From assembly GCF_900106055.1 (NCBI RefSeq), contig NZ_LT629792.1:2170001-2234000 (forward strand): DNA of 64,000 nt, in the 5' to 3' direction. This DNA is from Schaalia radingae (GTDB lineage: Bacteria; Actinomycetota; Actinomycetes; Actinomycetales; Actinomycetaceae). Position 1 is the first letter of the stretch. Each line of letters opens with the position of its first letter. The translations under genes and the position numbers were made by a program. Under the pieces are notes generated by a model, which was given only the letters and a program-made list of their open reading frames with translations, was not told the DNA's origin and did no database searches. Shown piece by piece: positions 1 through 64,000 of this stretch.

Positions 1-2
1 AG

Positions 3-1754
3 GACATCTGCGCCATTACCGAGGACGGCTCACCTGCCGGTGAGCATCAGCTCATACTGTGGCAGCCTGCGTTGCGCCCCGACCCGGACGATATCCCCAT
101 TGACGCATTCCTGGACGCGCTGGCTGACAATGAGCCGGTCGTGCTGGAGAAGGCACCGTCCACGTGGCGTATCAGCGCCACGTCCGAAGCTGCCTCGCTC
201 ATCGCTGCTTTGGTGGAGCGTGGCGCTCGTCTCCTGGCATTCGTGCGCTCACGCGTGGGAGCTGAAACCCTGGCGGCGCATGTGCGCGACATACTGTCTG
301 CCTCATTGTCTCCGCTGGTTGGGTCCGTTGCCTCCTACCGGGGCGGATACCTGCCTGAAGAGCGCCGAGCATTGGAACGTTCTTTGCGGTCTGGGCAGCT
401 GAGGGCGGTCGCCACGACAAATGCACTGGAACTGGGCATGGACGTGTCCGGACTGGACGCGACCATTACTGTCGGCTGGCCGGGTACGCGCGCATCCTTG
501 TGGCAGCAGGTGGGCCGTGCCGGTCGGGCCGGAGCGCGCGGCCTTTCGATTCTCATCGCCAGCGACAATCCGCTCGACTCCTACATCATCCATCACCCCG
601 ACGAACTCACCCGGGAGGTTGAAGCCGCGGTCATTGATCCGCTCAATCCGTGGGTCCTGGCGCCTCACCTGTGTGCCGCCGCTCAGGAGCTGCCGCTGAC
701 CGCTGACGATGCCGCTTGCTTCGGTCTGCCTGACGGTGACACCTCTATGTTCGATGACCTGGCTGATCAGGGGCTTTTGGTGCGCCGCCCGGCAGGGTGG
801 TACTGGGATGTCACGCGCGGCGACCGCGCAGCTGATCTGACCGATTTACGAGGGGGCGGCGGCGAAGTCCAGATCATCGATCAGGCCACCGGCACCGTCA
901 TCGGCACAGTCGACGAGGGGTCCGCCGACGCTCAGGTTTTTCCAGATGCCATCTACCTGCATCAAGGGCGCACCTATCACGTACTGAGCCTGGCACCGCT
1001 GTCACCTGGTGACGGCGGACGGGTCGCCCTCGTCGAACCTGTCTCAACGCAGCTGCGCACCCGCGCGAAACAACACGTTGCTGTCTCCATCGTAAGTACA
1101 TCCCAGGAGTGGCACAGTGCAGATGGCGCGGTCACGTGGCACACCGGCGAGGTTGACGTCACCACTAGAGTCACTGACTACGACCTGCTTCGACTTCCGG
1201 GCCTGGAATTCATCCGTAACCGCGAGCTTTCGTTGCCGTCCCACACGCTGGAGACCGTAGGCGTGTGGTTCACTCTAACTCCCGGTGCACTGCGCAGCAT
1301 TGGCCTGACGCAAGCTGAACTGCCGGGCGCTTTGCATGGCGCTGAGCACGCGATGATTGCACTGCTACCGCTGCTGGCGACCTGTGACCGCTGGGATTTG
1401 GGCGGGTTGTCGACCGCACTGCACGAGGACACTGACGCGCCTACCGTCTTCGTGTTCGATGCCTATCGCGGCGGCGCTGGTTACGCGATGTACGGGTGTG
1501 CGCACGCTGCGCGGTGGGTGCAGGCAACTGTGACGCGCCTGCAGGAGTGTCTGTGTTCGGACGGGTGCCCGTCGTGCGTGCAATCTCCCAAGTGCGGCAA
1601 CGGCAACGAGCCGCTGTCGAAGGCCGGCGCGATCGCGGTGCTGGAGTTCCTGGCCAGTCACTGCCCGCCGGAGGAGGCGGCGCCCTCGGATTCGCCCACA
1701 CCGTCTGCTTCTCCCGATTCTTCGTCTTCCTGCCCCGCGACCGTCCGATCCTGA
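3..1754 (+). CDS. mrfA: DEAD/DEAH-box helicase, MrfA-like, C-terminal part
   Basis: The reading frame is already open at the first bases, so the gene starts upstream; 583 codons are visible. It holds the second RecA-like helicase domain: motif V ([11 protein letters not shown], about nt 425-457) and motif VI ([10 protein letters not shown], about nt 504-533), then a long DUF1998-type region. Near the C-terminus (about nt 1548-1600) is the four-cysteine cluster [16 protein letters not shown], the zinc site characteristic of MrfA/YprA helicases. In Bacillus MrfA acts in mitomycin-type DNA repair; that role here is inference from the family. The last ~25 residues are a Ser/Pro/Asp-rich tail. The TTG at 72 is unlikely to be the start because the frame upstream encodes helicase-like sequence. 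Confidence 0.88.
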
Positions 1755-2063
1755 GTCGAGGACCTCACCACAGGACCAAAATTCACAGGGATTTTTAAGG
1801 TTCGCTCAAAGCTATTCCAAGGTAGGGCCCGTAGTGTTGACACCATCGAGCCAACGAGGTTCTATAGCGACTGTTTCAAGGGAGCTGTTTCTCGATTAGA
1901 CTCGCACTGTGTTGATGGGATGCCTGAGGGGCCGGTCTGCTGACCGGCCCCTCAGTGCGTCTGCACATCGCGTCTGCTTACCTCCAACACTTCAGCCTCG
2001 CAGATACGCCACTACCGGCGCACCTTTTGCCGCGCGAGAGGTCTCGACATGTACTGTGTGTAG
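1755..2063. other. Intergenic region with promoter-like boxes and hairpin
   Basis: About 310 bases with no credible gene. It contains TTGACA (1837-1842) followed 17 bases later by TTCTAT (1860-1865), a plausible plus-strand promoter, and a perfect 14-bp hairpin at 1924-1955. The rest shows no clear feature. A short transcript of about 85 nt from this promoter to the hairpin is possible but unproven. Confidence 0.35.
1924..1955 (+). terminator. Perfect 14-bp hairpin, terminator-like
   Basis: CTGAGGGGCCGGTC (1924-1937), loop TGCT, then its exact complement (1942-1955). There is no U-tract after the stem, so it could be a weak terminator or another RNA structure. It lies between the helicase gene and the membrane-protein gene. 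Confidence 0.6.
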
Positions 2064-2948
2064 GTGCATCTTCTTCTGGGAATCTCATTCGCCAGCGACA
2101 TCAGCCTCGACCCGGTGTCCGTGCGCGGAGCTGCAGGTGTCGAACGCACAGGCGACCTGCGGGATCGCCACGTCCGCGAATTCTCCCGCGTCATTGATCC
2201 CACTCGCCCTGACAATATCCGCGAACTGCAGGTCACGCTGCGTGACTCGGTACGAAAACGCGAACGGCTCTGGCTTTTGATGATGACACCCACCGATCGC
2301 GCGCACTGGGAACAGTGGCTGGCCCCCGACCTGCTCCACGAGCTCGGACCCGTGCAGACCTACGAGGGGCAGCAATGCCAGCCCATCGGCGTAGCCCCGC
2401 GTCTGTTAATCCCATTCCTTCTGGAACGAGGCAGACCTGAGGACCTGGCGTTCCTTCACCATGCCCTCACGGGCCTGGATGCACTTTTGGTTTCAGCTTC
2501 CACTTACCGCGGCCTCACGCAGGCAGGTATCCGCCTACAACACCGTTTCATGGTCACGCGAATACTGACGAATCCGAAGTTCCTGGCTTACGCGGTTGTG
2601 CTGATCTACTCGGCGCTGCGCGTGTTGCCCGTGTCGTATGTGCGCGAATTCCACGGCTCGCTTCTGTTGTTGTGGCTCATCGACCTGACGACGGCGATTC
2701 CCTACACGTGGGGCGTGCTCACGATGGTGACGGCCGCGCATTTCCTCAAACGCATGGCAGGACTGGCCGTCACCGTCATCACCTTCGTCGCGCCCTACGT
2801 GTACTTCGGGCTCAACGGAAAAGACTACCCCGGGTACGTCATCGTGATCATCGCACTGCTGATTGCCTCTGCCTTCGTGCTCGAAGGTTTCAAGTACTGG
2901 CTGGACCGGCGTGCCAATCGCCAGCTCTCCAGCATCGAGCCTGATTAG
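2064..2948 (+). CDS. Membrane protein of unknown function
   Basis: 294 aa from a GTG start; no family recognised. The first ~165 residues are soluble and rich in Arg, Leu and Asp, while the last ~120 contain about four hydrophobic segments (FLAYAVVLIYSAL, SLLLLWLIDLTTAI, MAGLAVTVITFVAPYVYFGL, YVIVIIALLIASAFVL) ending in a basic tail. Its stop overlaps the stop of the convergent phosphatidylcholine-synthase-like gene by four bases. The start is uncertain: no strong ribosome site precedes this GTG, and other GTG codons follow within 20 residues. Confidence 0.6.
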   Translation: MHLLLGISFASDISLDPVSVRGAAGVERTGDLRDRHVREFSRVIDPTRPDNIRELQVTLRDSVRKRERLWLLMMTPTDRAHWEQWLAPDLLHELGPVQTYEGQQCQPIGVAPRLLIPFLLERGRPEDLAFLHHALTGLDALLVSASTYRGLTQAGIRLQHRFMVTRILTNPKFLAYAVVLIYSALRVLPVSYVREFHGSLLLLWLIDLTTAIPYTWGVLTMVTAAHFLKRMAGLAVTVITFVAPYVYFGLNGKDYPGYVIVIIALLIASAFVLEGFKYWLDRRANRQLSSIEPD

Positions 2949-3697
2949 GACACGTGGCGTTTGGAGGGGCGCCCTCGTACGGTACGTTCTGCGCTGACGA
3001 CCATCAGCCACACGCCAGCCACGAGCCACACGATCATGAGCCACAGCGGGCGAGCCGGGTACAACCCCACCATCACCGCAGTTGTCACGACCCACAAGGC
3101 GGCGGCAGTGGCATTGAAGATGCGCAGGTGAGTGACTCTGAAGGGATGGATCCACTTGAACGGGATAACGGCCAGCACGGTGAAAATCACGACGATCAGC
3201 CAGTTGAACCACCAGGGCGTCGCGAACAACCACATGATAATAGCGACGACGTTCCACGCTGCCGGGAACCCTACAAAATACCAGTCCGAGGACTTCATCT
3301 TCGTGTTGGCGTAACAGAACATGGATGAGCCGAGGACCAGTGCTGCAGCAAGGATTGGCCATTTGCCCGGCCCGAGCGGAATGTAAAGGAACATGAACAC
3401 CGCTGGAATGAATGTCCACGTCAGATAGTCCACGACGTTATCCATCATCACGCCAGAGAACCACGGGACCACTTTCGTCACGTCAGCCGCGCGTGACATT
3501 GGCCCGTCAACAGCGTCCACAATCAGCGCAATTCCCAGCCACAGCCACATCATCTTGATGTCGCCAGAGCGCAGTGAGTCGACTGCCAGCAGTGCCCAAA
3601 GCAGACCGCTCATGGTGAAAGCATGGATGCACCATACGGTCACTCGTCGTTCAATGGACCACTGTGTCTCGTTCACCGCGTGAGTGTCTGCGCTCAT
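2945..3697 (-). CDS. pcs: Phosphatidylcholine synthase-like CDP-alcohol phosphotransferase
   Basis: 250 aa, almost wholly hydrophobic with several membrane spans. It carries the CDP-alcohol phosphatidyltransferase signature around residues 61-95: D-x2-DG-x2-SR-x12-G-x3-D-x3-D. Most family members have eight residues between AR and G; a spacing of twelve is the form described for bacterial phosphatidylcholine synthases, which join choline to CDP-diacylglycerol. The usual Ala of the AR pair is Ser. The ATG is preceded by GAGGGAAAC. Convergent with the upstream membrane-protein gene. Substrate assignment is inferred from motif spacing; another CDP-alcohol is possible. Confidence 0.72.
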   Translation of the reverse strand: MSADTHAVNETQWSIERRVTVWCIHAFTMSGLLWALLAVDSLRSGDIKMMWLWLGIALIVDAVDGPMSRAADVTKVVPWFSGVMMDNVVDYLTWTFIPAVFMFLYIPLGPGKWPILAAALVLGSSMFCYANTKMKSSDWYFVGFPAAWNVVAIIMWLFATPWWFNWLIVVIFTVLAVIPFKWIHPFRVTHLRIFNATAAALWVVTTAVMVGLYPARPLWLMIVWLVAGVWLMVVSAERTVRGRPSKRHVS

Positions 3698-3829
3698 GTT
3701 TCCCTCGATTGTTGCCTACAACGATGCTGAACGAGACAATACACGAAAAAACTGCTCATTCCGGCGATCGTTGGGCACATCACCTGCGATGGAGCCAGAT
3801 GATCGGCTCCGGTTACCTGCGCGGCGCGT

Positions 3830-4450
3830 TCAGCTCCACGTCACGGTGTCGAGGGCGGCCACGAGTTCGTGCGGCAGCGCCTCGTTCGGCGCACTTCGAA
3901 GGGTCATCACCCACATGCCATCAGGTCGAGCCACGTACACAATCATGGTCTCGACAGCACCCTCATCCTCATCCGCAACGAAAGTCAGTCCCGTGGCCTG
4001 GCAGCCGTCGATACTCCGATCAGGCAATGCCTCAGTGTTGGACACGCGAGAGTTCTCCTCAGCGAGTTTGATTCTGTCTTCTCGCATGTCAGCAGGATCT
4101 GGAATCAGTTCCATCGGATCAGAGCGAGGTTCTTTTGTATCGATGTCGCCCCAGTCGAAAATGTGGTAGCGCACAACTTCGGCCGTTGCGTTTGAATCCG
4201 GATCAGTGGACGCTTCAATCCGATAATCCACTGTCGGATTATCCGGAGTTTCACGGATGACCCACCCGCTGGGCAAGTCAATATTCATGGTGCTGACCTC
4301 CTTGGATTGGTCATCATCGGAAGATTGCATGCACTGCGTCGAATCCGACATGGATGATTCCGACTGTCCCGACGTGACGGCGCATCCGTTCAAGTGCCCC
4401 AGTGAAACAAGTCCAATGGTGACCAGTGCATACCGCCACAGTCTCCTCAT
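3830..4450 (-). CDS. Putative lipoprotein
   Basis: 206 aa with a lipoprotein signal: basic start, hydrophobic core, and lipobox LNGC with the acylated cysteine at residue 23. The next ~30 residues are Ser/Asp/Gln-rich and probably unstructured. The folded part begins with MNIDLPSGWVIRE and ends with VAALDTVTWS, a layout like small surface proteins of the PsbP/LpqN type, but I cannot assign a family. It follows the 903-aa WEG protein by 34 bases on the same strand and is probably the last gene of that three-gene operon, so it may assist or accompany the secreted proteins. Confidence 0.7.
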   Translation of the reverse strand: MRRLWRYALVTIGLVSLGHLNGCAVTSGQSESSMSDSTQCMQSSDDDQSKEVSTMNIDLPSGWVIRETPDNPTVDYRIEASTDPDSNATAEVVRYHIFDWGDIDTKEPRSDPMELIPDPADMREDRIKLAEENSRVSNTEALPDRSIDGCQATGLTFVADEDEGAVETMIVYVARPDGMWVMTLRSAPNEALPHELVAALDTVTWS

Positions 4451-4484
4451 GTTTTAGCAGCCTTCCATGCGACTCAATGAGTCT

Positions 4485-7196
4485 TTATTTTCCGCCTTGC
4501 ACGTTCTTTTCATTTTGCTGAGTGTCATTGAACACCGAATCGACTTCGTGCTCAATATTCGCAGTATTCTCATTATTGTTGATGAAATTCTGGAAAGCCG
4601 AGCGTTGTTCCGGTGAAAGATCCTCGTAGTCTTTCAATGTCCCATCAGAATTGTAATAGTCGTCCAAACCGGCGCCAGAGCGAGTGCTCAAAAAGCTCCC
4701 ATCAGGCTGTTTGCCCATAACTGGCGAGCCCATGACTTCCGAATCGGCATAACGTGAGTACAACGACTGAGCCATCAAAGTACGCGCAACTTCCTGATCA
4801 TTAATGCGTGAAGCCTGCGCCAGTTCAGCGTGATTGGTCGGCAGAAATTGGTCAAGAGCCATGTCAGTTCCGGCACCGAGTGCCTGACCCGCGATAAACT
4901 GCGTGACTTTACCGGCGCCGGGAATCTTGCCTGGCAGTCCTGCTGCACCAAGACCGCCCTCAGCGAGCTCTCGCCAGCGTTTGTTGGTTTCGTCAAGCCA
5001 TTCGGCATGAGCCCCGTCTGCGGCTCCGTGCGCACCGAACAATTGATTGAAACCGGGCGCCCACTTTTGAACAATGTTTTGTACGCCTGCTGTTGTCGGC
5101 GACGAACCATCGACATCTTCCTGGAATTTCTCAATTGCCGAAAGTCGCAGATTATCGATTGCGGGGCCGCGTCCACCGATGTACGAACCGTCATCCATTT
5201 TCACCGGATGATCAAATGCCAAATCAGTCAGCAAGCTCTTCTCACCCAGAAGCGAATTCCTGAGATCCTTAGAGAACGCAAACGATGCCCGATCATCATT
5301 CAGGCCCATTTCCGCAACGGTATTTTCAGCACTCGACCCAGAACCGATTTCGAACAGAAGATTATCGACTCGAGGCGCAAGCGCGACGCCAGCCCAGCTT
5401 CTCAGTTGGCTGTTCATCATGCCGAAGCGATTTTCGCCTTGTGATTCTCCAAAGTCCTCCAGGCCATCTTGATACCCCTGAACAAAGTCCATGGTGATTT
5501 GCGCAGACTTCTTCTCACGATCCGCCCATTCTGCATACGCTGGATCGTCGGGAGAGGCGTCAGGCTTGTCAACAAGCATCGTATTTTGCGCAATGACCTC
5601 ACCAAATGCATCTCCCTGATCAGTCCATCCGCCGAAGATATCAGTAATAGCGCGGTGCCCTGTCAGGTACTCCGTCATCGACATCGTCCTGCCGTCAACA
5701 TCAAAATCAGTGTTACTGGCAAGCAGGTTACGCACACCATCTGCGCGGTCAGTTTCTGCGGCAGACAGGGAATCCGGTGTCCCATCGGCAAAAGAGTCGG
5801 GCATATCCATCAATTTCATCATGGAGGTGACAGGATCAAGTGTCCAGCCGTAGGCACCATAGCTGCCTCCAGGCATGTGCGAGCCATTCCATGAAGAGTA
5901 CGGGAAGGCGTTTTGTCGCAACTCAGGATGCTCATTATCCCAGTTGATAATGTCGCGAGCTATCGAGTCTTTCCCGTTGTAATCTTCAACGAATCCTCCG
6001 CCAAGTGAAATGTTTTCATTTTCTGACGCTACGCCGAGCATATGCCCAACATATTCATAGCCATAATGAGTTCCAGTCATCCCCGCGAAATTGGGGTCTA
6101 CAGGTTCTCCGAAAGAGTCGACAAGCGTGCGGCCAAACTCCTTCAAGCCATCCAGATTATGCTCCTGAACAGCGGAATAATGCTGTCCGCCAGATGCCAT
6201 CAGGCCGTCTTGCACCACATTGAAACTGTTCTGGGCGCTCTGGTATGCAGGATCACCATTCATTCCCCCAGTTGACAGAGCCATGGCTGTTCCCAGCGAA
6301 CGCGTCACATTTTCGATTGCTTTATCGAAATCGGTGTCAATTTCATGGGTCCCTGGATCAACAATCTGTCCCTTGAAATCCCCCATCCTCGCCACAAACC
6401 GGGCCATATCCTCAGGAGGTACCCGTTCGGCCAGCGCATTGGCAAAGAACGGGTTATCCAGATCGTCGGCGTATTTCTTATTGAATTCCTTGATGTTTTC
6501 AATGAGATCCGGGGAAGACATATCAAGAAGATCAGCAGCGTCGTCCGCTATGCCCTGACAGTATTCCCATTCGGCCTGGCCATCTACCAGCGGCATGTCG
6601 TCGAATAGGCTCTTTCCTATCGAGTCTCGCCCACCCTTGCGATCAGCAGCCGATACGATTAAATTGATTGATCCGGTTAAAGCGGACGCAGTAGCTGACG
6701 CCTCACTATTCAGTCTTTCCATCTCATTTTTATAAGATTCTCTCAGACGAGTCTGCTGAATATCTTTTGACTCAATGATCTCTCCATGGCTCCGGCCGTA
6801 CTCAAGACGATCCATCGGATTGTTTGTGTTTTGTCGGGCGTCTCTGTCGGCATTGAGCGCGTTGATTCTCTGCGTAGCTTCTGCTTCAGCGTCATCCCAT
6901 TCCTGCTGCCACCGCTCAACCTTGCGGATGGCTTCGCCTACAGTGTGAGCCCAGTCCCGTAGTGAATTCACAGGCTTTGAAAATGATTTAGCCAATGTGG
7001 AGACGTGTGTCGACAGTGATTGAGCTTCCGAACAGTACTTTTGAGCAGCCTGGCCTTCCCAGCCCGGCACCTGGTCTGCTCCAGATGCGATTTGGGTGTT
7101 CGCGATACGTTTACTCACCATCTCGAAATCGTCGGCATACGCGTTCGCGCCTGCCTGGATATCAGGCGGGGTGGGCAGTTCGTCAGCACCAGCCAT
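4485..7196 (-). CDS. Large WXG100-type secreted protein
   Basis: 903 aa. The N-terminal ~100 residues are helical with a W-E-G turn at residues 46-48 (VPGWEGQAAQKY), the hallmark of WXG100/LXG-type substrates of type VII secretion. No signal peptide is visible. The middle and C-terminal parts are rich in Asp, Asn, Gly and Ser, with no toxin motif I recognise; a Gly/Ala-rich hydrophobic stretch (LGAAGLPGKIPGAG, then FIAGQALGAGTDMALDQF) lies around residues 750-785. It is two bases downstream of the 119-aa gene. The codons are visibly more AT-rich than in flanking genes, suggesting acquisition by transfer. It resembles DUF6571-type actinobacterial proteins, but I cannot confirm that family. Confidence 0.7.
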   Translation of the reverse strand: MAGADELPTPPDIQAGANAYADDFEMVSKRIANTQIASGADQVPGWEGQAAQKYCSEAQSLSTHVSTLAKSFSKPVNSLRDWAHTVGEAIRKVERWQQEWDDAEAEATQRINALNADRDARQNTNNPMDRLEYGRSHGEIIESKDIQQTRLRESYKNEMERLNSEASATASALTGSINLIVSAADRKGGRDSIGKSLFDDMPLVDGQAEWEYCQGIADDAADLLDMSSPDLIENIKEFNKKYADDLDNPFFANALAERVPPEDMARFVARMGDFKGQIVDPGTHEIDTDFDKAIENVTRSLGTAMALSTGGMNGDPAYQSAQNSFNVVQDGLMASGGQHYSAVQEHNLDGLKEFGRTLVDSFGEPVDPNFAGMTGTHYGYEYVGHMLGVASENENISLGGGFVEDYNGKDSIARDIINWDNEHPELRQNAFPYSSWNGSHMPGGSYGAYGWTLDPVTSMMKLMDMPDSFADGTPDSLSAAETDRADGVRNLLASNTDFDVDGRTMSMTEYLTGHRAITDIFGGWTDQGDAFGEVIAQNTMLVDKPDASPDDPAYAEWADREKKSAQITMDFVQGYQDGLEDFGESQGENRFGMMNSQLRSWAGVALAPRVDNLLFEIGSGSSAENTVAEMGLNDDRASFAFSKDLRNSLLGEKSLLTDLAFDHPVKMDDGSYIGGRGPAIDNLRLSAIEKFQEDVDGSSPTTAGVQNIVQKWAPGFNQLFGAHGAADGAHAEWLDETNKRWRELAEGGLGAAGLPGKIPGAGKVTQFIAGQALGAGTDMALDQFLPTNHAELAQASRINDQEVARTLMAQSLYSRYADSEVMGSPVMGKQPDGSFLSTRSGAGLDDYYNSDGTLKDYEDLSPEQRSAFQNFINNNENTANIEHEVDSVFNDTQQNEKNVQGGK

Positions 7197-7198
7197 AG

Positions 7199-7558
7199 TC
7201 AGCCCCCCAACCTTTCACTCAGCACTGCGATACCTTCGCGGACATCTCGTATGAAGAGATTTCCATTCGCCGCTTCAGTTTTGTCATAGTTGGCAATTGC
7301 TTTTTCCTGACCTGATCCCAGAACAGCGCAGGCATCCGAAAATTCAAAGATCACGTCCTTCATGCCATCGCGATAGTTCCTCACTGCATCGCGCAGGGAT
7401 TGAACACCTTCGTTTGGGCCTTCTGGCAGATTCTTCGCAATTCCCACTATGGAAATCTGTCTGGCAACAGCACCGATTCTCCCGAATTCTTCAGAATCGG
7501 TCCAATCTTTCTTCGCGCTCACACCAACGGCAGCGCGGTCGAATTCCAAGTCAGCCAT
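7199..7558 (-). CDS. Small type VII-associated protein (Esx-sized)
   Basis: 119 aa, predicted mostly helical, with no signal peptide and no membrane span. It has the size and polar helical character of ESAT-6/WXG100-like proteins but lacks a clear WxG turn. It is the first gene of the cassette, ending two bases before the start of the 903-aa WEG protein, so a paired or chaperone-like role is plausible (inference). An 8-1-8 inverted repeat (7615-7631) lies about 60 bases upstream and could regulate it. Confidence 0.65.
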   Translation of the reverse strand: MADLEFDRAAVGVSAKKDWTDSEEFGRIGAVARQISIVGIAKNLPEGPNEGVQSLRDAVRNYRDGMKDVIFEFSDACAVLGSGQEKAIANYDKTEAANGNLFIRDVREGIAVLSERLGG

Positions 7559-7614
7559 CGAACTGTCAATCTCTCGTCTCGGAGGAACTCAGGCGTTACT
7601 ACATTAAATGGAGA

Positions 7615-7631
7615 ATTGACTGTCAGTCAAT
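7615..7631. promoter_or_regulatory. 8-1-8 inverted repeat upstream of type VII cassette
   Basis: ATTGACTG-T-CAGTCAAT, a perfect dyad with one central base. It sits 57-73 bases upstream of the start of the minus-strand cassette gene, in the position of an operator or extended promoter element. The regulator is unknown. Confidence 0.45.
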
Positions 7632-7642
7632 AGTTCTGACTA

Positions 7643-7680
7643 TTTTCTTTTCATGTTCCTCGCCGATCATGAAAAGGAAA
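7643..7680 (-). terminator. Hairpin downstream of pheA
   Basis: Arms 7643-7655 and 7668-7680 pair over 13 bp (one G-U), loop 12 bases. It lies about 50 bases past the pheA stop on the minus strand and before the type VII cassette. The stem is AT-rich and there is no clear U-tract, so efficiency is uncertain. Confidence 0.5.
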
Positions 7681-7728
7681 GGTTACAAGGCGCAGATGAA
7701 GGCCCGAGACAGCCGCAACGATAGGGAA

Positions 7729-8571
7729 CTACGCCAGTTCCTCGCGGTAGGGGTCCGCCGGGTAGCAGCCCATGACTTTCATGTCCGCGACGTAGAAGTG
7801 CAGTTCATCGAGGGCACGCTTGACGTTTGGATCCTCCATGTGCCCATCAAGGTCGACATAAAACTGCGTGGCGCAGAAAGAGCCCCCCAGCTGGTAGCTT
7901 TCCAGCTTTGTCATGTTCACCGAGTTCGTCGCGAATCCGCCCAGGCATTTGTACAGCGCGGCAGGCACGTTCTTGGTGCGAAACAGAACCGTTGTGATGG
8001 CTGGCCGTGTCTGGCTCACCTCTGGCTTGGGCGACAGGACAAGGAATCGCGTCGCGTTGTTGTCGTTGTCTTCGACATGGCTTTGCAGCACCGCCAGATC
8101 GAATTTGTCTGCAATTCCGGAGGGAGCCAATGCCGCTACGGATCGGTTCCCCATCATCGCAACTTCACGCGCAGCCCCTGCCGTATCGGCACTGATGTGG
8201 CGCGTCCACTTCCAGTTGGCAAACAGTTTCGTACACTGGCCGAATGCGTGGACGTGGGAGCGCACGGAGCGGATCGACTCCAGTGTCGCACCCTGGGGTG
8301 CCACCAGATCGAAGTGGATCGGCAGAAACAGTTCACGGGTGATGTACAGGCCAGAGTTGGGCAGCAGCTGGTGCGGGTCTGCGACGCGACCGGCCGAGGA
8401 GTTTTCCACCGGTATTACTGCTACATCAGCTGCCTGGTCGTGCACCGCATCGAAAGCGGCGGTAAACGTCTCGCAGGGCGCAATCGTTGCGTCCGGAAAG
8501 AGTTGGAGAGCACCCACTTCGGAATTCGATCCGGCCTCTCCCTGTATCGCAACTGTCATCCCGCGTGTCAT
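7729..8571 (-). CDS. pheA: Prephenate dehydratase
   Basis: 280 aa, the normal length for a monofunctional enzyme converting prephenate to phenylpyruvate in phenylalanine synthesis. The N-terminal catalytic domain starts VAIQGEAGSNSE and includes IPVENSSAG; the catalytic Thr lies in the NNATRF motif (about residue 174). The C-terminal ACT domain carries NMTKLESYQ, a variant of the phenylalanine-binding ESRP motif. An alternative start at 8559 would remove four residues; neither start has a strong ribosome site. It stands alone between the dehydrogenase operon and the type VII cassette, with a hairpin after it. Confidence 0.93.
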   Translation of the reverse strand: MTRGMTVAIQGEAGSNSEVGALQLFPDATIAPCETFTAAFDAVHDQAADVAVIPVENSSAGRVADPHQLLPNSGLYITRELFLPIHFDLVAPQGATLESIRSVRSHVHAFGQCTKLFANWKWTRHISADTAGAAREVAMMGNRSVAALAPSGIADKFDLAVLQSHVEDNDNNATRFLVLSPKPEVSQTRPAITTVLFRTKNVPAALYKCLGGFATNSVNMTKLESYQLGGSFCATQFYVDLDGHMEDPNVKRALDELHFYVADMKVMGCYPADPYREELA

Positions 8572-8640
8572 GAAAATTAGGCTATCAGGGCGACAGCGTT
8601 CTTCTCACATCGTGTGAGCAGGATCTACAGAAGCGATTAT

Positions 8641-8678
8641 GGGTCGCCCTCGTCCATCACAATGAACGAGGGCGACCC
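8641..8678 (-). terminator. Hairpin ending the dehydrogenase operon
   Basis: GGGTCGCCCTCG (8641-8652) pairs with 8667-8678; the stem extends inward to about 17 bp with one mismatch and a four-base loop. It lies just beyond the last gene of the operon. The same arm, GTCGCCCTCGT, recurs in the hairpin at 18688. Confidence 0.7.
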
Positions 8679-8694
8679 ATGACGCGCGACGATG

Positions 8695-9972
8695 CTACTC
8701 GTCAATCGACGGCGCGTGCTCCAGGAGGTATTCTTCAGCCTGCTTGTTCCACAGACCGTTGTTCGCCTTGCACAGGCGATCCAGCTCCGCATAGAACGGA
8801 TCCGTCTTACCGCGCTCAGCGAAGTCGTCAATTGCGACCAGATCCAGCCTCTTGTGGGTGTAGATCAGCTTCTTGCCACCGGGAATGTTCGGCAGATTCA
8901 GCGTCGTTTCCTCGACCACGTTCAGACCACCGATGTGGGTGACCAGGACAGCCGGGTTCAGCTTGCCTGATTCAAACATATCGATCGCATCAGCGACGTC
9001 CTCGTACGTGCCACCGGTTGTGGCCACGTAGTGGTGACCTGAGTAGTGGATATCGTAGAAGTTGATCGTCGCCTCAAAATCGTTACGCGGCGGGCCGGCG
9101 AAGAAGTTCATGCAGCCTTCGCGAGCCAGCAGCTTCGAGCCGAGCTCCACGACCGGACGCACCGGAGCGAACACGAAGACGTCATCAAACAGTTCGCCCT
9201 CGTTGATCTTTGTCAGCTCCGCGACCGGATCCTCCATGTCGCCGGTGTTGACGTAGTGAAGCTCGATGCCGTTCTTCTTCGCATCTTCAACGGTCAGCAG
9301 CGCGGCTGCACGATCGAGGCGATCCTGTGCAATGTCGGTGACGACGATACGGCGCGGCTTGCGCTCCTGATGCAGTGCCACGTCCAGGCCGGCCAGTCCC
9401 ATCGGGCCGACGGATGCGAGCATGGCCAGTGTGCCGCCCTCGCGAATACCCATGTAGTGCGTGTAGTCGTTCGGCTTCATGTGGTACTGCGCCTTGAATG
9501 CGCCGATGACGCACGAGTACGGCTCGGTCAGGGAGCCGGTGAAGAAGCTGTCTTCCTTGTATTCGAACAGGCAGTTGGACTCCATGACCTCACTGGGGAT
9601 CACGACGTAGGTCGCGTCGCCGCCGATGTACTGGTAGGAGTATCCCGGTGCCCACAGTGTTCCCTTGTAGTTCAGGGCGGGCTGGATGGCGAACTTCATG
9701 CCGGGTGTGAACTGGTCAGCCCACTTGGAGCCGACCTTCTTGATCGTTCCGCAAAATTCGTGCCCGACCATTGTCGGGGTTTCCGCCAGCGATCCGCGCA
9801 CGCGTTTGTGCGCCTCGCCCTGGTGTGCGAGCTTGTTGGTGGACATGCAGATCGAGTCTGACGTGACTTCAGCGAGGATTTCGTCCTCACCGATTTCAGG
9901 CAGGTCGAACGTTTCCAGGCGGAGGTCCTCCACTCCGTGGATACGCACTGCAGTTGTTGTCTGAGTGGACAT
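8695..9972 (-). CDS. Zinc-dependent sugar-phosphate dehydrogenase, SorE-like
   Basis: 425 aa medium-chain dehydrogenase. It closely resembles L-sorbose-1-phosphate reductase (SorE): LRLETFDLPEIGEDEIL near the start, the metal-site region TMVGHEFCG (about residue 68), ATYVVIPSEVM, GSLTEPYSCVIGAF, and the nucleotide-binding ASVGPMGLAGLD (about residue 190). SorE interconverts a ketose 1-phosphate and a hexitol 6-phosphate with NAD(P)H. It is the last gene of the operon, 31 bases after the SDR gene. In sorbose loci SorE works with a sorbitol-6-phosphate dehydrogenase, and the pairing here with an SDR repeats that logic. The true substrate is unknown; a 6-deoxyhexulose phosphate from the adjacent fucose genes is a candidate. 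Confidence 0.82.
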   Translation of the reverse strand: MSTQTTTAVRIHGVEDLRLETFDLPEIGEDEILAEVTSDSICMSTNKLAHQGEAHKRVRGSLAETPTMVGHEFCGTIKKVGSKWADQFTPGMKFAIQPALNYKGTLWAPGYSYQYIGGDATYVVIPSEVMESNCLFEYKEDSFFTGSLTEPYSCVIGAFKAQYHMKPNDYTHYMGIREGGTLAMLASVGPMGLAGLDVALHQERKPRRIVVTDIAQDRLDRAAALLTVEDAKKNGIELHYVNTGDMEDPVAELTKINEGELFDDVFVFAPVRPVVELGSKLLAREGCMNFFAGPPRNDFEATINFYDIHYSGHHYVATTGGTYEDVADAIDMFESGKLNPAVLVTHIGGLNVVEETTLNLPNIPGGKKLIYTHKRLDLVAIDDFAERGKTDPFYAELDRLCKANNGLWNKQAEEYLLEHAPSIDE

Positions 9973-10003
9973 TGAAATGTGTTCCTTTCGGCCTGTGGCC
10001 CTG

Positions 10004-11044
10004 TTAATTCATCATGACCTGACCGCCGGTGACGGGCACCGCCTGGCCAGTTTCATAGGCTTGCTCAACGATGTAGTAGATGGCGCGCAAAACGTCGATG
10101 CCCTGTGCGCCGCGGTGCATCGGCACCTTCGCTTCGTAGTATTCCTTCACATCGGCAACGGTCTTCGCGCCTGGCACCTTCCCTGAGTTGAGGTACTGGA
10201 CGAACAGTCCGCGATCAGGGTCTGACCACAGTGGTCCGTCGAGGAAGTTGCCCGGGCACACAGCGTTGACTTTGATGCCGTGGGCGACCAGTTCGAGGGC
10301 GAAGGACTGCACCAGTCCGAGGCCACCGAACTTCGACCCGGCATAGGCGGCGTTCTTGTTGGATCCTTCCAGGCCGGACTTGGAGTTGACCTGGATGATG
10401 TCAGTCAGCCACTGGGGTGCAGCCTTGTGCTGGCGGGCCAGAAGATTGCCGCACGCCTGAGTGACCAGGAAGAACGCAATGTAGTTGATGTTCGTGGACA
10501 GGCGGAATGCGGACGGGTCCTGCGTCAGGACGCTTCCTGCGCGCACGATTCCGGCGTTGGAGACCACCAGGTCAAGCCCGCCGGCCACGCGCTCAATTTC
10601 CTCAGCCATCGCTGCCACTGATTCCTCGTTGGACACGTCTACCGTGATCGGCCATGCGTGTTCGCCGAGTTCTTCGGCCTTGGCGCGGGCGCCTTCTTCG
10701 TTGAGGTCAGCAATGAAAACGAAGCAGCCCTGGTCGATCAGACCGCGTGCGATTTCAGCACCGAAGCCCTGCGCGCCGCCCGTTACGACGGCAATCCTGC
10801 CGGAGATCTCGCGTTCACCGCGTTTACCTGTTTCGGTGACCTCGAAGATGTCCTCTCCGCATCTGACGGTGACCGGTAGGTTCACGCCGCCCAGAAGCTC
10901 GTTCACCTCCGAGTCATTCATCTGGATCAGGCTGTCTTCGTCTGCAGGCAGCGTGATCGTTGCTTCCTTGCCGCTGCGGCTGACCAGAACCGGTCGACCT
11001 AGTGCGCGCAGAAACACTCCGCGCACGATAGGTGCAACGCTCAT
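10004..11044 (-). CDS. SDR-family sugar-phosphate dehydrogenase, SrlD/SorD-like
   Basis: 346 aa. Residues ~1-85 form an extra N-terminal domain; the Rossmann core starts RIAVVTGGAQGFG (about residue 84) and includes VSNAG, the catalytic Ser in IQVNSKSG and the Y-x3-K pair in YAGSKFG. The C-terminal half (NAVCPGNFLDGPLWSDPDRGLF) matches sorbitol-6-phosphate 2-dehydrogenases, which are usually ~260 aa, so the N-terminal extension is unusual. It lies between the PHP gene and the SorE-like gene in the operon. Together the two dehydrogenases could move a keto group along a sugar-phosphate chain (inference). Confidence 0.8.
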   Translation of the reverse strand: MSVAPIVRGVFLRALGRPVLVSRSGKEATITLPADEDSLIQMNDSEVNELLGGVNLPVTVRCGEDIFEVTETGKRGEREISGRIAVVTGGAQGFGAEIARGLIDQGCFVFIADLNEEGARAKAEELGEHAWPITVDVSNEESVAAMAEEIERVAGGLDLVVSNAGIVRAGSVLTQDPSAFRLSTNINYIAFFLVTQACGNLLARQHKAAPQWLTDIIQVNSKSGLEGSNKNAAYAGSKFGGLGLVQSFALELVAHGIKVNAVCPGNFLDGPLWSDPDRGLFVQYLNSGKVPGAKTVADVKEYYEAKVPMHRGAQGIDVLRAIYYIVEQAYETGQAVPVTGGQVMMN

Positions 11045-11087
11045 CTTTCATTCCTCCACATCACTTGGGTCTTGGGTAAGCCTGTGA

Positions 11088-12401
11088 TCACGCCGTCAGG
11101 CGTGAAGCTATGTCCTCGGCGGGCGTCCCGTCGGCGTATTCGCGGCCAAGCGGCGCGTATTGTTCGATGCGGGCCGCCAGGTCCTGCGGGCTCAGTCGAC
11201 CTGATCCCAGCAGGTGCAGCTGCGGGTCCACACTGGTGAGTGCTTCGTGCGCCACGAGTGCCCAGGTCGCCTGGTTGAGTCCGGCAAATTCCTCTCTGCG
11301 CAGCTCAGGGCAGTTGAAGGATTGGCGCGGCTGGTTGATGTCCACACCGGAGATTTCCAGCATGCCGTGCTGCGTGGCCAGTTCATGAATCCGGGCAAGC
11401 TGCTCATCGGTATTGCGTGGCGGCATGTAGGTCACTGCCCTGAACCCGCGTTCCTCCAAAGCTTTGAACAGCTCATCAAGGAAGGAGTCTTCAAACTTCT
11501 CCGCCTTCTTGTCTCCTGTCGGTGAGGCTGACACGTCTCCCAGGTAAGCGTAGGTCGCGATCGCGCCGATCGAATCAGCAAAGGCGACGACCTCGCGGGC
11601 GGTCGGGCATTCCTCGTGAGAAGGCTGAATGTAGATCTGCTGCAGGTATTCAGATTTGAGCAGGCCGAGCAGGTCGTACATCAGGTACGGATTGGCCTCG
11701 TCTCCCAGTCGATCGACGAGGGGGGCCGGCACCTCCACATTCATGGTCGCCAAGCCGTCAAGCAGAGCCTGTCCCTTGCCGAAACCGTTGATCAGTGCGC
11801 GCGCCATCGCTGCAAGCAAGTGGCGTTCCGTGATTCCGCCGCCGTTGGCATATTGGGAGTGACCCACCATGTCGCGCTGTGGATCGAAGGGAGTCAGATT
11901 CAGGCCGGCCAAAATCTTGTTGGCACGTTCGGCCATTTCGAGGGTGCGCTGCAGGCGTGCCACTCGCTTGGGTGCAAGCCACTGATCGGCCTTTTCACGG
12001 GACGGCGCCGGAACTCCCTGGACGGTCAGGTAGGCCATACCCGCTGAATCGGGGTTGTTGAGTTTGCGCGATGCAAACGGGCCGTCGGGCGTATCGTCGA
12101 AGAACGCGCGGATTTCAAAGCCGGTCACCGAACCCATCGACAGGATACGGCAAGCCTCGCTCATTTCCGGGGCGGCAGCGATCGAGTCGTGGTCAACGGA
12201 CCCAACAACCCGCAGCCCTGCCTGCCTGGCTCGCAGTGCAGCATGGGTCGGTGTGTACGGGCTGAAGGAGTAGCACGTGTGGATGTGGTTGTTGGATTCT
12301 GGCGCCCACGCAGGGAACGTGAAGTGTGCGGCGCCCTCACGCAAAGCATCGAGGCGTTCACTCTGAGTGAGGCTGACATCGTTAGTAACTGGAACGCTCA
12401 T
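11088..12401 (-). CDS. PHP-domain metal-dependent hydrolase
   Basis: 437 aa. PHP motifs are visible: HIHTCYSFSPYTP (HxH, about residue 35) and VGSVDHDSI (about residue 62), with later conserved acids and His (IQPSHEECPTAREVV; SGVDINQP). PHP proteins hydrolyse phosphoesters with a multi-metal centre. The frame is open further upstream to 12638 but that would overlap the E1 gene; the ATG at 12401 has GAGGAAAT just before it and begins where homology begins. A 14-bp hairpin separates it from E1. Its place among sugar-phosphate genes suggests a phosphatase or lactonase-like step; the substrate is unknown. Confidence 0.78.
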   Translation of the reverse strand: MSVPVTNDVSLTQSERLDALREGAAHFTFPAWAPESNNHIHTCYSFSPYTPTHAALRARQAGLRVVGSVDHDSIAAAPEMSEACRILSMGSVTGFEIRAFFDDTPDGPFASRKLNNPDSAGMAYLTVQGVPAPSREKADQWLAPKRVARLQRTLEMAERANKILAGLNLTPFDPQRDMVGHSQYANGGGITERHLLAAMARALINGFGKGQALLDGLATMNVEVPAPLVDRLGDEANPYLMYDLLGLLKSEYLQQIYIQPSHEECPTAREVVAFADSIGAIATYAYLGDVSASPTGDKKAEKFEDSFLDELFKALEERGFRAVTYMPPRNTDEQLARIHELATQHGMLEISGVDINQPRQSFNCPELRREEFAGLNQATWALVAHEALTSVDPQLHLLGSGRLSPQDLAARIEQYAPLGREYADGTPAEDIASRLTA

Positions 12402-12497
12402 ATTTCCTCTGCTGGGTTCGTTGTCGGCCAGGTGCTCACGGCATCGCTCAGTGAGCACCGTGGCCGTTGGATATGTTGTGGCTGCGGGTGGGATACG

Positions 12498-12535
12498 GCG
12501 GTGAGGCGGCAGCAGCCTTTTTGCCGCCTCACCGC
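12498..12535 (-). terminator. Hairpin between E1 and PHP genes
   Basis: GCGGTGAGGCGGCA (12498-12511) pairs exactly with 12522-12535; 14-bp stem, 10-base loop. It sits directly after the E1 stop codon inside the operon, so it may trim or partly terminate the transcript and lower expression of the last three genes. Confidence 0.6.
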
Positions 12536-12540
12536 ATGTC

Positions 12541-14991
12541 TCAGATTCCGAGGCGGTTACGACGTGCCAGTTCACCCTCAGTCTGGTTGGTGGTGGGGGT
12601 GTGTCCCGGCAGTGGAACAATGCGCTCGTGAATGGCATCGATCATCCATTCAGGCTGCGGGAAGAAGGTCTTTTCCAGCTCAGCAGCCGGGATCACGGTG
12701 TTGCGCGATCCCACGATGGTCACCGGTGCGTCAAGTGCGTCGAAGGCCAGTGACTGCACGTTCTGTGCGACGTCCTGCAGCACCGAGCCGCGTTCACACG
12801 CGTCCGAGCTCAGCAGCAGGCGGCCTGTCTTCTTCACTGATTCGATCAGCTTGTCGTAGTTCAGCGGGCAGACGAAGCGCAGGTCGATGACCTCAGCGGA
12901 CATGCCGTACTTTTCTTCCAGAATGTCGGCTGCTTCAAGCGCACGGTAGAGCGTCGCGCCCAGGGTTGCAATGGTGATGTCCTTGCCTTCGCGACGGATG
13001 GCGGGCTCACCTTCAGGTGTTTCGTAGTAGCCCTCGGGCACGCCCCCCTCTTCGAAGTCTTCGCCCTTGTCGTACAGCTGCTGGGATTCGAAGAAGACCA
13101 CGGGATCCGTGCCGTGCAGCGCCAGATTCAACATGCCCTTTGCGTCGGTTGGCGTGGCCGGGAAGTATACCTTCAGGCCAGGAATGTGAGCGGTCAGAGC
13201 TGTCCAGTCCTGTGAGTGCTGCGCACCGTACTTGTTGCCGACAGACACGCGCAGCACCAGTGGCATCTTGATCAGGCCCGCGGCCATTGCCTGCCATTTG
13301 GCCATCTGGTTGAACACTTCGTCACCGGAGCGGCCCAGGAAGTCGCAGTACATGAGTTCTGCAACAGCGCGGCCACCACAGATCGCGTACCCAACACCGG
13401 CACCGACAATCGCCGCTTCGGAAATCGGCGAGTTGAACAGGCGACGGTACGGCAGGGCTTCGGTCAGGCCACGGTAGACGGCGAATGCACCACCCCAGTC
13501 GCGGTTCTCTTCGCCCCATGCCGCCATCGTCGGGTCGACGGAGAAGCGATGAATCATGGCTTCGAACAGGGCGTCACGGAACTGGAACATCTTCATCTTC
13601 GAGACGGGCTTGCCGTTCTCGTCGCGCGAAGAGCGGATCTTCTTGGACAAAGCCTTGATACGCGGGTTGTCCTCGAGGGTGATTTCAGATTCGCCCTCCT
13701 CCATTGCCCCGGTGGGCGTGTTGGAGAACATGGCGTTTTCGACGTACTCGGGTCCCACACGCGGACACTTCTCATCGTCGGATGCCAGCACCAGCACCTT
13801 GGTGAGCTTCTCGGTGAACTTCGCGGAGAAGTCATCGATGTCGCCCTGGGAGACCAGGCCGTTGGAGATGAGCAGCTCAGAGTATGTCTTGATGCAGTCG
13901 ACTTCCTCCCACAGATCCACTTCAGCCTTGTCGCGATAGCTGGAGGCGTCGGACGGGGAGTGGCCTGAGAAGCGGTAGGTCAGAGTGTCCATGAGGACAG
14001 GTCCGCGACCTTCTTCCAGGATCTTCTTCTTGCGCGTGACGGCATCTGCAACGGCCAGCGGGTTAATGCCGTCGACGCGTTCGGCGTGCATGGCTTCGGG
14101 GTTGACACCTGCGCCAACGCGGGCCAAAACGTCGTATCCCATTGTTTCGCCGGAGGTCTGGCCGCCCATTCCGTAGAAGTTGTTGAAGAAGTTGTACATG
14201 ATCGGCGGGTTGCCGCCGTCTTCTTCGCGCCACAGCGTGCGGTACTGATCCATCGATGCCAGCTGGATGGCTTCCCATACCGGGCCACAGCCCAGGGCTG
14301 CGTCACCGACGTTGGCCACCACGATGCCGGGCTTGCGGTTAATGCGCTTGTAGAGCGCTGCGCCCGTGGCAATGGGTGCCGAGCCGCCAACAATGGCGTT
14401 GTTCGGCATGGAACCGAAAGGCTGGAAGAAGGCATGCATCGAGCCGCCCATGCCGCGGTTGAAGCCTGCCTTACGGGCGAAGATCTCCGCCAGCGTGCCG
14501 AACAGGATGAAGTTTTCGGACAGCTCACGCAGGTTCTCGTACCCGATTTCTTCGGCCAGTCCCAGCGTTTCACCGTCGAGGAAGCCCTTCATAACTGCTT
14601 CCAGATCAGCGTCCTCGTACTGGCGTGCAGCTGAGAAGGACTTGGACAGGATCTCACCGTGTGAGCGGTGAGAGCCGAAGATGAAATCGTCGGGGGTCAG
14701 CACAAAGGACTGGCCGACGTATGCGGCTTCCTGACCGATTCCCAGGTGGGCGGGGCCACGGTGGTTGTATTCCACGCCCTGCCATCCGCCGGTCTTCTTG
14801 ATGGAATCAAGCATGGATTCAAATGTGCGCACCGCGATCATGTCGTGGAGCATCTGCACCATGCCATCTTTGCCGTATCGGCCGACCTCGGTGTCAAGGT
14901 CGAACGTGTATTGGTTGATCGGAATATCTGGAATGGTGATCTTTCCGGACGCGCGGACCTTCGCCGGGTCAACTGTCAGTGACTTCGTCAT
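12541..14991 (-). CDS. Fused alpha-beta thiamine-diphosphate dehydrogenase E1
   Basis: 816 aa combining both E1 chains of a 2-oxoacid/acetoin-type dehydrogenase complex. The alpha half (~1-400) has GMGGSMH (about residue 178), a ThDP/Mg motif NVGDAALG...NFFNN, and [10 protein letters not shown] in the phosphorylation-loop region. The beta half (from ~465) has [16 protein letters not shown], the E1-beta signature, and ends with a transketolase C-terminal domain. Complexes of this class transfer an acyl group cleaved from a 2-oxoacid or an acetoin-like ketone to lipoate on E2. Pyruvate, branched-chain and acetoin E1s of this type usually have separate alpha and beta genes. The substrate cannot be read from sequence; sugar-phosphate dehydrogenases in the same operon argue against a housekeeping role. 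Confidence 0.85.
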
Positions 14992-15033
14992 GTTCTTTCT
15001 TTCGCCTACTTCTAATCAGTTACGTCGGTGCGC

Positions 15034-16413
15034 TCAGGCTTTGACAGCCCAGGCAGCTTCGCGGATGAGTTCAGATACTGTCGGGTGCGGGACGACAAGC
15101 TGACGCAGGTCGTCCAGTGTCAGTTCGGTTTCGAGGACGGCGCATGCGCCCCAGATCATCTCGGATGCGTATGTGCCCAACACGTGAATGCCGAGGACGT
15201 GGTTCGTCTCAGCATCCACAATCACTTTGGCGCTGCCGGGTGCTTTGAAGCCGTTCTCAGCGATGAACCGGCCGGACATCTGGCCAGGCACGGACCCGAC
15301 CTTAATGGCGCGTCCCTCAGCCTTGGCCTTCGATTCGGTCAGTCCCACACCGGCTGCTTCCGGCAGGCAATACACAGCCCATGGGATCGTGTTCCAGCGC
15401 ATCACCTGTCCACGCTTGTAGGCCTGGTCATCCAGGATGTTCGCCGCCACGACCTCGCCCATGCGGTATGCAGCGTGCGCCAGCAGGGAACGACCCGTCA
15501 CATCACCGATGGCCCACACGTTGGGAAGGTTCGTGCGCAGGCGGTCATCAACCGTTATGCCGCGGCGCCCGATGTCAAGTCCGGATTCTTCAGCTCCCCA
15601 GCCGCGCGTGGCTGGGCGACGACCCACCGCCATGAGAACCAGGTCGGCCTCCACCGTGTGCTTCTGGCCATCCTTGGAGAAGACGACGTTCGATCCTTCG
15701 ACCGCCTCCACCTTGCAGCCGAGGTTGAAGGTGATGGCGGGCATCGCCTTGCGCAGCTGAGCTGCCATGTCGTCATCCATAAAGGGCAGGATCTCGTCCA
15801 TCATTTCGACGACGGTCACTTCACTGCCCAGGCTGGAGAACAACGAGGCGAACTCCACGCCGATGACACCGCCACCGATGACGGCCAGTCGTTTCGGCAC
15901 GTCGGAGATAGATAACAGTCCGGTGGAATCCACGACCTTTTCGTTGTCGGCGCTGCCCGGGATGGGCGGCATCGCAGGAACTGAACCGGTCGCGATGATG
16001 ACGTGTTCAGCGGTGTAGTGCGTGTCATCCACGCGTACCTTGCCGGGGCCTTCGAAGTAGCCACGCCCGTACACGACGGTGCAGCCGGCTTTCTTGACGC
16101 TGGCTCCCACGCCTCCGACCAGACCTTTGACGACCTGGCCCTTCCACTTTTGCATCGCTTCCCAGTCATAGGAGGCACCCTCGATCCCCACGCCGTAGGC
16201 GCCGGCCTCACTCGCGTGCACGTAGTGCTTCGCGGAGTTCAGCAGGGTCTTGGTGGGGATACATCCCACCGTCAGGCATGTGCCGCCGAGATCTTTCTCC
16301 TCGATCAGCAGGACTTTCTTGCCGCCGTTGCCGAGGCGTTCGGCTGCAAGATATCCGCCCGGGCCTCCGCCCAGTACGATGACGTCGAATTTTGTCTCTG
16401 TCATGGCGCTCAT
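15034..16413 (-). CDS. lpdA: Dihydrolipoyl dehydrogenase (E3)
   Basis: 459 aa flavoprotein that reoxidises dihydrolipoyl groups of E2 with NAD+. It has the FAD-binding VIVLGGGPGGYLAA, the redox disulfide GGTCLTVGC (Cys46-Cys51), a second nucleotide-binding GGGVIGVEF, and the C-terminal HPTVSE His-Glu pair. Its ATG overlaps the E2 stop by four bases (ATGA), showing translational coupling; an ATG three codons later is possible. E1 follows 42 bases downstream. A dedicated E3 in this operon suggests the complex assembles independently of the cell's main pyruvate dehydrogenase. Confidence 0.93.
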   Translation of the reverse strand: MSAMTETKFDVIVLGGGPGGYLAAERLGNGGKKVLLIEEKDLGGTCLTVGCIPTKTLLNSAKHYVHASEAGAYGVGIEGASYDWEAMQKWKGQVVKGLVGGVGASVKKAGCTVVYGRGYFEGPGKVRVDDTHYTAEHVIIATGSVPAMPPIPGSADNEKVVDSTGLLSISDVPKRLAVIGGGVIGVEFASLFSSLGSEVTVVEMMDEILPFMDDDMAAQLRKAMPAITFNLGCKVEAVEGSNVVFSKDGQKHTVEADLVLMAVGRRPATRGWGAEESGLDIGRRGITVDDRLRTNLPNVWAIGDVTGRSLLAHAAYRMGEVVAANILDDQAYKRGQVMRWNTIPWAVYCLPEAAGVGLTESKAKAEGRAIKVGSVPGQMSGRFIAENGFKAPGSAKVIVDAETNHVLGIHVLGTYASEMIWGACAVLETELTLDDLRQLVVPHPTVSELIREAAWAVKA

Positions 16414-17759
16414 CCCAATACTGTCAGGTCGATGTTTTCGATGGCGTTGACCAGGTCGCGCAGGAATCGCGCTGCGTCAGCACCATCAATCACCTGGTGG
16501 TCAGCGGTCAGCGAGAAGCCGATCCTCTTTTCCACCACAACATTTCCGTCATTGTCGAGGGCGGCCCGCGGCGTCACAGCTGCCACGCCCAGGATCGCGA
16601 CCTGCGGACGGTTGATGATCGGTGTGAAGGTCTCCACGCCGAACGATCCCAGATTCGTCACGGTGAAGGTGCCGCCGTTGAGCAGGTCGGGGCTGATAGT
16701 GCCGTCAATCGAATCACCAGCCACCTGCTTGGAGGCAGCGGAGAATTCCTTCAGGTTCATGGCGTTGGCTCCGCGGATCACCGGGACCAGCAGGCCGCGC
16801 GGAGTATCGACGGCCACCCCGAGGTGAATGTTCTGGAACTTCGTGTAGGTGCCGTCAGCCAGATGCGCGTTGAATGTCGGGTACTTCGCGATCGTCTTGA
16901 CGACTGCGTATCCGACCAGGTCACCGATCGTAATGGCATTGACGCCCAGTGATTCGTCGGCCTGCTTGAAACGCTTGCGCATGGCCATGAGCTTGTCGGC
17001 CTTCGCGCTGACCGTGTAGGACAGCTGAGCGGTTTCGGCCAGGGACTCCATCATGCGCGTGGCGACAACCTTGCGGATGCCCTTCAACGGTGCCGCTTCG
17101 GAGGGGCCAGGGAAGTCGGCGTTGGCACTGATCAGCGGCGCTGCGGCTGCCTCGTCGGCTGCAGGGGAAGCCAGGTCGGCGGTCGTGACGCGTCCACCCA
17201 GTCCGGTTCCAGTTCCGGTTGCGCCCTGGGCACGAGCTGCGTTGGTGGCAGGGTTCTCGGCAAGATAGGCCTTTACATCGCGTTCGAGCACGCGTCCGTG
17301 GGGGCCGGATCCTTCGGACACTGCCGACGGGTCCAGTCCTTCACTGTCGGCCAGTGCGCGGGCGCGAGGCGAAATCGCTCCGCCGGATGCTGCCGTCTGG
17401 AACGAGGGCGCCTCAGGCTTTTCTTCTTCAGCGGGTGCTTCCTGTTCGGGAGCACTGGCGGCTTCGTTGGAGTCACCGGAAACACCGGCCTGCGCGAGAA
17501 CTTCCTCGCTGATCTCTTCGCCAGGCTCGCCCAGGATCAGCAAGGGATCCTTGACGGGGACTTCGTCACCGACTTCCCACAGAAGTTTGAGGACTGTGCC
17601 GGCATCGGTACTGGGCACGTCCATTGTTGCTTTGTCCGTCTCAATTGAGCACAGCACCTGGTCAACGGCGACCGTGTCGCCAACGGAGACCTCCCACTCG
17701 TTGATCAAGCAGGACTCCACTGAGTTACCCAGTTGGGGCATCACCACGATGGTGGCCAT
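16410..17759 (-). CDS. Dihydrolipoamide acyltransferase (E2)
   Basis: 449 aa. It has an N-terminal lipoyl domain with the lipoyl-lysine in ETDKATMDVPS (Lys43), an Ala/Pro/Glu-rich linker, a peripheral subunit-binding domain (ISPRARALADSEGLD, about residue 125), a second linker, and a C-terminal acyltransferase domain with the catalytic His in DHQVIDGADAARFL (about residue 421). It receives the acyl group from E1 and passes it to CoA. The gene starts 11 bases after the DeoR gene and overlaps E3. Acyl specificity is not visible; acetyl is the usual case. Confidence 0.92.
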   Translation of the reverse strand: MATIVVMPQLGNSVESCLINEWEVSVGDTVAVDQVLCSIETDKATMDVPSTDAGTVLKLLWEVGDEVPVKDPLLILGEPGEEISEEVLAQAGVSGDSNEAASAPEQEAPAEEEKPEAPSFQTAASGGAISPRARALADSEGLDPSAVSEGSGPHGRVLERDVKAYLAENPATNAARAQGATGTGTGLGGRVTTADLASPAADEAAAAPLISANADFPGPSEAAPLKGIRKVVATRMMESLAETAQLSYTVSAKADKLMAMRKRFKQADESLGVNAITIGDLVGYAVVKTIAKYPTFNAHLADGTYTKFQNIHLGVAVDTPRGLLVPVIRGANAMNLKEFSAASKQVAGDSIDGTISPDLLNGGTFTVTNLGSFGVETFTPIINRPQVAILGVAAVTPRAALDNDGNVVVEKRIGFSLTADHQVIDGADAARFLRDLVNAIENIDLTVLG

Positions 17760-17770
17760 GTGTTCCTCCC

Positions 17771-18523
17771 TTACACCGCGCGAACGCGGGTGTGTTCTTC
17801 CAATTCCTTCATCGAGTCCGCCGTGAGGTCATCATCGGTAATGATCCCCGTGACGTCATCAAGTCCCATGAAACTGACAAATCCGCTCTTTCCGTATTTC
17901 GACGAATCTGCCAGCAGCCACGTCTCTTCTGCACGCGCCCTCATCAAGGTGGCGACTTCTCCGCCTTCAACCAGCTGAGTTGTCAGACCACGCTCGACTG
18001 TGAATCCGTCCGTCCCCAGGAACGCGATGCGTGCATTGAACGAGTTAATTGAGCGTTCCGCCAGCGGTCCGGTCAGCGATTCTGATTCAGCGCGGAACTG
18101 GCCACCCGTCAGCGTGATGTTGAGCTGTGGATTCGAGCGAGCGTTGGCGAAAACAAGCACCGAGTTGGTGACAATCTGCACGCCGCGTTTTCCGGCCAGG
18201 TGCCGAACGATCATCGCACAGGTCGTGCCCGCTTCAATCATGATGCGGTCGTTGTCCCTGACCATCGCTGCCGCTGCACGCACGATGCGCTCTTTTGCGT
18301 CGACGCGATCCATCTGGCGCAGTCGAATATTGCGGAACGCGGTCGGACGCGCACCGCCGTGCGTCCTGACCAGGTAGCCGTCTTCTTCGAGCTGTTTGAG
18401 GGTGGATCGGACGGTAACTGGAGAGACATCGAGCTCAACGGCAAGAGTGCTCACAGAGACTTCACCCTCAGCCGCCAGCTGGTCGAGAATGAAGCTGTTA
18501 CGCTCGTGTTGCGCTCTCGTCAT
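17771..18523 (-). CDS. DeoR-family transcriptional regulator
   Basis: 250 aa. The N-terminal winged helix (residues 1-57) includes STLAVELDVSPVTVRSTLKQLEEDGYLVRTHGGA, the DeoR pattern, and the sugar-phosphate sensor domain has the expected VTNSVLVFANA and TDGFTVERGLTT motifs. DeoR proteins usually repress sugar-catabolic operons until a phosphorylated sugar binds. It is the first gene of the seven-gene dehydrogenase operon, so autoregulation is likely. An inverted repeat, TTTCGATT...AATCGAAA, lies just upstream (18541-18581). The sensor suggests that the pathway substrate is phosphorylated. Confidence 0.88.
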   Translation of the reverse strand: MTRAQHERNSFILDQLAAEGEVSVSTLAVELDVSPVTVRSTLKQLEEDGYLVRTHGGARPTAFRNIRLRQMDRVDAKERIVRAAAAMVRDNDRIMIEAGTTCAMIVRHLAGKRGVQIVTNSVLVFANARSNPQLNITLTGGQFRAESESLTGPLAERSINSFNARIAFLGTDGFTVERGLTTQLVEGGEVATLMRARAEETWLLADSSKYGKSGFVSFMGLDDVTGIITDDDLTADSMKELEEHTRVRAV

Positions 18524-18540
18524 CTCATCGCATCCTTACG

Positions 18541-18581
18541 TTTCGATTTGCCTATGATGAATTTTAGTAAATCAATCGAAA
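18541..18581. promoter_or_regulatory. Candidate DeoR operator
   Basis: TTTCGATT at 18541-18548 is repeated inverted as AATCGAAA at 18574-18581; the 33-base offset is about three helical turns. It is 18-58 bases upstream of the DeoR start, within the likely promoter. Assignment to the adjacent regulator is inference from position. Confidence 0.4.
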
Positions 18582-18687
18582 GTATGCAACACTCGATATG
18601 TGAACTTTTCTCCGCCACTTTTCCGCTGAATCACGCCCTTCCAGCCGTCAGATAACAACTGGAAATCAACGGAAGGCAGAAAACTAA

Positions 18688-18724
18688 GTCGCCCTCGTTG
18701 AAGAAAAATCTTCACGAGGGCGAC
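18688..18724 (-). terminator. Hairpin between fucose and dehydrogenase operons
   Basis: GTCGCCCTCGT arm pairs with ACGAGGGCGAC; with one bulged T the stem continues to about 16 bp and closes on an AAAA loop. It lies 75 bases past the fucU stop and ahead of the DeoR promoter, so it probably ends fucose transcription. Confidence 0.7.
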
Positions 18725-18798
18725 GAAAGTCCCAGATACTCACCTCAGATCAATCGTCACTCAAACGAAAATCCGGTGAACGGAGGGTAACGGAGCGG

Positions 18799-19230
18799 CT
18801 ACTCACCAGGCTGGCGCACGCCGATTGTCAGCAGCAAGTTCGCGTACAGGCGCTGATCGCCCGTCGCCACAATAATGCCGACATCCTCACTTCGAGCCGC
18901 GTCGTAGAACTTGAAGCGCGGAATCTCACCGAATTCCACATCCAGCAAAGCTGCCTTGTAGTCGGCGTGAGCCGGAATGTCAATCGTGTCCTGATCATCC
19001 TCAGGCACCATGATCTCCGCTTTTTCAATCGGGATCGTGCGCTTGAGAACTTCGAGGATCTCGTTGACGCCCAGCAAGCCGGGCGCAAGGTTGAGGGAGA
19101 TCAGTTCGCAGCGCTCGTTCACGCCGGTGGTGTGCGGGTAGTTACCATCGGCCAGCAAGATCTTCGAGCCGTGTCCGGCTGCGGCAAGTGCGCGTAGGAA
19201 CGCGGGGTGAGTCATAGGTCCGTACAGCAT
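18799..19230 (-). CDS. fucU: L-fucose mutarotase, RbsD/FucU family
   Basis: 143 aa, the normal family length. It has the RbsD/FucU pattern: HPAFLRALAAAGHGSKILLADGNYP near the N-terminus, with the catalytic His in GHG and Asp in ADGNYP, and a C-terminal ATGDQRLYANLLLTIGV. It interconverts sugar anomers so the isomerase receives its preferred form. The ATG at 19230 has AAAGGA eight bases upstream; a longer open frame above it is only the shadow of lacI. It follows the LacI gene by 13 bases, the last gene of the fucose cluster. Confidence 0.88.
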   Translation of the reverse strand: MLYGPMTHPAFLRALAAAGHGSKILLADGNYPHTTGVNERCELISLNLAPGLLGVNEILEVLKRTIPIEKAEIMVPEDDQDTIDIPAHADYKAALLDVEFGEIPRFKFYDAARSEDVGIIVATGDQRLYANLLLTIGVRQPGE

Positions 19231-19243
19231 CAGTGGTGTCCTT

Positions 19244-20305
19244 TCATTCGTAGTGAGTGACAATTTGGGAGCTGGTCCGAATGACCAGTTCGGGGGGAAT
19301 GATGAAGTCCTGCGGTGGGCGTCCGGCAATGAGGTCGACGATCTGACGAATCGCCGTGCGGCCCACCCGGTCAAAGGGCTGTCGAATAGTTGTGAGCGGC
19401 GGCGAGAAGCACTGCGCGCCCGCCTCATCGTCAAAACCGACCACGCGGGTGTCGTGGGGGAGCTCTCCGCCGAGCTCGCGAACGGCGCGCATGGCGCCCA
19501 GCGCAATCTGGTCGTTGGATGCGACGATTCCCTGAGGGATGCGCCCCATGCTGTAGGTGGCATCGAATCCGTCCACCGCATTCCACGAGCCACATTCGAT
19601 GATCTCGACATTTAAAGAGGCGTCGGACTGCGCACACGCTTCTTCGAATCCCTTGCGCCGCTGATGTGCGTCGTTCCAGCTTGCCGGCCCCATCAGGTGA
19701 ACGATGTCAGTGACTCCGCCACGCAGCAGATGGTCGGTGGCGACTCGTGAGCCCAGCACGTTATCGACAGAGACGGTCGATACGCCATCGATAGTCGTTT
19801 CCGATGACAGCAGCAGCGTCGTCGGCGTTGTGCGAGCCAGCTTCATCGCCATTTCGATGACGGGGTCCTGACCGCCCAGAATGACGATTCCGTCGACTCG
19901 AAATGGGATCGCGTTACTGGTGACGTGCCCGTCAGACATGTAGACATTCGAAATCGACACGCTCAGACCGGCATCGCTGGCAGCGTTGAGCACATGCAGC
20001 AACGTCTGGCCGTGCCCGTGGAACATCGGCGCCGCCATCAGCACATGGATGACCCCTGTACGCTTGCCGGCAAGAGCCCTGGCCGCATAGTTCGGCCGGT
20101 ACCCCATCTCGTGGAGCAGCGCGGTGATATTCGCTCGTGTGGAATCTGCGACTTCAGGGTCGCCTCGTACCACGCGCGAGACCGTGTTGGCTGACACGCC
20201 GGCATGGCGCGCCACGTCTGCGAGCGAGACTCGCTTGTTCTTCGCGGGTGGTCCGTTCTTAACGCGCAGAGGGTTCGTGGACACGGGTCTTCGCTGTCGT
20301 TGCAA
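19244..20305 (-). CDS. LacI-family transcriptional regulator of fucose genes
   Basis: Up to 353 aa. The N-terminal helix-turn-helix reads VSLADVARHAGVSANTVSRVVRG, followed by the LacI hinge (YRPNYAARALAG) and a periplasmic-binding-protein-like sensor domain. The TTG at 20305 overlaps the end of the kinase gene by 47 bases; a GTG at 20284 gives a smaller overlap and is equally possible. Lying between kinase and mutarotase, it should control fucose uptake and catabolism. The two palindromes at the head of the cluster (27451-27464 and 27622-27633) have the even symmetric form that LacI proteins bind. Confidence 0.9.
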   Translation of the reverse strand: MQRQRRPVSTNPLRVKNGPPAKNKRVSLADVARHAGVSANTVSRVVRGDPEVADSTRANITALLHEMGYRPNYAARALAGKRTGVIHVLMAAPMFHGHGQTLLHVLNAASDAGLSVSISNVYMSDGHVTSNAIPFRVDGIVILGGQDPVIEMAMKLARTTPTTLLLSSETTIDGVSTVSVDNVLGSRVATDHLLRGGVTDIVHLMGPASWNDAHQRRKGFEEACAQSDASLNVEIIECGSWNAVDGFDATYSMGRIPQGIVASNDQIALGAMRAVRELGGELPHDTRVVGFDDEAGAQCFSPPLTTIRQPFDRVGRTAIRQIVDLIAGRPPQDFIIPPELVIRTSSQIVTHYE

Positions 20306-21665
20306 TGATGTGGGGCCTGTCGCCTGAAGCGATGTTCCCCATTATTTCCAGTTGCGCGATGAGGGAGCCCAGGATCGACGCTTCGATCGGGCCGGCCACG
20401 ACACGCAGCTGAGCGGCCTGCGCGGTCAGATCACACAGAAGGTGGTTGCGCGCGCCACCTCCTACCAGGTTGAGTTGGTCGGGCCTGCTTCCAGCGATCT
20501 GCGCCAGCTCGTCAATGCCGCGCGCATAACGCTGGGCAAAGGATTCAATGACCAGTCGTACGTACTCGGGCTTCGTCGAGGGAGGCTCACCGCCGGCTTC
20601 CCGAATCACGGTGTCGATCTTTTCAACCATTTCACCGGGTTCGGCAAAACGGGAGTCATCCGGGTCAAACAGATGTGCGGACGGGGCGCATGTGCGCGCA
20701 GCGGCCACCAATTCGTCGGTGTCGGTCGGCATCCCTTCGCGCTCCCACTGACGCTGGAGTTCCTGCAGGATCCACATGCCGGTGATGTTGAACAGCGGAC
20801 GAACTCCTCCGTCACTGCGTGATTCATTGGTCAGGCCCAGTTTGAATGCTGCGTCAGTGAGCAGCGGGCGGTCCAGCATGCCGCCGAGCACGGACCATGA
20901 TCCGCAGGACAGGAAGTACGCTTTGACGCCTTCTTCGACAGGCAGGCCGTGGACTGCACATGCCGTATCGTGTGCGCCGCCGCGCACCACCGTGAGCGAT
21001 TCAAGCCCTTCGACCGTGCACGGGCCGACTGTGGTGAGGTCATCGTTGAGATCACCAACCCATGAACGGGGAAGACCAAGGCGTGAAAAGACCGTGTCTG
21101 ACCAGCGTGGCGAACCAGGTTCGCACAGTCCTGAGCTGGAGCAGATAGAACGAGACCAGCCTTTGACGCCGGACAGTTTCCACGCGAAGTAATCAGGCAG
21201 AAGCAGAACCGTGTCGATGTGCTCAGCCAGTTCCGGTTCTTCGCGGGTCAGTGCAACGAGCTGGTTTGCGGTGTTGATGGTGGCTGGAGCGATTCCCGTC
21301 AGATGAAAGAATTCTTCATCATCAATGCGTTGACGGAATTGTTCCAATGTGCGTGCCGTGCGCTCATCGCGGTAGGCGCGTGGTGGGCCAACAGGATGAT
21401 CGTCGCTGTCCAGCGCGACGAAGTCGACGCCCCAGGTATCCACAGATACGGATTGTGCGTCGGGATATTCCTGGACGGCTTTCTGCAGACCTTCAACGGT
21501 TTGATCCCACAAACGCTCCAGGTCCCACACCAGTGAGCCGTCACGTCGGATCGCTTCATGTGAGAACCGATGCACCTCGTGGATCTCAATATGGTCGCCT
21601 TCCAAGCGTCCTGCAACAACGCGGCCTGACGACGACCCTAAATCGACAGCAAGCGCAGTGGTCAT
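20259..21665 (-). CDS. fucK: FGGY sugar kinase (fuculokinase/rhamnulokinase type)
   Basis: 468 aa. ATPase-fold motifs are present: ALAVDLGSSSGRVVAG at the N-terminus, SVDTWGVDFVALD, the conserved GGAHDTACAV, SCGSWSVLG, and the C-terminal NLVGGGARNHLLCDLTAQ. The overall pattern is nearest to rhamnulokinase (RhaB); with FucI beside it the likely product is L-fuculose 1-phosphate. The ATG at 21665 has AAGGACG before it; the open frame upstream is not needed. It lies downstream of fucI across a 154-base gap with a strong hairpin. Rhamnulose or another ketose is possible as substrate. Confidence 0.88.
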   Translation of the reverse strand: MTTALAVDLGSSSGRVVAGRLEGDHIEIHEVHRFSHEAIRRDGSLVWDLERLWDQTVEGLQKAVQEYPDAQSVSVDTWGVDFVALDSDDHPVGPPRAYRDERTARTLEQFRQRIDDEEFFHLTGIAPATINTANQLVALTREEPELAEHIDTVLLLPDYFAWKLSGVKGWSRSICSSSGLCEPGSPRWSDTVFSRLGLPRSWVGDLNDDLTTVGPCTVEGLESLTVVRGGAHDTACAVHGLPVEEGVKAYFLSCGSWSVLGGMLDRPLLTDAAFKLGLTNESRSDGGVRPLFNITGMWILQELQRQWEREGMPTDTDELVAAARTCAPSAHLFDPDDSRFAEPGEMVEKIDTVIREAGGEPPSTKPEYVRLVIESFAQRYARGIDELAQIAGSRPDQLNLVGGGARNHLLCDLTAQAAQLRVVAGPIEASILGSLIAQLEIMGNIASGDRPHIIATTAKTRVHEPSAR

Positions 21666-21752
21666 GAAACGTCCTTCTTTTCTCAGTATTTTCAGTGTGA
21701 TGTCAGTGGTAATTGTCCGAGGGTGACAGTGCATTCGCCCAGTGGGTGCAGT

Positions 21753-21784
21753 GATGGGTGGGGCGCCTTGACGCCCCACCCATC
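21753..21784 (-). terminator. Hairpin between fucI and kinase gene
   Basis: GATGGGTGGGGCG (21753-21765) pairs perfectly with 21772-21784, loop CCTTGA. It lies 36 bases after the fucI stop. In mid-cluster it may act as a partial terminator or protect the upstream message. Confidence 0.6.
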
Positions 21785-21819
21785 GGGCATCCTGATGTCA
21801 GCGGCGAGAGCCGGATGAC

Positions 21820-23586
21820 TCAGCGGTACAGCGGTCCGAAGTTCTTGCAGGCACGGTAGTCCGCGCCTTCAACGTCGGCTGTTCCGAACAGTGTCCATGC
21901 GCGCGGACGGAAGATATCATCTTCCGGCACGTTATGCATGTTAACCGGGATACGGAGCATGGAGGCCAGCGTGATGAGCTGAGCGCCAATATGTCCGTAT
22001 GAGATTGCACCGTGGTTGGCGCCCCAGTTATTCATCACGTCGTAGACGGAGGCAAAGGCCCCCTCGCCGGTCAGACGCGGTGCGAACCAGGTGGTCGGCC
22101 ATGCCGGGTCGGTGCGCTGCTCAATGGTTGTGGCGACTTCGTCGGGCAGATCAATGGTCCAGCCTTCAGCGATCTGCAGAACCGGGCCCTGTCCGTAGAC
22201 AAGGTTGATACGGCACATCGTCACGGGCATTTCGCCGCTGGTGCGGAAGTGGGTTGACCACCCACCACCGGGGAAGTATTCGTACCCTGAGGGGTGGAAG
22301 GTTGTTGCCTCAAGGGCTGCCTTCTGGTCCTCTTCGGTTACTTCCCACCACGGCTTGATGACAGGCTTGCCGTCACGGGTGGCCTTGCCGGCACCATCCA
22401 GTGTGGTCGAGCCGGAGTTGCGCAGATCCAGGAAGCCGTCCTTTGCGTGTCCTTCCAGCTCATAGCCGGTGACTCGCTTGACCGATTCCGGGCTCCAGTA
22501 GGTGCGCACGTCGGAGAAGATCTGCGGGGTGTTGGTCAGCAGATATCCGAACAGCATGGATGCACCGTTCAGGGAGTCATTTTCGGTTGCGACAACTCCG
22601 ACTGGCTGACGTGCGCCGTTCCAGTCAAAGTTGGTGTTGAGGACAGTTTCCATGACGTCGCCGTTGGGCATGCCGTCTGTCCACTGACGCTGTCCCTGGA
22701 ATCCGGCTGCGATTGCACCATGGCCGCCGGCTTCTTCGGCCCATCCCTTTTCTGCCAGCTTGGGGTTGCCTTTCATCAGGTCGTGGCCGATCAGCACCAT
22801 CTTGGCACAGGTTTCCCACCAATCTTCATGGCGCTCGGGATGCTGGTTCTTTTCCGGGTTGTAGTCCTTTCCGATGGTGAAGTTTTCCTTCATCCACTTC
22901 AGGGCCTTTTCGTACTCTTCTTCGTCGTAGATCTTCTCGTTGATACGGCGGTAGAACTCGGACATATCGATGTACTCATTGCGCATGCCAAGGTAGGGGC
23001 CGAAGAATTCGTCCTTGACCGTTGATCCGGCAATGCCCATGGCAACCGAGCCCATCGACAGGTATGCTTCACCGCGCATCTGTGCCACAGCCAGACCTGC
23101 CTTCGCAAAGTCGAGCAGACGGCCACGCACGTCATCGGGGATGGTCTCGTCGTCAGCATCCTGGACCTGCTTACCGTAGATGCCGAATGCCGGGAAGCCG
23201 AGTTGTGCGTGTCCTGCCAGTGCAGCGGCAAGGTAGACGGCGCCTGGACGCTCTGTGCCGTTGAAGCCCCAGATTGCGTGCGGGGTACGGGTGTCCATCT
23301 GCAGGGTTTCTGTGCCGTAGCACCAGCACGGGGTCACCGAGACAGTCAGACCAACGTTTTCAGTGTCGAATTTCTTCTGGCATGCGATGGCTTCGGAAAC
23401 GCCACCAATGGTGGTGTCAGCGATGATGCATTTCACAGGTTCACCATCGATGTAGTGTAGTTCGTCCGTGTACAGCTTCGCCAGACGCTGAGCCATGCCC
23501 ATTGTCTGATCTTCGAGGCTTTCACGCACTCCCCTGCGACGTCCATCGATAATTGGTCGGATGCCGATCTTGGGGTGTTCAGCCAT
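21820..23586 (-). CDS. fucI: L-fucose isomerase
   Basis: 588 aa, against 591 in E. coli. It interconverts L-fucose and L-fuculose using Mn2+. Family blocks are unmistakable: [37 protein letters not shown], the metal-ligand Glu in GDVMETVLN and Asp in [23 protein letters not shown], and the metal-ligand His region [18 protein letters not shown]. It begins a sub-block isomerase-kinase-regulator-mutarotase downstream of the ABC transporter. D-arabinose is a common alternative substrate of this family. Confidence 0.97.
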
Positions 23587-23702
23587 GTTTCCTCATTCCT
23601 TCATTGGTTTCGTTTGTCTTAGTTGGTCCCCTGCGTGGCAGTAAGGACGGTGACGTTCGGCCGAAGCGTCACGTCACTATTATGTCCCGTTGGTCAGGAG
23701 GT

Positions 23703-23737
23703 GGTGGAGGGGGATCAACGGGTTCTCCCCCTCCACC
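23703..23737 (-). terminator. Hairpin between transporter and fucI
   Basis: GGTGGAGGGGGA (23703-23714) pairs with 23726-23737, loop 11 bases. It lies 28 bases after the stop of the binding-protein gene. Such a hairpin commonly keeps binding-protein message abundant while letting some transcription through to the next gene. Confidence 0.6.
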
Positions 23738-23764
23738 TGGGCTATTATCCGGTGGGATGTGAAA

Positions 23765-24784
23765 TCACTCGTAGAGGTTGGCCTTAATGTCAGGATCGTC
23801 CATATTGGTCTTGTCATACCAGGCGAAACCGGAGTCAATGATCTTGGGCAGTTCTTCACCCTTGATGGCTGCAATTGCAGCCTTGACAGTTTCGTATCCC
23901 ATCTTGACTGGAGCCTGAGTCACAGCGCCGGCCTGCACGCCGCTGCGAACGGATTCGAGCTGTGCCTTACCGGAGTCGATACCAACCATCTGAACCTTGC
24001 CGGCGTTGCCGGATTCGGTCACACCCTGCATCGTGCCGATGGCTGATGCTTCGTTCGTTGCGCCAATACCTACAACATCCGGGTTGGCAGTCAGAATGCT
24101 CTTGGCAACGTCAGCTGCCACACCGACCTCGCCGCCGATCTGGGGATCGAGCAGTTCGATGTCAGGTTCATTCTCAGCCATGTATTCCTGGTATCCGGCG
24201 CAGCGGTCCTTACCGGTCTGGGAGGTGTCATCGTGGCAGACCAGAGCAACCTTGCCCTTGTGGCCCACGAGTTCCGCCAGGTGCTTGGCGGCTTCAGCGG
24301 CAGCGGCCTTGTTGTCCGTCTGAACGGTTGTCACCGGAATGTCGGACTCAACGCCGGAGTCGAATGCGACCACCGGAATGTTGGCGGCCTTGATCTGCTC
24401 GAGGATCGGGGCGGCAGCTTCTGAATCCAGTGCTGCAAATCCGATTGCAGCAGGCTTGGTGTCCAGTGCGGTCTGGAGCTGCTGGAGCTGCTCAGTGATG
24501 GCTTGCTCGTTGGCGGGTCCGATGAATTCAACCTTGTAGCCGAATTCTTCACCTGCCTGCATTGCGCCTTCCTTCACTGCCTGCCAGAAGCGGTGCTGGA
24601 AGCCTTTCGAGACGAGGTAGATGGTTTCACCGCTGGCAGCACCGCCGGCGCTTTCACCGCTCTGTGTTGCACCGGCGTCGCCGGAAGCGGCGTTTGTGTC
24701 GCCGCCGCCTGATGAGCAAGCGGTCATTCCCAATGCCATTGCCCCAGCGGCAATGAGGCTCACGATACGTCCAATTGGGCGCAT
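23765..24784 (-). CDS. Sugar ABC transporter substrate-binding lipoprotein
   Basis: 339 aa. Signal peptide MRPIGRIVSLIAAGAMALGMTAC places the lipidated cysteine at residue 23, followed by a Ser/Gly-rich linker. The mature part is a type 1 periplasmic-binding fold of the RbsB class: TIYLVSKGFQHRFWQAVKEGAMQ, VAFDSGVESD, VGIGATNEASAIG and VGIDSGKAQ. The ATG at 24784 is preceded by AAAGGA; an upstream extension in the same frame lacks signal-peptide character. It is third in the transporter operon after ATPase and permease. L-fucose is inferred from downstream fucI. Confidence 0.92.
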   Translation of the reverse strand: MRPIGRIVSLIAAGAMALGMTACSSGGGDTNAASGDAGATQSGESAGGAASGETIYLVSKGFQHRFWQAVKEGAMQAGEEFGYKVEFIGPANEQAITEQLQQLQTALDTKPAAIGFAALDSEAAAPILEQIKAANIPVVAFDSGVESDIPVTTVQTDNKAAAAEAAKHLAELVGHKGKVALVCHDDTSQTGKDRCAGYQEYMAENEPDIELLDPQIGGEVGVAADVAKSILTANPDVVGIGATNEASAIGTMQGVTESGNAGKVQMVGIDSGKAQLESVRSGVQAGAVTQAPVKMGYETVKAAIAAIKGEELPKIIDSGFAWYDKTNMDDPDIKANLYE

Positions 24785-24860
24785 TGCTGTTCCTTTCTTT
24801 CGGGCGAAGGTCTTTCTTCGCCGTTGTGGTGGTTGGACGGTTGTCCGATTCAAGTAATGC

Positions 24861-25883
24861 TTACACTGCCTGAGCACGGGCTCGGCGGACGTTATCGATA
24901 AAGACTGCCAGCAGGATGACCAGGCCGGTCACCACGAGCTGCCATTCCTTTGCAACACCCATCATCTGCAGACCTGTCGTCAGAGTGTTCATCAGCAGCG
25001 CACCAATGAACGTACCGATGATTGTGGCGCGACCACCGGCAAGTGAGGTACCGCCGATGACGACCGCTGCGATTGCCTGCAACTCGAGTCCGAGACCTTC
25101 AGCAGGTTGTGCGAATCCGAATCGTGCTGAGTACAGAATGCCGCCGATGGCCGTGAAGATACCGGCTGCGATGTACACCATCAAGGTCCAGAAGCGCACG
25201 TTCACGCCTGACAGGCGTGTGGCTTCGATGTTCGATCCCATCGACAGCGCGTAGCGGCCCAGGACCGTGCGCGTCAGCAGGATCGATGCGATGACAGTCA
25301 AGATAATGAAGATCAACGCTGCGTTGGGCAGGGAGCCGATCAGTTTGCCGTTCGACAGGTTGTAGTAGAACGGCGAGGGGATCTTGATCGAGCTCTTACC
25401 CGACAGAATCAGTGACAGACCGTTGGCTGCCATCATCATGGCCAGTGTGGCGATGAAGGGAGGAATACCCAGGAACGCCACGTTAAACCCGTTGACCAGT
25501 CCGATCACTGCGCCGACCACCAGGACGAGCAGCAAGCCGATACCGACGGGCAGCCCGAGGTATCCGGATTCGGGTGAGCCCATCAGCAGACCTGCCGACA
25601 CTGCTGTCAGCGTCATGCCGGTGCCCACTGACAGGTCGATGCCGCCGGTGGCGATGATGAACGTTGCACCCAGCGCCATGACGCCGATTGCAGAAGCTGC
25701 CATCAGGACGTTCATGAACACGCCAATGGATGCGAAGTTCGGGGCTGCGAACAGGAAGTAAATGTAAATCAGGATCAGTGCAGCGAATGCGAAAAGCTGC
25801 TGAATTGATGACTTCAGGAAAGTCACGACTTTGCTGTTGGACTTTTCTGACGCTTGGTCTTTCGTTTCAACCTCGGTGCTCAC
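24861..25883 (-). CDS. Sugar ABC transporter permease, RbsC-like
   Basis: 340 aa integral membrane protein with about eight to ten spans. It has the RbsC-family motifs ATFIIATGGIDLSVGTGMTL and the EAA-like cytoplasmic loop IAAVVIGGTSLAGGRATIIGTFIGALL near residues 265-295. Its start overlaps the stop of the ATPase gene by four bases. It belongs to the CUT2 class of pentose and deoxyhexose importers, in which one ATPase gene carries two nucleotide-binding domains. Confidence 0.93.
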   Translation of the reverse strand: MSTEVETKDQASEKSNSKVVTFLKSSIQQLFAFAALILIYIYFLFAAPNFASIGVFMNVLMAASAIGVMALGATFIIATGGIDLSVGTGMTLTAVSAGLLMGSPESGYLGLPVGIGLLLVLVVGAVIGLVNGFNVAFLGIPPFIATLAMMMAANGLSLILSGKSSIKIPSPFYYNLSNGKLIGSLPNAALIFIILTVIASILLTRTVLGRYALSMGSNIEATRLSGVNVRFWTLMVYIAAGIFTAIGGILYSARFGFAQPAEGLGLELQAIAAVVIGGTSLAGGRATIIGTFIGALLMNTLTTGLQMMGVAKEWQLVVTGLVILLAVFIDNVRRARAQAV

Positions 25884-27397
25884 GCGTCCACTCCCATTGC
25901 TTGCTCTTGGCCAACGGTGGCCAGTTCCATGATCTTTTCTTGGGTGGCTTCCTCGTTATCGAGGATGCCGATAATGCGGCCCTGTGCCATCACTGCGATG
26001 CGGTTCGACAGGCGCAGTACTTCGGGCAGTTCCGATGAAATCACAACGATTGCCTTGCCTTGCGCCGCGAGGTTTTCCAGCAGTTGATAGATCTCTTCTT
26101 TTGCGCCCACGTCGATACCGCGTGTTGGCTCATCGAAGATCAAGACATCACTGTCTCGAACCAACCACTTGGCAATAACAACTTTCTGCTGGTTACCACC
26201 AGACAGGTTCAACAGGGTCTGATTGATTGAAGGGGTGCGAATCCGCAATTTGTCCACATAGTCGAGTGCGGTCCTGCGGATCTTGCGATCGTCGACAAAG
26301 CCCGCTTTCGCATAGTCCTTCATGTCGGCCAGCGTGACGTTGGCTTTCACGTCAGCATCCAGCAGGATTCCGAAGCGTTTACGGTCTTCGGACAGGTAGC
26401 CGATACCGTTCGTCACCCCGTCTTTGGCGTTCGTAATCCTGACCTTCTTGCCGTGCACGTAAATGTCACCTTCGGTGCGCGGATCAGCACCGAAGACGCA
26501 TCGCGCCACTTCGGTGCGACCTGCACCCATCAGACCGGCGAATCCGAAAATCTCACCCTTCTTCACGTCGAAGCTCACGTTCTTGATGAGATTCTTCGTG
26601 GACAGGTTCTTGACTTCCAGAACAGTTTCGTCTGTCTGCGGCTTCGTGACGGGACGGACGTCAGACTTCAGTTTGCGTCCCACCATCATGGAGATGATTT
26701 CCTGCATCTCCACTTCAGCCGTGTTCACCGTGCCGACGTATTCACCGTCGCGCAGAACGACCACGCGGTCCGTAATCTGCTTGATTTCAGGCATACGGTG
26801 CGAGATGTATATCAGACCGGTTGACGGCGTGACGAAGTCGTGGATCAGGTCAAACAGTGCGTCCGTTTCTTCGATCGTCAACGCCGCAGTCGGCTCATCC
26901 ATAATGAGAATGTCTGCGTTATACGACAGCGCTCGGGCGATTTCCACCATCTGGAGGCGCGCCACTGACAGGTCGCGACAGTAAGCCTTGGGGTTGATAT
27001 CCATCTTCAGATGATCGAAAAGCTCCTGAGCATCCTTGTTCAGTTTCTTGTCATTGACGATCCCGGCTCTAGTGGAGCCTGGGCGCCCCAGGTACAGATT
27101 CTGGGCAACCGTCAGGTCGGGAACGATGTTGAGTTCCTGGTGAATGATGGCCAGGCCAAGGTCACGTGCGTGGTTGATGCCCGTCACGTGGACCTTTTCG
27201 CCCTTGATCCAAATCTCGCCGCCTGGATCAGGCTGATAAATACCGGTCAGGACCTTCATCAGCGTCGACTTTCCGGCACCGTTTTCACCGCAAAGCCCCA
27301 GCACTTCTCCTGCTCGAAGATCCAAATTGACATTCGATAGTGCTTTGACGCCCGGAAAGGTCTTCGACATACCTTTCAAGTCGAGCAAATGTGTCAC
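25880..27397 (-). CDS. Sugar ABC transporter ATP-binding protein (two NBDs)
   Basis: 505 aa with two ATPase domains, as in RbsA/MglA. The first has Walker A GENGAGKSTLMKVL (about residue 38), signature LSVARLQMVEIARAL (degenerate Q/signature region) and Walker B ILIMDEPTAAL. The second has a degenerate Walker A (GLMGAGRTEVARCV), signature LSGGNQQKVVIAKWL and Walker B VLIFDEPTRGID. It is the first gene of the transporter and fucose cluster, with AAGGGGTG before the ATG. Expression is probably controlled by the two palindromes in the 370-base upstream gap. Confidence 0.94.
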   Translation of the reverse strand: MTHLLDLKGMSKTFPGVKALSNVNLDLRAGEVLGLCGENGAGKSTLMKVLTGIYQPDPGGEIWIKGEKVHVTGINHARDLGLAIIHQELNIVPDLTVAQNLYLGRPGSTRAGIVNDKKLNKDAQELFDHLKMDINPKAYCRDLSVARLQMVEIARALSYNADILIMDEPTAALTIEETDALFDLIHDFVTPSTGLIYISHRMPEIKQITDRVVVLRDGEYVGTVNTAEVEMQEIISMMVGRKLKSDVRPVTKPQTDETVLEVKNLSTKNLIKNVSFDVKKGEIFGFAGLMGAGRTEVARCVFGADPRTEGDIYVHGKKVRITNAKDGVTNGIGYLSEDRKRFGILLDADVKANVTLADMKDYAKAGFVDDRKIRRTALDYVDKLRIRTPSINQTLLNLSGGNQQKVVIAKWLVRDSDVLIFDEPTRGIDVGAKEEIYQLLENLAAQGKAIVVISSELPEVLRLSNRIAVMAQGRIIGILDNEEATQEKIMELATVGQEQAMGVDA

Positions 27398-27450
27398 GTC
27401 TCACCCCTTCGTGCGTGGTACATAACGCCTGCGACAAATAAGACCTAGAC

Positions 27451-27464
27451 CGTTAGCGCTAACG
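27451..27464. promoter_or_regulatory. LacI-type operator, proximal
   Basis: CGTTAGCGCTAACG is a perfect 14-bp palindrome with a central CG/GC step typical of LacI-family operators. It sits 54-67 bases upstream of the transporter ATPase start, where it would block transcription. The partner is probably the LacI regulator encoded at 19244-20305. Confidence 0.65.
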
Positions 27465-27621
27465 ACTCCAGTGTCACATTTGTACGACAACGTGCTTGAC
27501 AGTGTAGCTTGGTTCGTGCAAAACGACAAATAAAGTGTTAAATCTGCCAAAAACGATATAAAAACGTAATTTTTCGTCCTCGTATCAGCACGACCGCTGC
27601 GCGACGCCGACCGTTTACGTG

Positions 27622-27633
27622 ATCGTTAACGAT
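27622..27633. promoter_or_regulatory. LacI-type operator, distal
   Basis: ATCGTTAACGAT is a perfect 12-bp palindrome sharing the CGTTA/TAACG halves of the proximal site. Its centre is 170 bases from the proximal centre, close to sixteen helical turns, so repression by DNA looping is possible (inference). Confidence 0.5.
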
Positions 27634-27769
27634 TGAAGGGTCACAGCGTGCCTTTGTCGTGATTCATCAGGCAAAACCAGGATTGAGCGACGCTCTGCCG
27701 CCTCGGGTTAAACGTTTTTCACCGTGAATCTTCCCGGATTAGGGGACTTCCTCGTGTTAGTCGTCTCGC

Positions 27770-28156
27770 TCACTGTTTCAGCGTGTCACGCCTGACCGGC
27801 CCTGCGCGTGCCCTCGCGCGAATATCCACACTGATCCCCGCAACAAGCACTCTCTGGCTCACCGTCACATAGGTGTCATCTCCGCGCACCTCGCAGCCGG
27901 CGTGAGCCCCATTGCGCTCGACGACCTCACTGGCCACCGTGCAGGCATTCATCCCACCTCCGGTCCACTGTGCAACCGCCGACCGATGCCCACCGGCCAG
28001 GGCTGCAACGTCAGCCACTGCCTGAAGACGGGTCTGATGCCCGTACACACTCCCTGCACCAGCAATCACCACACACATCATCACGGTGCATGCGATGACC
28101 GCCAGCGCGGAGATGGTGCCTGATCCTTCCTCGTTCCCCCTGTCGCCGTATACCAT
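27770..28156 (-). CDS. TadE-like/Rv3654c-like pilus-locus protein
   Basis: 128 aa. After a short polar start, one membrane segment (ISALAVIACTVMMCVVIAGAG) precedes LQAVADVAALAGGH, the pattern of the small Rv3654c-type proteins at the end of actinobacterial tad loci. A conserved Cys pair (NACTV and AGCEV) lies in the outer part. Its ATG overlaps the preceding gene's stop (ATGA). It probably acts as a minor pilin or assembly factor outside the membrane. Confidence 0.78.
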   Translation of the reverse strand: MVYGDRGNEEGSGTISALAVIACTVMMCVVIAGAGSVYGHQTRLQAVADVAALAGGHRSAVAQWTGGGMNACTVASEVVERNGAHAGCEVRGDDTYVTVSQRVLVAGISVDIRARARAGPVRRDTLKQ

Positions 28157-28572
28157 CAGGGCACCAGCTCGGAAATGGTGGTGATCGTGCACGATGCTGT
28201 AGCACCGACCCATCCTGCCGGCGCAGCCACACTGGCGTGCCCGGTGACCGTCATCCATCGCCCTGATTTGTTCGTTGTGACAGTAACGGGCCTGCCGTAC
28301 GCCTGGGAAACACTGAGAGCTGGATCCTGGCCACCTATGGCTGCTTCATGTGCACCTTGACGAACCGCCGAACACAGTTCAATGCGCGTGTGAGCAATGC
28401 TGACGACGCCAAGAACGAACGCCACCACGATCATCACGGCGAAAAGTGAGAGCGCATGTTCGACTGTCACCATGCCGTCCTCGCTATGCCCGCCCGTTTC
28501 GCTGCCACCAGCGGGGTGGTCCCGTAAGCACTCCCTGGCACTTACGGGACCACGTGTCGCATGCCTGTTCAC
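28156..28572 (-). CDS. tadE: TadE-family pilus assembly protein
   Basis: 138 aa. A polar N-terminus of ~33 residues is followed by DGMVTVEHALSLFAVMIVVAFVLGVVSIAHTRIELCSAVRQGA, the TadE-like transmembrane helix with the conserved acidic residue (VEHA) next to it. The GTG start overlaps the DUF4244 stop (GTGA), although an internal start at MVTVEHA is possible. It is a pseudopilin-like component of the Flp/Tad pilus. Confidence 0.82.
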   Translation of the reverse strand: MNRHATRGPVSARECLRDHPAGGSETGGHSEDGMVTVEHALSLFAVMIVVAFVLGVVSIAHTRIELCSAVRQGAHEAAIGGQDPALSVSQAYGRPVTVTTNKSGRWMTVTGHASVAAPAGWVGATASCTITTISELVP

Positions 28573-28826
28573 AGTGAAAGCGCCTGCTGGATAATGCCCT
28601 GAAGCAGGGATTTCACTGCGCCTGACTTGAGAACGACGAGCAGAAGTCCGGCGAAGCCGGCTGCTGCGACCGCCCCGATCGCGTATTCCACGGTTGTGGA
28701 TCCTTCTTCCGGATCGGCATCATGATCCTCGACATGGTGAGCACGTTGGATCATTGCGTCGTATTGACACCACGTGTCACACGCTGCCTTCGTCGCTGCA
28801 TCTTCGATGCGTTGGGTGATTGCCAT
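28569..28826 (-). CDS. DUF4244/Flp pilin-like protein
   Basis: 85 aa. The C-terminal half is EEGSTTVEYAIGAVAAAGFAGLLLVVLKSGAVKSLL, a pilin-type hydrophobic helix preceded by a Glu and a Gly/Ser-rich cleavage-like site, as in DUF4244 proteins of actinobacterial tad loci (Rv3656c-like). It is probably the major pilin subunit. The ATG has GAAAGGA upstream; longer upstream frame lacks a ribosome site. It begins a three-gene coupled set after a 192-base gap. Confidence 0.82.
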   Translation of the reverse strand: MAITQRIEDAATKAACDTWCQYDAMIQRAHHVEDHDADPEEGSTTVEYAIGAVAAAGFAGLLLVVLKSGAVKSLLQGIIQQALSL

Positions 28827-29018
28827 GTTTGTCCTTTCGATCAATAGTGACTGTCCGCCGTTTGACGGTGTGACCACCTTCCGTGACACGCACTGCGATC
28901 TCCATCGACTGTGCGCAAATTGTGGAGCAAGAAGCACCTGGAAGGGCAGCTGTGGATTCAACGCATCTGTAGATGCGCGGTGTGGATAACCAGGGGCTGT
29001 CAGGTGCCGACCCGTCAG

Positions 29019-30272
29019 CTACCACAACCCGCCAAAAGTGTTCGTGCCAATATGCAGCAGGATTGGCACGACGCCCAGGGCGATGAAGGACGGCAGCAGT
29101 AACGCCCCCAGCGGGATGACAAGGCGCACCGCCAGGCGTTCAGCCTCACTTTTTGCATGTGCGATGCGCCGTGCCCTGACCTGGCGCGCAGCACGCGTGA
29201 GCAACGGCACCGGCGACGTGCCATCGCTCCATGCCGGCTCGAGGACATCAGCCAGCAGCGCGGCGTTGGCTGGATGGGGATTCCACGCATCACCCCACCG
29301 TGCCCCCAGGACCAGTTCGCTACCGATCCGTTCCAGTTCCGCGTCATTACCGACGCGGCCCAGCGTGCGCACAATGGAGGGCACTGAGGCACCCGCATTC
29401 ATTCCCGCGATCGTCAGATCGCACATAGTGGCCGGATCGACGCTCTCGCTTATGTCAATGGTTCGGGTGATCATGCGAGTGGAGACGAGCCGACCAACGA
29501 TCAGGCACACCGTTCCGATGATGGCGCTGATGGTGCCGATCCCACCGTCACAGAAGCGCTCAAGAGGGTTCGCCCCAATCAGCTGGCCCAGCGCAATACC
29601 CGCCACAGGCAATGCGGTGAGAATACGTGCCGAGGTCAAGGGGCCAGACCGTGCGATGGCGCGCGCATCTTCGGCGGCTGCAGCTTCATCGATACTGTCA
29701 GCCACAATATCCAGTACCTCAGCAAGCGGCGTTCCCAGTTCCTGCGTCAGGCGGCATGCGACACTCAAGGTATGAGCTGAGCGCCGACTGACCCGTTCGC
29801 TCACTGTGCTGCGTCGCCGCAGCCGCCCACACGAGGACACTAGGTGGCGCCACGACAACGCGTCTCGCTGCCGCACCAAACCCAGCACATCACGCCGCAC
29901 ATCGCGCCACGAGGGAGCGCGCGCCAGCCTCGCCACGGATCGGGGAACACCGTCCTCGGCAATCCCCTCCCATGAACCCAGGTGCGCAGAGCCAACTCTG
30001 TCCCACGCACGCATCCACGCCTCGGCAGTCGGCATACCGGCACGCAGCCGGGCTGCCACCTCGGCCACCAACATCGACAACTGGGAGCTGCTGTCCTGCC
30101 CGGCCGGCACGACATTTGACGAGGGAGGCACTGGCTTCTGTGCGCGAACTGCCTTCAATGATTCGTCGAATCTCCAGGCCACGATCACAGCCTGAGCGCG
30201 CCAATGTTTGGCGGCCGATATGCCAATCGCCGCGACCAAACAGGCACTCATCAAGCACAGTAGCGCCATCAT
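29019..30272 (-). CDS. TadB/TadC-like type II secretion F protein (fused)
   Basis: 417 aa inner-membrane platform protein of the Tad pilus. Two T2SSF-like halves can be seen: the first (about 60-265) with LAEVLDIVADSIDEAAAAEDARAIARSGPLTSARILTALPV, the second (about 275-415) with ISESVDPATMCDLTIAGMNAGAS and AERLAVRLVIPLGALLLPSFIALGVVP. In most actinobacteria TadB and TadC are separate genes; here one frame covers both, with the first half shortened. Its start overlaps the tadA stop (ATGA). Confidence 0.8.
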   Translation of the reverse strand: MMALLCLMSACLVAAIGISAAKHWRAQAVIVAWRFDESLKAVRAQKPVPPSSNVVPAGQDSSSQLSMLVAEVAARLRAGMPTAEAWMRAWDRVGSAHLGSWEGIAEDGVPRSVARLARAPSWRDVRRDVLGLVRQRDALSWRHLVSSCGRLRRRSTVSERVSRRSAHTLSVACRLTQELGTPLAEVLDIVADSIDEAAAAEDARAIARSGPLTSARILTALPVAGIALGQLIGANPLERFCDGGIGTISAIIGTVCLIVGRLVSTRMITRTIDISESVDPATMCDLTIAGMNAGASVPSIVRTLGRVGNDAELERIGSELVLGARWGDAWNPHPANAALLADVLEPAWSDGTSPVPLLTRAARQVRARRIAHAKSEAERLAVRLVIPLGALLLPSFIALGVVPILLHIGTNTFGGLW

Positions 30273-31414
30273 GGAGCAGCACTTTTCGCGTCCAGATCGA
30301 TGTGCAGCCGTTCAGCCAGCAGTGGCCAGGCGCGATCAGGGTAGAGCCGGCCATCACGCTCTCTCAGCGCGCATTCACATTCACAGGCAACGCCACCTGC
30401 TGTCCGGGTCAGAACACCAATCTGGCTGACCTGCCTTCCATGCGCATCGCGCCTCATCTGAATCACCGCGTCAAATGCGGCCACCGCCTGCGCTGACAGC
30501 GCGGCATCCGACAGGCCGGCCAGCGATCCGAGGGCAGCCAGACGTGCCGGGACATCTTCCACCGCGTTGGCGTGGATGGTAGCCATTCCCCCGTCGTGTC
30601 CGGTGTTGAGCGCCGTCAACACGTCACGCACTTCGGCGCCTCGACACTCACCGAGAATCAGTCGGTCGGGCCGCATTCGCATCGCAGCGCGCACCAGATC
30701 CGACAGGCTCACCGCTCCCGCGCCCTGAACATTGGCCTGCCTTTCCTGCAAGTGGATAACATGCGGGTGACAGGGACGCAATTCCCGTACCTCCTCGATA
30801 CACACGATCCGTTCGTCATGCGGCACGCTGGACAGCATGGTCGACAGCAATGTGGTCTTACCCGACCCGGTCGCCCCGGATATCAAAATGTTGGCCCGCA
30901 GTGCCACCAACTGGGCCATCACGCTCGCGATGGAACCGTCCATCAAAGACTTGCGCACCATCTGCTCCAGCGTCATGGAGTGAGCGCGCGAGGTCCGCAG
31001 GGAAATCACCGTTCCTTCATCAGAAACTGGTGAGAGCACCGCGTGCAGGCGCACGCCGCCGGGCAGCGTTCCATCCACAATCGGACTGGCCTCATCCAGT
31101 CGTCGTCCGCACGCAGCTGCCATGTGGACCGCGAGCGCCCGAACCTGACTTTCCGACCCCAGCTGCACGTCAACACGCTCCACCCCCTGCCCGCGATCGA
31201 TCCAGACACTGGTGGAGTTGACGAGCACATCTGTCACATCGGGGTCCGCCACAAGAGGAGCAAGGTCCGGTCCGAGTCCGCCGGCGCGCGCCACCAGATC
31301 GTCAAAATCGGTGGCCAGTTCTCTCACTCCTGCACCCTCGCGAGCATTGTCACGCACCGCCCGGACAGCTGAGTGCCCCTGAGCGAGCGCGCGCCTCATG
31401 GTGTGACGGCTCAT
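30269..31414 (-). CDS. tadA: Tad/Flp pilus assembly ATPase TadA
   Basis: 381 aa cytoplasmic secretion ATPase that drives pilus assembly. It has Walker A GATGSGKTTLL (about nt 30850-30880), the Asp box, Walker B RLILGECRG, and the His box TGHDGGMATIHANA. The open frame extends upstream, but ATG 31414 overlaps the stop of the preceding gene by four bases, as do other genes of the locus. Order with the TadZ-like gene upstream and TadB/C downstream is the standard actinobacterial one. Confidence 0.94.
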   Translation of the reverse strand: MSRHTMRRALAQGHSAVRAVRDNAREGAGVRELATDFDDLVARAGGLGPDLAPLVADPDVTDVLVNSTSVWIDRGQGVERVDVQLGSESQVRALAVHMAAACGRRLDEASPIVDGTLPGGVRLHAVLSPVSDEGTVISLRTSRAHSMTLEQMVRKSLMDGSIASVMAQLVALRANILISGATGSGKTTLLSTMLSSVPHDERIVCIEEVRELRPCHPHVIHLQERQANVQGAGAVSLSDLVRAAMRMRPDRLILGECRGAEVRDVLTALNTGHDGGMATIHANAVEDVPARLAALGSLAGLSDAALSAQAVAAFDAVIQMRRDAHGRQVSQIGVLTRTAGGVACECECALRERDGRLYPDRAWPLLAERLHIDLDAKSAAP

Positions 31415-32391
31415 CGCGCACGCTCCATGCCCGACCTGAGCGCGGCATACATTCGCTTGACGGCAAAACCCCTGGGCATCCCACCTCGAAAAGGACACTG
31501 CATGGCCTGAATCGACTGGAAGCCGCACTCGCGGATACTGCCCAACAGTTGCGTCGTCGTCCCGTGCGTCGTGGCAATCACGACGGGCACAGCAGGTGGC
31601 GCATAGCGGGATATGCCGGCCATCAGCGTACACACCCCGTCCAGGTCGGCGCGTCCGACCAGGCACAGCGCATCGATTCCACATTGGGAGGCGGTGCGCA
31701 TTGCGTATTCATCCCACCGTCCCAGATCGACCACAACATGCGCGCGGGAGCTCACGCTGGTGAGCACCCGCACCAGCCTCGTATCTGAACGTGCCGGCCC
31801 ACCACGGCAGTCAGCCGCGAGGATTTTCACGCCGTCATGCACGGGCAGAGCGTCAATGAGCGTGCCAGTCCATCCGGTCTCGTCTGCGCTCAGGTCACCC
31901 CAGTGGATACCGTCAGCGGCCACGTCCTGCGCCGCGCCCACGCCTGGCCCATACTCGGCGGTGTCCACGATGATCACGGGCGGAGGGGGAGCCTGAGGCA
32001 GAACCGGCAGCGGGTGCGACCGGATCTGCTGAGCCAGCGCCCGCGCGATTGCCGTCACCCCCACCCCACCTTGCCATCCGGCGCAACCGATGCGTATCAG
32101 GTCAGGGGAAAATACCGGTGACGGTTCACATGAGGCGACAATGTCGGCCAGCATCATCTCATCGCCGGGCAGGCGCAGCGATCCGGCAGGACCGACAACA
32201 ATGACCGGCACCTGTGCAGACGCACGGACTGACGAGGGTGGCCCATCCGGATCCGAGGTCAGCCACATGTCGCAGGGCAGTCCGTCGCTGGCAACCGTTC
32301 CGCCTGCAAGCTCGATGATTTCACATGCGCTGCGCCTGGCACCCTCGTCCAGTCGATCCAGTCCGACGCGCACGTTCCACTGTGTACTCAT
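31411..32391 (-). CDS. Ssd/TadZ-like (CpaE-like) pilus-locus protein
   Basis: 326 aa. A ParA/MinD-like fold is suggested by IRIGCAGWQGGVGVTAIARALAQQI, a deviant Walker A without the usual Lys, and by VVVDLGRWD and VIATTHGT. Residues 1-100 resemble a receiver-like domain. In M. tuberculosis the equivalent gene (Rv3660c, ssd) is linked to septum-site control; CpaE/TadZ proteins localise pili at the pole. First gene of the tad operon, coupled to tadA. Loss of the P-loop Lys suggests weak or absent ATPase activity (inference). Confidence 0.8.
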   Translation of the reverse strand: MSTQWNVRVGLDRLDEGARRSACEIIELAGGTVASDGLPCDMWLTSDPDGPPSSVRASAQVPVIVVGPAGSLRLPGDEMMLADIVASCEPSPVFSPDLIRIGCAGWQGGVGVTAIARALAQQIRSHPLPVLPQAPPPPVIIVDTAEYGPGVGAAQDVAADGIHWGDLSADETGWTGTLIDALPVHDGVKILAADCRGGPARSDTRLVRVLTSVSSRAHVVVDLGRWDEYAMRTASQCGIDALCLVGRADLDGVCTLMAGISRYAPPAVPVVIATTHGTTTQLLGSIRECGFQSIQAMQCPFRGGMPRGFAVKRMYAALRSGMERAR

Positions 32392-32517
32392 GCCGTCACT
32401 TCATCTCACGTGGCTTCCCTCGTCCACCTCGCTCAGTCAACCTGTGGAAGACTGGAGAGAGACACCACCCTGTGGATAACGCGCGCAGTTTTTCGACTCG
32501 ACGATCAGGAGACCCGC

Positions 32518-33321
32518 ATGAAGCGATCACAGCCACGCTCAAGGTCCGCTGCCTTTTTCGACCTCGACAAGACAATCCTGGCCACGTCAACCTCCGTGGC
32601 GCTGCGCGCTCCCCTGCGTGAGGCCGGCCTTCTGACCCGGCGCGGCGCACTGCTGGGTCTGCTCATCCAACTGCCCTACCTGATCAAGGGCGCTGACGAG
32701 CAGGCGACAGAGAAAATGCGCGAATCACTGGGTGAAATCGCTGCCGGATGGGACGGAGTCTACCTGGAGTCCACCGTGAAGGATGCGTTGAGCAGGTCAA
32801 TTGACCCGGTGTGCTTCGTGGAGGCGCTGGAAGAAATCGCCATTCACCGCGCGGCTGGTCGGCGCATTGTCATCGCCTCAGCCTCGATTGAAGAAATGGT
32901 GCGCCCGGTTGCTCACATGCTGGGTGCTGACGCGTCGATCGGTTCCTACGCGCAGCGCAATGAGGACGGGACGTTCACCGGCGTGATTTCGCGTTTCAAC
33001 TACGCCGATGAGAAGGCGCGCGCCTGCATCGACATGGCACAGCGCAACGGGTGGGATCTGAGGGAGTGCTTCGCGTATTCAGATTCCATCACTGATGTGC
33101 CGTTACTGGAGGCAGTGGGGCACCCCGTCGTCATCAACCCTGACCGTCAGCTGCGTGAAATCGCTCAGGAACGCGACTGGCCGATTCGCAGTTTCACGCA
33201 CACGGTTCAGGTCCGCACCTCGCCGGCTCGACTCATTGTGCCGGGCATGATTGCCGCTTGCTCTGCTGCAGGCGCGGCGTGGTCGTTTTACCGCGCGTAT
33301 ACCAGTTTGCGCGGCAAGTAG
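32518..33321 (+). CDS. HAD-IB family phosphatase, SerB-like
   Basis: 267 aa. HAD motif I is AAFFDLDKTILATST (nucleophile Asp about residue 16), motif II is IVIASASIEEM, and motifs III/IV are AYSDSITDVPLLEAVGHPVVINPD. A hydrophobic C-terminal segment (LIVPGMIAACSAAGAAWSFY) suggests membrane attachment. This phosphatase sits divergently beside the tad locus in many actinobacteria (compare Rv3661). The ATG at 32518 follows the sequence CAGGAGACCCGC; the open frame upstream is not conserved in character. Substrate unknown; phosphoserine or a lipid phosphate is possible. Confidence 0.85.
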   Translation: MKRSQPRSRSAAFFDLDKTILATSTSVALRAPLREAGLLTRRGALLGLLIQLPYLIKGADEQATEKMRESLGEIAAGWDGVYLESTVKDALSRSIDPVCFVEALEEIAIHRAAGRRIVIASASIEEMVRPVAHMLGADASIGSYAQRNEDGTFTGVISRFNYADEKARACIDMAQRNGWDLRECFAYSDSITDVPLLEAVGHPVVINPDRQLREIAQERDWPIRSFTHTVQVRTSPARLIVPGMIAACSAAGAAWSFYRAYTSLRGK

Positions 33322-33335
33322 CCCGCCCTCATTCC

Positions 33336-34175
33336 CTATTGCCGAGGGTGGCCCGCCTGAACACTGAGCGCAATATCCAGGGCATCGTCGACACCGGCGA
33401 TCAGTGATGACAGGAAGAATGCGAGCACGTCGTGCGCGTAGGAGTGATCGGGCGCTGCCCAGCCGGACACAATGCGCGCAACGCGCTGAGGGTCTGTGGC
33501 GCTCAGCTTGCTCACAGTCACGACCCCTGTCGGGTCCGTGCCGCGCACGGTCAGAATCCATCGCGCCACAGCCGCCCCCACGGAGCGTGAACCTGGTTCG
33601 AACAGTGGATGAGCTGCACAGTCGGCCCATACTGCGGCTGCACTCACCACAGCAGGCACATCACAGGTGACATGCGACAAAACGTGAGCGAGACGCCGAG
33701 GCGAGGCAGGAACGGCAATTCGGGAACGTTCAACGTGGCCTGAGGTAGCAAGAAGTGACGTGATGTCGCGGTGCAGTCCGGCGACCAGGTTCGGCAAAGC
33801 GGGCTGCGATGCAGGCCTGGTGGTGGGCGTGCGGTTCAGGGGCGGCATGAGCGTCATGACGTGCCATTGGCTGCGCCAGATCCCCAGCGCGAACTGTTCA
33901 CCTGTGGTCAGGGTGCCGGCTTCGTGTGGCCCCTCGCGCATCGTGAGGTCACGCAGATCGCTGGTGCTGATCGGTGAGCCTTCCCAGCGAGAAAGATAGG
34001 CAGCTTCATAGATGTTGGTCAGGGCGCGTACTTCCTGCCACCGGCGGCGCAAACTATGATGGAAACGGACGCGCGTCAATGCGCTGTCACATTGTTCGCG
34101 CAGCGCGCAGATATCTGGGGTCTGCCACGCTTGAAGCAGGAGGCGCATGCGCACAATGTGATCGGATTCTTCCAC
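33336..34175 (-). CDS. Conserved actinobacterial protein, Rv3662c-like by position
   Basis: 279 aa, soluble, Ala/Arg/Leu-rich, with no motif I recognise. Recognisable stretches are LRRRWQEVRALTNIYEAAYLSRWEGSPIS and a C-terminal HSYAHDVLAFFLSSLIAGVDDALDIAL. It is convergent with the HAD phosphatase (14-base gap) and divergent from the membrane-protein gene. The Rv3661-Rv3662c arrangement is conserved in this part of actinobacterial chromosomes, so it may be linked to that set. Function unknown. Confidence 0.7.
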   Translation of the reverse strand: MEESDHIVRMRLLLQAWQTPDICALREQCDSALTRVRFHHSLRRRWQEVRALTNIYEAAYLSRWEGSPISTSDLRDLTMREGPHEAGTLTTGEQFALGIWRSQWHVMTLMPPLNRTPTTRPASQPALPNLVAGLHRDITSLLATSGHVERSRIAVPASPRRLAHVLSHVTCDVPAVVSAAAVWADCAAHPLFEPGSRSVGAAVARWILTVRGTDPTGVVTVSKLSATDPQRVARIVSGWAAPDHSYAHDVLAFFLSSLIAGVDDALDIALSVQAGHPRQ

Positions 34176-34202
34176 GTGGTGAGCTTATCGGGTGAGGTGA
34201 AC

Positions 34203-35225
34203 GTGAGCGAGACGAAAGTGGCACAGACTGGGGTCAGGTCGATCCCTCGGGCCACGCTGTCACAGCACCTGCGTTCAGCGGTTTTCTCAGCGGTTTTTTC
34301 ACCTGTCGCGCTGATCATCATGGGATTTGCGGTCGCTGACACTCAGGCCGCCACCGCGCAGGGACAGCCATTGTCATCGTCCGAGGGCACCGTCGGTATC
34401 GTCATTACGACCCTGTTGCTGGCACTCGTGGCTGCCAACTCTGATGAGTCCTCAGCCGGCCTTGCCGTCACCACTGTCAGTGCGGTAATTGTCGGAGTGG
34501 GCCAGCTGACCGGCGCGTTGCGCGCTCCCCTGTGGATGGGAATCGCTATGAGCGAGGCGGACTCACTGACATCGATGCGGTGGAGTCTGTATCCAATATG
34601 CGTGGTCTTCATCTGCCTGGGGGCGACGGTGGCAACCATTGCCACGCGGCGGTGGACGGTTCACGCCACGCTGAGGGAACTGGAGCAGGCCAGTGCCGAG
34701 AGTTCTCAGGGAGGGTCCTCCCGCGTGCGTCCCTTCAACGGGCAATTCCACAATGCGCGCAACCGGACGTGGGTCGCGGTCTTTTCCTGTGTTGCCCTGA
34801 TTCTCGGGTGCATCATGATGATGGTTGCCGCGCCCGAGGAATCACTGCGCGTAGCGTCACAGGGGTTGGAGGGGCTGATGGCAGAAAACACGTTCCGACC
34901 AGTTCCGGCGCTGATCTGCGCCTTGTGTTTCGGCCTGGTGGCGTGGATTTCGCAGTGGTCAACGTCCGGACCCATTGTGGCGTCCTCAGTTCTGGTGGTC
35001 ATACCGTTTTCGTTCCTCATCCCATTGTGGTCAAGCCTTACCGGCGCGGTGGTCACACCGCATTCCCCCGCCACGACGCAGATTTCTCTGGCTGCGCCGG
35101 TGCTGTCCGCGCTGGGGTTACTGCTTCCCGCACTGGTCATGGGTCCGCTGCTGACGCGCCGCCATGTTCGCGCACAGGTGTTGCGGGCAACCGGGCACCG
35201 CCACGGTTTTGTGGATGAGATGTAA
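34203..35225 (+). CDS. Polytopic membrane protein of unknown function
   Basis: 340 aa from GTG 34203, which has GGTGAGGTGAAC upstream; the frame continues further upstream but overlaps the divergent gene. About eight hydrophobic segments, from FSPVALIIMGFAVADTQ to LSALGLLLPALVMGPLL, with polar loops rich in Ser and Gln. No family recognised. It precedes the gene for the acidic membrane protein on the same strand with an 85-base gap. Confidence 0.65.
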   Translation: MSETKVAQTGVRSIPRATLSQHLRSAVFSAVFSPVALIIMGFAVADTQAATAQGQPLSSSEGTVGIVITTLLLALVAANSDESSAGLAVTTVSAVIVGVGQLTGALRAPLWMGIAMSEADSLTSMRWSLYPICVVFICLGATVATIATRRWTVHATLRELEQASAESSQGGSSRVRPFNGQFHNARNRTWVAVFSCVALILGCIMMMVAAPEESLRVASQGLEGLMAENTFRPVPALICALCFGLVAWISQWSTSGPIVASSVLVVIPFSFLIPLWSSLTGAVVTPHSPATTQISLAAPVLSALGLLLPALVMGPLLTRRHVRAQVLRATGHRHGFVDEM

Positions 35226-35310
35226 CACGATCAGAATCGGCCGTTTCGGCACGCCCATCGCAAGATCGGGCAGTTCTCACGCTACATTAAAGGTCTAAGG
35301 AGGTAGCACC

Positions 35311-36531
35311 ATGTCTGATCAGGAACTCCACGACCGCCGCCCGGAAGGTGAAGTGGGAGACGATGAACTCATCGTCGATGAGAGCCCGACTTTCGAGGGC
35401 GCAAGCGGATCAACGGCTGCGCCGATGGCACCGCGCCCCGAAGAAACTGACGAAATCGCTGAATCAGCTGCCAGCGATGAGATTCTCACGGGCGAAGAAG
35501 TGACCTTGAGCAGGCATGAGGGCGACACGGAAAACATCATTGGAGCGCCTGGCAGTGCTGCCGATGACACCTCGGCCGTCGATCCTGTGCCCTCCACTTC
35601 CGAACCACGCATCCCTTCCCCCGTCGATCCTGTTGATGACGAGGGCGACGCACCTGACCTGGATGAGGATGAACCTCGCGATCGCATCTCCCCGCCTGAG
35701 CGTGATGATTTGCCGGCACCAGCTCCGCGCGACGTCCTCGAGAATCGCCATGACCGCGATGAGGACGAAACAGCCACAGATGAAGATGAGCTGGAGCGCA
35801 CCGCAGTGCACCGCCGTTCCCTCGTCTCTCCGCCGGAGGAAGCAGATCCGGCAGATGAGAACGAGGCAAACTGGCATCCTCGCGCTGAACCGGTTCCGGT
35901 GCACGTGGAAGGCACCCCGAGTTCCCTCGATGACGCCATCTTTGAAGGCACGACACTGTCGCCCGAGATTCCGTCTCGCGCTGGATCGCACTGGTGGAGC
36001 TTCTTCGCATTCTTGATCTTCCTGCCCATCGCATGGTTCCTCGCAGCTGATGCCGGGGCGCGCATGACACTTGCTGACGGGTCTGCGTTCTCGACGGGGG
36101 CAGTGAACCTGGCAGCTATTGCCGAACTGGTGGGCGCTCTGGTGATTGTTGTCCTGCTGGGGGTGACGGTTGCGCGCTCCTCGCTGGGTGGCTTCGTCAT
36201 GGGTATCCTCACCTTCCTGTCCGGACTTGTTCCGATCGTCATTCCGGGGATTTTCTCGCAGCTCATTCAGCCTGCTGTTCAGTGGCTGAACTCGTGGAAC
36301 GCATTCGGCATGAATCTTGCTCACCACTTCCAGGCCTCCGCATTTTCCGGACGCTTCGCACTCCTGGGCCTGATCGTGCTGGTAGGCGCGTGGGTCTCTC
36401 ACTGGGTACGTCGCCGTGGCCGCTCGGAGGAAGCTCTGCGCGCTGAGGTGGAAAAGATCAATCCTGAAGGTGCCTTCTTCTCATGGCGAGCCCGCCGCCG
36501 CGCGGCCAAGGCTCGCGATGAGGGCCGCTGA
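35311..36531 (+). CDS. Membrane protein with long acidic disordered N-terminus
   Basis: 406 aa with an AAGGAGGT ribosome site, so probably well expressed. Residues 1 to ~225 are strongly acidic, rich in Asp, Glu, Pro and Ser, and have no hydrophobic run: a long cytoplasmic or external unstructured region. Residues ~226-375 contain four membrane spans (SFFAFLIFLPIAWFLA; LAAIAELVGALVIVVLLGV; FVMGILTFLSGLVPIVIPG; FALLGLIVLVGAWVSHWV), and the tail is basic. No family recognised. It is followed six bases later by the alpha/beta-hydrolase gene, so the two are probably co-transcribed. Confidence 0.72.
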   Translation: MSDQELHDRRPEGEVGDDELIVDESPTFEGASGSTAAPMAPRPEETDEIAESAASDEILTGEEVTLSRHEGDTENIIGAPGSAADDTSAVDPVPSTSEPRIPSPVDPVDDEGDAPDLDEDEPRDRISPPERDDLPAPAPRDVLENRHDRDEDETATDEDELERTAVHRRSLVSPPEEADPADENEANWHPRAEPVPVHVEGTPSSLDDAIFEGTTLSPEIPSRAGSHWWSFFAFLIFLPIAWFLAADAGARMTLADGSAFSTGAVNLAAIAELVGALVIVVLLGVTVARSSLGGFVMGILTFLSGLVPIVIPGIFSQLIQPAVQWLNSWNAFGMNLAHHFQASAFSGRFALLGLIVLVGAWVSHWVRRRGRSEEALRAEVEKINPEGAFFSWRARRRAAKARDEGR

Positions 36532-36536
36532 ATCAC

Positions 36537-37451
36537 ATGGATGCAGATCTTTCTCTTCGGGAGGTTCTGGAAGAGCCCGGTCCGTGGCAGCATCGCCACG
36601 TCAACGCTGGCGGCGCGACCTTCCACGTTGTCGATGCCGGCCCGTTGGAATGTGACCACGCCGTTGTTCTGCTGCACGAATTTCCTTTGTTCTGGCGTTC
36701 CTGGCGGCATGTTATTCCCTCCCTGGCTGAGCAGGGGCATCGTGTGATCGCAGTTGATCAGCGCGGTTTCGGCGCCTCCGACCTGCAGGCCGACAAGGTG
36801 GATCTGCTGCAACTGTCCCATGACGTCACCGCCATCATGTCAGCAATGGGTATTTCCCACTTCACAGTGGTCGGCGCAGGCATGGGCGGTGCTGTTGCAT
36901 GGATGCTGGGAGCTACCAATCCGGTTGCGTTGCGCGCGGTGATGACGCTGGCGGCGCCGCACCCACTGGAACGTACCCTGTGGCCCACACTGCTTCCTCT
37001 GTGGCGCGGGCGTCTGCTCGCCCTGCGCATGGATATTCCCTGGCGGCGCGTCACCTTGCTCAAATCCGGCAAACTCATCGATTCAATGATCCGTTCGTGG
37101 GCGGCGCCCTCACATCGCGAACAGATGCTGGCCGACGCACAACCCTATCGACGCGCAATGGCTCGCGCGTTCGCCGCCTCCGCGACCACTGACTCATTTT
37201 CCAGCACGCGATTCCTGTCCATCGCCTCGCGCAAGGCGCTGGCCGACCCCGTGCAGGTTCCGACTCTGAGCGTGCACTGCGCAGAAGATTCATCACTGTC
37301 GGCTACAGATTTTGCGCGCGATTCACACCATGTGACCTATCCGCTGCACACCACAATGCTGCCCGCAGTGGGGCACTTCGCCCCCGAAGAAGCACCCGAG
37401 CGTGTCACGACCCTGATCAGCGATTTCCTGGCTTCACTGCCCACCACCTGA
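36537..37451 (+). CDS. Alpha/beta-hydrolase fold protein, EphE-like, nucleophile absent
   Basis: 304 aa. The epoxide-hydrolase/haloalkane-dehalogenase pattern is clear: VVLLHEFPLFWRSW (oxyanion HxxP-like), IAVDQRGFGASD, and a C-terminal VGHFAPEEAPERV with the catalytic His. But the nucleophile elbow reads VVGAGMGG (residues 111-118): Gly115 stands where Ser or Asp is required. The protein may be catalytically dead or use another residue. By position it matches EphE (Rv3670) of the conserved block around nth and crp. Confidence 0.82.
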   Translation: MDADLSLREVLEEPGPWQHRHVNAGGATFHVVDAGPLECDHAVVLLHEFPLFWRSWRHVIPSLAEQGHRVIAVDQRGFGASDLQADKVDLLQLSHDVTAIMSAMGISHFTVVGAGMGGAVAWMLGATNPVALRAVMTLAAPHPLERTLWPTLLPLWRGRLLALRMDIPWRRVTLLKSGKLIDSMIRSWAAPSHREQMLADAQPYRRAMARAFAASATTDSFSSTRFLSIASRKALADPVQVPTLSVHCAEDSSLSATDFARDSHHVTYPLHTTMLPAVGHFAPEEAPERVTTLISDFLASLPTT

Positions 37452-38126
37452 TCAGGGCACTACACCGACTTTCGGGCAGCGATCCACCACCGGACACTCA
37501 TCGCATCGGGGCCCCTGGGCAGTGCACACTGAGCGACCATGTGCGATCAGAACATGTGACAGTTTCGTCCAGTTCACGCCTGCCAGCAGTGTTGTCACGT
37601 CCTTTTCGACGCGCGTCACGCTGGTCGCTCTCGTCCATCCCAAACGGCGAGACAGGCGGCCGACATGTGTATCAACTGTCAGTGCGCGCGCTCCGAAACA
37701 CACTCCCATCACGACGTTGGCCGTCTTATGCCCGACCCCGGGGAGTTTTTCCAACTCCTTGTTGGACTGCGGAACCTCACCACCGAATTCAGTGCACAGT
37801 GCCTGAGCGGTCGCAATGATCTGCCCGGATCGTCGGTGCTGGAAACCCAACGGCCGCACGATCTGCTCGACCGTATCGCGCCGCGCCTGAGCAAGGTCCA
37901 GAGCTGTTGGAAATTCCCCGAAGAGCGCCGGCGTGATGCGGTTGACCCGCTCATCGGTTGTCTGCGCCGACAGCATTGTCGCAATGAGCAGCTGGAACGG
38001 CGTCGAACAATCTAATGTGCATGTGGCGTCCGGATAGGCGTTCATCAGCTGACGCGCAAGTGCCTCGGCAGCTTCAGAACCCGCATCGACAAGCCCAGAT
38101 GTGTCGTGTTCTGTTGGAATCGTCAC
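37452..38126 (-). CDS. nth: Endonuclease III
   Basis: 224 aa from GTG 38126; a longer open frame to 38246 has no homologous character. This DNA glycosylase/AP lyase removes oxidised pyrimidines. It has the helix-hairpin-helix LPGVGHKTANVV with the catalytic Lys, the catalytic Asp in TVDTHVGRLSRR, and the 4Fe-4S loop C-x6-C-x2-C-x5-C at the C-terminus. It is convergent with the hydrolase gene, its stop directly abutting, and divergent from crp, the usual actinobacterial neighbourhood. Confidence 0.95.
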   Translation of the reverse strand: MTIPTEHDTSGLVDAGSEAAEALARQLMNAYPDATCTLDCSTPFQLLIATMLSAQTTDERVNRITPALFGEFPTALDLAQARRDTVEQIVRPLGFQHRRSGQIIATAQALCTEFGGEVPQSNKELEKLPGVGHKTANVVMGVCFGARALTVDTHVGRLSRRLGWTRATSVTRVEKDVTTLLAGVNWTKLSHVLIAHGRSVCTAQGPRCDECPVVDRCPKVGVVP

Positions 38127-38274
38127 GTATGAATAATAATATTGACTGTTGTTGCCATACACTCCGGCCAAAACGCCGTGGTGATTGTCACGATTACGAC
38201 ACAATGGAAGATGAAACGCTGCGAGCAGCCTCGCGCGATTCGACATAGACGACAGGAACGGAGTTTGGTCTCAC

Positions 38275-38955
38275 ATGTTTGTTGATGACATTATCAATCA
38301 GGTTCCCCTCTTCGACGGGCTCGACGAGGCGCAGAAGAACTTCTTGCAGTCCAAGATGGGACGCACCGCATTGCGTCGCGGCGAAACTCTCTTTGACGAG
38401 GGCGACCTTGGCGATCGCCTCTACATCATCACCGAAGGCAAGATCAAGCTGGGTCACACCAGCAACGACGGGCGCGAATCACTGCTCGCCGTGCTCGGAC
38501 CGGGCGAAATTATCGGTGAACTGACGCTCTTCGATCCAGGCCCGCGCTCCACGGACGCTACCGCAGTATCCCCGGCGACCCTGCTCTACCTTGAGCACGA
38601 AGACCTCATGGAAATCCTTGACACGAACCCGACGCTGGCCAAGCACATGCTCAAGGCACTTGCCCAGCGTCTGCGCCGCACGAACGAGTCCATGTCTGAC
38701 CTGGTCTTCTCAGATGTTCCAGGCCGTGTCGCCAAGGCGCTGCTTGACCTGGCCGACCGTTTCGGCGCGCCCACCGACGAAGGCGTTCACGTGCCTCATG
38801 ACCTGACTCAGGAAGAGCTTGCTCAGCTGGTTGGCGCGTCGCGCGAAACCGTCAACAAGTCACTGGCTGACTTCGTCTCCCGCGGCTGGATCCGCCTTGA
38901 GGGTCGCGCAGTGACGCTGCTGGATGTTGACCGTCTGGCTCGTCGCGCACGCTGA
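38275..38955 (+). CDS. crp: Crp/GlxR-type cyclic-nucleotide regulator
   Basis: 226 aa. The N-terminal cyclic-nucleotide-binding domain has the phosphate-binding cassette PGEIIGELTLFDPGPRSTDA (residues ~80-99); the C-terminal helix-turn-helix is TQEELAQLVGASRETVNKSLADF (about residues 178-200). It matches the global GlxR/Crp regulators of actinobacteria (Rv3676). It is divergent from nth and ends in a strong bidirectional terminator. It is likely to influence the carbon-use operons of this window, but I did not find convincing TGTGA-N6-TCACA sites to prove it. Confidence 0.95.
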   Translation: MFVDDIINQVPLFDGLDEAQKNFLQSKMGRTALRRGETLFDEGDLGDRLYIITEGKIKLGHTSNDGRESLLAVLGPGEIIGELTLFDPGPRSTDATAVSPATLLYLEHEDLMEILDTNPTLAKHMLKALAQRLRRTNESMSDLVFSDVPGRVAKALLDLADRFGAPTDEGVHVPHDLTQEELAQLVGASRETVNKSLADFVSRGWIRLEGRAVTLLDVDRLARRAR

Positions 38956-38962
38956 AGACGTC

Positions 38963-38999
38963 AAAAAAGTGGGGCGGTCGCTGACCGCCCCACTTTTTT
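38963..38999. terminator. Bidirectional terminator after crp
   Basis: AAAAAAGTGGGGCGGTC (38963-38979), loop GCT, then the exact complement ending in TTTTTT (38983-38999). It works in both directions. Its right end overlaps the stop codon of the small minus-strand gene that follows. Confidence 0.93.
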
Positions 39000-39165
39000 A
39001 TGCCTGTTTTTCTATCGGCCGCTTCAGGTAGGCGACCAGATTATCGGAACCCGTCGGCCCGGGGATGACGGTGACAAGTTCCCACCCGTCAGCACCCCAT
39101 TGATCCAGGATTGCTTTTGTGGCATGTGTAAGCAACGGAATCGTTGCGTATTCCCATGTGGTCAT
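38998..39165 (-). CDS. Small DUF4177-like protein
   Basis: 55 aa, read directly from the sequence: MTTWEYATIPLL at the start, DQWGADGWELVTVIPGP in the middle and LVAYLKRPIEKQA at the end. The W-E-Y opening and GADGWELV core are the DUF4177 pattern (small beta-alpha proteins of unknown function), which occurs near crp and whiB in other actinobacteria. The TAA stop lies in the T-run of the crp terminator. No strong ribosome site is visible upstream. Confidence 0.75.
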   Translation of the reverse strand: MTTWEYATIPLLTHATKAILDQWGADGWELVTVIPGPTGSDNLVAYLKRPIEKQA

Positions 39166-39198
39166 GTCACTAGCCTAACTGTTTGATACCGATGCTTC

Positions 39199-39534
39199 CT
39201 AGCGGCGCACGTGGGCCAGAACTTTCGGGATCCGCGGTGTACGTAGTTCACACGCCAACGCGTCCTGAGATTCGTTGAGCCACTGCCACCAATCCTCCAC
39301 GTCGTCGTAGTGACGCAGCATGGCTCGCCGTTCACGTTCAGTCAGTCCACCCCACACGCCGAAGTTAGCTTCCGACTGCAACGCATCTGCCAGACATTCC
39401 AGGCGCACTTCGCATGCCATGCATTTGACTCGTACCTGGCGTTGGGAAGCTCCCTGCACAAACAGTGCGTCCGGTTCTTCCGTCGCACACAGCGCGCGGG
39501 CGGCCCATGTCTGATCCTGATCGATACTGCTCAT
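39199..39534 (-). CDS. whiB: WhiB-family iron-sulfur transcription factor
   Basis: 111 aa. Four cysteines for the 4Fe-4S cluster: Cys16, then C-x2-C-x5-C at 38, 41 and 47, followed by the turn GVWGGLTERERR and a basic stretch. This is the WhiB class unique to actinobacteria and their phages; position beside ponA2 and crp corresponds to whiB4 (Rv3681c). It is divergent from ponA2 across a 249-base gap and probably senses redox state or nitric oxide (family knowledge). Confidence 0.94.
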   Translation of the reverse strand: MSSIDQDQTWAARALCATEEPDALFVQGASQRQVRVKCMACEVRLECLADALQSEANFGVWGGLTERERRAMLRHYDDVEDWWQWLNESQDALACELRTPRIPKVLAHVRR

Positions 39535-39672
39535 TCCTTGTTCTCCAGTCCATGATCATCCTTGACCATCACTACTGTGACCATACACACATCTGACTCA
39601 TTCAAGCAACACGAGATCATCAATAGTGTGAAATATACTCCTCACAGGATGCATAACAGGCGCCCGCGGCCT

Positions 39673-39695
39673 CCCTCGTCAATCATCGACGAGGG
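39673..39695. terminator. Short hairpin in the whiB-ponA2 gap
   Basis: CCCTCGTC (39673-39680) pairs with GACGAGGG (39688-39695), loop AATCATC. The arm shares CCCTCGT with the hairpins at 8641 and 18688. It lies between divergent genes, so it is not an obvious terminator; a regulatory or repeat-family role is equally likely. Confidence 0.4.
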
Positions 39696-39783
39696 TGACG
39701 CCAGCAGCCTCAATTTGACGAATTCCTCATACCTCAGGCACTTCCCCTCCCCTAATGCACGTGGACACACGTATCCTTAACCT

Positions 39784-42072
39784 ATGTCGAAGCCACAGAC
39801 TCGAACTCGTTCAGTCACGCCAGTCCAGCTGGTGGCGCTCCTGCTCGCCTTCATCTGCATCTCTGCACTGCTGGGCGTCCTGGGTGCCGGTATCGCGGTG
39901 CCTGCCGTGGGATCACTGGGGGTGGCCGCCAAAGCCTCACCATCGATTCTCGAGGGGCTGCCCGAAGATATCGAGATCGTTGCACCGGCTGAAGAGTCGA
40001 CGATGCTCGACGCCAACAATCAGACGATCGCCAAGTTCTACGACAAGCGCCGTATCGTCGTGCCGTCCGACAAGATTTCCGAAGAGATGAAGCAGGCGAT
40101 TGTCGCTATTGAGGACAAGCGATTCTTCACCCATCACGGCGTGGACCCGGACGGCATTATGCGCGCCGTTGTGCGTAACTTCTCCGACGATGACGGCATG
40201 CAGGGTGCATCGACCATCACGCAGCAGTACGTGCGTAACTCGCTGGTGGAGAAAGGCCTTCTGGAAGGCGACCCTGAACAGATTCACGATGCGACGGTGA
40301 GTACACCTGAGCGCAAGCTGCGTGAAATGAAGTACGCGATGAGTCTGGAGCGCCAGATGTCCAAGGATGACATCCTGACCGGCTACCTGAATATCGCACC
40401 ATTCGGCCCCACCACCTATGGCGTTGAAGCCGCTGCTGACCTGTACTTTTCCTCCCACGCATCCGAGTTGACCATGCCGCAGTCGGCGTTGCTGGCGGGC
40501 CTGGTGCAGTCCCCGGTCTCCTACAATCCGCTGGTTCACCCCGATGCCGCTCAGGAACGACGTGACATCGTCCTTTCCGTCATGCTCGATCAGGGCATCA
40601 TTACTCAGCAGGAACACGACGAGGCGGTGGCCACACCTGTTCCCGACATGCTCAACCCGAACGAGCGCCCCCAGGGCTGTGCCGGCGCGGCGACGGGTAT
40701 GGAGTACTTCTGCGAGTTCGCCAAGCAGCAGTTCCTCGACGATGCAATATTCGGTGAGACCCGCATCGAACGTGAACGCCTGCTGAAGACCGGCGGTATC
40801 ACGATTCGCACCACGATTGACGCGAATAAGCAGAAAGCTGCGCTGGACGTTGTCAACGGAGCATTGCCACCGGGTAACGGAGTCGACGCCGCGATCGCGT
40901 CGGTGGAGCCGTCCAACGGCCACATCGTCGCGATGGCTCAAAATACGCACTTCGGCGCACCCAACGAATCTGATCCAGCAATGACGCAGGTGAACTATTC
41001 GGCGGACTCAAACTTTGACGTCGGATCAACCTTCAAGGTATTCACTCTGATTCAGTGGTTCAAGGAAGGTCACGGCGCTTATGAAAGTGTTGGCCGGGGT
41101 AACCGCACTTACACGCCGGGTGATTTCCATTGCAACGGCGCCGCGATCGGTGGCTTCGAGCCGTGGACGGTGGGCGACCTGCCCGGCAAGGACGGCTCCC
41201 ACACGGTCTTGCGCGCCACAGAGATGTCTGTCAACCAGGCATTTGTTAACATGGCGAGCCGCCTCGATTTGTGTGAGATTTTCCAGCGCGCAGCTGACCT
41301 GGGCATTAAGGACCCCAATACGGGTGAAGCGCCGGCCGCCCTCCCGTCCAACATCATTGGTTCGACCGGCGCATCGCCACTCGCGATGGCTTCGGCGTAC
41401 GGCACGCTGGCCAACGGTGGCTCGCAGTGCCCACCGACGGCGCTCCTGTCCGTTTCTGACCGCTCAGAGAATGTCCTGAAGGAATTCAAGCCGTCGTGTC
41501 ATCAGGTCTTGGATCAGGAAGTGGCTGATAAGGTTGCGACGCTTCTGGGCAAGTCAGCTGCTGAATGGTACGGCCCGCAGGAAGGTATTTACCTGGAGGG
41601 TGGCCGCCCGTTTGCCGCAAAGACCGGTACGACTGACTCGAACTCGAACACATGGACCGTTGGCTTCACACCGCAGCTCGCCACCGCCGCGTGGATGGGT
41701 CATGCGAACGCATCATCCCAGCAGGTCTCCGATGTGACGGTGGCCGGACGCTACTACTCGGTTCCTTATGGTTCCACGGTTGGCCTGCACCTGTGGATGC
41801 CGTACATGAACCTTGCTCTTCAGGGTGCGGAAGTCCAGCCCCTGCCGAACGCCAACCTGAATGGCACACGTCAGGTTCAGAACAACGCCAACTCGAACAA
41901 CCAGAACCAGAATCGCGACAGGAACGCAGGTAACAACGCGAACTCCTCGTCCACTAGTTTGTCCACCGACGGCCAGGTTGACCTCAGTAATATTGATCTT
42001 GACAGTTTGAATCTGAAGCCCGGCGAAAGCATCGAGCTTCCTGACGGCACGATTATTGAGCGAGAGAGATAA
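39784..42072 (+). CDS. ponA2: Bifunctional penicillin-binding protein (PonA2-like)
   Basis: 762 aa class A enzyme that polymerises and crosslinks peptidoglycan. One N-terminal membrane anchor (residues ~10-45); transglycosylase domain with the catalytic Glu in IVAIEDKRFFTHHGVDPDGI and ASTITQQYVRN; transpeptidase domain with the active-site serine in VGSTFKVFT (about nt 41022-41048), the second motif SVNQAF and the third motif AKTGTTD (about nt 41620). The C-terminal ~80 residues are Asn/Gln-rich and low in complexity, in place of the PASTA domain seen in some relatives. Followed two bases later by the metallophosphoesterase gene. Confidence 0.95.
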   Translation: MSKPQTRTRSVTPVQLVALLLAFICISALLGVLGAGIAVPAVGSLGVAAKASPSILEGLPEDIEIVAPAEESTMLDANNQTIAKFYDKRRIVVPSDKISEEMKQAIVAIEDKRFFTHHGVDPDGIMRAVVRNFSDDDGMQGASTITQQYVRNSLVEKGLLEGDPEQIHDATVSTPERKLREMKYAMSLERQMSKDDILTGYLNIAPFGPTTYGVEAAADLYFSSHASELTMPQSALLAGLVQSPVSYNPLVHPDAAQERRDIVLSVMLDQGIITQQEHDEAVATPVPDMLNPNERPQGCAGAATGMEYFCEFAKQQFLDDAIFGETRIERERLLKTGGITIRTTIDANKQKAALDVVNGALPPGNGVDAAIASVEPSNGHIVAMAQNTHFGAPNESDPAMTQVNYSADSNFDVGSTFKVFTLIQWFKEGHGAYESVGRGNRTYTPGDFHCNGAAIGGFEPWTVGDLPGKDGSHTVLRATEMSVNQAFVNMASRLDLCEIFQRAADLGIKDPNTGEAPAALPSNIIGSTGASPLAMASAYGTLANGGSQCPPTALLSVSDRSENVLKEFKPSCHQVLDQEVADKVATLLGKSAAEWYGPQEGIYLEGGRPFAAKTGTTDSNSNTWTVGFTPQLATAAWMGHANASSQQVSDVTVAGRYYSVPYGSTVGLHLWMPYMNLALQGAEVQPLPNANLNGTRQVQNNANSNNQNQNRDRNAGNNANSSSTSLSTDGQVDLSNIDLDSLNLKPGESIELPDGTIIERER

Positions 42073-42074
42073 CG

Positions 42075-43112
42075 ATGAGTGAGTTCAACGCGCGCCAGTC
42101 GTTGGCTGCGACGGATCCTCGCATCTTGCTCAATGCGTCCCGTCAGCCATCGGTTCTGCCACCCCGCCTGATCGCAGCGGGCCGCGCGTTGGGCCTGGCC
42201 ACTGCGACGGTGGCGGGTCTGGGGGTCGCTTCGCTTGCCTGGGGTCAGTGCGAGCGACGATGCCCGACGGTGCGGCACTTCTCGATTCCAGTGCCTGCAC
42301 TGCGCCAGGGCGAAGAGCTGCGCATCCTGCACATCTCCGACCTCCACCTGTATTCCGGTCAGGACTTCCTCGTCGATTTTCTTGACCACGTGGCCCGAAC
42401 CGAGGATTTCGACATGGTGATGTCGACGGGCGACAACTTCGGCAATGCGACGGGAGCTTCGCTTCTGCGTGAGGCCTACCGGCCGCTGTTGGCTTACCCC
42501 GGAGTGTTCGTGCTGGGTTCCAATGACTATTACACGTCGTCGACGTTCCGCCCCTGGACGCACTATCTGCGCCGCGATGCGCACGCCACTCGCGACACGT
42601 CTCACCTGGCGCGTCTGCCGTGGCGCGATTTCGTTCAGGGATTGACGAGGGCGTCCTGGGTTGACCTGTCGAATCGGTGCGATCAGCTGACGGTGCGCCT
42701 GTCGCACGGCGACCGGTCGGTGGCGGTCAATCTGGCAGGTGTTGACGATCCGCACCTTGAGCGCGACCGCATGCCGGAGCTGCCGGAGAATTGGGATGAT
42801 TCGGACACCATCCGCATCGGTGTCACTCACGCGCCGTATCGCAGGGTCCTCGATGCGTTCGTTGATCGAGGTGTGGATCTGATCTGCGCGGGACATACTC
42901 ACGGCGGACAGATCGGGCTGCCCGTGTGGGGGGCGTTGGTGACGAACTGCGACCTGCCGCCGCGCTACGCCAAGGGTGTGCACACGTGGAGGCATGAGGG
43001 CGCGTCTGCTCCCCTGCATGTCAGTGCCGGACTGGGTACCTCACCATGGGCGCCGGTTCGTATCGCCACGCGCCCCGAGGTGTCGATTCTGCGTCTGGTC
43101 AGCGCAAACTGA
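42075..43112 (+). CDS. Metallophosphoesterase, Rv3683-like
   Basis: 345 aa. An N-terminal hydrophobic segment (about residues 28-55) suggests a membrane anchor. Metal-binding motifs are in order: LHISDLHLYSG (D-x-H), MSTGDNFGN (GD), LGSNDYY (GNH/D variant), VTHAP, and CAGHTHGGQIGLP (GHxH). It matches the calcineurin-like phosphoesterase that follows ponA2 in many actinobacteria. The substrate is unknown; co-transcription suggests an envelope role. Confidence 0.92.
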   Translation: MSEFNARQSLAATDPRILLNASRQPSVLPPRLIAAGRALGLATATVAGLGVASLAWGQCERRCPTVRHFSIPVPALRQGEELRILHISDLHLYSGQDFLVDFLDHVARTEDFDMVMSTGDNFGNATGASLLREAYRPLLAYPGVFVLGSNDYYTSSTFRPWTHYLRRDAHATRDTSHLARLPWRDFVQGLTRASWVDLSNRCDQLTVRLSHGDRSVAVNLAGVDDPHLERDRMPELPENWDDSDTIRIGVTHAPYRRVLDAFVDRGVDLICAGHTHGGQIGLPVWGALVTNCDLPPRYAKGVHTWRHEGASAPLHVSAGLGTSPWAPVRIATRPEVSILRLVSAN

Positions 43113-43300
43113 GATCGTTTGACATCACCTTGAGCCGCATTATGTGTGGGGGGGACTTAGATCCTTATTCCTTTTGTTTTAATTTTGTTTCTTGCAATAA
43201 ATTAACTCTTTATTTTGGTTAATACCGAAACAGTAGAAGAAAAGTAATTCTTTCGAGTAGCGTAGTCGGCGACAATGTTGTCACACTATTAGGAGATCAC
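43113..43300 (+). promoter_or_regulatory. AT-rich upstream region of the fucosidase gene
   Basis: 188 bases, conspicuously A/T-rich between 43165 and 43255, unlike the rest of the window. An AGGAG ribosome site (43290-43294) precedes the GTG. A weak dyad, ATTAAC (43201-43206) and GTTAAT (43218-43223), shares GTTAA with the fucose-operon operators but is not a convincing match. No clear -35/-10 pair. Confidence 0.4.
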
Positions 43301-45451
43301 GTGAGAAAGCTACATTTTCTTGCATCTTCAGCGTTAACTCTGGGCCTCATAACTTCTATGACAGGTCTAGCCTTCGCTGAACCGTCTGCCGATCTGGCAC
43401 CCGCGAACCCATCCCCCGTGGTAGGCGTGGATGCAGCAATTCCCTACACTGAATCGGAGCGCGCCCAAAACTGGGAAAAGCTGAAGTTCGGAATGTTTAT
43501 CCACTGGGGCGTTTATTCGAACTTCGGTGGATATTACAAAGGTCAACGCCAGCCCCTAGGGTATCCGGAACAGATTAAAGCCTGGTCGAAAATCAGCGAC
43601 GAAGATTATCTTGCTGAAGCAGCACAAATGAATGCGCCTGAATTTGATGCCCATGAATGGTGTCAAAATGCTAAAGACGCTGGAATGAAATATCTGGTTA
43701 TCACATCAAAGCACCATGATGGTTTTGCAATGTGGGATACCGCAACAACTGACTATAACGTCATTGATAAGACCGATATGGGTCTCGACCCTCTGGAAGA
43801 ACTGTCGACTGCTTGCGCCGATGTCGGTTTGAAGTTCGGCGTGTACTTCTCCATTATCGACTGGACTAAGCACGAAGCTGAGCCCTACTCGAACATGAAC
43901 AAGATCCCCGAAAGCATGATGCCCTACATCAAGTCTCAGCTCACTGAGCTGATGACGAAGTACGGCGAAATCGCAGAGGTCTGGTTCGATATGGGCGCTC
44001 CCACTGCCGACCAGTCAGAGCGAATGGCCAACTGGGTGCATGAACTGCAGCCTAACGCCATGGTCAGCTCACGCGTGTGGAACAACAAGGGTGACTTCGA
44101 AGTCGGTGGCGATAACGCGGTCTTCAGCCAGAAACGCCAGGCACCGTGGGAAGCTGCCCGTTCAACGTTCCCCACGTGCTGGGGATACTGCAAGTGGCCT
44201 GAAATAGAAAACAAGCGGCAGAATCCCGCTCAGCTGACCTACCAGATTCAGCACGAAGTCAACAACCTGTTCACAACAGTCGCCAACGGTGGCCAGTACC
44301 TTCTGAATATTGGCCCCAAGGGCACCGGCGAAATGGATCCATTCGAGGTCAACATCCTCAAGGGTGTGGGCGAATGGAACAAGGCTCACCCCGCCATTCT
44401 CAACGGCTCACGCTACGCCCGTTTCCCACAGGAAAACTGGGGATATGCGGTCGTCAACGACAATGCGGTGTACCTGGGTGTCACCGACGGCTGGGCTCCT
44501 GACAAGACCATCCAGTTGCGCGGCCTTTCCTCCACGGTCAAGTCTGTGACAATTGACGGAACGGATACGGAACTTCCGTTCACGCATGAGGGAACCACAC
44601 TGACAGTCACACTCAAGGGCAATTCCCCTGACGCGAACCTGCCGGTGATCAAGGTTGAAACAGAAGGCAAGCCACTGTACCTGTCGGAGAAGACTGTCAC
44701 GTCAGATAACGGCACCTTCACCGCAACCGAAGAGAACGCAGAAAGCATGCCGAGCACCCTTGGATACTCAGGGGACGTGTCCCACACCGTGTACCTGACT
44801 GCCAAGGACAATGCGGTGATGGATGCCACGGCAACTGTCACGTCCAATGCCCTGAAAGACCAGACGATGTACGCCCTCACTGTCGGGGACACGCGGATGG
44901 AAGTGACAGGCGCGCAGCTCAAAGCTGGCGTGGAGATTGGAGCTCTGGCGGCCAATACCGCAACGCCGGTCATGCTGTCACTTGCCAATCCTCCTTACTA
45001 CGCCACACCGCTGGGAATCGACACATTCCAGATGGACGTGAAAGGCACTGTCACCAAAGTCGTGACCCCCGAGGCGCCAACAGTGGTTCCCGCCGACAAG
45101 TGCGGCGTTGAGCAAACGGTGAAGCTTCCAACCCAGGAAGGCGTCACCTACACCACGGAAAAGACCAACTCAACGGTTCACGTCACAGCTTCAGTGGCCA
45201 AGGACTACATGGTTAAAGACGGCGCAACCGTGGAATGGGACCTGTCGGTGGCTGCGCAGCCATGCCCTGTCACCCCAGCCAAGCCGGTCACTCCAGGCAA
45301 AGTCGAACAGTCCAAGAAGAGCGCGGACGGTAAGTACATCGTCGCCAAGGGAATTGCTCGCACCGGCGCGAACAACCTGACTGGCCTCATTGCGCTCAGC
45401 TTCATCGTCGGCGCAACCGCACTCACGGTTGTGTCCCGGAAACGGAGGTGA
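43301..45451 (+). CDS. Cell-wall-anchored GH29 alpha-L-fucosidase
   Basis: 716 aa. A signal peptide (MRKLHFLASSALTLGLITSMTGLAFA) is followed by the GH29 catalytic domain (about 45-350): KFGMFIHWGVYS, ITSKHHDGFAMW, DVGLKFGVYFSIIDW, and the nucleophile Asp in EVWFDMGAP. Beta-rich regions follow. The C-terminus has a sortase-type signal: IARTG, hydrophobic segment, RKRR. The IARTG form resembles the LAXTG signals used by actinobacterial sortase E rather than LPXTG. It would release L-fucose from host mucin or milk glycans at the surface, feeding the fucose genes at 18.8-27.4 kb. It stands alone, with a hairpin downstream. Confidence 0.93.
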   Translation: MRKLHFLASSALTLGLITSMTGLAFAEPSADLAPANPSPVVGVDAAIPYTESERAQNWEKLKFGMFIHWGVYSNFGGYYKGQRQPLGYPEQIKAWSKISDEDYLAEAAQMNAPEFDAHEWCQNAKDAGMKYLVITSKHHDGFAMWDTATTDYNVIDKTDMGLDPLEELSTACADVGLKFGVYFSIIDWTKHEAEPYSNMNKIPESMMPYIKSQLTELMTKYGEIAEVWFDMGAPTADQSERMANWVHELQPNAMVSSRVWNNKGDFEVGGDNAVFSQKRQAPWEAARSTFPTCWGYCKWPEIENKRQNPAQLTYQIQHEVNNLFTTVANGGQYLLNIGPKGTGEMDPFEVNILKGVGEWNKAHPAILNGSRYARFPQENWGYAVVNDNAVYLGVTDGWAPDKTIQLRGLSSTVKSVTIDGTDTELPFTHEGTTLTVTLKGNSPDANLPVIKVETEGKPLYLSEKTVTSDNGTFTATEENAESMPSTLGYSGDVSHTVYLTAKDNAVMDATATVTSNALKDQTMYALTVGDTRMEVTGAQLKAGVEIGALAANTATPVMLSLANPPYYATPLGIDTFQMDVKGTVTKVVTPEAPTVVPADKCGVEQTVKLPTQEGVTYTTEKTNSTVHVTASVAKDYMVKDGATVEWDLSVAAQPCPVTPAKPVTPGKVEQSKKSADGKYIVAKGIARTGANNLTGLIALSFIVGATALTVVSRKRR

Positions 45452-45473
45452 CCTGAACTAACTGCCATCCCTC

Positions 45474-45519
45474 GCGGGTGAGGTTTCCAGCCGTGTCAAC
45501 AGCCAGAAGCCTCACCCGC
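45474..45519 (+). terminator. Hairpin after the fucosidase gene
   Basis: GCGGGTGAGG (45474-45483) pairs with CCTCACCCGC (45510-45519); three more pairs extend the stem inward. The loop is about 20 bases and there is a T/C-rich stretch after it. A plausible terminator. Confidence 0.6.
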
Positions 45520-45585
45520 TTCTCCCTTTCATCAGCGCCACGCAACGGGTGTGACCGAAACTGCAGCGTATTTGCTCTCTTATTT

Positions 45586-45615
45586 TTGTGTACTCAGCAT
45601 CGGCATCGCTATACT
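45586..45615 (+). promoter_or_regulatory. Promoter of tRNA-Pro
   Basis: TTGTGT (45586-45591), 18-base spacer, TATACT (45610-45615), ending 12 bases before the mature tRNA 5' end. Confidence 0.55.
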
Positions 45616-45627
45616 TGAACGGTCGCA

Positions 45628-45704
<77 letters not shown>

Positions 45705-45970
45705 TTGTGATGTGTCGGGACATCGTTGACATTGTGTTGGCGGTGTCCCGATCTTTCTGTATACGGCCGCCTTTCAGTACACTGCCGGCGTTTCCACATC
45801 TTGCTGGCCTTTCTGCATCTCACCGCCTTTTTGGGGTTAATGCCCGAAATGTGTGTATGGGGTGGGCGTGTCGCGGGGTGTTTAGTGTCCGGCCCAGCCT
45901 TTTTGGGTGTGTCCTGACCGCAAATCCTTCGGGCGGGGATGCCACTGCTGTCCTGCCGCGCGCACCAACA

Positions 45971-46214
45971 CGTGCACATACCCCTAGATTTAAACCCTCC
46001 ACGTGCACATACCCCTAAAAAGTCTTGTAAAAATGCACAATCCCCTAGATTTAACGCGTGAGGCTCGAGGCCGCAGGAAGCTACTGACGGCTGACCTGCG
46101 GAAATAGGTTTTGTCCTTTTGGGGTGCCGACTTTAGCTAGGGGTATGTGCAATTCGAGCGTTAAATCTAGGGGAATGTGCACCAAAGCAGGGAAGATTTA
46201 GGGGTATGCGCAAC
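45971..46214. repeat. Mirror-symmetric array of six 22-nt repeats
   Basis: Three copies of a motif near TGCACATACCCCTAGATT run forward (TGCACA at 45973, 46004, 46034) and three run in reverse (TGTGCA/TGCGCA ending at 46151, 46181, 46212). Each matching pair is centred on exactly 46092.5, so spacings of 31 and 30 bases on the left are mirrored as 30 and 31 on the right. The spacers between units are not complementary, so this is not one long hairpin. It looks like repeated protein-binding sites or the joined ends of a deleted mobile element. ACG flanks both outer ends, a possible but weak target duplication. Confidence 0.85.
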
Positions 46215-46371
46215 GCAGGTAGCCAGCACGTATTTCAATCAAGTCGGCGCTTTGTTCCGCGACGAGGCATCAACGAAACAGAGGAGGAAGCCTCTGGCAC
46301 GTGGAGGTGAGTGAGCACCGCGGCGTGGCACAATGGAGCTTTCAGAACTTCTGTTCACTGATCGGAGTGTT

Positions 46372-47178
46372 ATGGACGGCATCACCCAGTATCTTGACTA
46401 TGTTTTTGATCAGGTTGCCGACAGGGACACCCCTCAGGTCCAGGCTACCCGCACACAGATCCACGATCAGATGAGCGAACGGGTACAGGCACTGGTTGAC
46501 TCCGGCGTTGACGAGGATTCCGCACTGTCAACTGTGATCAGCCAGTTCGGCACGCCAGATGAGCTCGCAGCCTCATTCGGGCTTGAAGCGCTGTCACCCT
46601 CGACACCGAAACGCGACGTGGTTCCCGAAGAATTCACCGTGGTGGATCTGCAGTGTGCCCAGCGTGTGCTGGACTATCGCCGCGAACGAGGCCAGCGCAT
46701 TGCCCTGGCGTCAGCTCTGTGTGTCATCGCATTCATCCCGATCATCGTGCTTGAACTGCTCGCAGGCCAGGACGGTGCCGTGACCGTGACACTCGCGTTG
46801 AGCATCGGCGGTGCCGTCGTGCTTGTGTGCTTCGCCGTTGCGGCATACCTGTTCATTGCGGATCCGCATCGCCGTGAGTTCTCAGAGTGGAAACGGACCC
46901 GCTGGATCGCTGATGCCGAGGCTCGTGCGCATGTTCGTGAGCAGCGCGACCGCTTCACCCCTTCTTTCAGCACGATGACAGTCAGTGGAGCAACGGGGTG
47001 TGTCATCGCCACAGTCCTCATCGTATTGACAGGGTTCATTGACCCCGCCCGACTGCCCTACGCTCTGCCGATCTGTTTTGGCGTGGCAGGTGTGATCCTG
47101 ACGGTTTCCATCTACGTTCTGGTGCGGGCGCAGTCATTCAGGAATGCGCTCAACCTGATCGTCCCGGACGAAACCTAG
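46372..47178 (+). CDS. HAAS-domain membrane protein
   Basis: 268 aa from ATG 46372, which has GGAGTG five bases upstream and starts where the family usually starts; the frame is open to an ATG at 46333 with a poorer ribosome site. Residues 1-70 (MDGITQYLDYVFDQVAD...FGTPDELAASFG) are a HAAS/permease-prefix domain, and four membrane segments follow. Such proteins are usually encoded next to a PadR-type regulator that modulates transporters or sensors; none is found here. Its stop overlaps the convergent gene's stop by four bases. Confidence 0.72.
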   Translation: MDGITQYLDYVFDQVADRDTPQVQATRTQIHDQMSERVQALVDSGVDEDSALSTVISQFGTPDELAASFGLEALSPSTPKRDVVPEEFTVVDLQCAQRVLDYRRERGQRIALASALCVIAFIPIIVLELLAGQDGAVTVTLALSIGGAVVLVCFAVAAYLFIADPHRREFSEWKRTRWIADAEARAHVREQRDRFTPSFSTMTVSGATGCVIATVLIVLTGFIDPARLPYALPICFGVAGVILTVSIYVLVRAQSFRNALNLIVPDET

Positions 47179-47570
47179 ACGTCAGAGCGCGTATGCGGCA
47201 GGTACTCCCACTGCACGTCGATCACGTCCGCAAACCTTTCAATCATCGCCCAGATCGCGTCGGTGCACATTTCGACCGAATCGATCGCATCCTGACCACC
47301 TGAACAGATCGCGATCTGAACAGGCTCGTCAGCGCTTCCTGCACCGAAACGCAGCATGGAGGCTCCGCCTCCGTAGGCACCGAACCCCTCGGGCACGCCC
47401 TCAGCGGGAGTTTTGTGCGCGAATCCCTCTCTCAATGCGCGCCGCAGGTCGGCGCACACCGTCTCATCACCGTCCGTGACGGTAATGCGGACAAGCATGT
47501 TGAGCAGCTGGTTTTCATTTTCCCGGCCATAACCCCAGTCATAGTCGGGTGTCCACGGTTGAGCTGTCAT
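47175..47570 (-). CDS. Hypothetical protein
   Basis: 131 aa, soluble and acidic, no recognised domain. It opens MTAQPWTPDYDWGYGRENENQLLNML and has a Gly-rich middle (GFGAYGGGASMLRFGAG) and a C-terminal helix (DAIWAMIERFADVIDVQWEYL). Convergent with the HAAS gene and separated by 42 bases from the symporter gene's end. The regular reading frame and codon use support a real gene; no function can be proposed. Confidence 0.55.
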   Translation of the reverse strand: MTAQPWTPDYDWGYGRENENQLLNMLVRITVTDGDETVCADLRRALREGFAHKTPAEGVPEGFGAYGGGASMLRFGAGSADEPVQIAICSGGQDAIDSVEMCTDAIWAMIERFADVIDVQWEYLPHTRSDV

Positions 47571-47612
47571 GACGTGTCCTTTCCGGATGGGGTCGCCCTC
47601 GTCGATGCTTGT

Positions 47613-48623
47613 CTAGTCTACGTCGCCAAGGCTGCGGCGGCGGAAGAAAGCGGCGAGGATTCCGCCGGACAGATTGTGCCATACGGAGAAGACGGCTGCC
47701 GGCAAAGCGGATTCGGGAGTGAAGAACTGGGAAGCGAGGCCTGCGGCCAGACCGGAATTCTGCATGCCCACCTCAATGCAGGTGGTGCGGGCAACACGCT
47801 CTCCGCCTCCGGTGGCTCGTCCAGCGAAATATCCCAGCAGGTGTCCGAGGACGTTATGCAGCATCACGACGAACAGCACAAACAGGCCAGCGTGCACAAT
47901 GCGATCAGCTGACTTGCCGACAACAGCAATCAGCACGTAGGAAATACCGAGGACAGACACCCACGGCAGGAACGGCAGCACTTTCTGCACGGAGCTTTCT
48001 GCCAGGCGTCGAATAATCAGGCCGGCCAGAATCGGCACAAGGACGATCTGCACAATCGTCTTCGCCATCGACCACGCGTCAACAGGCAGGTATTGGCCGG
48101 CCAGCCACTGCGTGAGCAGCGGAGTCATGATCGGGGCAAGCAGAGTCGACACGGATGTCATGGCGACGGACAATGCAACATCACCTTTGGCCAGATAGGA
48201 AATCACGTTCGACGCAGTGCCGCCCGGCGCGCATCCCACCAGGATGACGCCCACGGCAAGTTCGGGCGGAAGGCTGAATACCTTCGTCAAGACGACGGCC
48301 AGTGTGGGCATAATGACGAACTGTGCAATCACACCGACGATGATGGGGAGCGGACGCTTGACGACCAGGACAAAATCGGATGCCGTCAGCGTCAGGCCCA
48401 TGCCGAACATGATGACGGCGAGCGCAATGTTGACGCCTCCTGCCAGGCGCGCCGCTGGCCCGGGAATCAGCAGTCCCACGATGAAGGCGATAATGATGAT
48501 GAGCGGGAAAACGGTCGCTGCGCGGCGAGCCGAGCGGTCCTCCGGATTCAGACGTGCCGATGAGTGATCCTGCTGGGAGTCGAGCACGTTGGTCGTGCTC
48601 TCATTATTGTGTTCATGGGACAT
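47613..48623 (-). CDS. Bile acid:sodium symporter family protein
   Basis: 336 aa from ATG 48623. About nine membrane spans after a polar, acidic N-terminus of ~35 residues. The family core is visible: FGMGLTLTASDFVLVVKRP, VILVGCAPGGTASNVISYLAKGDVALSVAMTSVSTLLAPIMTP and EVGMQNSGLAAGLASQFF. The same architecture is found in BASS transporters of bile acids, pantothenate and 2-oxoacids. The frame stays open upstream but without ribosome site or homology. Substrate unknown. Confidence 0.9.
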   Translation of the reverse strand: MSHEHNNESTTNVLDSQQDHSSARLNPEDRSARRAATVFPLIIIIAFIVGLLIPGPAARLAGGVNIALAVIMFGMGLTLTASDFVLVVKRPLPIIVGVIAQFVIMPTLAVVLTKVFSLPPELAVGVILVGCAPGGTASNVISYLAKGDVALSVAMTSVSTLLAPIMTPLLTQWLAGQYLPVDAWSMAKTIVQIVLVPILAGLIIRRLAESSVQKVLPFLPWVSVLGISYVLIAVVGKSADRIVHAGLFVLFVVMLHNVLGHLLGYFAGRATGGGERVARTTCIEVGMQNSGLAAGLASQFFTPESALPAAVFSVWHNLSGGILAAFFRRRSLGDVD

Positions 48624-48728
48624 AGATGTACAGTGCTCCACCGCATGCCACAGATGATTCGGCATCTCACCTTTTGGCCGAAGTGTCCATATGGCGACCA
48701 CGTGCGCCACTTCCGTACACTGATCGTC

Positions 48729-49577
48729 ATGACGAGCCGCCCGACTGACCATCCGCGCATCCGACGCCCGCGTTCTTCTTCGCGCGTGCGCGCACTCATG
48801 CGCACCGGCTGGCTGCCTGACCAGCATGGCTCGTGGATGATGGCGCTGCTGCCTTTCCTGGTCGGTGCCACGCGCGGAGGCTGGCGCCCTCTTCACCTGC
48901 TGGTTCTGGCTGCGTGGATGGTGGCGTTCATGTTGTTTTCTGCGGGAAGCTGGTGGATCCGCTCCCCCAAGCGTCAGCGTTTCGCAGCGGCCACAGGCAC
49001 GTGGGCCGTAAGCACCGTCCTCCTGGGCGGAGCGTCGGTCCTGTGCGCCCCGAAACTGCTGTCGTGGGCACCGATTTTCGCACCCCTCATCGCGATCGCG
49101 CTGGTGCAGAGTCTGCGGCGGCGCCAACGGTCCATACTCGCGCGACTGTCGCAGGTATTTGCTTCTGTGTTCATGTGTCCTGTTGCGGTGGATATCTCGA
49201 CCGCTTTCCGGCGCACACACTGGTTCCCCTGGCAAGGCGGCGAGCTGTGGCCTCAGGCCTGGTGCGCGTGGGCAGCGTTGGCCGGAGTGCTGGTCGGGTC
49301 CGTTCTGCATGTGCGCTGCCTGATCCGCGAGCGCGGAAACCCCACTTGGATTGTCGCCTCAGTGATCTGGCATGCTCTGACTGTCATCGGGACTGCGTGG
49401 GCAGCTGAGGCCGGGCAGCTTCATTGGCTCGTACCCTGTGCCTTCGCGCTCGCATTCACGAGGGCGACTTTCATGCCGTGGAAGCATCAGCGCACCACGA
49501 TCGCCGTGAAATACATCGGGCTGGCCGAACTGGTCGTCATGGTGGCTGTGGGAGCTTCCCTCATGGTGGCGCCTTAG
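48729..49577 (+). CDS. YwiC-like family membrane protein
   Basis: 282 aa with about eight membrane spans. Near the N-terminus is WLPDQHGSWMMALLPFLVGA, the conserved YwiC-like motif. The ATG at 48729 was chosen because homology starts there; the frame is open from 48564 but that segment runs over the divergent transporter's start. Function is unknown in the family. Confidence 0.82.
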   Translation: MTSRPTDHPRIRRPRSSSRVRALMRTGWLPDQHGSWMMALLPFLVGATRGGWRPLHLLVLAAWMVAFMLFSAGSWWIRSPKRQRFAAATGTWAVSTVLLGGASVLCAPKLLSWAPIFAPLIAIALVQSLRRRQRSILARLSQVFASVFMCPVAVDISTAFRRTHWFPWQGGELWPQAWCAWAALAGVLVGSVLHVRCLIRERGNPTWIVASVIWHALTVIGTAWAAEAGQLHWLVPCAFALAFTRATFMPWKHQRTTIAVKYIGLAELVVMVAVGASLMVAP

Positions 49578-49615
49578 CGGTGGTCTGGCGGCAGGCATCA
49601 TGAGACCATGTACCT

Positions 49616-49999
49616 ATGAGGTTTCTTGTACGTTCCCTTGCCAATCTGGTCGGAATCTGGGTGTCCACCCTGATCATCAGCTCCGTGAATTTTGCTCCCG
49701 AAGCGTCGGTGTGGAAATCTCTGGGCACGATGATTCTGGTGGCTTTGATTTTCACGGCGGTGAACTCACTGGTTCGCCCACTGGTCAAGGTTGTCACCTT
49801 CCCGCTGTATATCCTCACCTTCGGCTTGTTCGCACTGGTCACAAACGCGTTGATGTTCATGCTGACAGGATGGCTCAGTGAGCAGGCGAATCTTGGTTTC
49901 ACGGTTGGAGGCTTCTGGCCGGCAGTGGGTGCGGGTCTGATCACGGCTGTTATTTCCGCTCTTGTTGTCGCCGCGCTGCCACGCAGGTCAGAGTCGTAG
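49616..49999 (+). CDS. YvlD/phage-holin-IV-family membrane protein
   Basis: 127 aa with four membrane segments. Family features are RFLVRSLANLVGIWVSTLII at the start, the motif VNSLVRPLVKVVTFPLYILTFGLFALVTNALMF in the middle, and a Gly-rich end. Such proteins are often labelled phage holin but are ordinary chromosomal membrane proteins linked to envelope stress. Its stop directly abuts the stop of the convergent 551-aa hydrolase gene. Confidence 0.88.
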   Translation: MRFLVRSLANLVGIWVSTLIISSVNFAPEASVWKSLGTMILVALIFTAVNSLVRPLVKVVTFPLYILTFGLFALVTNALMFMLTGWLSEQANLGFTVGGFWPAVGAGLITAVISALVVAALPRRSES

Positions 50000-51655
50000 C
50001 TATTCATCTGCAAAGATGCGGCGAGTGTTGAACAGCTGCGAGGTTGTCACAGTCTGATCGCTCAGGTGCAGTGACTGTTCGCGATGCCTGGACCATTCGC
50101 GTACTTCCGGGGGCGCCGCATACGCTGACGGATCATTCAAGGCGTCGAAGGCTTTGGTATACGGTTCCAGGCCGTGCGGCGTGATGTCCAGCCCCTCCCC
50201 GTCCAGCGGTCCGACCAGGTCGCCGTCAAAGGAAACAGTCACCGCATCGTTGACATCCATGTTGGGGGAGCCGTCAAGAGGCGGGACGATGTCGCGCGTA
50301 TTCTCCATGAACAGGGTGTGGACGCCCTCGGGCATGACGTAATTTCCTGTCGGAGACCCGGCGGTCAGACTGGAGACGACGGTGTACTTGCGCGTCGTGT
50401 CCGGGTCGGCAATGAGCTGCGTATTTGTGATACCCGACTGGGAGTGTCCGACGAATTCAACGGGCTCGTCGGGTGCGATCCCCGCCATGTCCATCGCTTC
50501 GAGGGTTGCAGCACTCAGGTCGTTATTATCATGGCCGACCGCCTGCAAGTTGCTGAGCATGTCCTGCGGGTTGGTCTGCCCGGGTGTCCACTTTTGCGTA
50601 CCGCGCACGACGACTGACCATGATCGCTTTGTCGACCCGTCGGGCTGCGGCGTTTCATGTTTGAGGATCTCAAGCTGGCCGAACGTGTCGCTGCCGCTTT
50701 CAAGCTGACTGACGCGGTCCAACAGTTCACTACCACTGCGAGGCGTCGGTACGGTGCGGGGCAGGCGGGGAGTTGGCGCATACCTGTTGGATACGCTCAC
50801 GCCGCTGGCTCGACTCGACGCATTCACCGCACTTCGCGCCGTCAACCACAGCGGCGGCACACCCGCCAATGCAGCCACACCTGTTTTCGGGATGCTCGGA
50901 TCAACGACACGGATCTGCGAGGATCGCTGGGGACGCCCCGATCCTCCCGCGTCACTGATTTGCGAGGTGGTGATTTGCAGGCCTGCCAGCGGTCCCGTCG
51001 CGCGCTGCCCGACCGTGAAGAAGAGCTGACTGGCAACGCGTGCGGCGTCAACGGTTTGAGTGCGCGGACTGCCCCACCATGCCTGCTGACCGGCATCGGG
51101 ACGGAAACCGTACAGATCCCTTCTGGTGGACAGGGAATTCACTGTCGTCCCCAACGTCGCAATGTCGAATTCGACACGGTATCCCAAGGTAGGGTCGCTG
51201 TGCATCTTGCCGCTGAATTCATTCGCATACCCGTAGACTTGCCCCGCTGTCAGCCCTGTTGTCAGTGGCGAAAGCGGTGTCCACGACACTCGTCCGTCCA
51301 CCAGCAGCATGCGTGCGGTGACAAAACGCTGGGCATCGCCTTCTGCACTGAGATACTTCATTGCCGCTGCGGTCAGGCGGTTACTCAAAGATTCCAGACG
51401 CACAACGAGCGCACTCACAGCAGTCATCGCATCCTCCACCGCGCCGATGAGGCGGCCGGAGTCGACCCCCAGCATGGCGGCCGAGGACGCCATGAGCTGA
51501 ATAACCATCAGACTCGCATAACAGTTCTGCGCCGTCTCTTTCGCCATCATCACGCCGAGTGCCGCCCCGATCAGCTCATCTGTGTCAACACTGGTGTGTG
51601 CGCTGGTGGTGACAACGGAGTCATAGAAACCTGGGTCTACGCTCTGCTCACTCAC
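50000..51655 (-). CDS. Alpha/beta hydrolase paired with WXG protein
   Basis: 551 aa. The N-terminal ~130 residues are helical and Ala-rich, with no signal peptide, as in proteins exported by or bound to type VII systems. The C-terminal part has a hydrolase fold with nucleophile elbow EFVGHSQSGITNTQ (about nt 50430-50465) and later Asp and His candidates (NTRDIVPP; DITPHGLEPY). The GTG start follows AGGAGG, which overlaps the stop of the WXG gene. It is probably a secreted lipase/esterase or toxin-like effector (inference). Confidence 0.72.
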   Translation of the reverse strand: MSEQSVDPGFYDSVVTTSAHTSVDTDELIGAALGVMMAKETAQNCYASLMVIQLMASSAAMLGVDSGRLIGAVEDAMTAVSALVVRLESLSNRLTAAAMKYLSAEGDAQRFVTARMLLVDGRVSWTPLSPLTTGLTAGQVYGYANEFSGKMHSDPTLGYRVEFDIATLGTTVNSLSTRRDLYGFRPDAGQQAWWGSPRTQTVDAARVASQLFFTVGQRATGPLAGLQITTSQISDAGGSGRPQRSSQIRVVDPSIPKTGVAALAGVPPLWLTARSAVNASSRASGVSVSNRYAPTPRLPRTVPTPRSGSELLDRVSQLESGSDTFGQLEILKHETPQPDGSTKRSWSVVVRGTQKWTPGQTNPQDMLSNLQAVGHDNNDLSAATLEAMDMAGIAPDEPVEFVGHSQSGITNTQLIADPDTTRKYTVVSSLTAGSPTGNYVMPEGVHTLFMENTRDIVPPLDGSPNMDVNDAVTVSFDGDLVGPLDGEGLDITPHGLEPYTKAFDALNDPSAYAAPPEVREWSRHREQSLHLSDQTVTTSQLFNTRRIFADE

Positions 51656-51664
51656 GCGTTCCTC

Positions 51665-51892
51665 CTATCCCCCAACCGGACACATCAATACGGAGTTGCG
51701 TGCCGCATCGCCCACAACCTGCTGCGCCCACATCGCATCCGTCACAACGGCGTTGAATTCCCGGCGCGCCAGGTCCGCAGTGGGTCCTTGCCAACTGGGG
51801 CATTCGATGGCGCTGAGAGTTGCAACCAGCCCATCCATGTCCTCGCTCACGCTCCACAAGCTCCTCAGTACCGCGTCGATTTCGCCGCTCAT
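51665..51892 (-). CDS. WXG100-like small protein
   Basis: 75 aa. Helical hairpin pattern with a W-Q-G turn at residues 34-36 (CPSWQGPTADLARREFNAVV). Size and motif fit ESAT-6/WXG100 proteins of type VII secretion. It lies nine bases upstream of the 551-aa hydrolase gene and is probably its secretion partner. No secretion ATPase (EccC) occurs in this window, so the machinery must be elsewhere. Confidence 0.7.
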   Translation of the reverse strand: MSGEIDAVLRSLWSVSEDMDGLVATLSAIECPSWQGPTADLARREFNAVVTDAMWAQQVVGDAARNSVLMCPVGG

Positions 51893-52096
51893 ATGCTGCC
51901 TCCTTCACATCAATGACGGTGTCACGGTAGCCAGCCTCATCGCCTCGCGCGCATGCCGTGCGGCCGCCTGTGGATTGGCGAGGGGAGGCGCGCGAACCTG
52001 TGGAAAACCTCTCCGCTCCACCATTCGCACTTGACCGAGTGATTGAATACAGTGTGATCACCCCACGCGCATGACTTTTCTTCGGGAGATGACCGG

Positions 52097-52815
52097 ATGT
52101 ACGTCGATCCCACATCCAACACCAAGGCTTCGAACCTCAGGTGGATTGTGCCCTACTGCCGCCCCGACGTTCCGCGCGTCTTTGCCGCACTGGTGCTGTT
52201 CGTCGTCGACAAGATCCTGATCATGCTGGTCCCGATCCTTGCGGGAATGATCGTGGATCTCGTCATCGTTGACCGCCACCTCGATCAGCTCCTGCCCCTG
52301 TGCGGCGCGATGGTGGGTGCGACGCTTGTACGCACCTGCGCCCGCTACGGCTACCAGATGCTGATGGAACGCTTCGGACAGAACTCGATTTACCGCCTGG
52401 TGTCCGACCAGTACGAAAAACTGCATTCGCTGGATTTCACGTACTTCAACCACACGCGCACCGGCGACATCATGAACCGCCTGACCGCAGACACCGACGC
52501 GATCCGGCACTTCCTGTCGTGGGTGACCTACAACGTGGTCGACTGCGTGTGCCTGTTCATCGGCTCACTGGCCGTCATGTTCACGATCGAATGGCGCCTC
52601 GCGCTGGCCCTGCTGGCCATCACCCCGTTCCTGGCCTATTGTGCCCGCCAGCTGGCCAAACATGCACGCCCCCTCTTCCTGTCGATGCGTGAATCCCTGG
52701 CTCGTCTCAATTCGATGGTGGAGGAAAACATCGAAGGCAACCGCGTGGTCCAAGCCTTCGTGCGGGAACCTTACGAGATCCGCAAACTCGATGAGCACAA
52801 CGCTGCCGTCGACCC
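52097..52815 (+). pseudogene. Truncated ABC exporter (membrane domain only)
   Basis: The frame starts MYVDPTSNTKASNLRWIVPYCRPDVP and reads as a normal exporter membrane domain for ~238 residues (FTYFNHTRTGDIMNRLTADTDAIR; SMVEENIEGNRVVQAFVREPYEIRKLDEHN). It then stops resembling an exporter near nt 52810, although the frame stays open to 52936. The last membrane helices and the whole ATPase domain are missing. The sequence after the break is a GH2 glycosidase read on the other strand. A deletion joining two genes is the simplest explanation. Confidence 0.8.
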
Positions 52816-53135
52816 ACATGTGTGCCTGGTAGTCGACTGCTCCACAGTTGAGGATCACACGCTGCCCGGACCCGCGCACCGCGCTGATCTCAGCGTCCGT
52901 CAGCGCGCGGTAGTACCAGCAGATCGGGTGAAATGACGGGTCATTGATGCCGGAGGCTTCAGATTCGGGCGGGTACGGCACGGTGATTGTGCGATCGAAG
53001 ATCTCAGCCGGATTGTCACGAGGGCGCTCTCAATGCTCGCTCAGGCCGCGATCCTCATCATCGTATGCGAAGAGCCACTGACCGGTGAGGTCGAGCCACT
53101 CCTGGCGGCATAGCTGTGGGTGCTGTTGCGCCACA
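52811..53135 (-). pseudogene. Remnant of a GH2 glycosidase, N-terminal fragment
   Basis: On the minus strand, from GTG 53135, the frame reads RQEWLDLTGQWLFAYDDEDRGL, then hits a stop near 53030; in another frame it continues DNPAEIFDRTITVPYPPESE, SFHPICWYYRAL and ILNCGAVDYQAHMWVDG, the start of the sugar-binding domain of beta-galactosidase/glucuronidase family 2. Homology ends near 52811 where the exporter begins. So it carries both a frameshift and a 3' deletion. It was divergent from the fructosamine kinase gene. Confidence 0.78.
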
Positions 53136-53191
53136 GTGCGCTCCTCGAAAAACAGATGAACCGAGTCTCGTTCTGATTGTACGGTAAGGAT

Positions 53192-53968
53192 ATGGGTACT
53201 TTTCGCAAGAGTGATCAGCGACCAGGCAGGATCCTGTACGAGGTGGCCGGTCTCAAGTGGCTTGCTGACACGCCACCCCAGGCTGCGCCCGTTGTGCCGG
53301 TGAGCGATTACGGCACGACATGGCTGGAGGAACCCGACCTGGAAACGACGCGACCAACCAGGCAGACTGCCGAGGATTTTGGTCGCGCACTGGCCCACAC
53401 ACATGCGGCTGGCGCACCGAATCTGGGTGCGCCGCCCCCGGCTGACGAGGACGCTCAGGGGTGGATGGGGCTGACTCGCCTGCCGCTCCTGTCCGAAGTC
53501 GAAGCACCCACGTCATGGGGCAAGTTTTACGCCGAATATCGAATCCGCCCGTACCTCAAAGCCAAAGCCTTCACCGCAGATGAGCGCGCCACACTCGAAG
53601 CTTTGTGCACCAGGCTTGAAAGCGGCGCCCTCGACCATGATCAACCGCGACTGGTCACAACGCCTGCGGCCCGCACGCACGGGGACCTGTGGTCGGGCAA
53701 CGTGATGTGGACCCCGAACGGTGCGACGCTGATCGACCCGGCTGCTCAGGGCGGTCATGCGGAGGAAGACTTGGCGGCACTTGCCGTATTCGGCGCGCCC
53801 TTCGTGGAGCGGATCTGGGCGGCTTACGACGAGGAATCGCCCCTTGCTGACGGCTGGCGCGAACGCATTTCACTGCATCAGCTACATATGCTCGTCGTAC
53901 ACTGCGAGCTGTTCGGGCGCTCCTACGTGCCTGAAACCCTCGCGATCGCGCGGCACTGGGTGGGTTAA
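53192..53968 (+). CDS. Fructosamine kinase family protein
   Basis: 258 aa. It has the aminoglycoside-phosphotransferase-like fold of fructosamine/ketosamine 3-kinases: YEVAGLKWLA, FGRALAHTHAAGAPNLG, the catalytic loop RTHGDLWSGNVMW and the metal-binding LIDPAAQGGHAEEDLAAL. These enzymes phosphorylate sugars attached to amines so that the adduct falls apart. ATG 53192 has GGTAAGGAT upstream. Slightly shorter than usual (~290 aa) at the N-terminus. Its stop overlaps the putP stop by four bases. Confidence 0.88.
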   Translation: MGTFRKSDQRPGRILYEVAGLKWLADTPPQAAPVVPVSDYGTTWLEEPDLETTRPTRQTAEDFGRALAHTHAAGAPNLGAPPPADEDAQGWMGLTRLPLLSEVEAPTSWGKFYAEYRIRPYLKAKAFTADERATLEALCTRLESGALDHDQPRLVTTPAARTHGDLWSGNVMWTPNGATLIDPAAQGGHAEEDLAALAVFGAPFVERIWAAYDEESPLADGWRERISLHQLHMLVVHCELFGRSYVPETLAIARHWVG

Positions 53969-55452
53969 GCCGTCAATCCGTCCAGAGCGGCATCAAACTC
54001 GGCGTCGATCTCATCGTTGCGCCGATAGGTTGCCATCGACACTGCGACGCTGACCAGAAGGTTGAACACGAATCCGGGGACGATTTCGTACAGGTCGAAG
54101 ATGCCGCCTGACAGGTTGCCCCACACGGCCACGGTCACGGCTCCGACGATGATGCCGGCGCATGCGCCTTGCCAGGTGAGTTTGCGCCAGTACAGGCACA
54201 GAATCACGATCGGTCCGAATGATGCACCGAAACCTGCCCACGCGAAGGCCACCAGGCCGAGGATCGTGTCCGAGGGACTCCACGCCAGCACCGCTGCCAG
54301 TACGGACACGGCGGCCACGGCCAGGCGTCCCAGTAGTACGCCGTTGGTTTCCGACAGGTCTCGTTTGGACAATGCTTTGTAGATATCCTCCACGATTGCC
54401 GAGGATGTGACCAGCAGCTGCGATGAAATCGTTGACATGATTGCCGCCAGAATGGCGGCCAGCATGAACCCGGCGATCAGGGGGTGGAACATCAGCTGTC
54501 CCAGCGTGATGAAGACGGATTCGGGATTCGGCAGCTGTGATTCGTCGTGCTGGTAGTAGGCGACGCCTGCCAGAGCAGTCATACCTGCGCCGATGACTGC
54601 CAGAGCCATCCAGCCGATGCCGATGCGACGCGCAGCCTTTGCTTGCGCGGCTGAGCGCAGCGCCATGAAACGCACGATGATGTGGGGTTGACCGAAGTAG
54701 CCCAACCCCCATGCCAGTGCGGAGATAATGCCTATCGCGGCCGTCGCGCTCAGCGTCCCGCCCGATGGATGCAAAATGGTGGGATCCACGCGCTTGATGG
54801 TCTGCACCATCGGACTGAAGCCGCCGACGTGAATAATCGCCACGGTCGGCACCAGAATGAGCGCACCCACCATCATGAGGCCCTGAACAACGTCCGTCCA
54901 CGATACTGCAAGGAAGCCGCCCACCAGGGTGTAGAGCACGACGATCCCGGCCACCAGTGTCATGCCCAGGCGGTAATCCATACCGAAGGATGATTCAAAA
55001 AACGAGCCGCCGGCTACCATGCCTGATGACACGTAGAAGGTGAAGAACACCATGATGACCAGGCCGGCGACGATGCGGATCACGTTGTGAGGGTCTTTGA
55101 GGCGCGAGGACACGAACGACGGCACAGTGATCGAGTTGGAGGAAACCTGACTGTATGACCTGAGCCGAGGAGCTGTGTACTTCCAGTTCAGCCATGCGCC
55201 GATAGTCAGGCCAACCGCGATCCAGCCGTTGATCAGACCTGTCGCGTAGATTGCGCCGGGCAAACCCATCAGCAGCCAGCCCGACATGTCGGATGCGCCG
55301 GCCGACAACGCTGCCACACCTGGGGACAGCGACCTGCCACCCAGTATGTAGTCGTCAAGATTGCTCGTCCGGTTGTAGGCCAGCAGGCCGAGCATAATCA
55401 TGGCGACGAAATACACAATCATCGCGATAGCCTGATACGTCATTTCACTCAT
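53965..55452 (-). CDS. putP: Sodium/proline symporter
   Basis: 495 aa, about thirteen membrane spans, normal for the SSS family. PutP blocks: YFVAMIMLGLLAYNRTSNLDDYILGGRSLSPGVAALSAGASDMSGWLLMGLPG split over the first helices, LGYFGQPHIIVRFMALRS and LLVTSSAIVEDIYK. It imports proline with Na+. It lies downstream of gntP on the same strand with a 69-base gap, but has its own likely promoter. Confidence 0.93.
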   Translation of the reverse strand: MSEMTYQAIAMIVYFVAMIMLGLLAYNRTSNLDDYILGGRSLSPGVAALSAGASDMSGWLLMGLPGAIYATGLINGWIAVGLTIGAWLNWKYTAPRLRSYSQVSSNSITVPSFVSSRLKDPHNVIRIVAGLVIMVFFTFYVSSGMVAGGSFFESSFGMDYRLGMTLVAGIVVLYTLVGGFLAVSWTDVVQGLMMVGALILVPTVAIIHVGGFSPMVQTIKRVDPTILHPSGGTLSATAAIGIISALAWGLGYFGQPHIIVRFMALRSAAQAKAARRIGIGWMALAVIGAGMTALAGVAYYQHDESQLPNPESVFITLGQLMFHPLIAGFMLAAILAAIMSTISSQLLVTSSAIVEDIYKALSKRDLSETNGVLLGRLAVAAVSVLAAVLAWSPSDTILGLVAFAWAGFGASFGPIVILCLYWRKLTWQGACAGIIVGAVTVAVWGNLSGGIFDLYEIVPGFVFNLLVSVAVSMATYRRNDEIDAEFDAALDGLTA

Positions 55453-55521
55453 TATGGCCCCCTTCGGTCTCGAGGGAAAAGAACAGGATCAGGCTACGTG
55501 ATGATGTGAGGTAGTCGTCTC

Positions 55522-56931
55522 CTAGAAGGCTCCCAGTGGGATGGCGATAACGATGACGCACAGCAGCGCGACCACCGACAGGATCGTTTCCATCAGCGAC
55601 CACGTTTTGAACGTCTCACCCACCGTCATGCCGAAGTATTCCTTGACCAGCCAGAACCCAGCGTCGTTGACGTGTGAGAGGAACACGGATCCGGCGCCGA
55701 TGGCGAGCACCAGCAGTGCAGCGGCAACGGGTGAAATGTCGGCTGCCATAGGTGCCATGATGCCGCCAGCGGTGATCGTGGCAACTGTGGCCGAACCCGT
55801 AGCCAGACGCACGGCGACTGCCACCAGCCAGCCGGCGATCAGGATCGGCATTCCCATCTGCTCAATCCACTGGGCGATGACCTCGGCAATACCGGATTCG
55901 ACCAGCGTTTCCTTGAAACCGCCGCCGGCACCGACAATGAGGAGGATGGATGCGACCGGGGCCAGCGAGGAGCCCACGATGTTGGTGACTTCCTGTGTGG
56001 TGCGGCCGCTCATGCGCCCCAGAACGACAATCGCATACAGCACGGTCAGCAGCAGCGCCACGATCGGTTCACCGACGAATGTCAGCAGTTTGAAGATGAT
56101 GGAGTCCTCGTGCCCCATCATCACCATTTCGACCACGGTGCGCAGCAGCATCAAGATCACGGGCATCAAAACTACGGAGATTGCCACACCGAATGATGGG
56201 CGGTGCCCTTCGCGCTTTTCGGTTTCAGAGGCATCGCCCAGGACACTGGTGGCTTCGCGCGGCACCCACTTGACCATCACCTTCGCCGCCAGCGGGCCGG
56301 AAATGATGACTGTGGGCACAGCGACGAGGAGGCCCAGGCCGAGTGTGATGCCGATATTCGCATTCAGTGCGTCAATCGCGATGAGTGGCCCGGGGTGCGG
56401 AGGCACGAGTCCGTGCAGTGCCGACAAGCCAGCCAGTGCAGGAATCCCGACCGCTACGACCGGCAGTTTGGCGCGGCGCGCAACGAGCATGACCACTGGG
56501 ATCAGCAGCACGATGCCGACTTCAAAGAACAGCGGGATACCGACGACGAAGGCGACCAGTGCCATAGCCCACGGCAAGCGGTGCGGAGCTGTCTTTTCAA
56601 GGACAGTGTCAACGATCTGGTCAGCGCCGCCTGAGTCGATCAGGAGCTTGCCGATGATGGCGCCGAATGCGATCAGGACGCCCACGCCACCGACGGTGGA
56701 TCCGACGCCCTTGGTAAATGCGGTGAACGTGTCGGTCAGCGGGATGCCTGCAATCAATGCGAGGACAGCGGATCCGAGTGTCAGCGCGAGGAATGGGTGC
56801 ATTTTGCGCCAGACGATCAGCACGATGATCGTGGCGATACCGGCCAGTGCCGCTACCAGCAGCTGCGCCACACTGTCCGTGTGTTGCACACCGTCCGCGG
56901 CTCCTGCCATGGGGATGAGAATCTGATTCAT
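55522..56931 (-). CDS. gntP: Gluconate:H+ symporter
   Basis: 469 aa with about twelve to fourteen spans. GntP-family features: FGAIIGKLLIDSGGADQIVDT, LHGLVPPHPGPLIAIDAL, GGFKETLVESGIAEVI and the C-terminal LSHVNDAGFWLVKEYFGMTVGETFKTWS. It imports gluconate by proton symport. It starts 12 bases after gntK on the same strand, so the two form an uptake and activation operon. Confidence 0.94.
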   Translation of the reverse strand: MNQILIPMAGAADGVQHTDSVAQLLVAALAGIATIIVLIVWRKMHPFLALTLGSAVLALIAGIPLTDTFTAFTKGVGSTVGGVGVLIAFGAIIGKLLIDSGGADQIVDTVLEKTAPHRLPWAMALVAFVVGIPLFFEVGIVLLIPVVMLVARRAKLPVVAVGIPALAGLSALHGLVPPHPGPLIAIDALNANIGITLGLGLLVAVPTVIISGPLAAKVMVKWVPREATSVLGDASETEKREGHRPSFGVAISVVLMPVILMLLRTVVEMVMMGHEDSIIFKLLTFVGEPIVALLLTVLYAIVVLGRMSGRTTQEVTNIVGSSLAPVASILLIVGAGGGFKETLVESGIAEVIAQWIEQMGMPILIAGWLVAVAVRLATGSATVATITAGGIMAPMAADISPVAAALLVLAIGAGSVFLSHVNDAGFWLVKEYFGMTVGETFKTWSLMETILSVVALLCVIVIAIPLGAF

Positions 56932-56943
56932 CGGTTTGGCCCC

Positions 56944-57465
56944 TTAATCAATCAGACCCTGCTCACGCAGGGCATTCACTGTGGCATTGAAAGTCTCGTC
57001 GATATCTCCCAGCGCTGAGATCACTACGCCGTCCTCGTCACTTTCGAGGTCTTCGAGCGTGGCAAACTGTGAAGGCAGCATATTGGGCTTCATGAAGTGG
57101 TCACGGGTCGCCATGCGCTCTCGGATGACATCTTCCGGCACGGTCAGATGCACGAAAAAAACGCGTCCTTGCGATTCGCGCAGCAGGTCACGATAGCTGC
57201 GTTTCAACGCGGAGCAGGTGACGATCGTTGATTGGCCATTTCTGGCGTGATCGCTCATCCAGTCGCGTATCGAACGCAGCCACGGCCAACGGTCCTCATC
57301 GGTGAGCGGTGTGCCCGCACTCATCTTGTCGATATTCGCCTGGGGGTGGAAATCATCCGCCTCGGCTGCTGGCCATTTCAGGAAGTCGGCCATCTGCTGA
57401 GCTGCAGTGGTCTTTCCGCATCCGGCAACTCCCATGAACACCAGGTGCACTGCCTCGTTACTCAT
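56944..57465 (-). CDS. gntK: Gluconokinase
   Basis: 173 aa, typical of GntK. P-loop FMGVAGCGKTTAAQQMA (about residue 10), gluconate-site ADDFHPQANIDKMSAGTPLTDEDRWPWL divided over residues 34-62, and CSALKRSYRDLLR. It phosphorylates gluconate to 6-phosphogluconate for the pentose phosphate pathway. ATG 57465 has GGAGGAAG directly upstream. A palindrome (57487-57500) lies just above the start. Confidence 0.94.
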   Translation of the reverse strand: MSNEAVHLVFMGVAGCGKTTAAQQMADFLKWPAAEADDFHPQANIDKMSAGTPLTDEDRWPWLRSIRDWMSDHARNGQSTIVTCSALKRSYRDLLRESQGRVFFVHLTVPEDVIRERMATRDHFMKPNMLPSQFATLEDLESDEDGVVISALGDIDETFNATVNALREQGLID

Positions 57466-57486
57466 CTTCCTCCACCCCATTGTCTG

Positions 57487-57500
57487 TGAACAATCGTTCA
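57487..57500. promoter_or_regulatory. Dyad upstream of gntK
   Basis: TGAAC-AATC-GTTCA, five-base arms with a four-base spacer, 22 bases upstream of gntK and between it and divergent purB. A candidate site for a gluconate regulator; no such regulator is encoded in the window. Confidence 0.35.
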
Positions 57501-57593
57501 GAACTAGCCTACTGATTCTACTGTTCTTGCAACGATTAAACGTGTGAATTGCGGGCAATACGTCGATTCGGTGCGATTGCGTAGAATAAGGCC

Positions 57594-59048
57594 ATGAGCG
57601 ATACGTGGTCAACTCTTTTCAATCCGGAATCCGGCTATACCGACCTTGCGATGGACACACCCCTGTCCCCTCTGGATGGGCGCTACCGCGCAGCCGTCGC
57701 CCCTCTGGCAAACACGCTGTCTGAGGCAGCGTTGAACCGTGCGCGCGTCCATGTGGAAGTTGAATGGCTCATCTACCTGATGGACCACGAGGTTCTGCCC
57801 GGCGCTCCCACACTGACCGATGCGGAACGCGCCTATCTGCGCCGCCTGGCCGTCGATTTTGGACCGGAAGACATTCATCGTCTCGCCCGCATCGAAGCTG
57901 AAACGCGCCACGATGTCAAAGCGGTCGAATACCTGATCAAAGAGCACTTGGATCAGGCGCCAGACGAGCTGGGAGATTCCACCTGCCTGCCGGACCTGCA
58001 CGAAGTGGTCCACATTTTCTGCACCTCCGAAGACATCAACAACCTCGCGTACGCGCTGACTGTCGCCGCGGCTGTCACACACACGTGGCTACCGGCAGCC
58101 CGCCAGCTCATTGAGTCACTGCGTGCCATTGCGCGCGACGGTGCCGACGCGCCGATGCTGGCACACACCCACGGTCAGCCCGCCACTCCCGTGACAATGG
58201 GCAAGGAAATGGCGGTCTTCATTCACCGCCTGAACCGTCAGATCGACCGCATTGAGAAAGCCGAATACCTCGGGAAGATCAATGGTGCGACCGGCACGTG
58301 GGCGGCACACATGGTGGCCGTTCCCGGTGCCGACTGGCCGGCGCTCGCTCAGGGATTCGTCGAGTTCCTCGGCTTGACATGGAACCCGCTGACCACGCAG
58401 ATCGAATCACACGACTGGCAGGCCGAGCTGTACTCGGACGTCGCCCGTTTCAACCGCATCGCGCACAACCTGGCGACGGATTGCTGGTCGTACATTTCGA
58501 TGGGCTACTTCCACCAGAACCTTGCTGCCCAGGGGTCTACCGGCTCGTCCACCATGCCCCACAAGGTCAACCCGATCCGATTTGAAAACGCCGAAGCGAA
58601 CCTGGAAATTTCGTGCGCGCTCTTCGACACGTTGGCGGCCACACTGGTGACATCGCGCATGCAGCGCGACCTGACGGATTCAACCACGCAGCGCAATATC
58701 GGTGTCGCTTTCGGACATTCGCTGCTGGCACTGGATAATCTGGTGCGCGGCCTGGCCGGACTGGACATCAACCGTGAGCGCATGGCTGCTGACCTGGATC
58801 AGAACTGGGCTGTGCTGGGTGAAGCCGTCCAGCAGGCGATGCGCGCTGCTTCCATTGCGGGCGCAACCGGCATGGCCAACCCGTATGAGCGCCTCAAGGA
58901 GCTCACCCGCGGGCACACAGTCGGCGCCGACGAAATGCGCACATTCATCGCCGGCCTGGGATTGCCGGGTGAGGTCGAACATCGCCTCCTGGACCTGACC
59001 CCCGCCACCTACATTGGCCAGTCCGAAAAGATGGCGGGCTGGGAGTAG
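57594..59048 (+). CDS. purB: Adenylosuccinate lyase
   Basis: 484 aa, the longer form typical of enzymes starting with LSPLDGRY. It cleaves adenylosuccinate and SAICAR in purine synthesis. Landmarks: SPLDGRYRAAVAPLA (about residue 24), the catalytic His in HTHGQPATPVTMGKE, and the fumarase/lyase signature GSSTMPHKVNP (about residue 321). It is divergent from gntK and followed by a convergent gene 12 bases on. Confidence 0.96.
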   Translation: MSDTWSTLFNPESGYTDLAMDTPLSPLDGRYRAAVAPLANTLSEAALNRARVHVEVEWLIYLMDHEVLPGAPTLTDAERAYLRRLAVDFGPEDIHRLARIEAETRHDVKAVEYLIKEHLDQAPDELGDSTCLPDLHEVVHIFCTSEDINNLAYALTVAAAVTHTWLPAARQLIESLRAIARDGADAPMLAHTHGQPATPVTMGKEMAVFIHRLNRQIDRIEKAEYLGKINGATGTWAAHMVAVPGADWPALAQGFVEFLGLTWNPLTTQIESHDWQAELYSDVARFNRIAHNLATDCWSYISMGYFHQNLAAQGSTGSSTMPHKVNPIRFENAEANLEISCALFDTLAATLVTSRMQRDLTDSTTQRNIGVAFGHSLLALDNLVRGLAGLDINRERMAADLDQNWAVLGEAVQQAMRAASIAGATGMANPYERLKELTRGHTVGADEMRTFIAGLGLPGEVEHRLLDLTPATYIGQSEKMAGWE

Positions 59049-59060
59049 TCCGTCCACGGT

Positions 59061-59591
59061 TTACGGCCGCCAGGCCGGGTCAGCGTCGGGTGCGCCGAAA
59101 CGCGCATACAGAGCCGAGGGTGTCGCGGTTTCCTCGCTGAATCCAACACTGGTGACGTCGCATCGCACTTCGCCTGCTGAATCCGTGACGCAGGCGCGCA
59201 CCGCCACGGGAGCCAGCTCCGGGTTGTCCCATGCGCACCGCACCGCATCCTCGAGCTGTTGGCGTGCCTGATCTTCACTGTCGTCATCACACACGATGCG
59301 CATGTCAATCAGAGGTGAACGGCCAAACCCTTCGTGCACACGCACATCCAACGACAGGTGCGCTCCCATCATGTCCGGCATGCGCTCAGTCAGCCACTGC
59401 TGCACGCGGTGCCCGCGACCCGCCCGTTTCGGCGGTTTAAGAACATCCAGCGCGGCGCTGACCCCCCGCGCTCCGGCGGTGAGCACACTGATCAGCACGG
59501 GGTTGTCGATCTGTGGCAGACGGCCGCGTCGCCCTCGTCCATGCCCCTTATTGACGGGGGTGGGTGAGCCTTTTCCCTTACGCCTGCGCAT
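59061..59591 (-). CDS. Hypothetical protein following a hydrolase gene
   Basis: 176 aa. The first ~28 residues are very basic (Arg/Lys/Gly); the rest is a soluble domain with SLDVRVHEGFGRSPLIDMRIVCDDDSEDQARQQLEDAVRCAW. No family recognised. Its start overlaps the end of the 472-aa hydrolase gene by 14 bases, so it is translated with it. The pairing of a hydrolase and a small partner recalls the 50.0-51.9 kb pair, although order and sequence differ. Confidence 0.62.
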   Translation of the reverse strand: MRRRKGKGSPTPVNKGHGRGRRGRLPQIDNPVLISVLTAGARGVSAALDVLKPPKRAGRGHRVQQWLTERMPDMMGAHLSLDVRVHEGFGRSPLIDMRIVCDDDSEDQARQQLEDAVRCAWDNPELAPVAVRACVTDSAGEVRCDVTSVGFSEETATPSALYARFGAPDADPAWRP

Positions 59592-60996
59592 GTGTCCTCC
59601 TCAACGCTGAAAAGTCGATCAATGGGTTGGGCTGCCACTGCCAGTCACTGCCCACCAGGTCAGATTCGGGTGCGTCGAGCACGACGTACTGGTCCCACGT
59701 CGGCTCTTCGACGGTTTCGAGTACGTCCTGCCACACCTCATGGAATGTGGTGTGCACGGATTCCCCCTCGCGCGGCAGGAATTCCTGCAGGCGGTCCACG
59801 CATTCCGAGGGGTATCCGTGTCGGACGACGCTGGCTCGCCGCTCCAGCAGACGCACCGTGTCGGTGTAGATCGTCGATGAATGCGCGTAGTACAGCGGCG
59901 ACTGACGCGGCCGCACCAGGTTTCGGTGGATCGTCACCCGCTGGTCGGGGGTCAGTGCGGGTGTGCCGTCCAGGGCTGGAATCACGTCCTGGTCGTGAGC
60001 AATCGACACCATCGTCACATCGGGGCGAATTTTGATGCGCCGGCATGGTGATCCCATCGTCATCACGCCGCTCACGCGCATACCCGCCTCATCCGGGTCC
60101 ATCGACGCCAGGGCTGCTGCCACCATGCCGCCCTGAGAGTGGCCGCAGATCAAGACGCGTTCGGCCGGCCAGTCATCCTGGTCCACACCGCTGCGTCGCA
60201 TCGCTTCATGCACCGCCTTGACCGCTCCGATCCGCACGGCTGAAGGCAGGAAGAGGACTTCGCGGATATTCGATTCCGTGTCGGCAGGGTTCGGAGTCGA
60301 TGTCGGGTCAAGGTGCATGGTGCCGGGGATGGCCACGATCCAGCGTCGCGCGTCGCTCTCGCCCACGCGCACCACCTTGACCATCTGCCCCATCGATCCG
60401 CAGTAGTACATGTCGTCGATGTCGGCGGCGATGTCACCCAGTGACGAGGGTGGCTGCGTTCTACGCAGTTGCGGTGTGGGGTGGCCGGGCGGAACGGTCG
60501 GCGTACCGTCGTCACTATCGAGGATCACCGCAGTGTGAACCGCTCCGCCACGAAAATATCCGGTCGCTGTGCCAACAGTCAGTGCGATCACCATCAACGC
60601 TTCATATCCGCGACGCGGAACCAATGGCAGCATGGCGCGCGCTCGGCCGTCGCAGTCGGTGTGCGTGGCGATCCGCGCCTTCAGATACAGTCGGCCAGCG
60701 TCGGCCACGCGGCGCGCAGCAGCGGCTCCTGCCCGCACCAAAAGCGTGTCCAGGCCCGGTTCATCGAAGAAGATCCGCTGGAAGCGTTCAAGTATTTCCG
60801 ACCCCATGCGCTCGGAGGCGACCCTCAGCACTTTCTGTGCATCCTTCGGCACGAAGCGCGCATCGGAGAGCAAGTCGGCACCGGCTGCCAGAGCAATGGC
60901 CGGAATCATCGGCACGAGTTTCATGCGCACGTAGGTCGGCGGATAAGACTGCGGCACACGTTTGAGTGGATACCACCTGTCTTCGCTGCGACCCAT
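59578..60996 (-). CDS. Alpha/beta hydrolase (lipase-like)
   Basis: 472 aa. N-terminal ~170 residues are helical with a hydrophobic segment (MIPAIALAAGADLLS) but no clear signal peptide; the hydrolase fold follows: WIVAIPGTMHLDPT (oxyanion region), nucleophile elbow LICGHSQGGMVAAAL (about nt 60110-60155), and SIAHDQDVIPALDGTPALT containing a candidate Asp. Divergent from the transaldolase-like gene. Its layout, helical front and lipase back, matches the 551-aa protein at 50000-51655, so both may be type VII-linked effectors (inference). Confidence 0.75.
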   Translation of the reverse strand: MGRSEDRWYPLKRVPQSYPPTYVRMKLVPMIPAIALAAGADLLSDARFVPKDAQKVLRVASERMGSEILERFQRIFFDEPGLDTLLVRAGAAAARRVADAGRLYLKARIATHTDCDGRARAMLPLVPRRGYEALMVIALTVGTATGYFRGGAVHTAVILDSDDGTPTVPPGHPTPQLRRTQPPSSLGDIAADIDDMYYCGSMGQMVKVVRVGESDARRWIVAIPGTMHLDPTSTPNPADTESNIREVLFLPSAVRIGAVKAVHEAMRRSGVDQDDWPAERVLICGHSQGGMVAAALASMDPDEAGMRVSGVMTMGSPCRRIKIRPDVTMVSIAHDQDVIPALDGTPALTPDQRVTIHRNLVRPRQSPLYYAHSSTIYTDTVRLLERRASVVRHGYPSECVDRLQEFLPREGESVHTTFHEVWQDVLETVEEPTWDQYVVLDAPESDLVGSDWQWQPNPLIDFSALRRTHAQA

Positions 60997-61075
60997 ATGT
61001 GTAGTCTGGCACGTCCCATTTATTGATGCCTGCCGAATCGTACAATGGGGTCAGGCTACGAATTCAAGGAGAATC

Positions 61076-61810
61076 ATGCTCATTCTGATCGATCACGCCA
61101 ATATTGACCTCATTCGTGAGACTCTCGATTACCTTCCCATCGACGGCGTGACTACGAACCCCACCATTCTGGCGAACGAGGGAGGCGACCCGCTGGAGGT
61201 TCTCCGTAAAATCCACTCGGTTTTGCCGGAAGGCTCGCAACTGCACGTGCAGGTCGTGTCCCATGATCGCGAATCCATGGTGGCCGAGGGGCGCGCGCTG
61301 CGTGCGGAGTTCGGCAAGCACCTGCATGTCAAGATTCCGGTCACCCATGAAGGCTTCGCCGCGATCAACATGCTGGCCTCGGAGGGTATCCCGGTCACGG
61401 CAACGGGCGTCCACTCCACCCTGCAGGGCTTCATGGCCGCTCAGGCCGGTGCGCGCTATGTTGCGCCGTATGTGAACAGGATGGATAACTTCGGTATCAA
61501 CGGTGTGCGTGTAGCAACCGAAATTCATCAGATCCTGCGCACCCATCACCTGCATGCGGATGTGCTGGCCGCTTCCTTCAAGAACTCCGATCAGGTGCTG
61601 CGCCTGGTTGAGGCCGGTATCGGCGCGATCACTGCCGCTCCGTCCGTGCTGGCTGCGTTGGTGGCCAACCCGATCACGGATGTGGCGATCGCCGCTCAGG
61701 ATGCTGATTTTGCCCGCCAGGTCGGCGGCGAGGAGACCTTCAGTGATCTGATTGCTCTGGCTCACCAGCGTGACCAGCAGTCGCTCAAGGTCGCGCAGCC
61801 TGAGCTGTAA
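61076..61810 (+). CDS. Transaldolase / fructose-6-phosphate aldolase-like protein
   Basis: 244 aa, the short form of the transaldolase family. DHANIDLIRETLDYLPIDGVTTNPTILANEGG at the N-terminus (split here by a loop), the Schiff-base Lys in LHVKIPVTHEGFAAI, and VTATGVHSTLQGFMAAQAGARYVAPYVNRMDN in the barrel. ATG 61076 is preceded by AAGGAGAATC. It may cleave or transfer dihydroxyacetone units; FSA and transaldolase cannot be separated by eye. A strong terminator follows. Confidence 0.85.
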   Translation: MLILIDHANIDLIRETLDYLPIDGVTTNPTILANEGGDPLEVLRKIHSVLPEGSQLHVQVVSHDRESMVAEGRALRAEFGKHLHVKIPVTHEGFAAINMLASEGIPVTATGVHSTLQGFMAAQAGARYVAPYVNRMDNFGINGVRVATEIHQILRTHHLHADVLAASFKNSDQVLRLVEAGIGAITAAPSVLAALVANPITDVAIAAQDADFARQVGGEETFSDLIALAHQRDQQSLKVAQPEL

Positions 61811-61822
61811 CCTTTTTCCTTC

Positions 61823-61858
61823 ACGCGCGCCGTGACCGTCAGTGGTCGTGGCGCGCGT
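61823..61858 (+). terminator. Terminator after the transaldolase-like gene
   Basis: ACGCGCGCCGTGACC (61823-61837) pairs with 61844-61858 over 15 bp (two G-U), loop GTCAGT, followed by TTTTA. Confidence 0.85.
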
Positions 61859-61877
61859 TTTACTATCGGCGCACCCC

Positions 61878-61906
61878 TTGACACTAATACCCCCTAGGGG
61901 TATTGT
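61878..61906 (+). promoter_or_regulatory. csoR-copZ-copA promoter with CsoR operator
   Basis: TTGACA (61878-61883), 17-base spacer, TATTGT (61901-61906). The spacer holds the palindrome AATACCCC-CTA-GGGGTATT (61886-61904), the classic GC-rich CsoR site. CsoR without copper would cover the promoter; copper binding would release it. Confidence 0.88.
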
Positions 61907-61935
61907 CGTGCTGGTAGACCTGAGAGGAGACCTCA

Positions 61936-62217
61936 ATGCGCGGATACTCAGCATCAACCCAGCAGTACCTCACCCGGCTTCGCCGTATCGAAGGTCAGGT
62001 GCGCGGCGTCCAGCGCATGGTCGAGGAGCAGGACTACTGCATTGACGTACTCACGCAGATATCTGCCATTCAAAGCGCCCTTGATTCAGTCGCCCTCGGC
62101 CTCGTTCACGACCATCTGGGCCACTGTGTCCTCGACGCCGCCAAGCACTCTCACGAAGCTGGCGAAGAAAAAATCACCGAAGCGATCAACGCGATCGCAC
62201 GGCTCGTCAAATCCTGA
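61936..62217 (+). CDS. csoR: Copper-sensing repressor CsoR
   Basis: 93 aa four-helix repressor. The copper ligands are all present: Cys35 (DYCIDVL), His60 and Cys64 (HDHLGHC). The DNA-contact N-terminus is basic (YLTRLRRIEGQVRGVQRMV). Start ATG follows GAGAGGAGACCTCA. First gene of the copper operon, repressing its own promoter; copZ follows 11 bases later. Confidence 0.95.
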   Translation: MRGYSASTQQYLTRLRRIEGQVRGVQRMVEEQDYCIDVLTQISAIQSALDSVALGLVHDHLGHCVLDAAKHSHEAGEEKITEAINAIARLVKS

Positions 62218-62228
62218 AAGGACTCATC

Positions 62229-62468
62229 ATGGCACTCGATCGAACTGTTGAACTCTATGTCGACGGCATGACCTGTTCCCACTGCGTCGCATCCGTCACC
62301 GAAGAACTCAAAGAGGTCGAAGGCGTATCCAACGTGGAGGTCATTCTCAAGGCCAACAAGACCTCACTGGTCACCGTCCACACGCAGACCGGCGTAGATG
62401 ACGACGCCCTCAAAGATGCCATCAGCGAGGCCGGATACACACTGACTGAAATCAAGCGAGACTTCTAA
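62229..62468 (+). CDS. copZ: Copper chaperone CopZ
   Basis: 79 aa single heavy-metal-associated domain with the Cu(I)-binding motif GMTCSHC (residues 13-19) and the expected ferredoxin-like pattern. It carries copper to the efflux ATPase. AAAGGACTCATC precedes the ATG; copA starts eight bases after its stop. Confidence 0.94.
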   Translation: MALDRTVELYVDGMTCSHCVASVTEELKEVEGVSNVEVILKANKTSLVTVHTQTGVDDDALKDAISEAGYTLTEIKRDF

Positions 62469-62476
62469 GGAGCTAT

Positions 62477-64000
62477 ATGCACAGCGCGCTGGATCGCGCA
62501 CAAGACCTCAGGCGCCGCCTCATCGTCACCGCGCCGCCCACACTGGTCGTTGCCACCGTTTCGATGTTCCACAGCCTGCATTTTCCGGGCTGGCAATGGG
62601 TGGTGGCCATCCTGTCACTACCTGTCGTCACATGGGGCGCGTGGCCCTTCCACCGCTCAGCCATCCAGGGTCTACGCCACGGCACAACAACAATGGACAC
62701 ACTGGTGTCCCTGGGCGTGACCGCTTCAACTGCGTGGAGCCTGTGGGCACTGCTGTGGGGCGGCGAATCCGCGATGCTCTATTTCGAGGGCGCCTGCGTG
62801 ATCGTCCTGTTCCTGCTGATCGGGCGCTATGCGGAGGCGCGCACCAAGCATCGGGCCGGCGACGCGCTGCGCTCACTGCTCTCAATGGGCACCACCACAG
62901 CGCACCGCATTCTGCCTGACGGGACGCGCGAGGACGTCGACAGCGCTGACCTGCAGGTCGGAGACATGTTCGAGGTTCGTCCCGGCGAATCCATCGCAAC
63001 AGATGGGCGCATCATCTCAGGCGAATCCGCCATTGACACGTCGATGCTGACCGGCGAGTCCGTTCCACGCGATGTTGCTCCCGGTGACGATGTAGCAGGT
63101 GCCACGATCAACACGTGGGGCGCTCTGGAAGTGGAAGCCCGCCGAGTTGGATCCGACACCGCGTTGGCCAAGATCGGCCGCATGGTCAGCGAAGCTCAGG
63201 CCACGAAGGCACCGATCCAGCGCCTGGCCGACACGATCAGTTCGGTTTTCGTGCCGGTCGTGCTTGCGATTTCCGCGGCAACACTGATCGGCTGGCTCAT
63301 CTTTTCTGGCGACGTTCAGGCCGCGGCCACCGCCGCCGTTGCCGTGCTCGTGGTGGCCTGCCCGTGTGCGCTGGGACTGGCCACACCCACCGCCCTGCTG
63401 GTCGGCTCAGGGCGCGCCTCCCAGCTGGGCATCGTGATCCGCTCAGCTGAAATCCTCGAAGAAACCCGCAAGATCGACACGATTGTGCTGGACAAGACCG
63501 GCACGGTCACAACCGGCAACCTGGCCGTCGAACACGTCGAGTCAAGCGATCCCGACGTCACGCTCGCCCTCGCAGCCGGTATCGAGGCACGCTCTGAACA
63601 CCCGATGGCGCGCTCAATTGTGCGCGCCACACAGTCCCGCTCACTCACGCCCGTTGCGACTCGCCGCTTCGTCAACCATTCCGGCATGGGTGTCTCAGCT
63701 CTGATCGACGGCGGTTTGGCTCTGGTGGGCAGGCCCGAGTGGTTCACGGGGCTGGGTATCAGTATTCCCGAGGACATCGTGCGCACTGCCCGATCGCGTT
63801 GCGCAACGCCCATCGTGGTGGCCAGCGTTCCAGGGTGGGATGAGTCGCCCTCGACAATCCACGCCGACGAAAGCGACGCTGAGAGCCCGGTCCGTGTTGA
63901 CATGGCGGTGGGCGGAATGACGTGCGCGTCGTGTGTGAATCGTGTGGAACGCAAGCTGGGCAAACTTGATGGAGTCGAGGCGCACGTCAACCTGGCGACC
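62477..64000 (+). CDS. copA: Copper-exporting P1B-ATPase, chimeric-looking, runs off window
   Basis: 508 codons visible, open at the right edge. ATG 62477 follows AAGGAG. There is no N-terminal metal-binding domain: it begins directly with membrane helices, then the actuator TGES (LTGESVPRD), the transport motif CPC (VVACPCALGLATPTA), the phosphorylation site DKTGTVT, and SEHPMARS of the nucleotide-binding domain. After TPIVVAS (about nt 63825) ATPase sequence stops; a Ser/Asp-rich linker leads to DMAVGGMTCASCVNRVERKLG, a metal-binding domain that normally starts a second CopA. The hinge GDGxNDxP and last helices have not appeared. It could be a fusion of two tandem copA genes after a deletion, or an assembly artefact. 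Confidence 0.8.
   Translation, partial: MHSALDRAQDLRRRLIVTAPPTLVVATVSMFHSLHFPGWQWVVAILSLPVVTWGAWPFHRSAIQGLRHGTTTMDTLVSLGVTASTAWSLWALLWGGESAMLYFEGACVIVLFLLIGRYAEARTKHRAGDALRSLLSMGTTTAHRILPDGTREDVDSADLQVGDMFEVRPGESIATDGRIISGESAIDTSMLTGESVPRDVAPGDDVAGATINTWGALEVEARRVGSDTALAKIGRMVSEAQATKAPIQRLADTISSVFVPVVLAISAATLIGWLIFSGDVQAAATAAVAVLVVACPCALGLATPTALLVGSGRASQLGIVIRSAEILEETRKIDTIVLDKTGTVTTGNLAVEHVESSDPDVTLALAAGIEARSEHPMARSIVRATQSRSLTPVATRRFVNHSGMGVSALIDGGLALVGRPEWFTGLGISIPEDIVRTARSRCATPIVVASVPGWDESPSTIHADESDAESPVRVDMAVGGMTCASCVNRVERKLGKLDGVEAHVNLAT

Follow-up and report, generated by a model that had tools for sequence, protein, structure and literature searches.

Two adjoining operons of Schaalia radingae, located in a stretch of 64,000 nucleotides that was analysed here (the window), probably form a single L-fucose pathway in which the operon of an E1-E2-E3 complex replaces fuculose-1-phosphate aldolase. 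Judged from sequence and comparative genomics, FucI and the kinase are the upper half of the L-fucose pathway; the E1 operon has a genetic link to this half, and other family members have a fucI-linked aldolase in its stead. The gene content supports a predicted relocation of the keto group, followed by cleavage to acetyl-CoA and a tetrose 4-phosphate.

L-fucose is a major host-derived sugar. Its utilization without a known fuculose-phosphate aldolase is a published open problem: 23 gut genomes (Bacteroidetes, Clostridia, and some Actinobacteria) seem to use L-fucose in this manner (PMC5583593). The E1 module is one concrete candidate answer for Bacteroidales and Actinomycetaceae. If this is correct, the products of fucose would not be lactaldehyde and propanediol but acetyl-CoA (acetate) together with a tetrose or tetritol, and the predicted fermentation products and propanediol cross-feeding would change. 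As far as we are aware, no lipoyl dehydrogenase complex that cleaves a sugar phosphate has been described, and this one would then be the first. No prior description of the module or its chemistry was found in one library of open-access literature.

Gene content of the two operons

The preliminary description had named FucI, a kinase, FucU, and an ABC importer, with an operon directly downstream that encodes a DeoR regulator, an E1-E2-E3 complex, a PHP protein, and two dehydrogenases. All of these genes were found on the minus strand between positions 8695 and 27397, in the expected families and in the order ABC importer, FucI, FGGY kinase, LacI, FucU, and then DeoR-E2-E3-E1-PHP-SDR-MDR (Table 1). 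The stated absence of aldolase and fuconate-pathway genes from these positions was also borne out. An exact palindrome, GTTAGCGCTAAC, is located upstream of the importer ATPase gene. No DNA motif common to the promoters of the fucose and E1 operons was detected, and any shared 12-mer was present in at most one genome.

Table 1. Genes of the fucose and E1 operons in the window
Gene product	Position	Strand	Basis or remark
Sugar ABC importer ATPase	25880..27397	-	orthologues in genus loci
ABC permease	24861..25883	-	genus loci
ABC substrate-binding protein	23765..24784	-	genus loci; start picked by eye
FucI, L-fucose isomerase	21820..23586	-	4c21, 3.9e-272; PF07881, 1.3e-76
FGGY kinase, RhaB/FucK type	20259..21665	-	2cgj, 1.1e-84; 4c23, 2e-67; start picked by eye
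LacI-family regulator	19244..20305	-	family match
FucU/RbsD mutarotase	18799..19233	-	PF05025, 2.6e-26
DeoR-family regulator	17771..18523	-	family match
E2 acyltransferase	16410..17759	-	lipoyl and E3-binding domains; lipoyl lysine in ETDKA, active site DHQVIDG
E3 dihydrolipoyl dehydrogenase	15034..16413	-	469 bits vs curated cut-off of 409 bits; redox motif CLTVGCIPTK
E1, fused alpha-beta TPP-dependent dehydrogenase, 816 aa	12541..14991	-	under all curated cut-offs scored
PHP-fold metal-dependent phosphoesterase-like protein, 432 aa	11088..12386	-	start set from orthologues
SDR, sorbitol-6-phosphate-dehydrogenase-like	10004..11044	-	N-terminal ~80 aa aligns with aldolase part of fusions
Zinc MDR dehydrogenase, SorE-like by name	8695..9972	-	22-27% identical MDR instead in other genus members

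The best structures for FucI were D-arabinose isomerase (3a9r, 3.9e-275) and L-fucose isomerase (4c21), and those nearest to the kinase were rhamnulokinase (2cgj) and L-fuculose kinase (4c23). The isomerase and FGGY kinase of the FucI-FucK-FucA pathway were thus both present.

Against curated PDH models, the window E1 scored 240.5 of 321 bits and 177.2 of 393.85 bits, and E2 scored 274.9 of 722 bits and 254.7 of 445 bits, each below the cut-off. This E2 is of the classical type and not an AcoC-type alpha/beta-hydrolase acetyltransferase. The TPP motif pattern matched 55 of 56 sequences. Among the sequences aligned, the members of the E1 group were at least 50% identical to the window E1 and the next relatives approximately 31-38%. 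When 296 genomes from the class were searched, only the genome of the window and G208 gave E1 matches at E up to 1e-100.

The two dehydrogenases had been described as SrlD-like and SorE-like. The solved structure nearest to the SDR was sorbitol-6-phosphate dehydrogenase (5o3z, 3.9e-42; next match, 1e-26), and NCBIfam SrlD, although below its cut-off (201.9 of 307 bits), was the best of 212 families. The active-site segment NSKSG, which the window SDR has in common with 5o3z, was found in 48/48 SDRs vs 0/2 RhaEW-like controls; a second motif, K[VI]P[ML]x[RK]G, was not used because no more than 25/48 retain it. The residues preceding the SDR domain align with the C-terminal end of the aldolase region in the fusion proteins described below. 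The window SDR had no Aldolase_II match and lacks a catalytic aldolase domain such as that of RhaEW. The zinc MDR, which we take to be SorE-like, was not confirmed as such by a curated model: its best NCBIfam match was IolM (62.8 bits vs a cut-off of 450) and its best PDB match was sorbitol dehydrogenase (7e-13). A pattern scan of genome contigs with the MDR protein returned one locus only, in Proteiniphilum (L005). MDR relatives of 42-50% identity outside the family (L036-L039) were set aside because no E1 was present in the 20 kb fetched.

The PHP protein had no Pfam match, and its label rests in part on the fold, which was examined with Foldseek and VIA-align (both applied to this protein only). 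The putative metal-ligand residues HxH, D65, H66, E91, and others are kept in the window group. H66 (window numbering) is replaced by F in 27/27 PHP proteins from Bacteroidales and four Actinomycetaceae of other genera. The fusion of PHP to the SDR in L087, L088, and L090, the lack of part of the usual metal motifs, and the presence of HAD phosphatases alongside PHP in several operons are consistent with an isomerase or regulator rather than a tetrose-phosphate phosphatase. This assignment is a serious, if somewhat less favoured, possibility; it is a question within the proposed pathway and not an alternative to it.

Class II aldolases and co-occurrence in Actinomycetaceae

A genome-wide search of the genome of the window identified four class II aldolase genes, none near fucI: AraD (L001), L002 (388 aa), and an Ald2-like gene that is present twice in identical form (L003 and L004) in a methylthioadenosine/nucleoside salvage operon (AraD and Ald2 were named by eye). 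No fucA was found among them, in line with the premise of the preliminary description. The two Ald2-like copies might accept L-fuculose 1-phosphate; however, the gene was set aside as a substitute for FucA because the matches from the remaining 30 E1-positive genomes included no close relative of it. PF00596 was absent from 10 of the 31 E1-positive genomes, including six genus members that are at least 99% complete. We assigned a RhaE-like aldolase match to 12 of 25 E1-positive genus genomes, apparently in rhamnose clusters; seven were placed by the tree, and the five unfetched ones by score and length alone. Tree positions were relied on only where a locus had a clear BLAST match; the single match of G495 (L097) was classed by score and length. 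The tree positions of L096, L097, L211, L214, L218, L222, L225, L226, L228, and L232, which were represented by a wrong reading frame and had no BLAST match, were disregarded.

Among 35 genomes of the genus, fucI and E1 were both present in 26 (the E1 match of G589 is partial) and both absent in nine; these genomes are not phylogenetically independent. The two operons were side by side in all 25 fetched loci with both, and this conserved adjacency indicates that their neighbourhood in the window is not due to chance. A class II aldolase was located within 5 kb of fucI in 21/22 family genomes with fucI and no E1 (the fucI matches of two, G569 and G578, are only partial) and in none of 25 genus members with both (G589 left out). 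In G398, which belongs to another genus, an aldolase is located 15 kb from fucI. The expected co-occurrence therefore held throughout the genus, and in the family it was exclusive of a fucI-linked aldolase. This pattern strongly supports a role for the E1 operon as the putative replacement of the aldolase.

E1 relatives in Bacteroidales and rhizobia

E1 proteins 57-62% identical to that of the window were present in 35/247 Bacteroidales genomes. Of these, 34/35 had fucI or rhaA, vs 45/212 genomes without E1 (Fisher 1e-18); the exception, G762, had neither. PHP and SDR genes were linked to E1 in 22 of the 26 loci read, and AKR, MtlD-like, or HAD genes were present in nine, while most of the 26 do not adjoin fucI or rhaA. 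In G831, FucI-FucK-FucU-FucP adjoins E2-E3-E1-PHP-SDR-HAD-MDR, and the genome has zero PF00596 matches. These Bacteroidales clusters point to an unrecognized sugar pathway.

An intact-looking N-terminal class II aldolase domain was present in 16/22 E1-linked SDR proteins of Bacteroidales and in one protein of Actinomycetaceae (L089), the cluster of which also encodes a RhaI above its cut-off. The putative catalytic residues E98, H112, H114, and H178 were all kept in these fused domains. In Bacteroidales the fused domain tracks with rhamnose genes, and a RhaE-type domain, fused or separate, was found in 18/18 RhaA-positive genomes among the 22 with an E1-linked SDR read. From these residues and domains, conventional aldol cleavage is possible where the SDR keeps the aldolase domain. 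The interpretation of the preliminary description is partly supported: the results on fucA and on operon co-occurrence did not refute it, and the Bacteroidales operons that retain the domain show that its pathway picture is incomplete.

Three rhizobial-type loci encode an E1 relative together with sugar kinases and an AcoC-like acetyltransferase (NF011457 scores of 152.9-202.1 bits, below the cut-off of 307), which was seen in no other locus read. This arrangement provides independent support for an acetoin-like cleavage. In genus g170 and G439, the clusters contain an isomerase that is only distantly FucI-like (PF02952, 1.8e-7 for L235).

Proposed pathway and alternative explanations

We propose that L-fucose would be isomerized and phosphorylated to L-fuculose 1-phosphate. 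The MDR may then reduce C2 and the SrlD-like SDR oxidize C5, yielding a 1-deoxyketose 6-phosphate; this would be 1-deoxy-D-tagatose 6-phosphate if the MDR uses the same face as SorE on L-sorbose 1-phosphate. The E1-E2-E3 complex would attack the acetoin-like CH3-CO-CHOH end and transfer the acetyl group to lipoate and CoA, leaving D-threose 4-phosphate, or L-erythrose 4-phosphate with the other MDR face. Our stereochemical bookkeeping thus reproduced the earlier claim of a threose or L-erythrose phosphate rather than D-erythrose. The PHP protein may handle the tetrose phosphate; in some Bacteroidales, HAD phosphatases, an aldo-keto reductase, and an MtlD-like dehydrogenase are candidates for this step. 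The original C4 would end up as the aldehyde carbon, so that an identical tetrose would arise from L-rhamnulose 1-phosphate; this would account for the presence of the module with rhamnose genes.

AraD, a relative of the RhaE-type domain, acts as a C4 epimerase. In rhamnose users, this domain might similarly convert L-rhamnulose 1-phosphate to L-fuculose 1-phosphate for the SDR. The chances are evenly balanced that the module represents a third L-fucose route and a shared 6-deoxyhexose route in two phyla, while a third phylum has relatives of the key enzyme. In this reading, the keto group would be walked to C5 and the lipoyl complex would yield acetyl-CoA and D-threose 4-phosphate, erasing C4, with the RhaE-type domain as a possible C4 epimerase. 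The E1 family would then be "1-deoxyketose-phosphate dehydrogenases".

A hidden aldolase (Ald2, RhaE, or class I) may instead produce DHAP and L-lactaldehyde, with the SDR and MDR processing lactaldehyde and E1 acting as a dedicated pyruvate dehydrogenase. We consider this unlikely. The duplicated Ald2-like gene and the SDR-fused aldolase domains of 16 Bacteroidales and one Actinomycetaceae cluster are compatible with it, and RhaEW-type proteins turn rhamnulose 1-phosphate into lactate, according to PMC3870299. However, the six near-complete E1-positive genus members and G831 have no class II aldolase, and a fucI-linked aldolase occurs in the family only where E1 is absent, barring G398. Furthermore, the SDR carries the sorbitol-6-phosphate dehydrogenase motif that both RhaEW-like controls lack, the operon has no lactate dehydrogenase, and the phosphatase and polyol-phosphate genes would be left without a role.

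It is improbable that E1 cleaves another acetyl-yielding intermediate, such as methylglyoxal from the oxidation of lactaldehyde or hydroxyacetone from its redox isomerization, to acetyl-CoA and a C1 unit. The methyl end would likewise become acetyl-CoA, and the aldolase-containing Bacteroidales operons fit this scheme; however, it requires an aldolase, no class II member of which was found in those same genus members and G831, and the phosphatases, MtlD-like, and AKR genes are unexplained. Still less probable is an E1 operon for a different sugar that merely neighbours the fucose operon: it has its own DeoR regulator, no shared promoter motif, and relatives in rhizobia and G208 beside other sugar kinases and transporters, but the genus co-occurrence (26/26 vs 0/9), the mutual exclusion with a fucI-linked aldolase, and the recurrence of this coupling in another phylum argue against it.

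Comparison with known systems

The fucose dehydrogenase, fuconate dehydratase, and lyase of the L-fuconate (fucolactone) pathway are all absent from positions 8695 to 27397. With the FucI-FucK-FucA pathway of the E. coli type, the proposed pathway has the isomerase, FGGY kinase, mutarotase, and L-fuculose 1-phosphate intermediate in common; however, no FucA was found, and an operon for putative C5 oxidation and acetyl-CoA-forming cleavage is in its place. The aldolase-SDR proteins of Bacteroidales have the domain order of the bifunctional aldolase/dehydrogenase RhaEW (PMC3870299), whereas the window SDR lacks the catalytic aldolase half and has the sorbitol-6-phosphate dehydrogenase motif.

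The acetoin dehydrogenase complex (AcoABC-L) similarly combines a TPP-dependent E1 with a lipoyl acetyltransferase, which is AcoC-like in the rhizobial E1 relatives, and the proposed reaction, CH3-CO-CHOH-R to acetyl-CoA and an aldehyde, is the same; the proposed substrate is a sugar phosphate, however, and the window E1 falls in a separate group. SorE and SrlD convert L-sorbose 1-phosphate to D-fructose 6-phosphate. There too, a hexitol phosphate has its keto group shifted along the chain through MDR reduction at C2 and SDR oxidation at C5; the fucose case differs in its methyl end, hence the acetoin-like product. Phosphoketolase, which depends on TPP, splits a ketose phosphate into an aldose phosphate and an acetyl unit in activated form, as the E1 complex may do, whereas the proposed route would use lipoyl/CoA chemistry that conserves NADH, another protein family, and a 1-deoxyketose substrate.

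Results

The two operons lie in a window that spans bases 2170001-2234000 of a 2.43-Mb genome on a single contig. The window E1 was 81% identical to proteins from Schaalia turicensis and Pauljensenia, which suggests a Schaalia-like genus. E1, E2, and E3 all retain intact active-site motifs; against curated models, E3 scored above its own cut-off, and E1 and E2 scored below that of every model matched. The features of this and related loci are summarized in the following table.

Features of the window and of the compared loci
Locus	Coordinates	Features	Remarks
Window	27397 down to 18799, minus strand	ABC importer, FucI, FGGY kinase, LacI regulator, FucU	
Window	18523 down to 8695, minus strand	DeoR, E2, E3, fused alpha-beta E1, PHP protein, SDR, zinc MDR	MDR at 8695-9972
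L001		AraD	taken as such from its sequence
L002	931-3521	388-aa class II aldolase adjoining a glutamate-semialdehyde-aminotransferase-like gene	neighbour named by eye
L003, L004		two Ald2-like gene copies, operon with MtnP, MtnA, and nucleoside importer	names by eye
L040	G000:C1 1733000-1752900	tandem duplication with MtnP-MtnA-Ald2	outside the window
L089		L-rhamnose isomerase, RhaM-like gene, rhamnulokinase-type kinase, PHP, aldolase-SDR, MDR, DeoR, E2, E3, E1	RhaM-like by eye
L235	4834-6477	about 550-aa protein in E1-bearing cluster	PF02952, 1.8e-7
L090	1678-3333	about 550-aa protein in E1-bearing cluster	
L127 (G208)	4013-13440	E2-E1-E3, PfkB-type kinase, glyoxalase-fold protein, sugar importer	
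L245, L246, L247		plasmid loci read: Rhizobium, Agrobacterium, Pleomorphomonas	

We searched 200 Actinomycetaceae genomes for the window's E1 and for FucI (PF07881). Within the window's genus, both were present in 26 genomes (the E1 match of G589 was partial) and neither was present in nine. Outside the genus, G398 carried both genes, which were adjacent. A further 22 genomes outside the genus had fucI without a window-type E1 (the fucI matches of G569 and G578 were partial), and five had E1 without fucI above the family cut-off. Thirty E1 loci were fetched from the family. The gene order was that of the window in all 25 loci having both operons; among these, L074 breaks off where its contig ends, and in L068 additional sequence separates the operons.

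Every one of the 22 fucI-bearing genomes without E1 had a class II aldolase match, at most 5 kb from fucI in 21 (the exception was G488, and the match in G569 was partial). In the 25 genus members examined that carry fucI and E1, the 100 kb to either side of fucI on its contig contained no class II aldolase; in G398, one was located 15 kb from fucI. The class II aldolase family PF00596 was absent genome-wide in 10 of the 31 E1-bearing genomes: three belong to genus g170 and seven to that of the window (G570, G546, G478, G459, G435, and G539, each at least 99% complete, and G591, 70%). Judging from this gene content, the FucA-type aldolase appears to be replaced in genus members with both fucI and E1.

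The other 18 E1-bearing genus members fell into several types. Five had one AraD-type match (four assigned by BLAST and that of G495 by score), and 12 had a match of about 370-400 aa taken for a RhaE-like aldolase, seven on the basis of tree position beside the L089 aldolase domain and five from their score and the length of the frame. All seven RhaE-like genes read had RhaB-like genes or weak rhamnosidase-like matches as neighbours. The eighteenth is the window's genome itself, in which a genome-wide search yielded four class II aldolase genes (AraD, the 388-aa protein, and two Ald2-like genes), none of them near fucI. The Ald2-like aldolase had no close relative among the class II aldolase matches of the 30 other E1-bearing genomes. 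The stretch containing its operon with MtnP and MtnA is exactly duplicated in tandem, at an offset of 12,461 bp and with identity over at least 7,440 bp. Transposase-like ORFs, recognized by eye, adjoin this duplication.

Sorbitol-6-phosphate dehydrogenase was by a wide margin the nearest solved structure to the window SDR. An NSKSG segment was present in 48 of the 48 SDR proteins of the set and in neither of two RhaEW-like proteins from the same bacterial family. Of the other 24 loci from the genus, 23 carry in the MDR slot an MDR of about 535 aa that is 22-27% identical to that of the window (the slot of L074 is cut off). Across the slots of L061-L085 and the window, the window and G398 share one MDR type and 23 genus loci have the other. 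This exchange is a non-orthologous displacement and suggests that the MDR step is needed.

Other Actinomycetaceae clusters were also noted. The genes tabulated for L089 form a single run, and its L-rhamnose isomerase scored 622.9 bits, above the TIGR02635 cut-off. PHP and SDR are a single protein in L087, L088, and L090; the isomerase of this group has only a distant likeness to FucI (L235). The isomerase-like proteins of L235 and L090 possibly represent a new sugar isomerase family. In L129 and L130 (G398 and G439), an importer accompanies a GntR-type regulator, a RhaEW-like protein, and aldolases of class I (LsrF-like by eye) and class II.

The module was also found in Bacteroidales, in which full-length E1 matches were 57-62% identical. 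E1 was detected at E <=1e-100 in 35 of the 247 genomes, some as fragments. RhaA (PF06134) was present in 30 of these 35 versus 27 of the 212 other Bacteroidales, and FucI in 25 versus 29 (one of the 29 below the family cut-off). Either isomerase was present in 34 of the 35 versus 45 of the 212 (Fisher 1e-18, for genomes that are not phylogenetically independent); the sole E1-bearing genome with neither was G762. For 26 of the E1-bearing genomes, the E1 loci were read. PHP and SDR genes were both linked to E1 in 22 loci; the remaining four were complex only (L152 and L155) or at contig ends (L154 and L209). MDR was linked in 20, being missing at L152, L155, and L209 and from the stretches of L161, L162, and L170. 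In G831, which has no PF00596 match in its genome, the complex adjoins FucI, FucK, FucU, and FucP (the last three named by eye and weak similarity). In five genomes (G593, G736, G823, G724, and G600), the complex is near RhaA, RhaT, and kinase genes. Fucose or rhamnose genes were missing from the stretch in most of the 26 loci.

Among the best 16 of 401 plasmid records (Rhizobium, Agrobacterium, and Pleomorphomonas), E1 matched at 51-52%; the next records were at about 31%. In the complex of the three plasmid loci read, the acetyltransferase is split and AcoC-like: the lipoyl domain stands apart from an alpha/beta-hydrolase protein. These loci also have sugar kinases and sugar importers, and in Rhizobium a ketose-epimerase-like gene. 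The NCBIfam model that fitted the hydrolases best was acetoin dehydrogenase acetyltransferase; at 152.9, 159.1, and 202.1 bits, they stayed below its cut-off of 307. A related locus occurs in G208, an actinobacterium of another family.

Discussion

Two L-fucose routes are described in PMC5583593, which also lists the missing fuculose-phosphate aldolase of 23 gut genomes as an open problem. No description of the present module was found in one open-access library, which covers few subscription papers and no bioRxiv preprints. If the chemistry proposed in the preliminary description is right, namely transfer of the keto group to C5 and cleavage to acetyl-CoA and a tetrose 4-phosphate, the cluster combines a known upper half with a lower half that, to our knowledge, would be without precedent. 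Among laboratory strains, a transposon library is available for XH001 (PMC12369343).

The fused aldolase domains of Bacteroidales do not easily fit this pathway. An N-terminal class II aldolase domain is fused in 16 of the 22 Bacteroidales SDR proteins, and its putative catalytic residues are those of five stand-alone RhaE-like aldolases. By hand tally of the 22 genomes with an SDR read, a RhaE-type aldolase, fused or separate, was present in 18 of the 18 with RhaA and two of the four without it. Either rhamnose would retain an aldolase branch in parallel with the E1 module, or the domain may do something else; C4 epimerisation, for example, would be useful given that the two hexitols would differ in their fit to an SrlD-like enzyme. 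PMC3870299 reports that RhaEW acts on L-rhamnulose 1-phosphate with lactate as the product, which warns that the aldolase domains of the module may be active.

The plasmid and G208 loci extend the E1 family beyond clusters for fucose and rhamnose. Their gene content is suggestive of acetyl transfer from a sugar whose end resembles acetoin, and the G208 locus may handle a sugar that is a 1-deoxyketose from the outset. Likeness to the AcoC acetyltransferase of acetoin dehydrogenase, an alpha/beta-hydrolase, is a feature of the three rhizobial-type plasmid loci.
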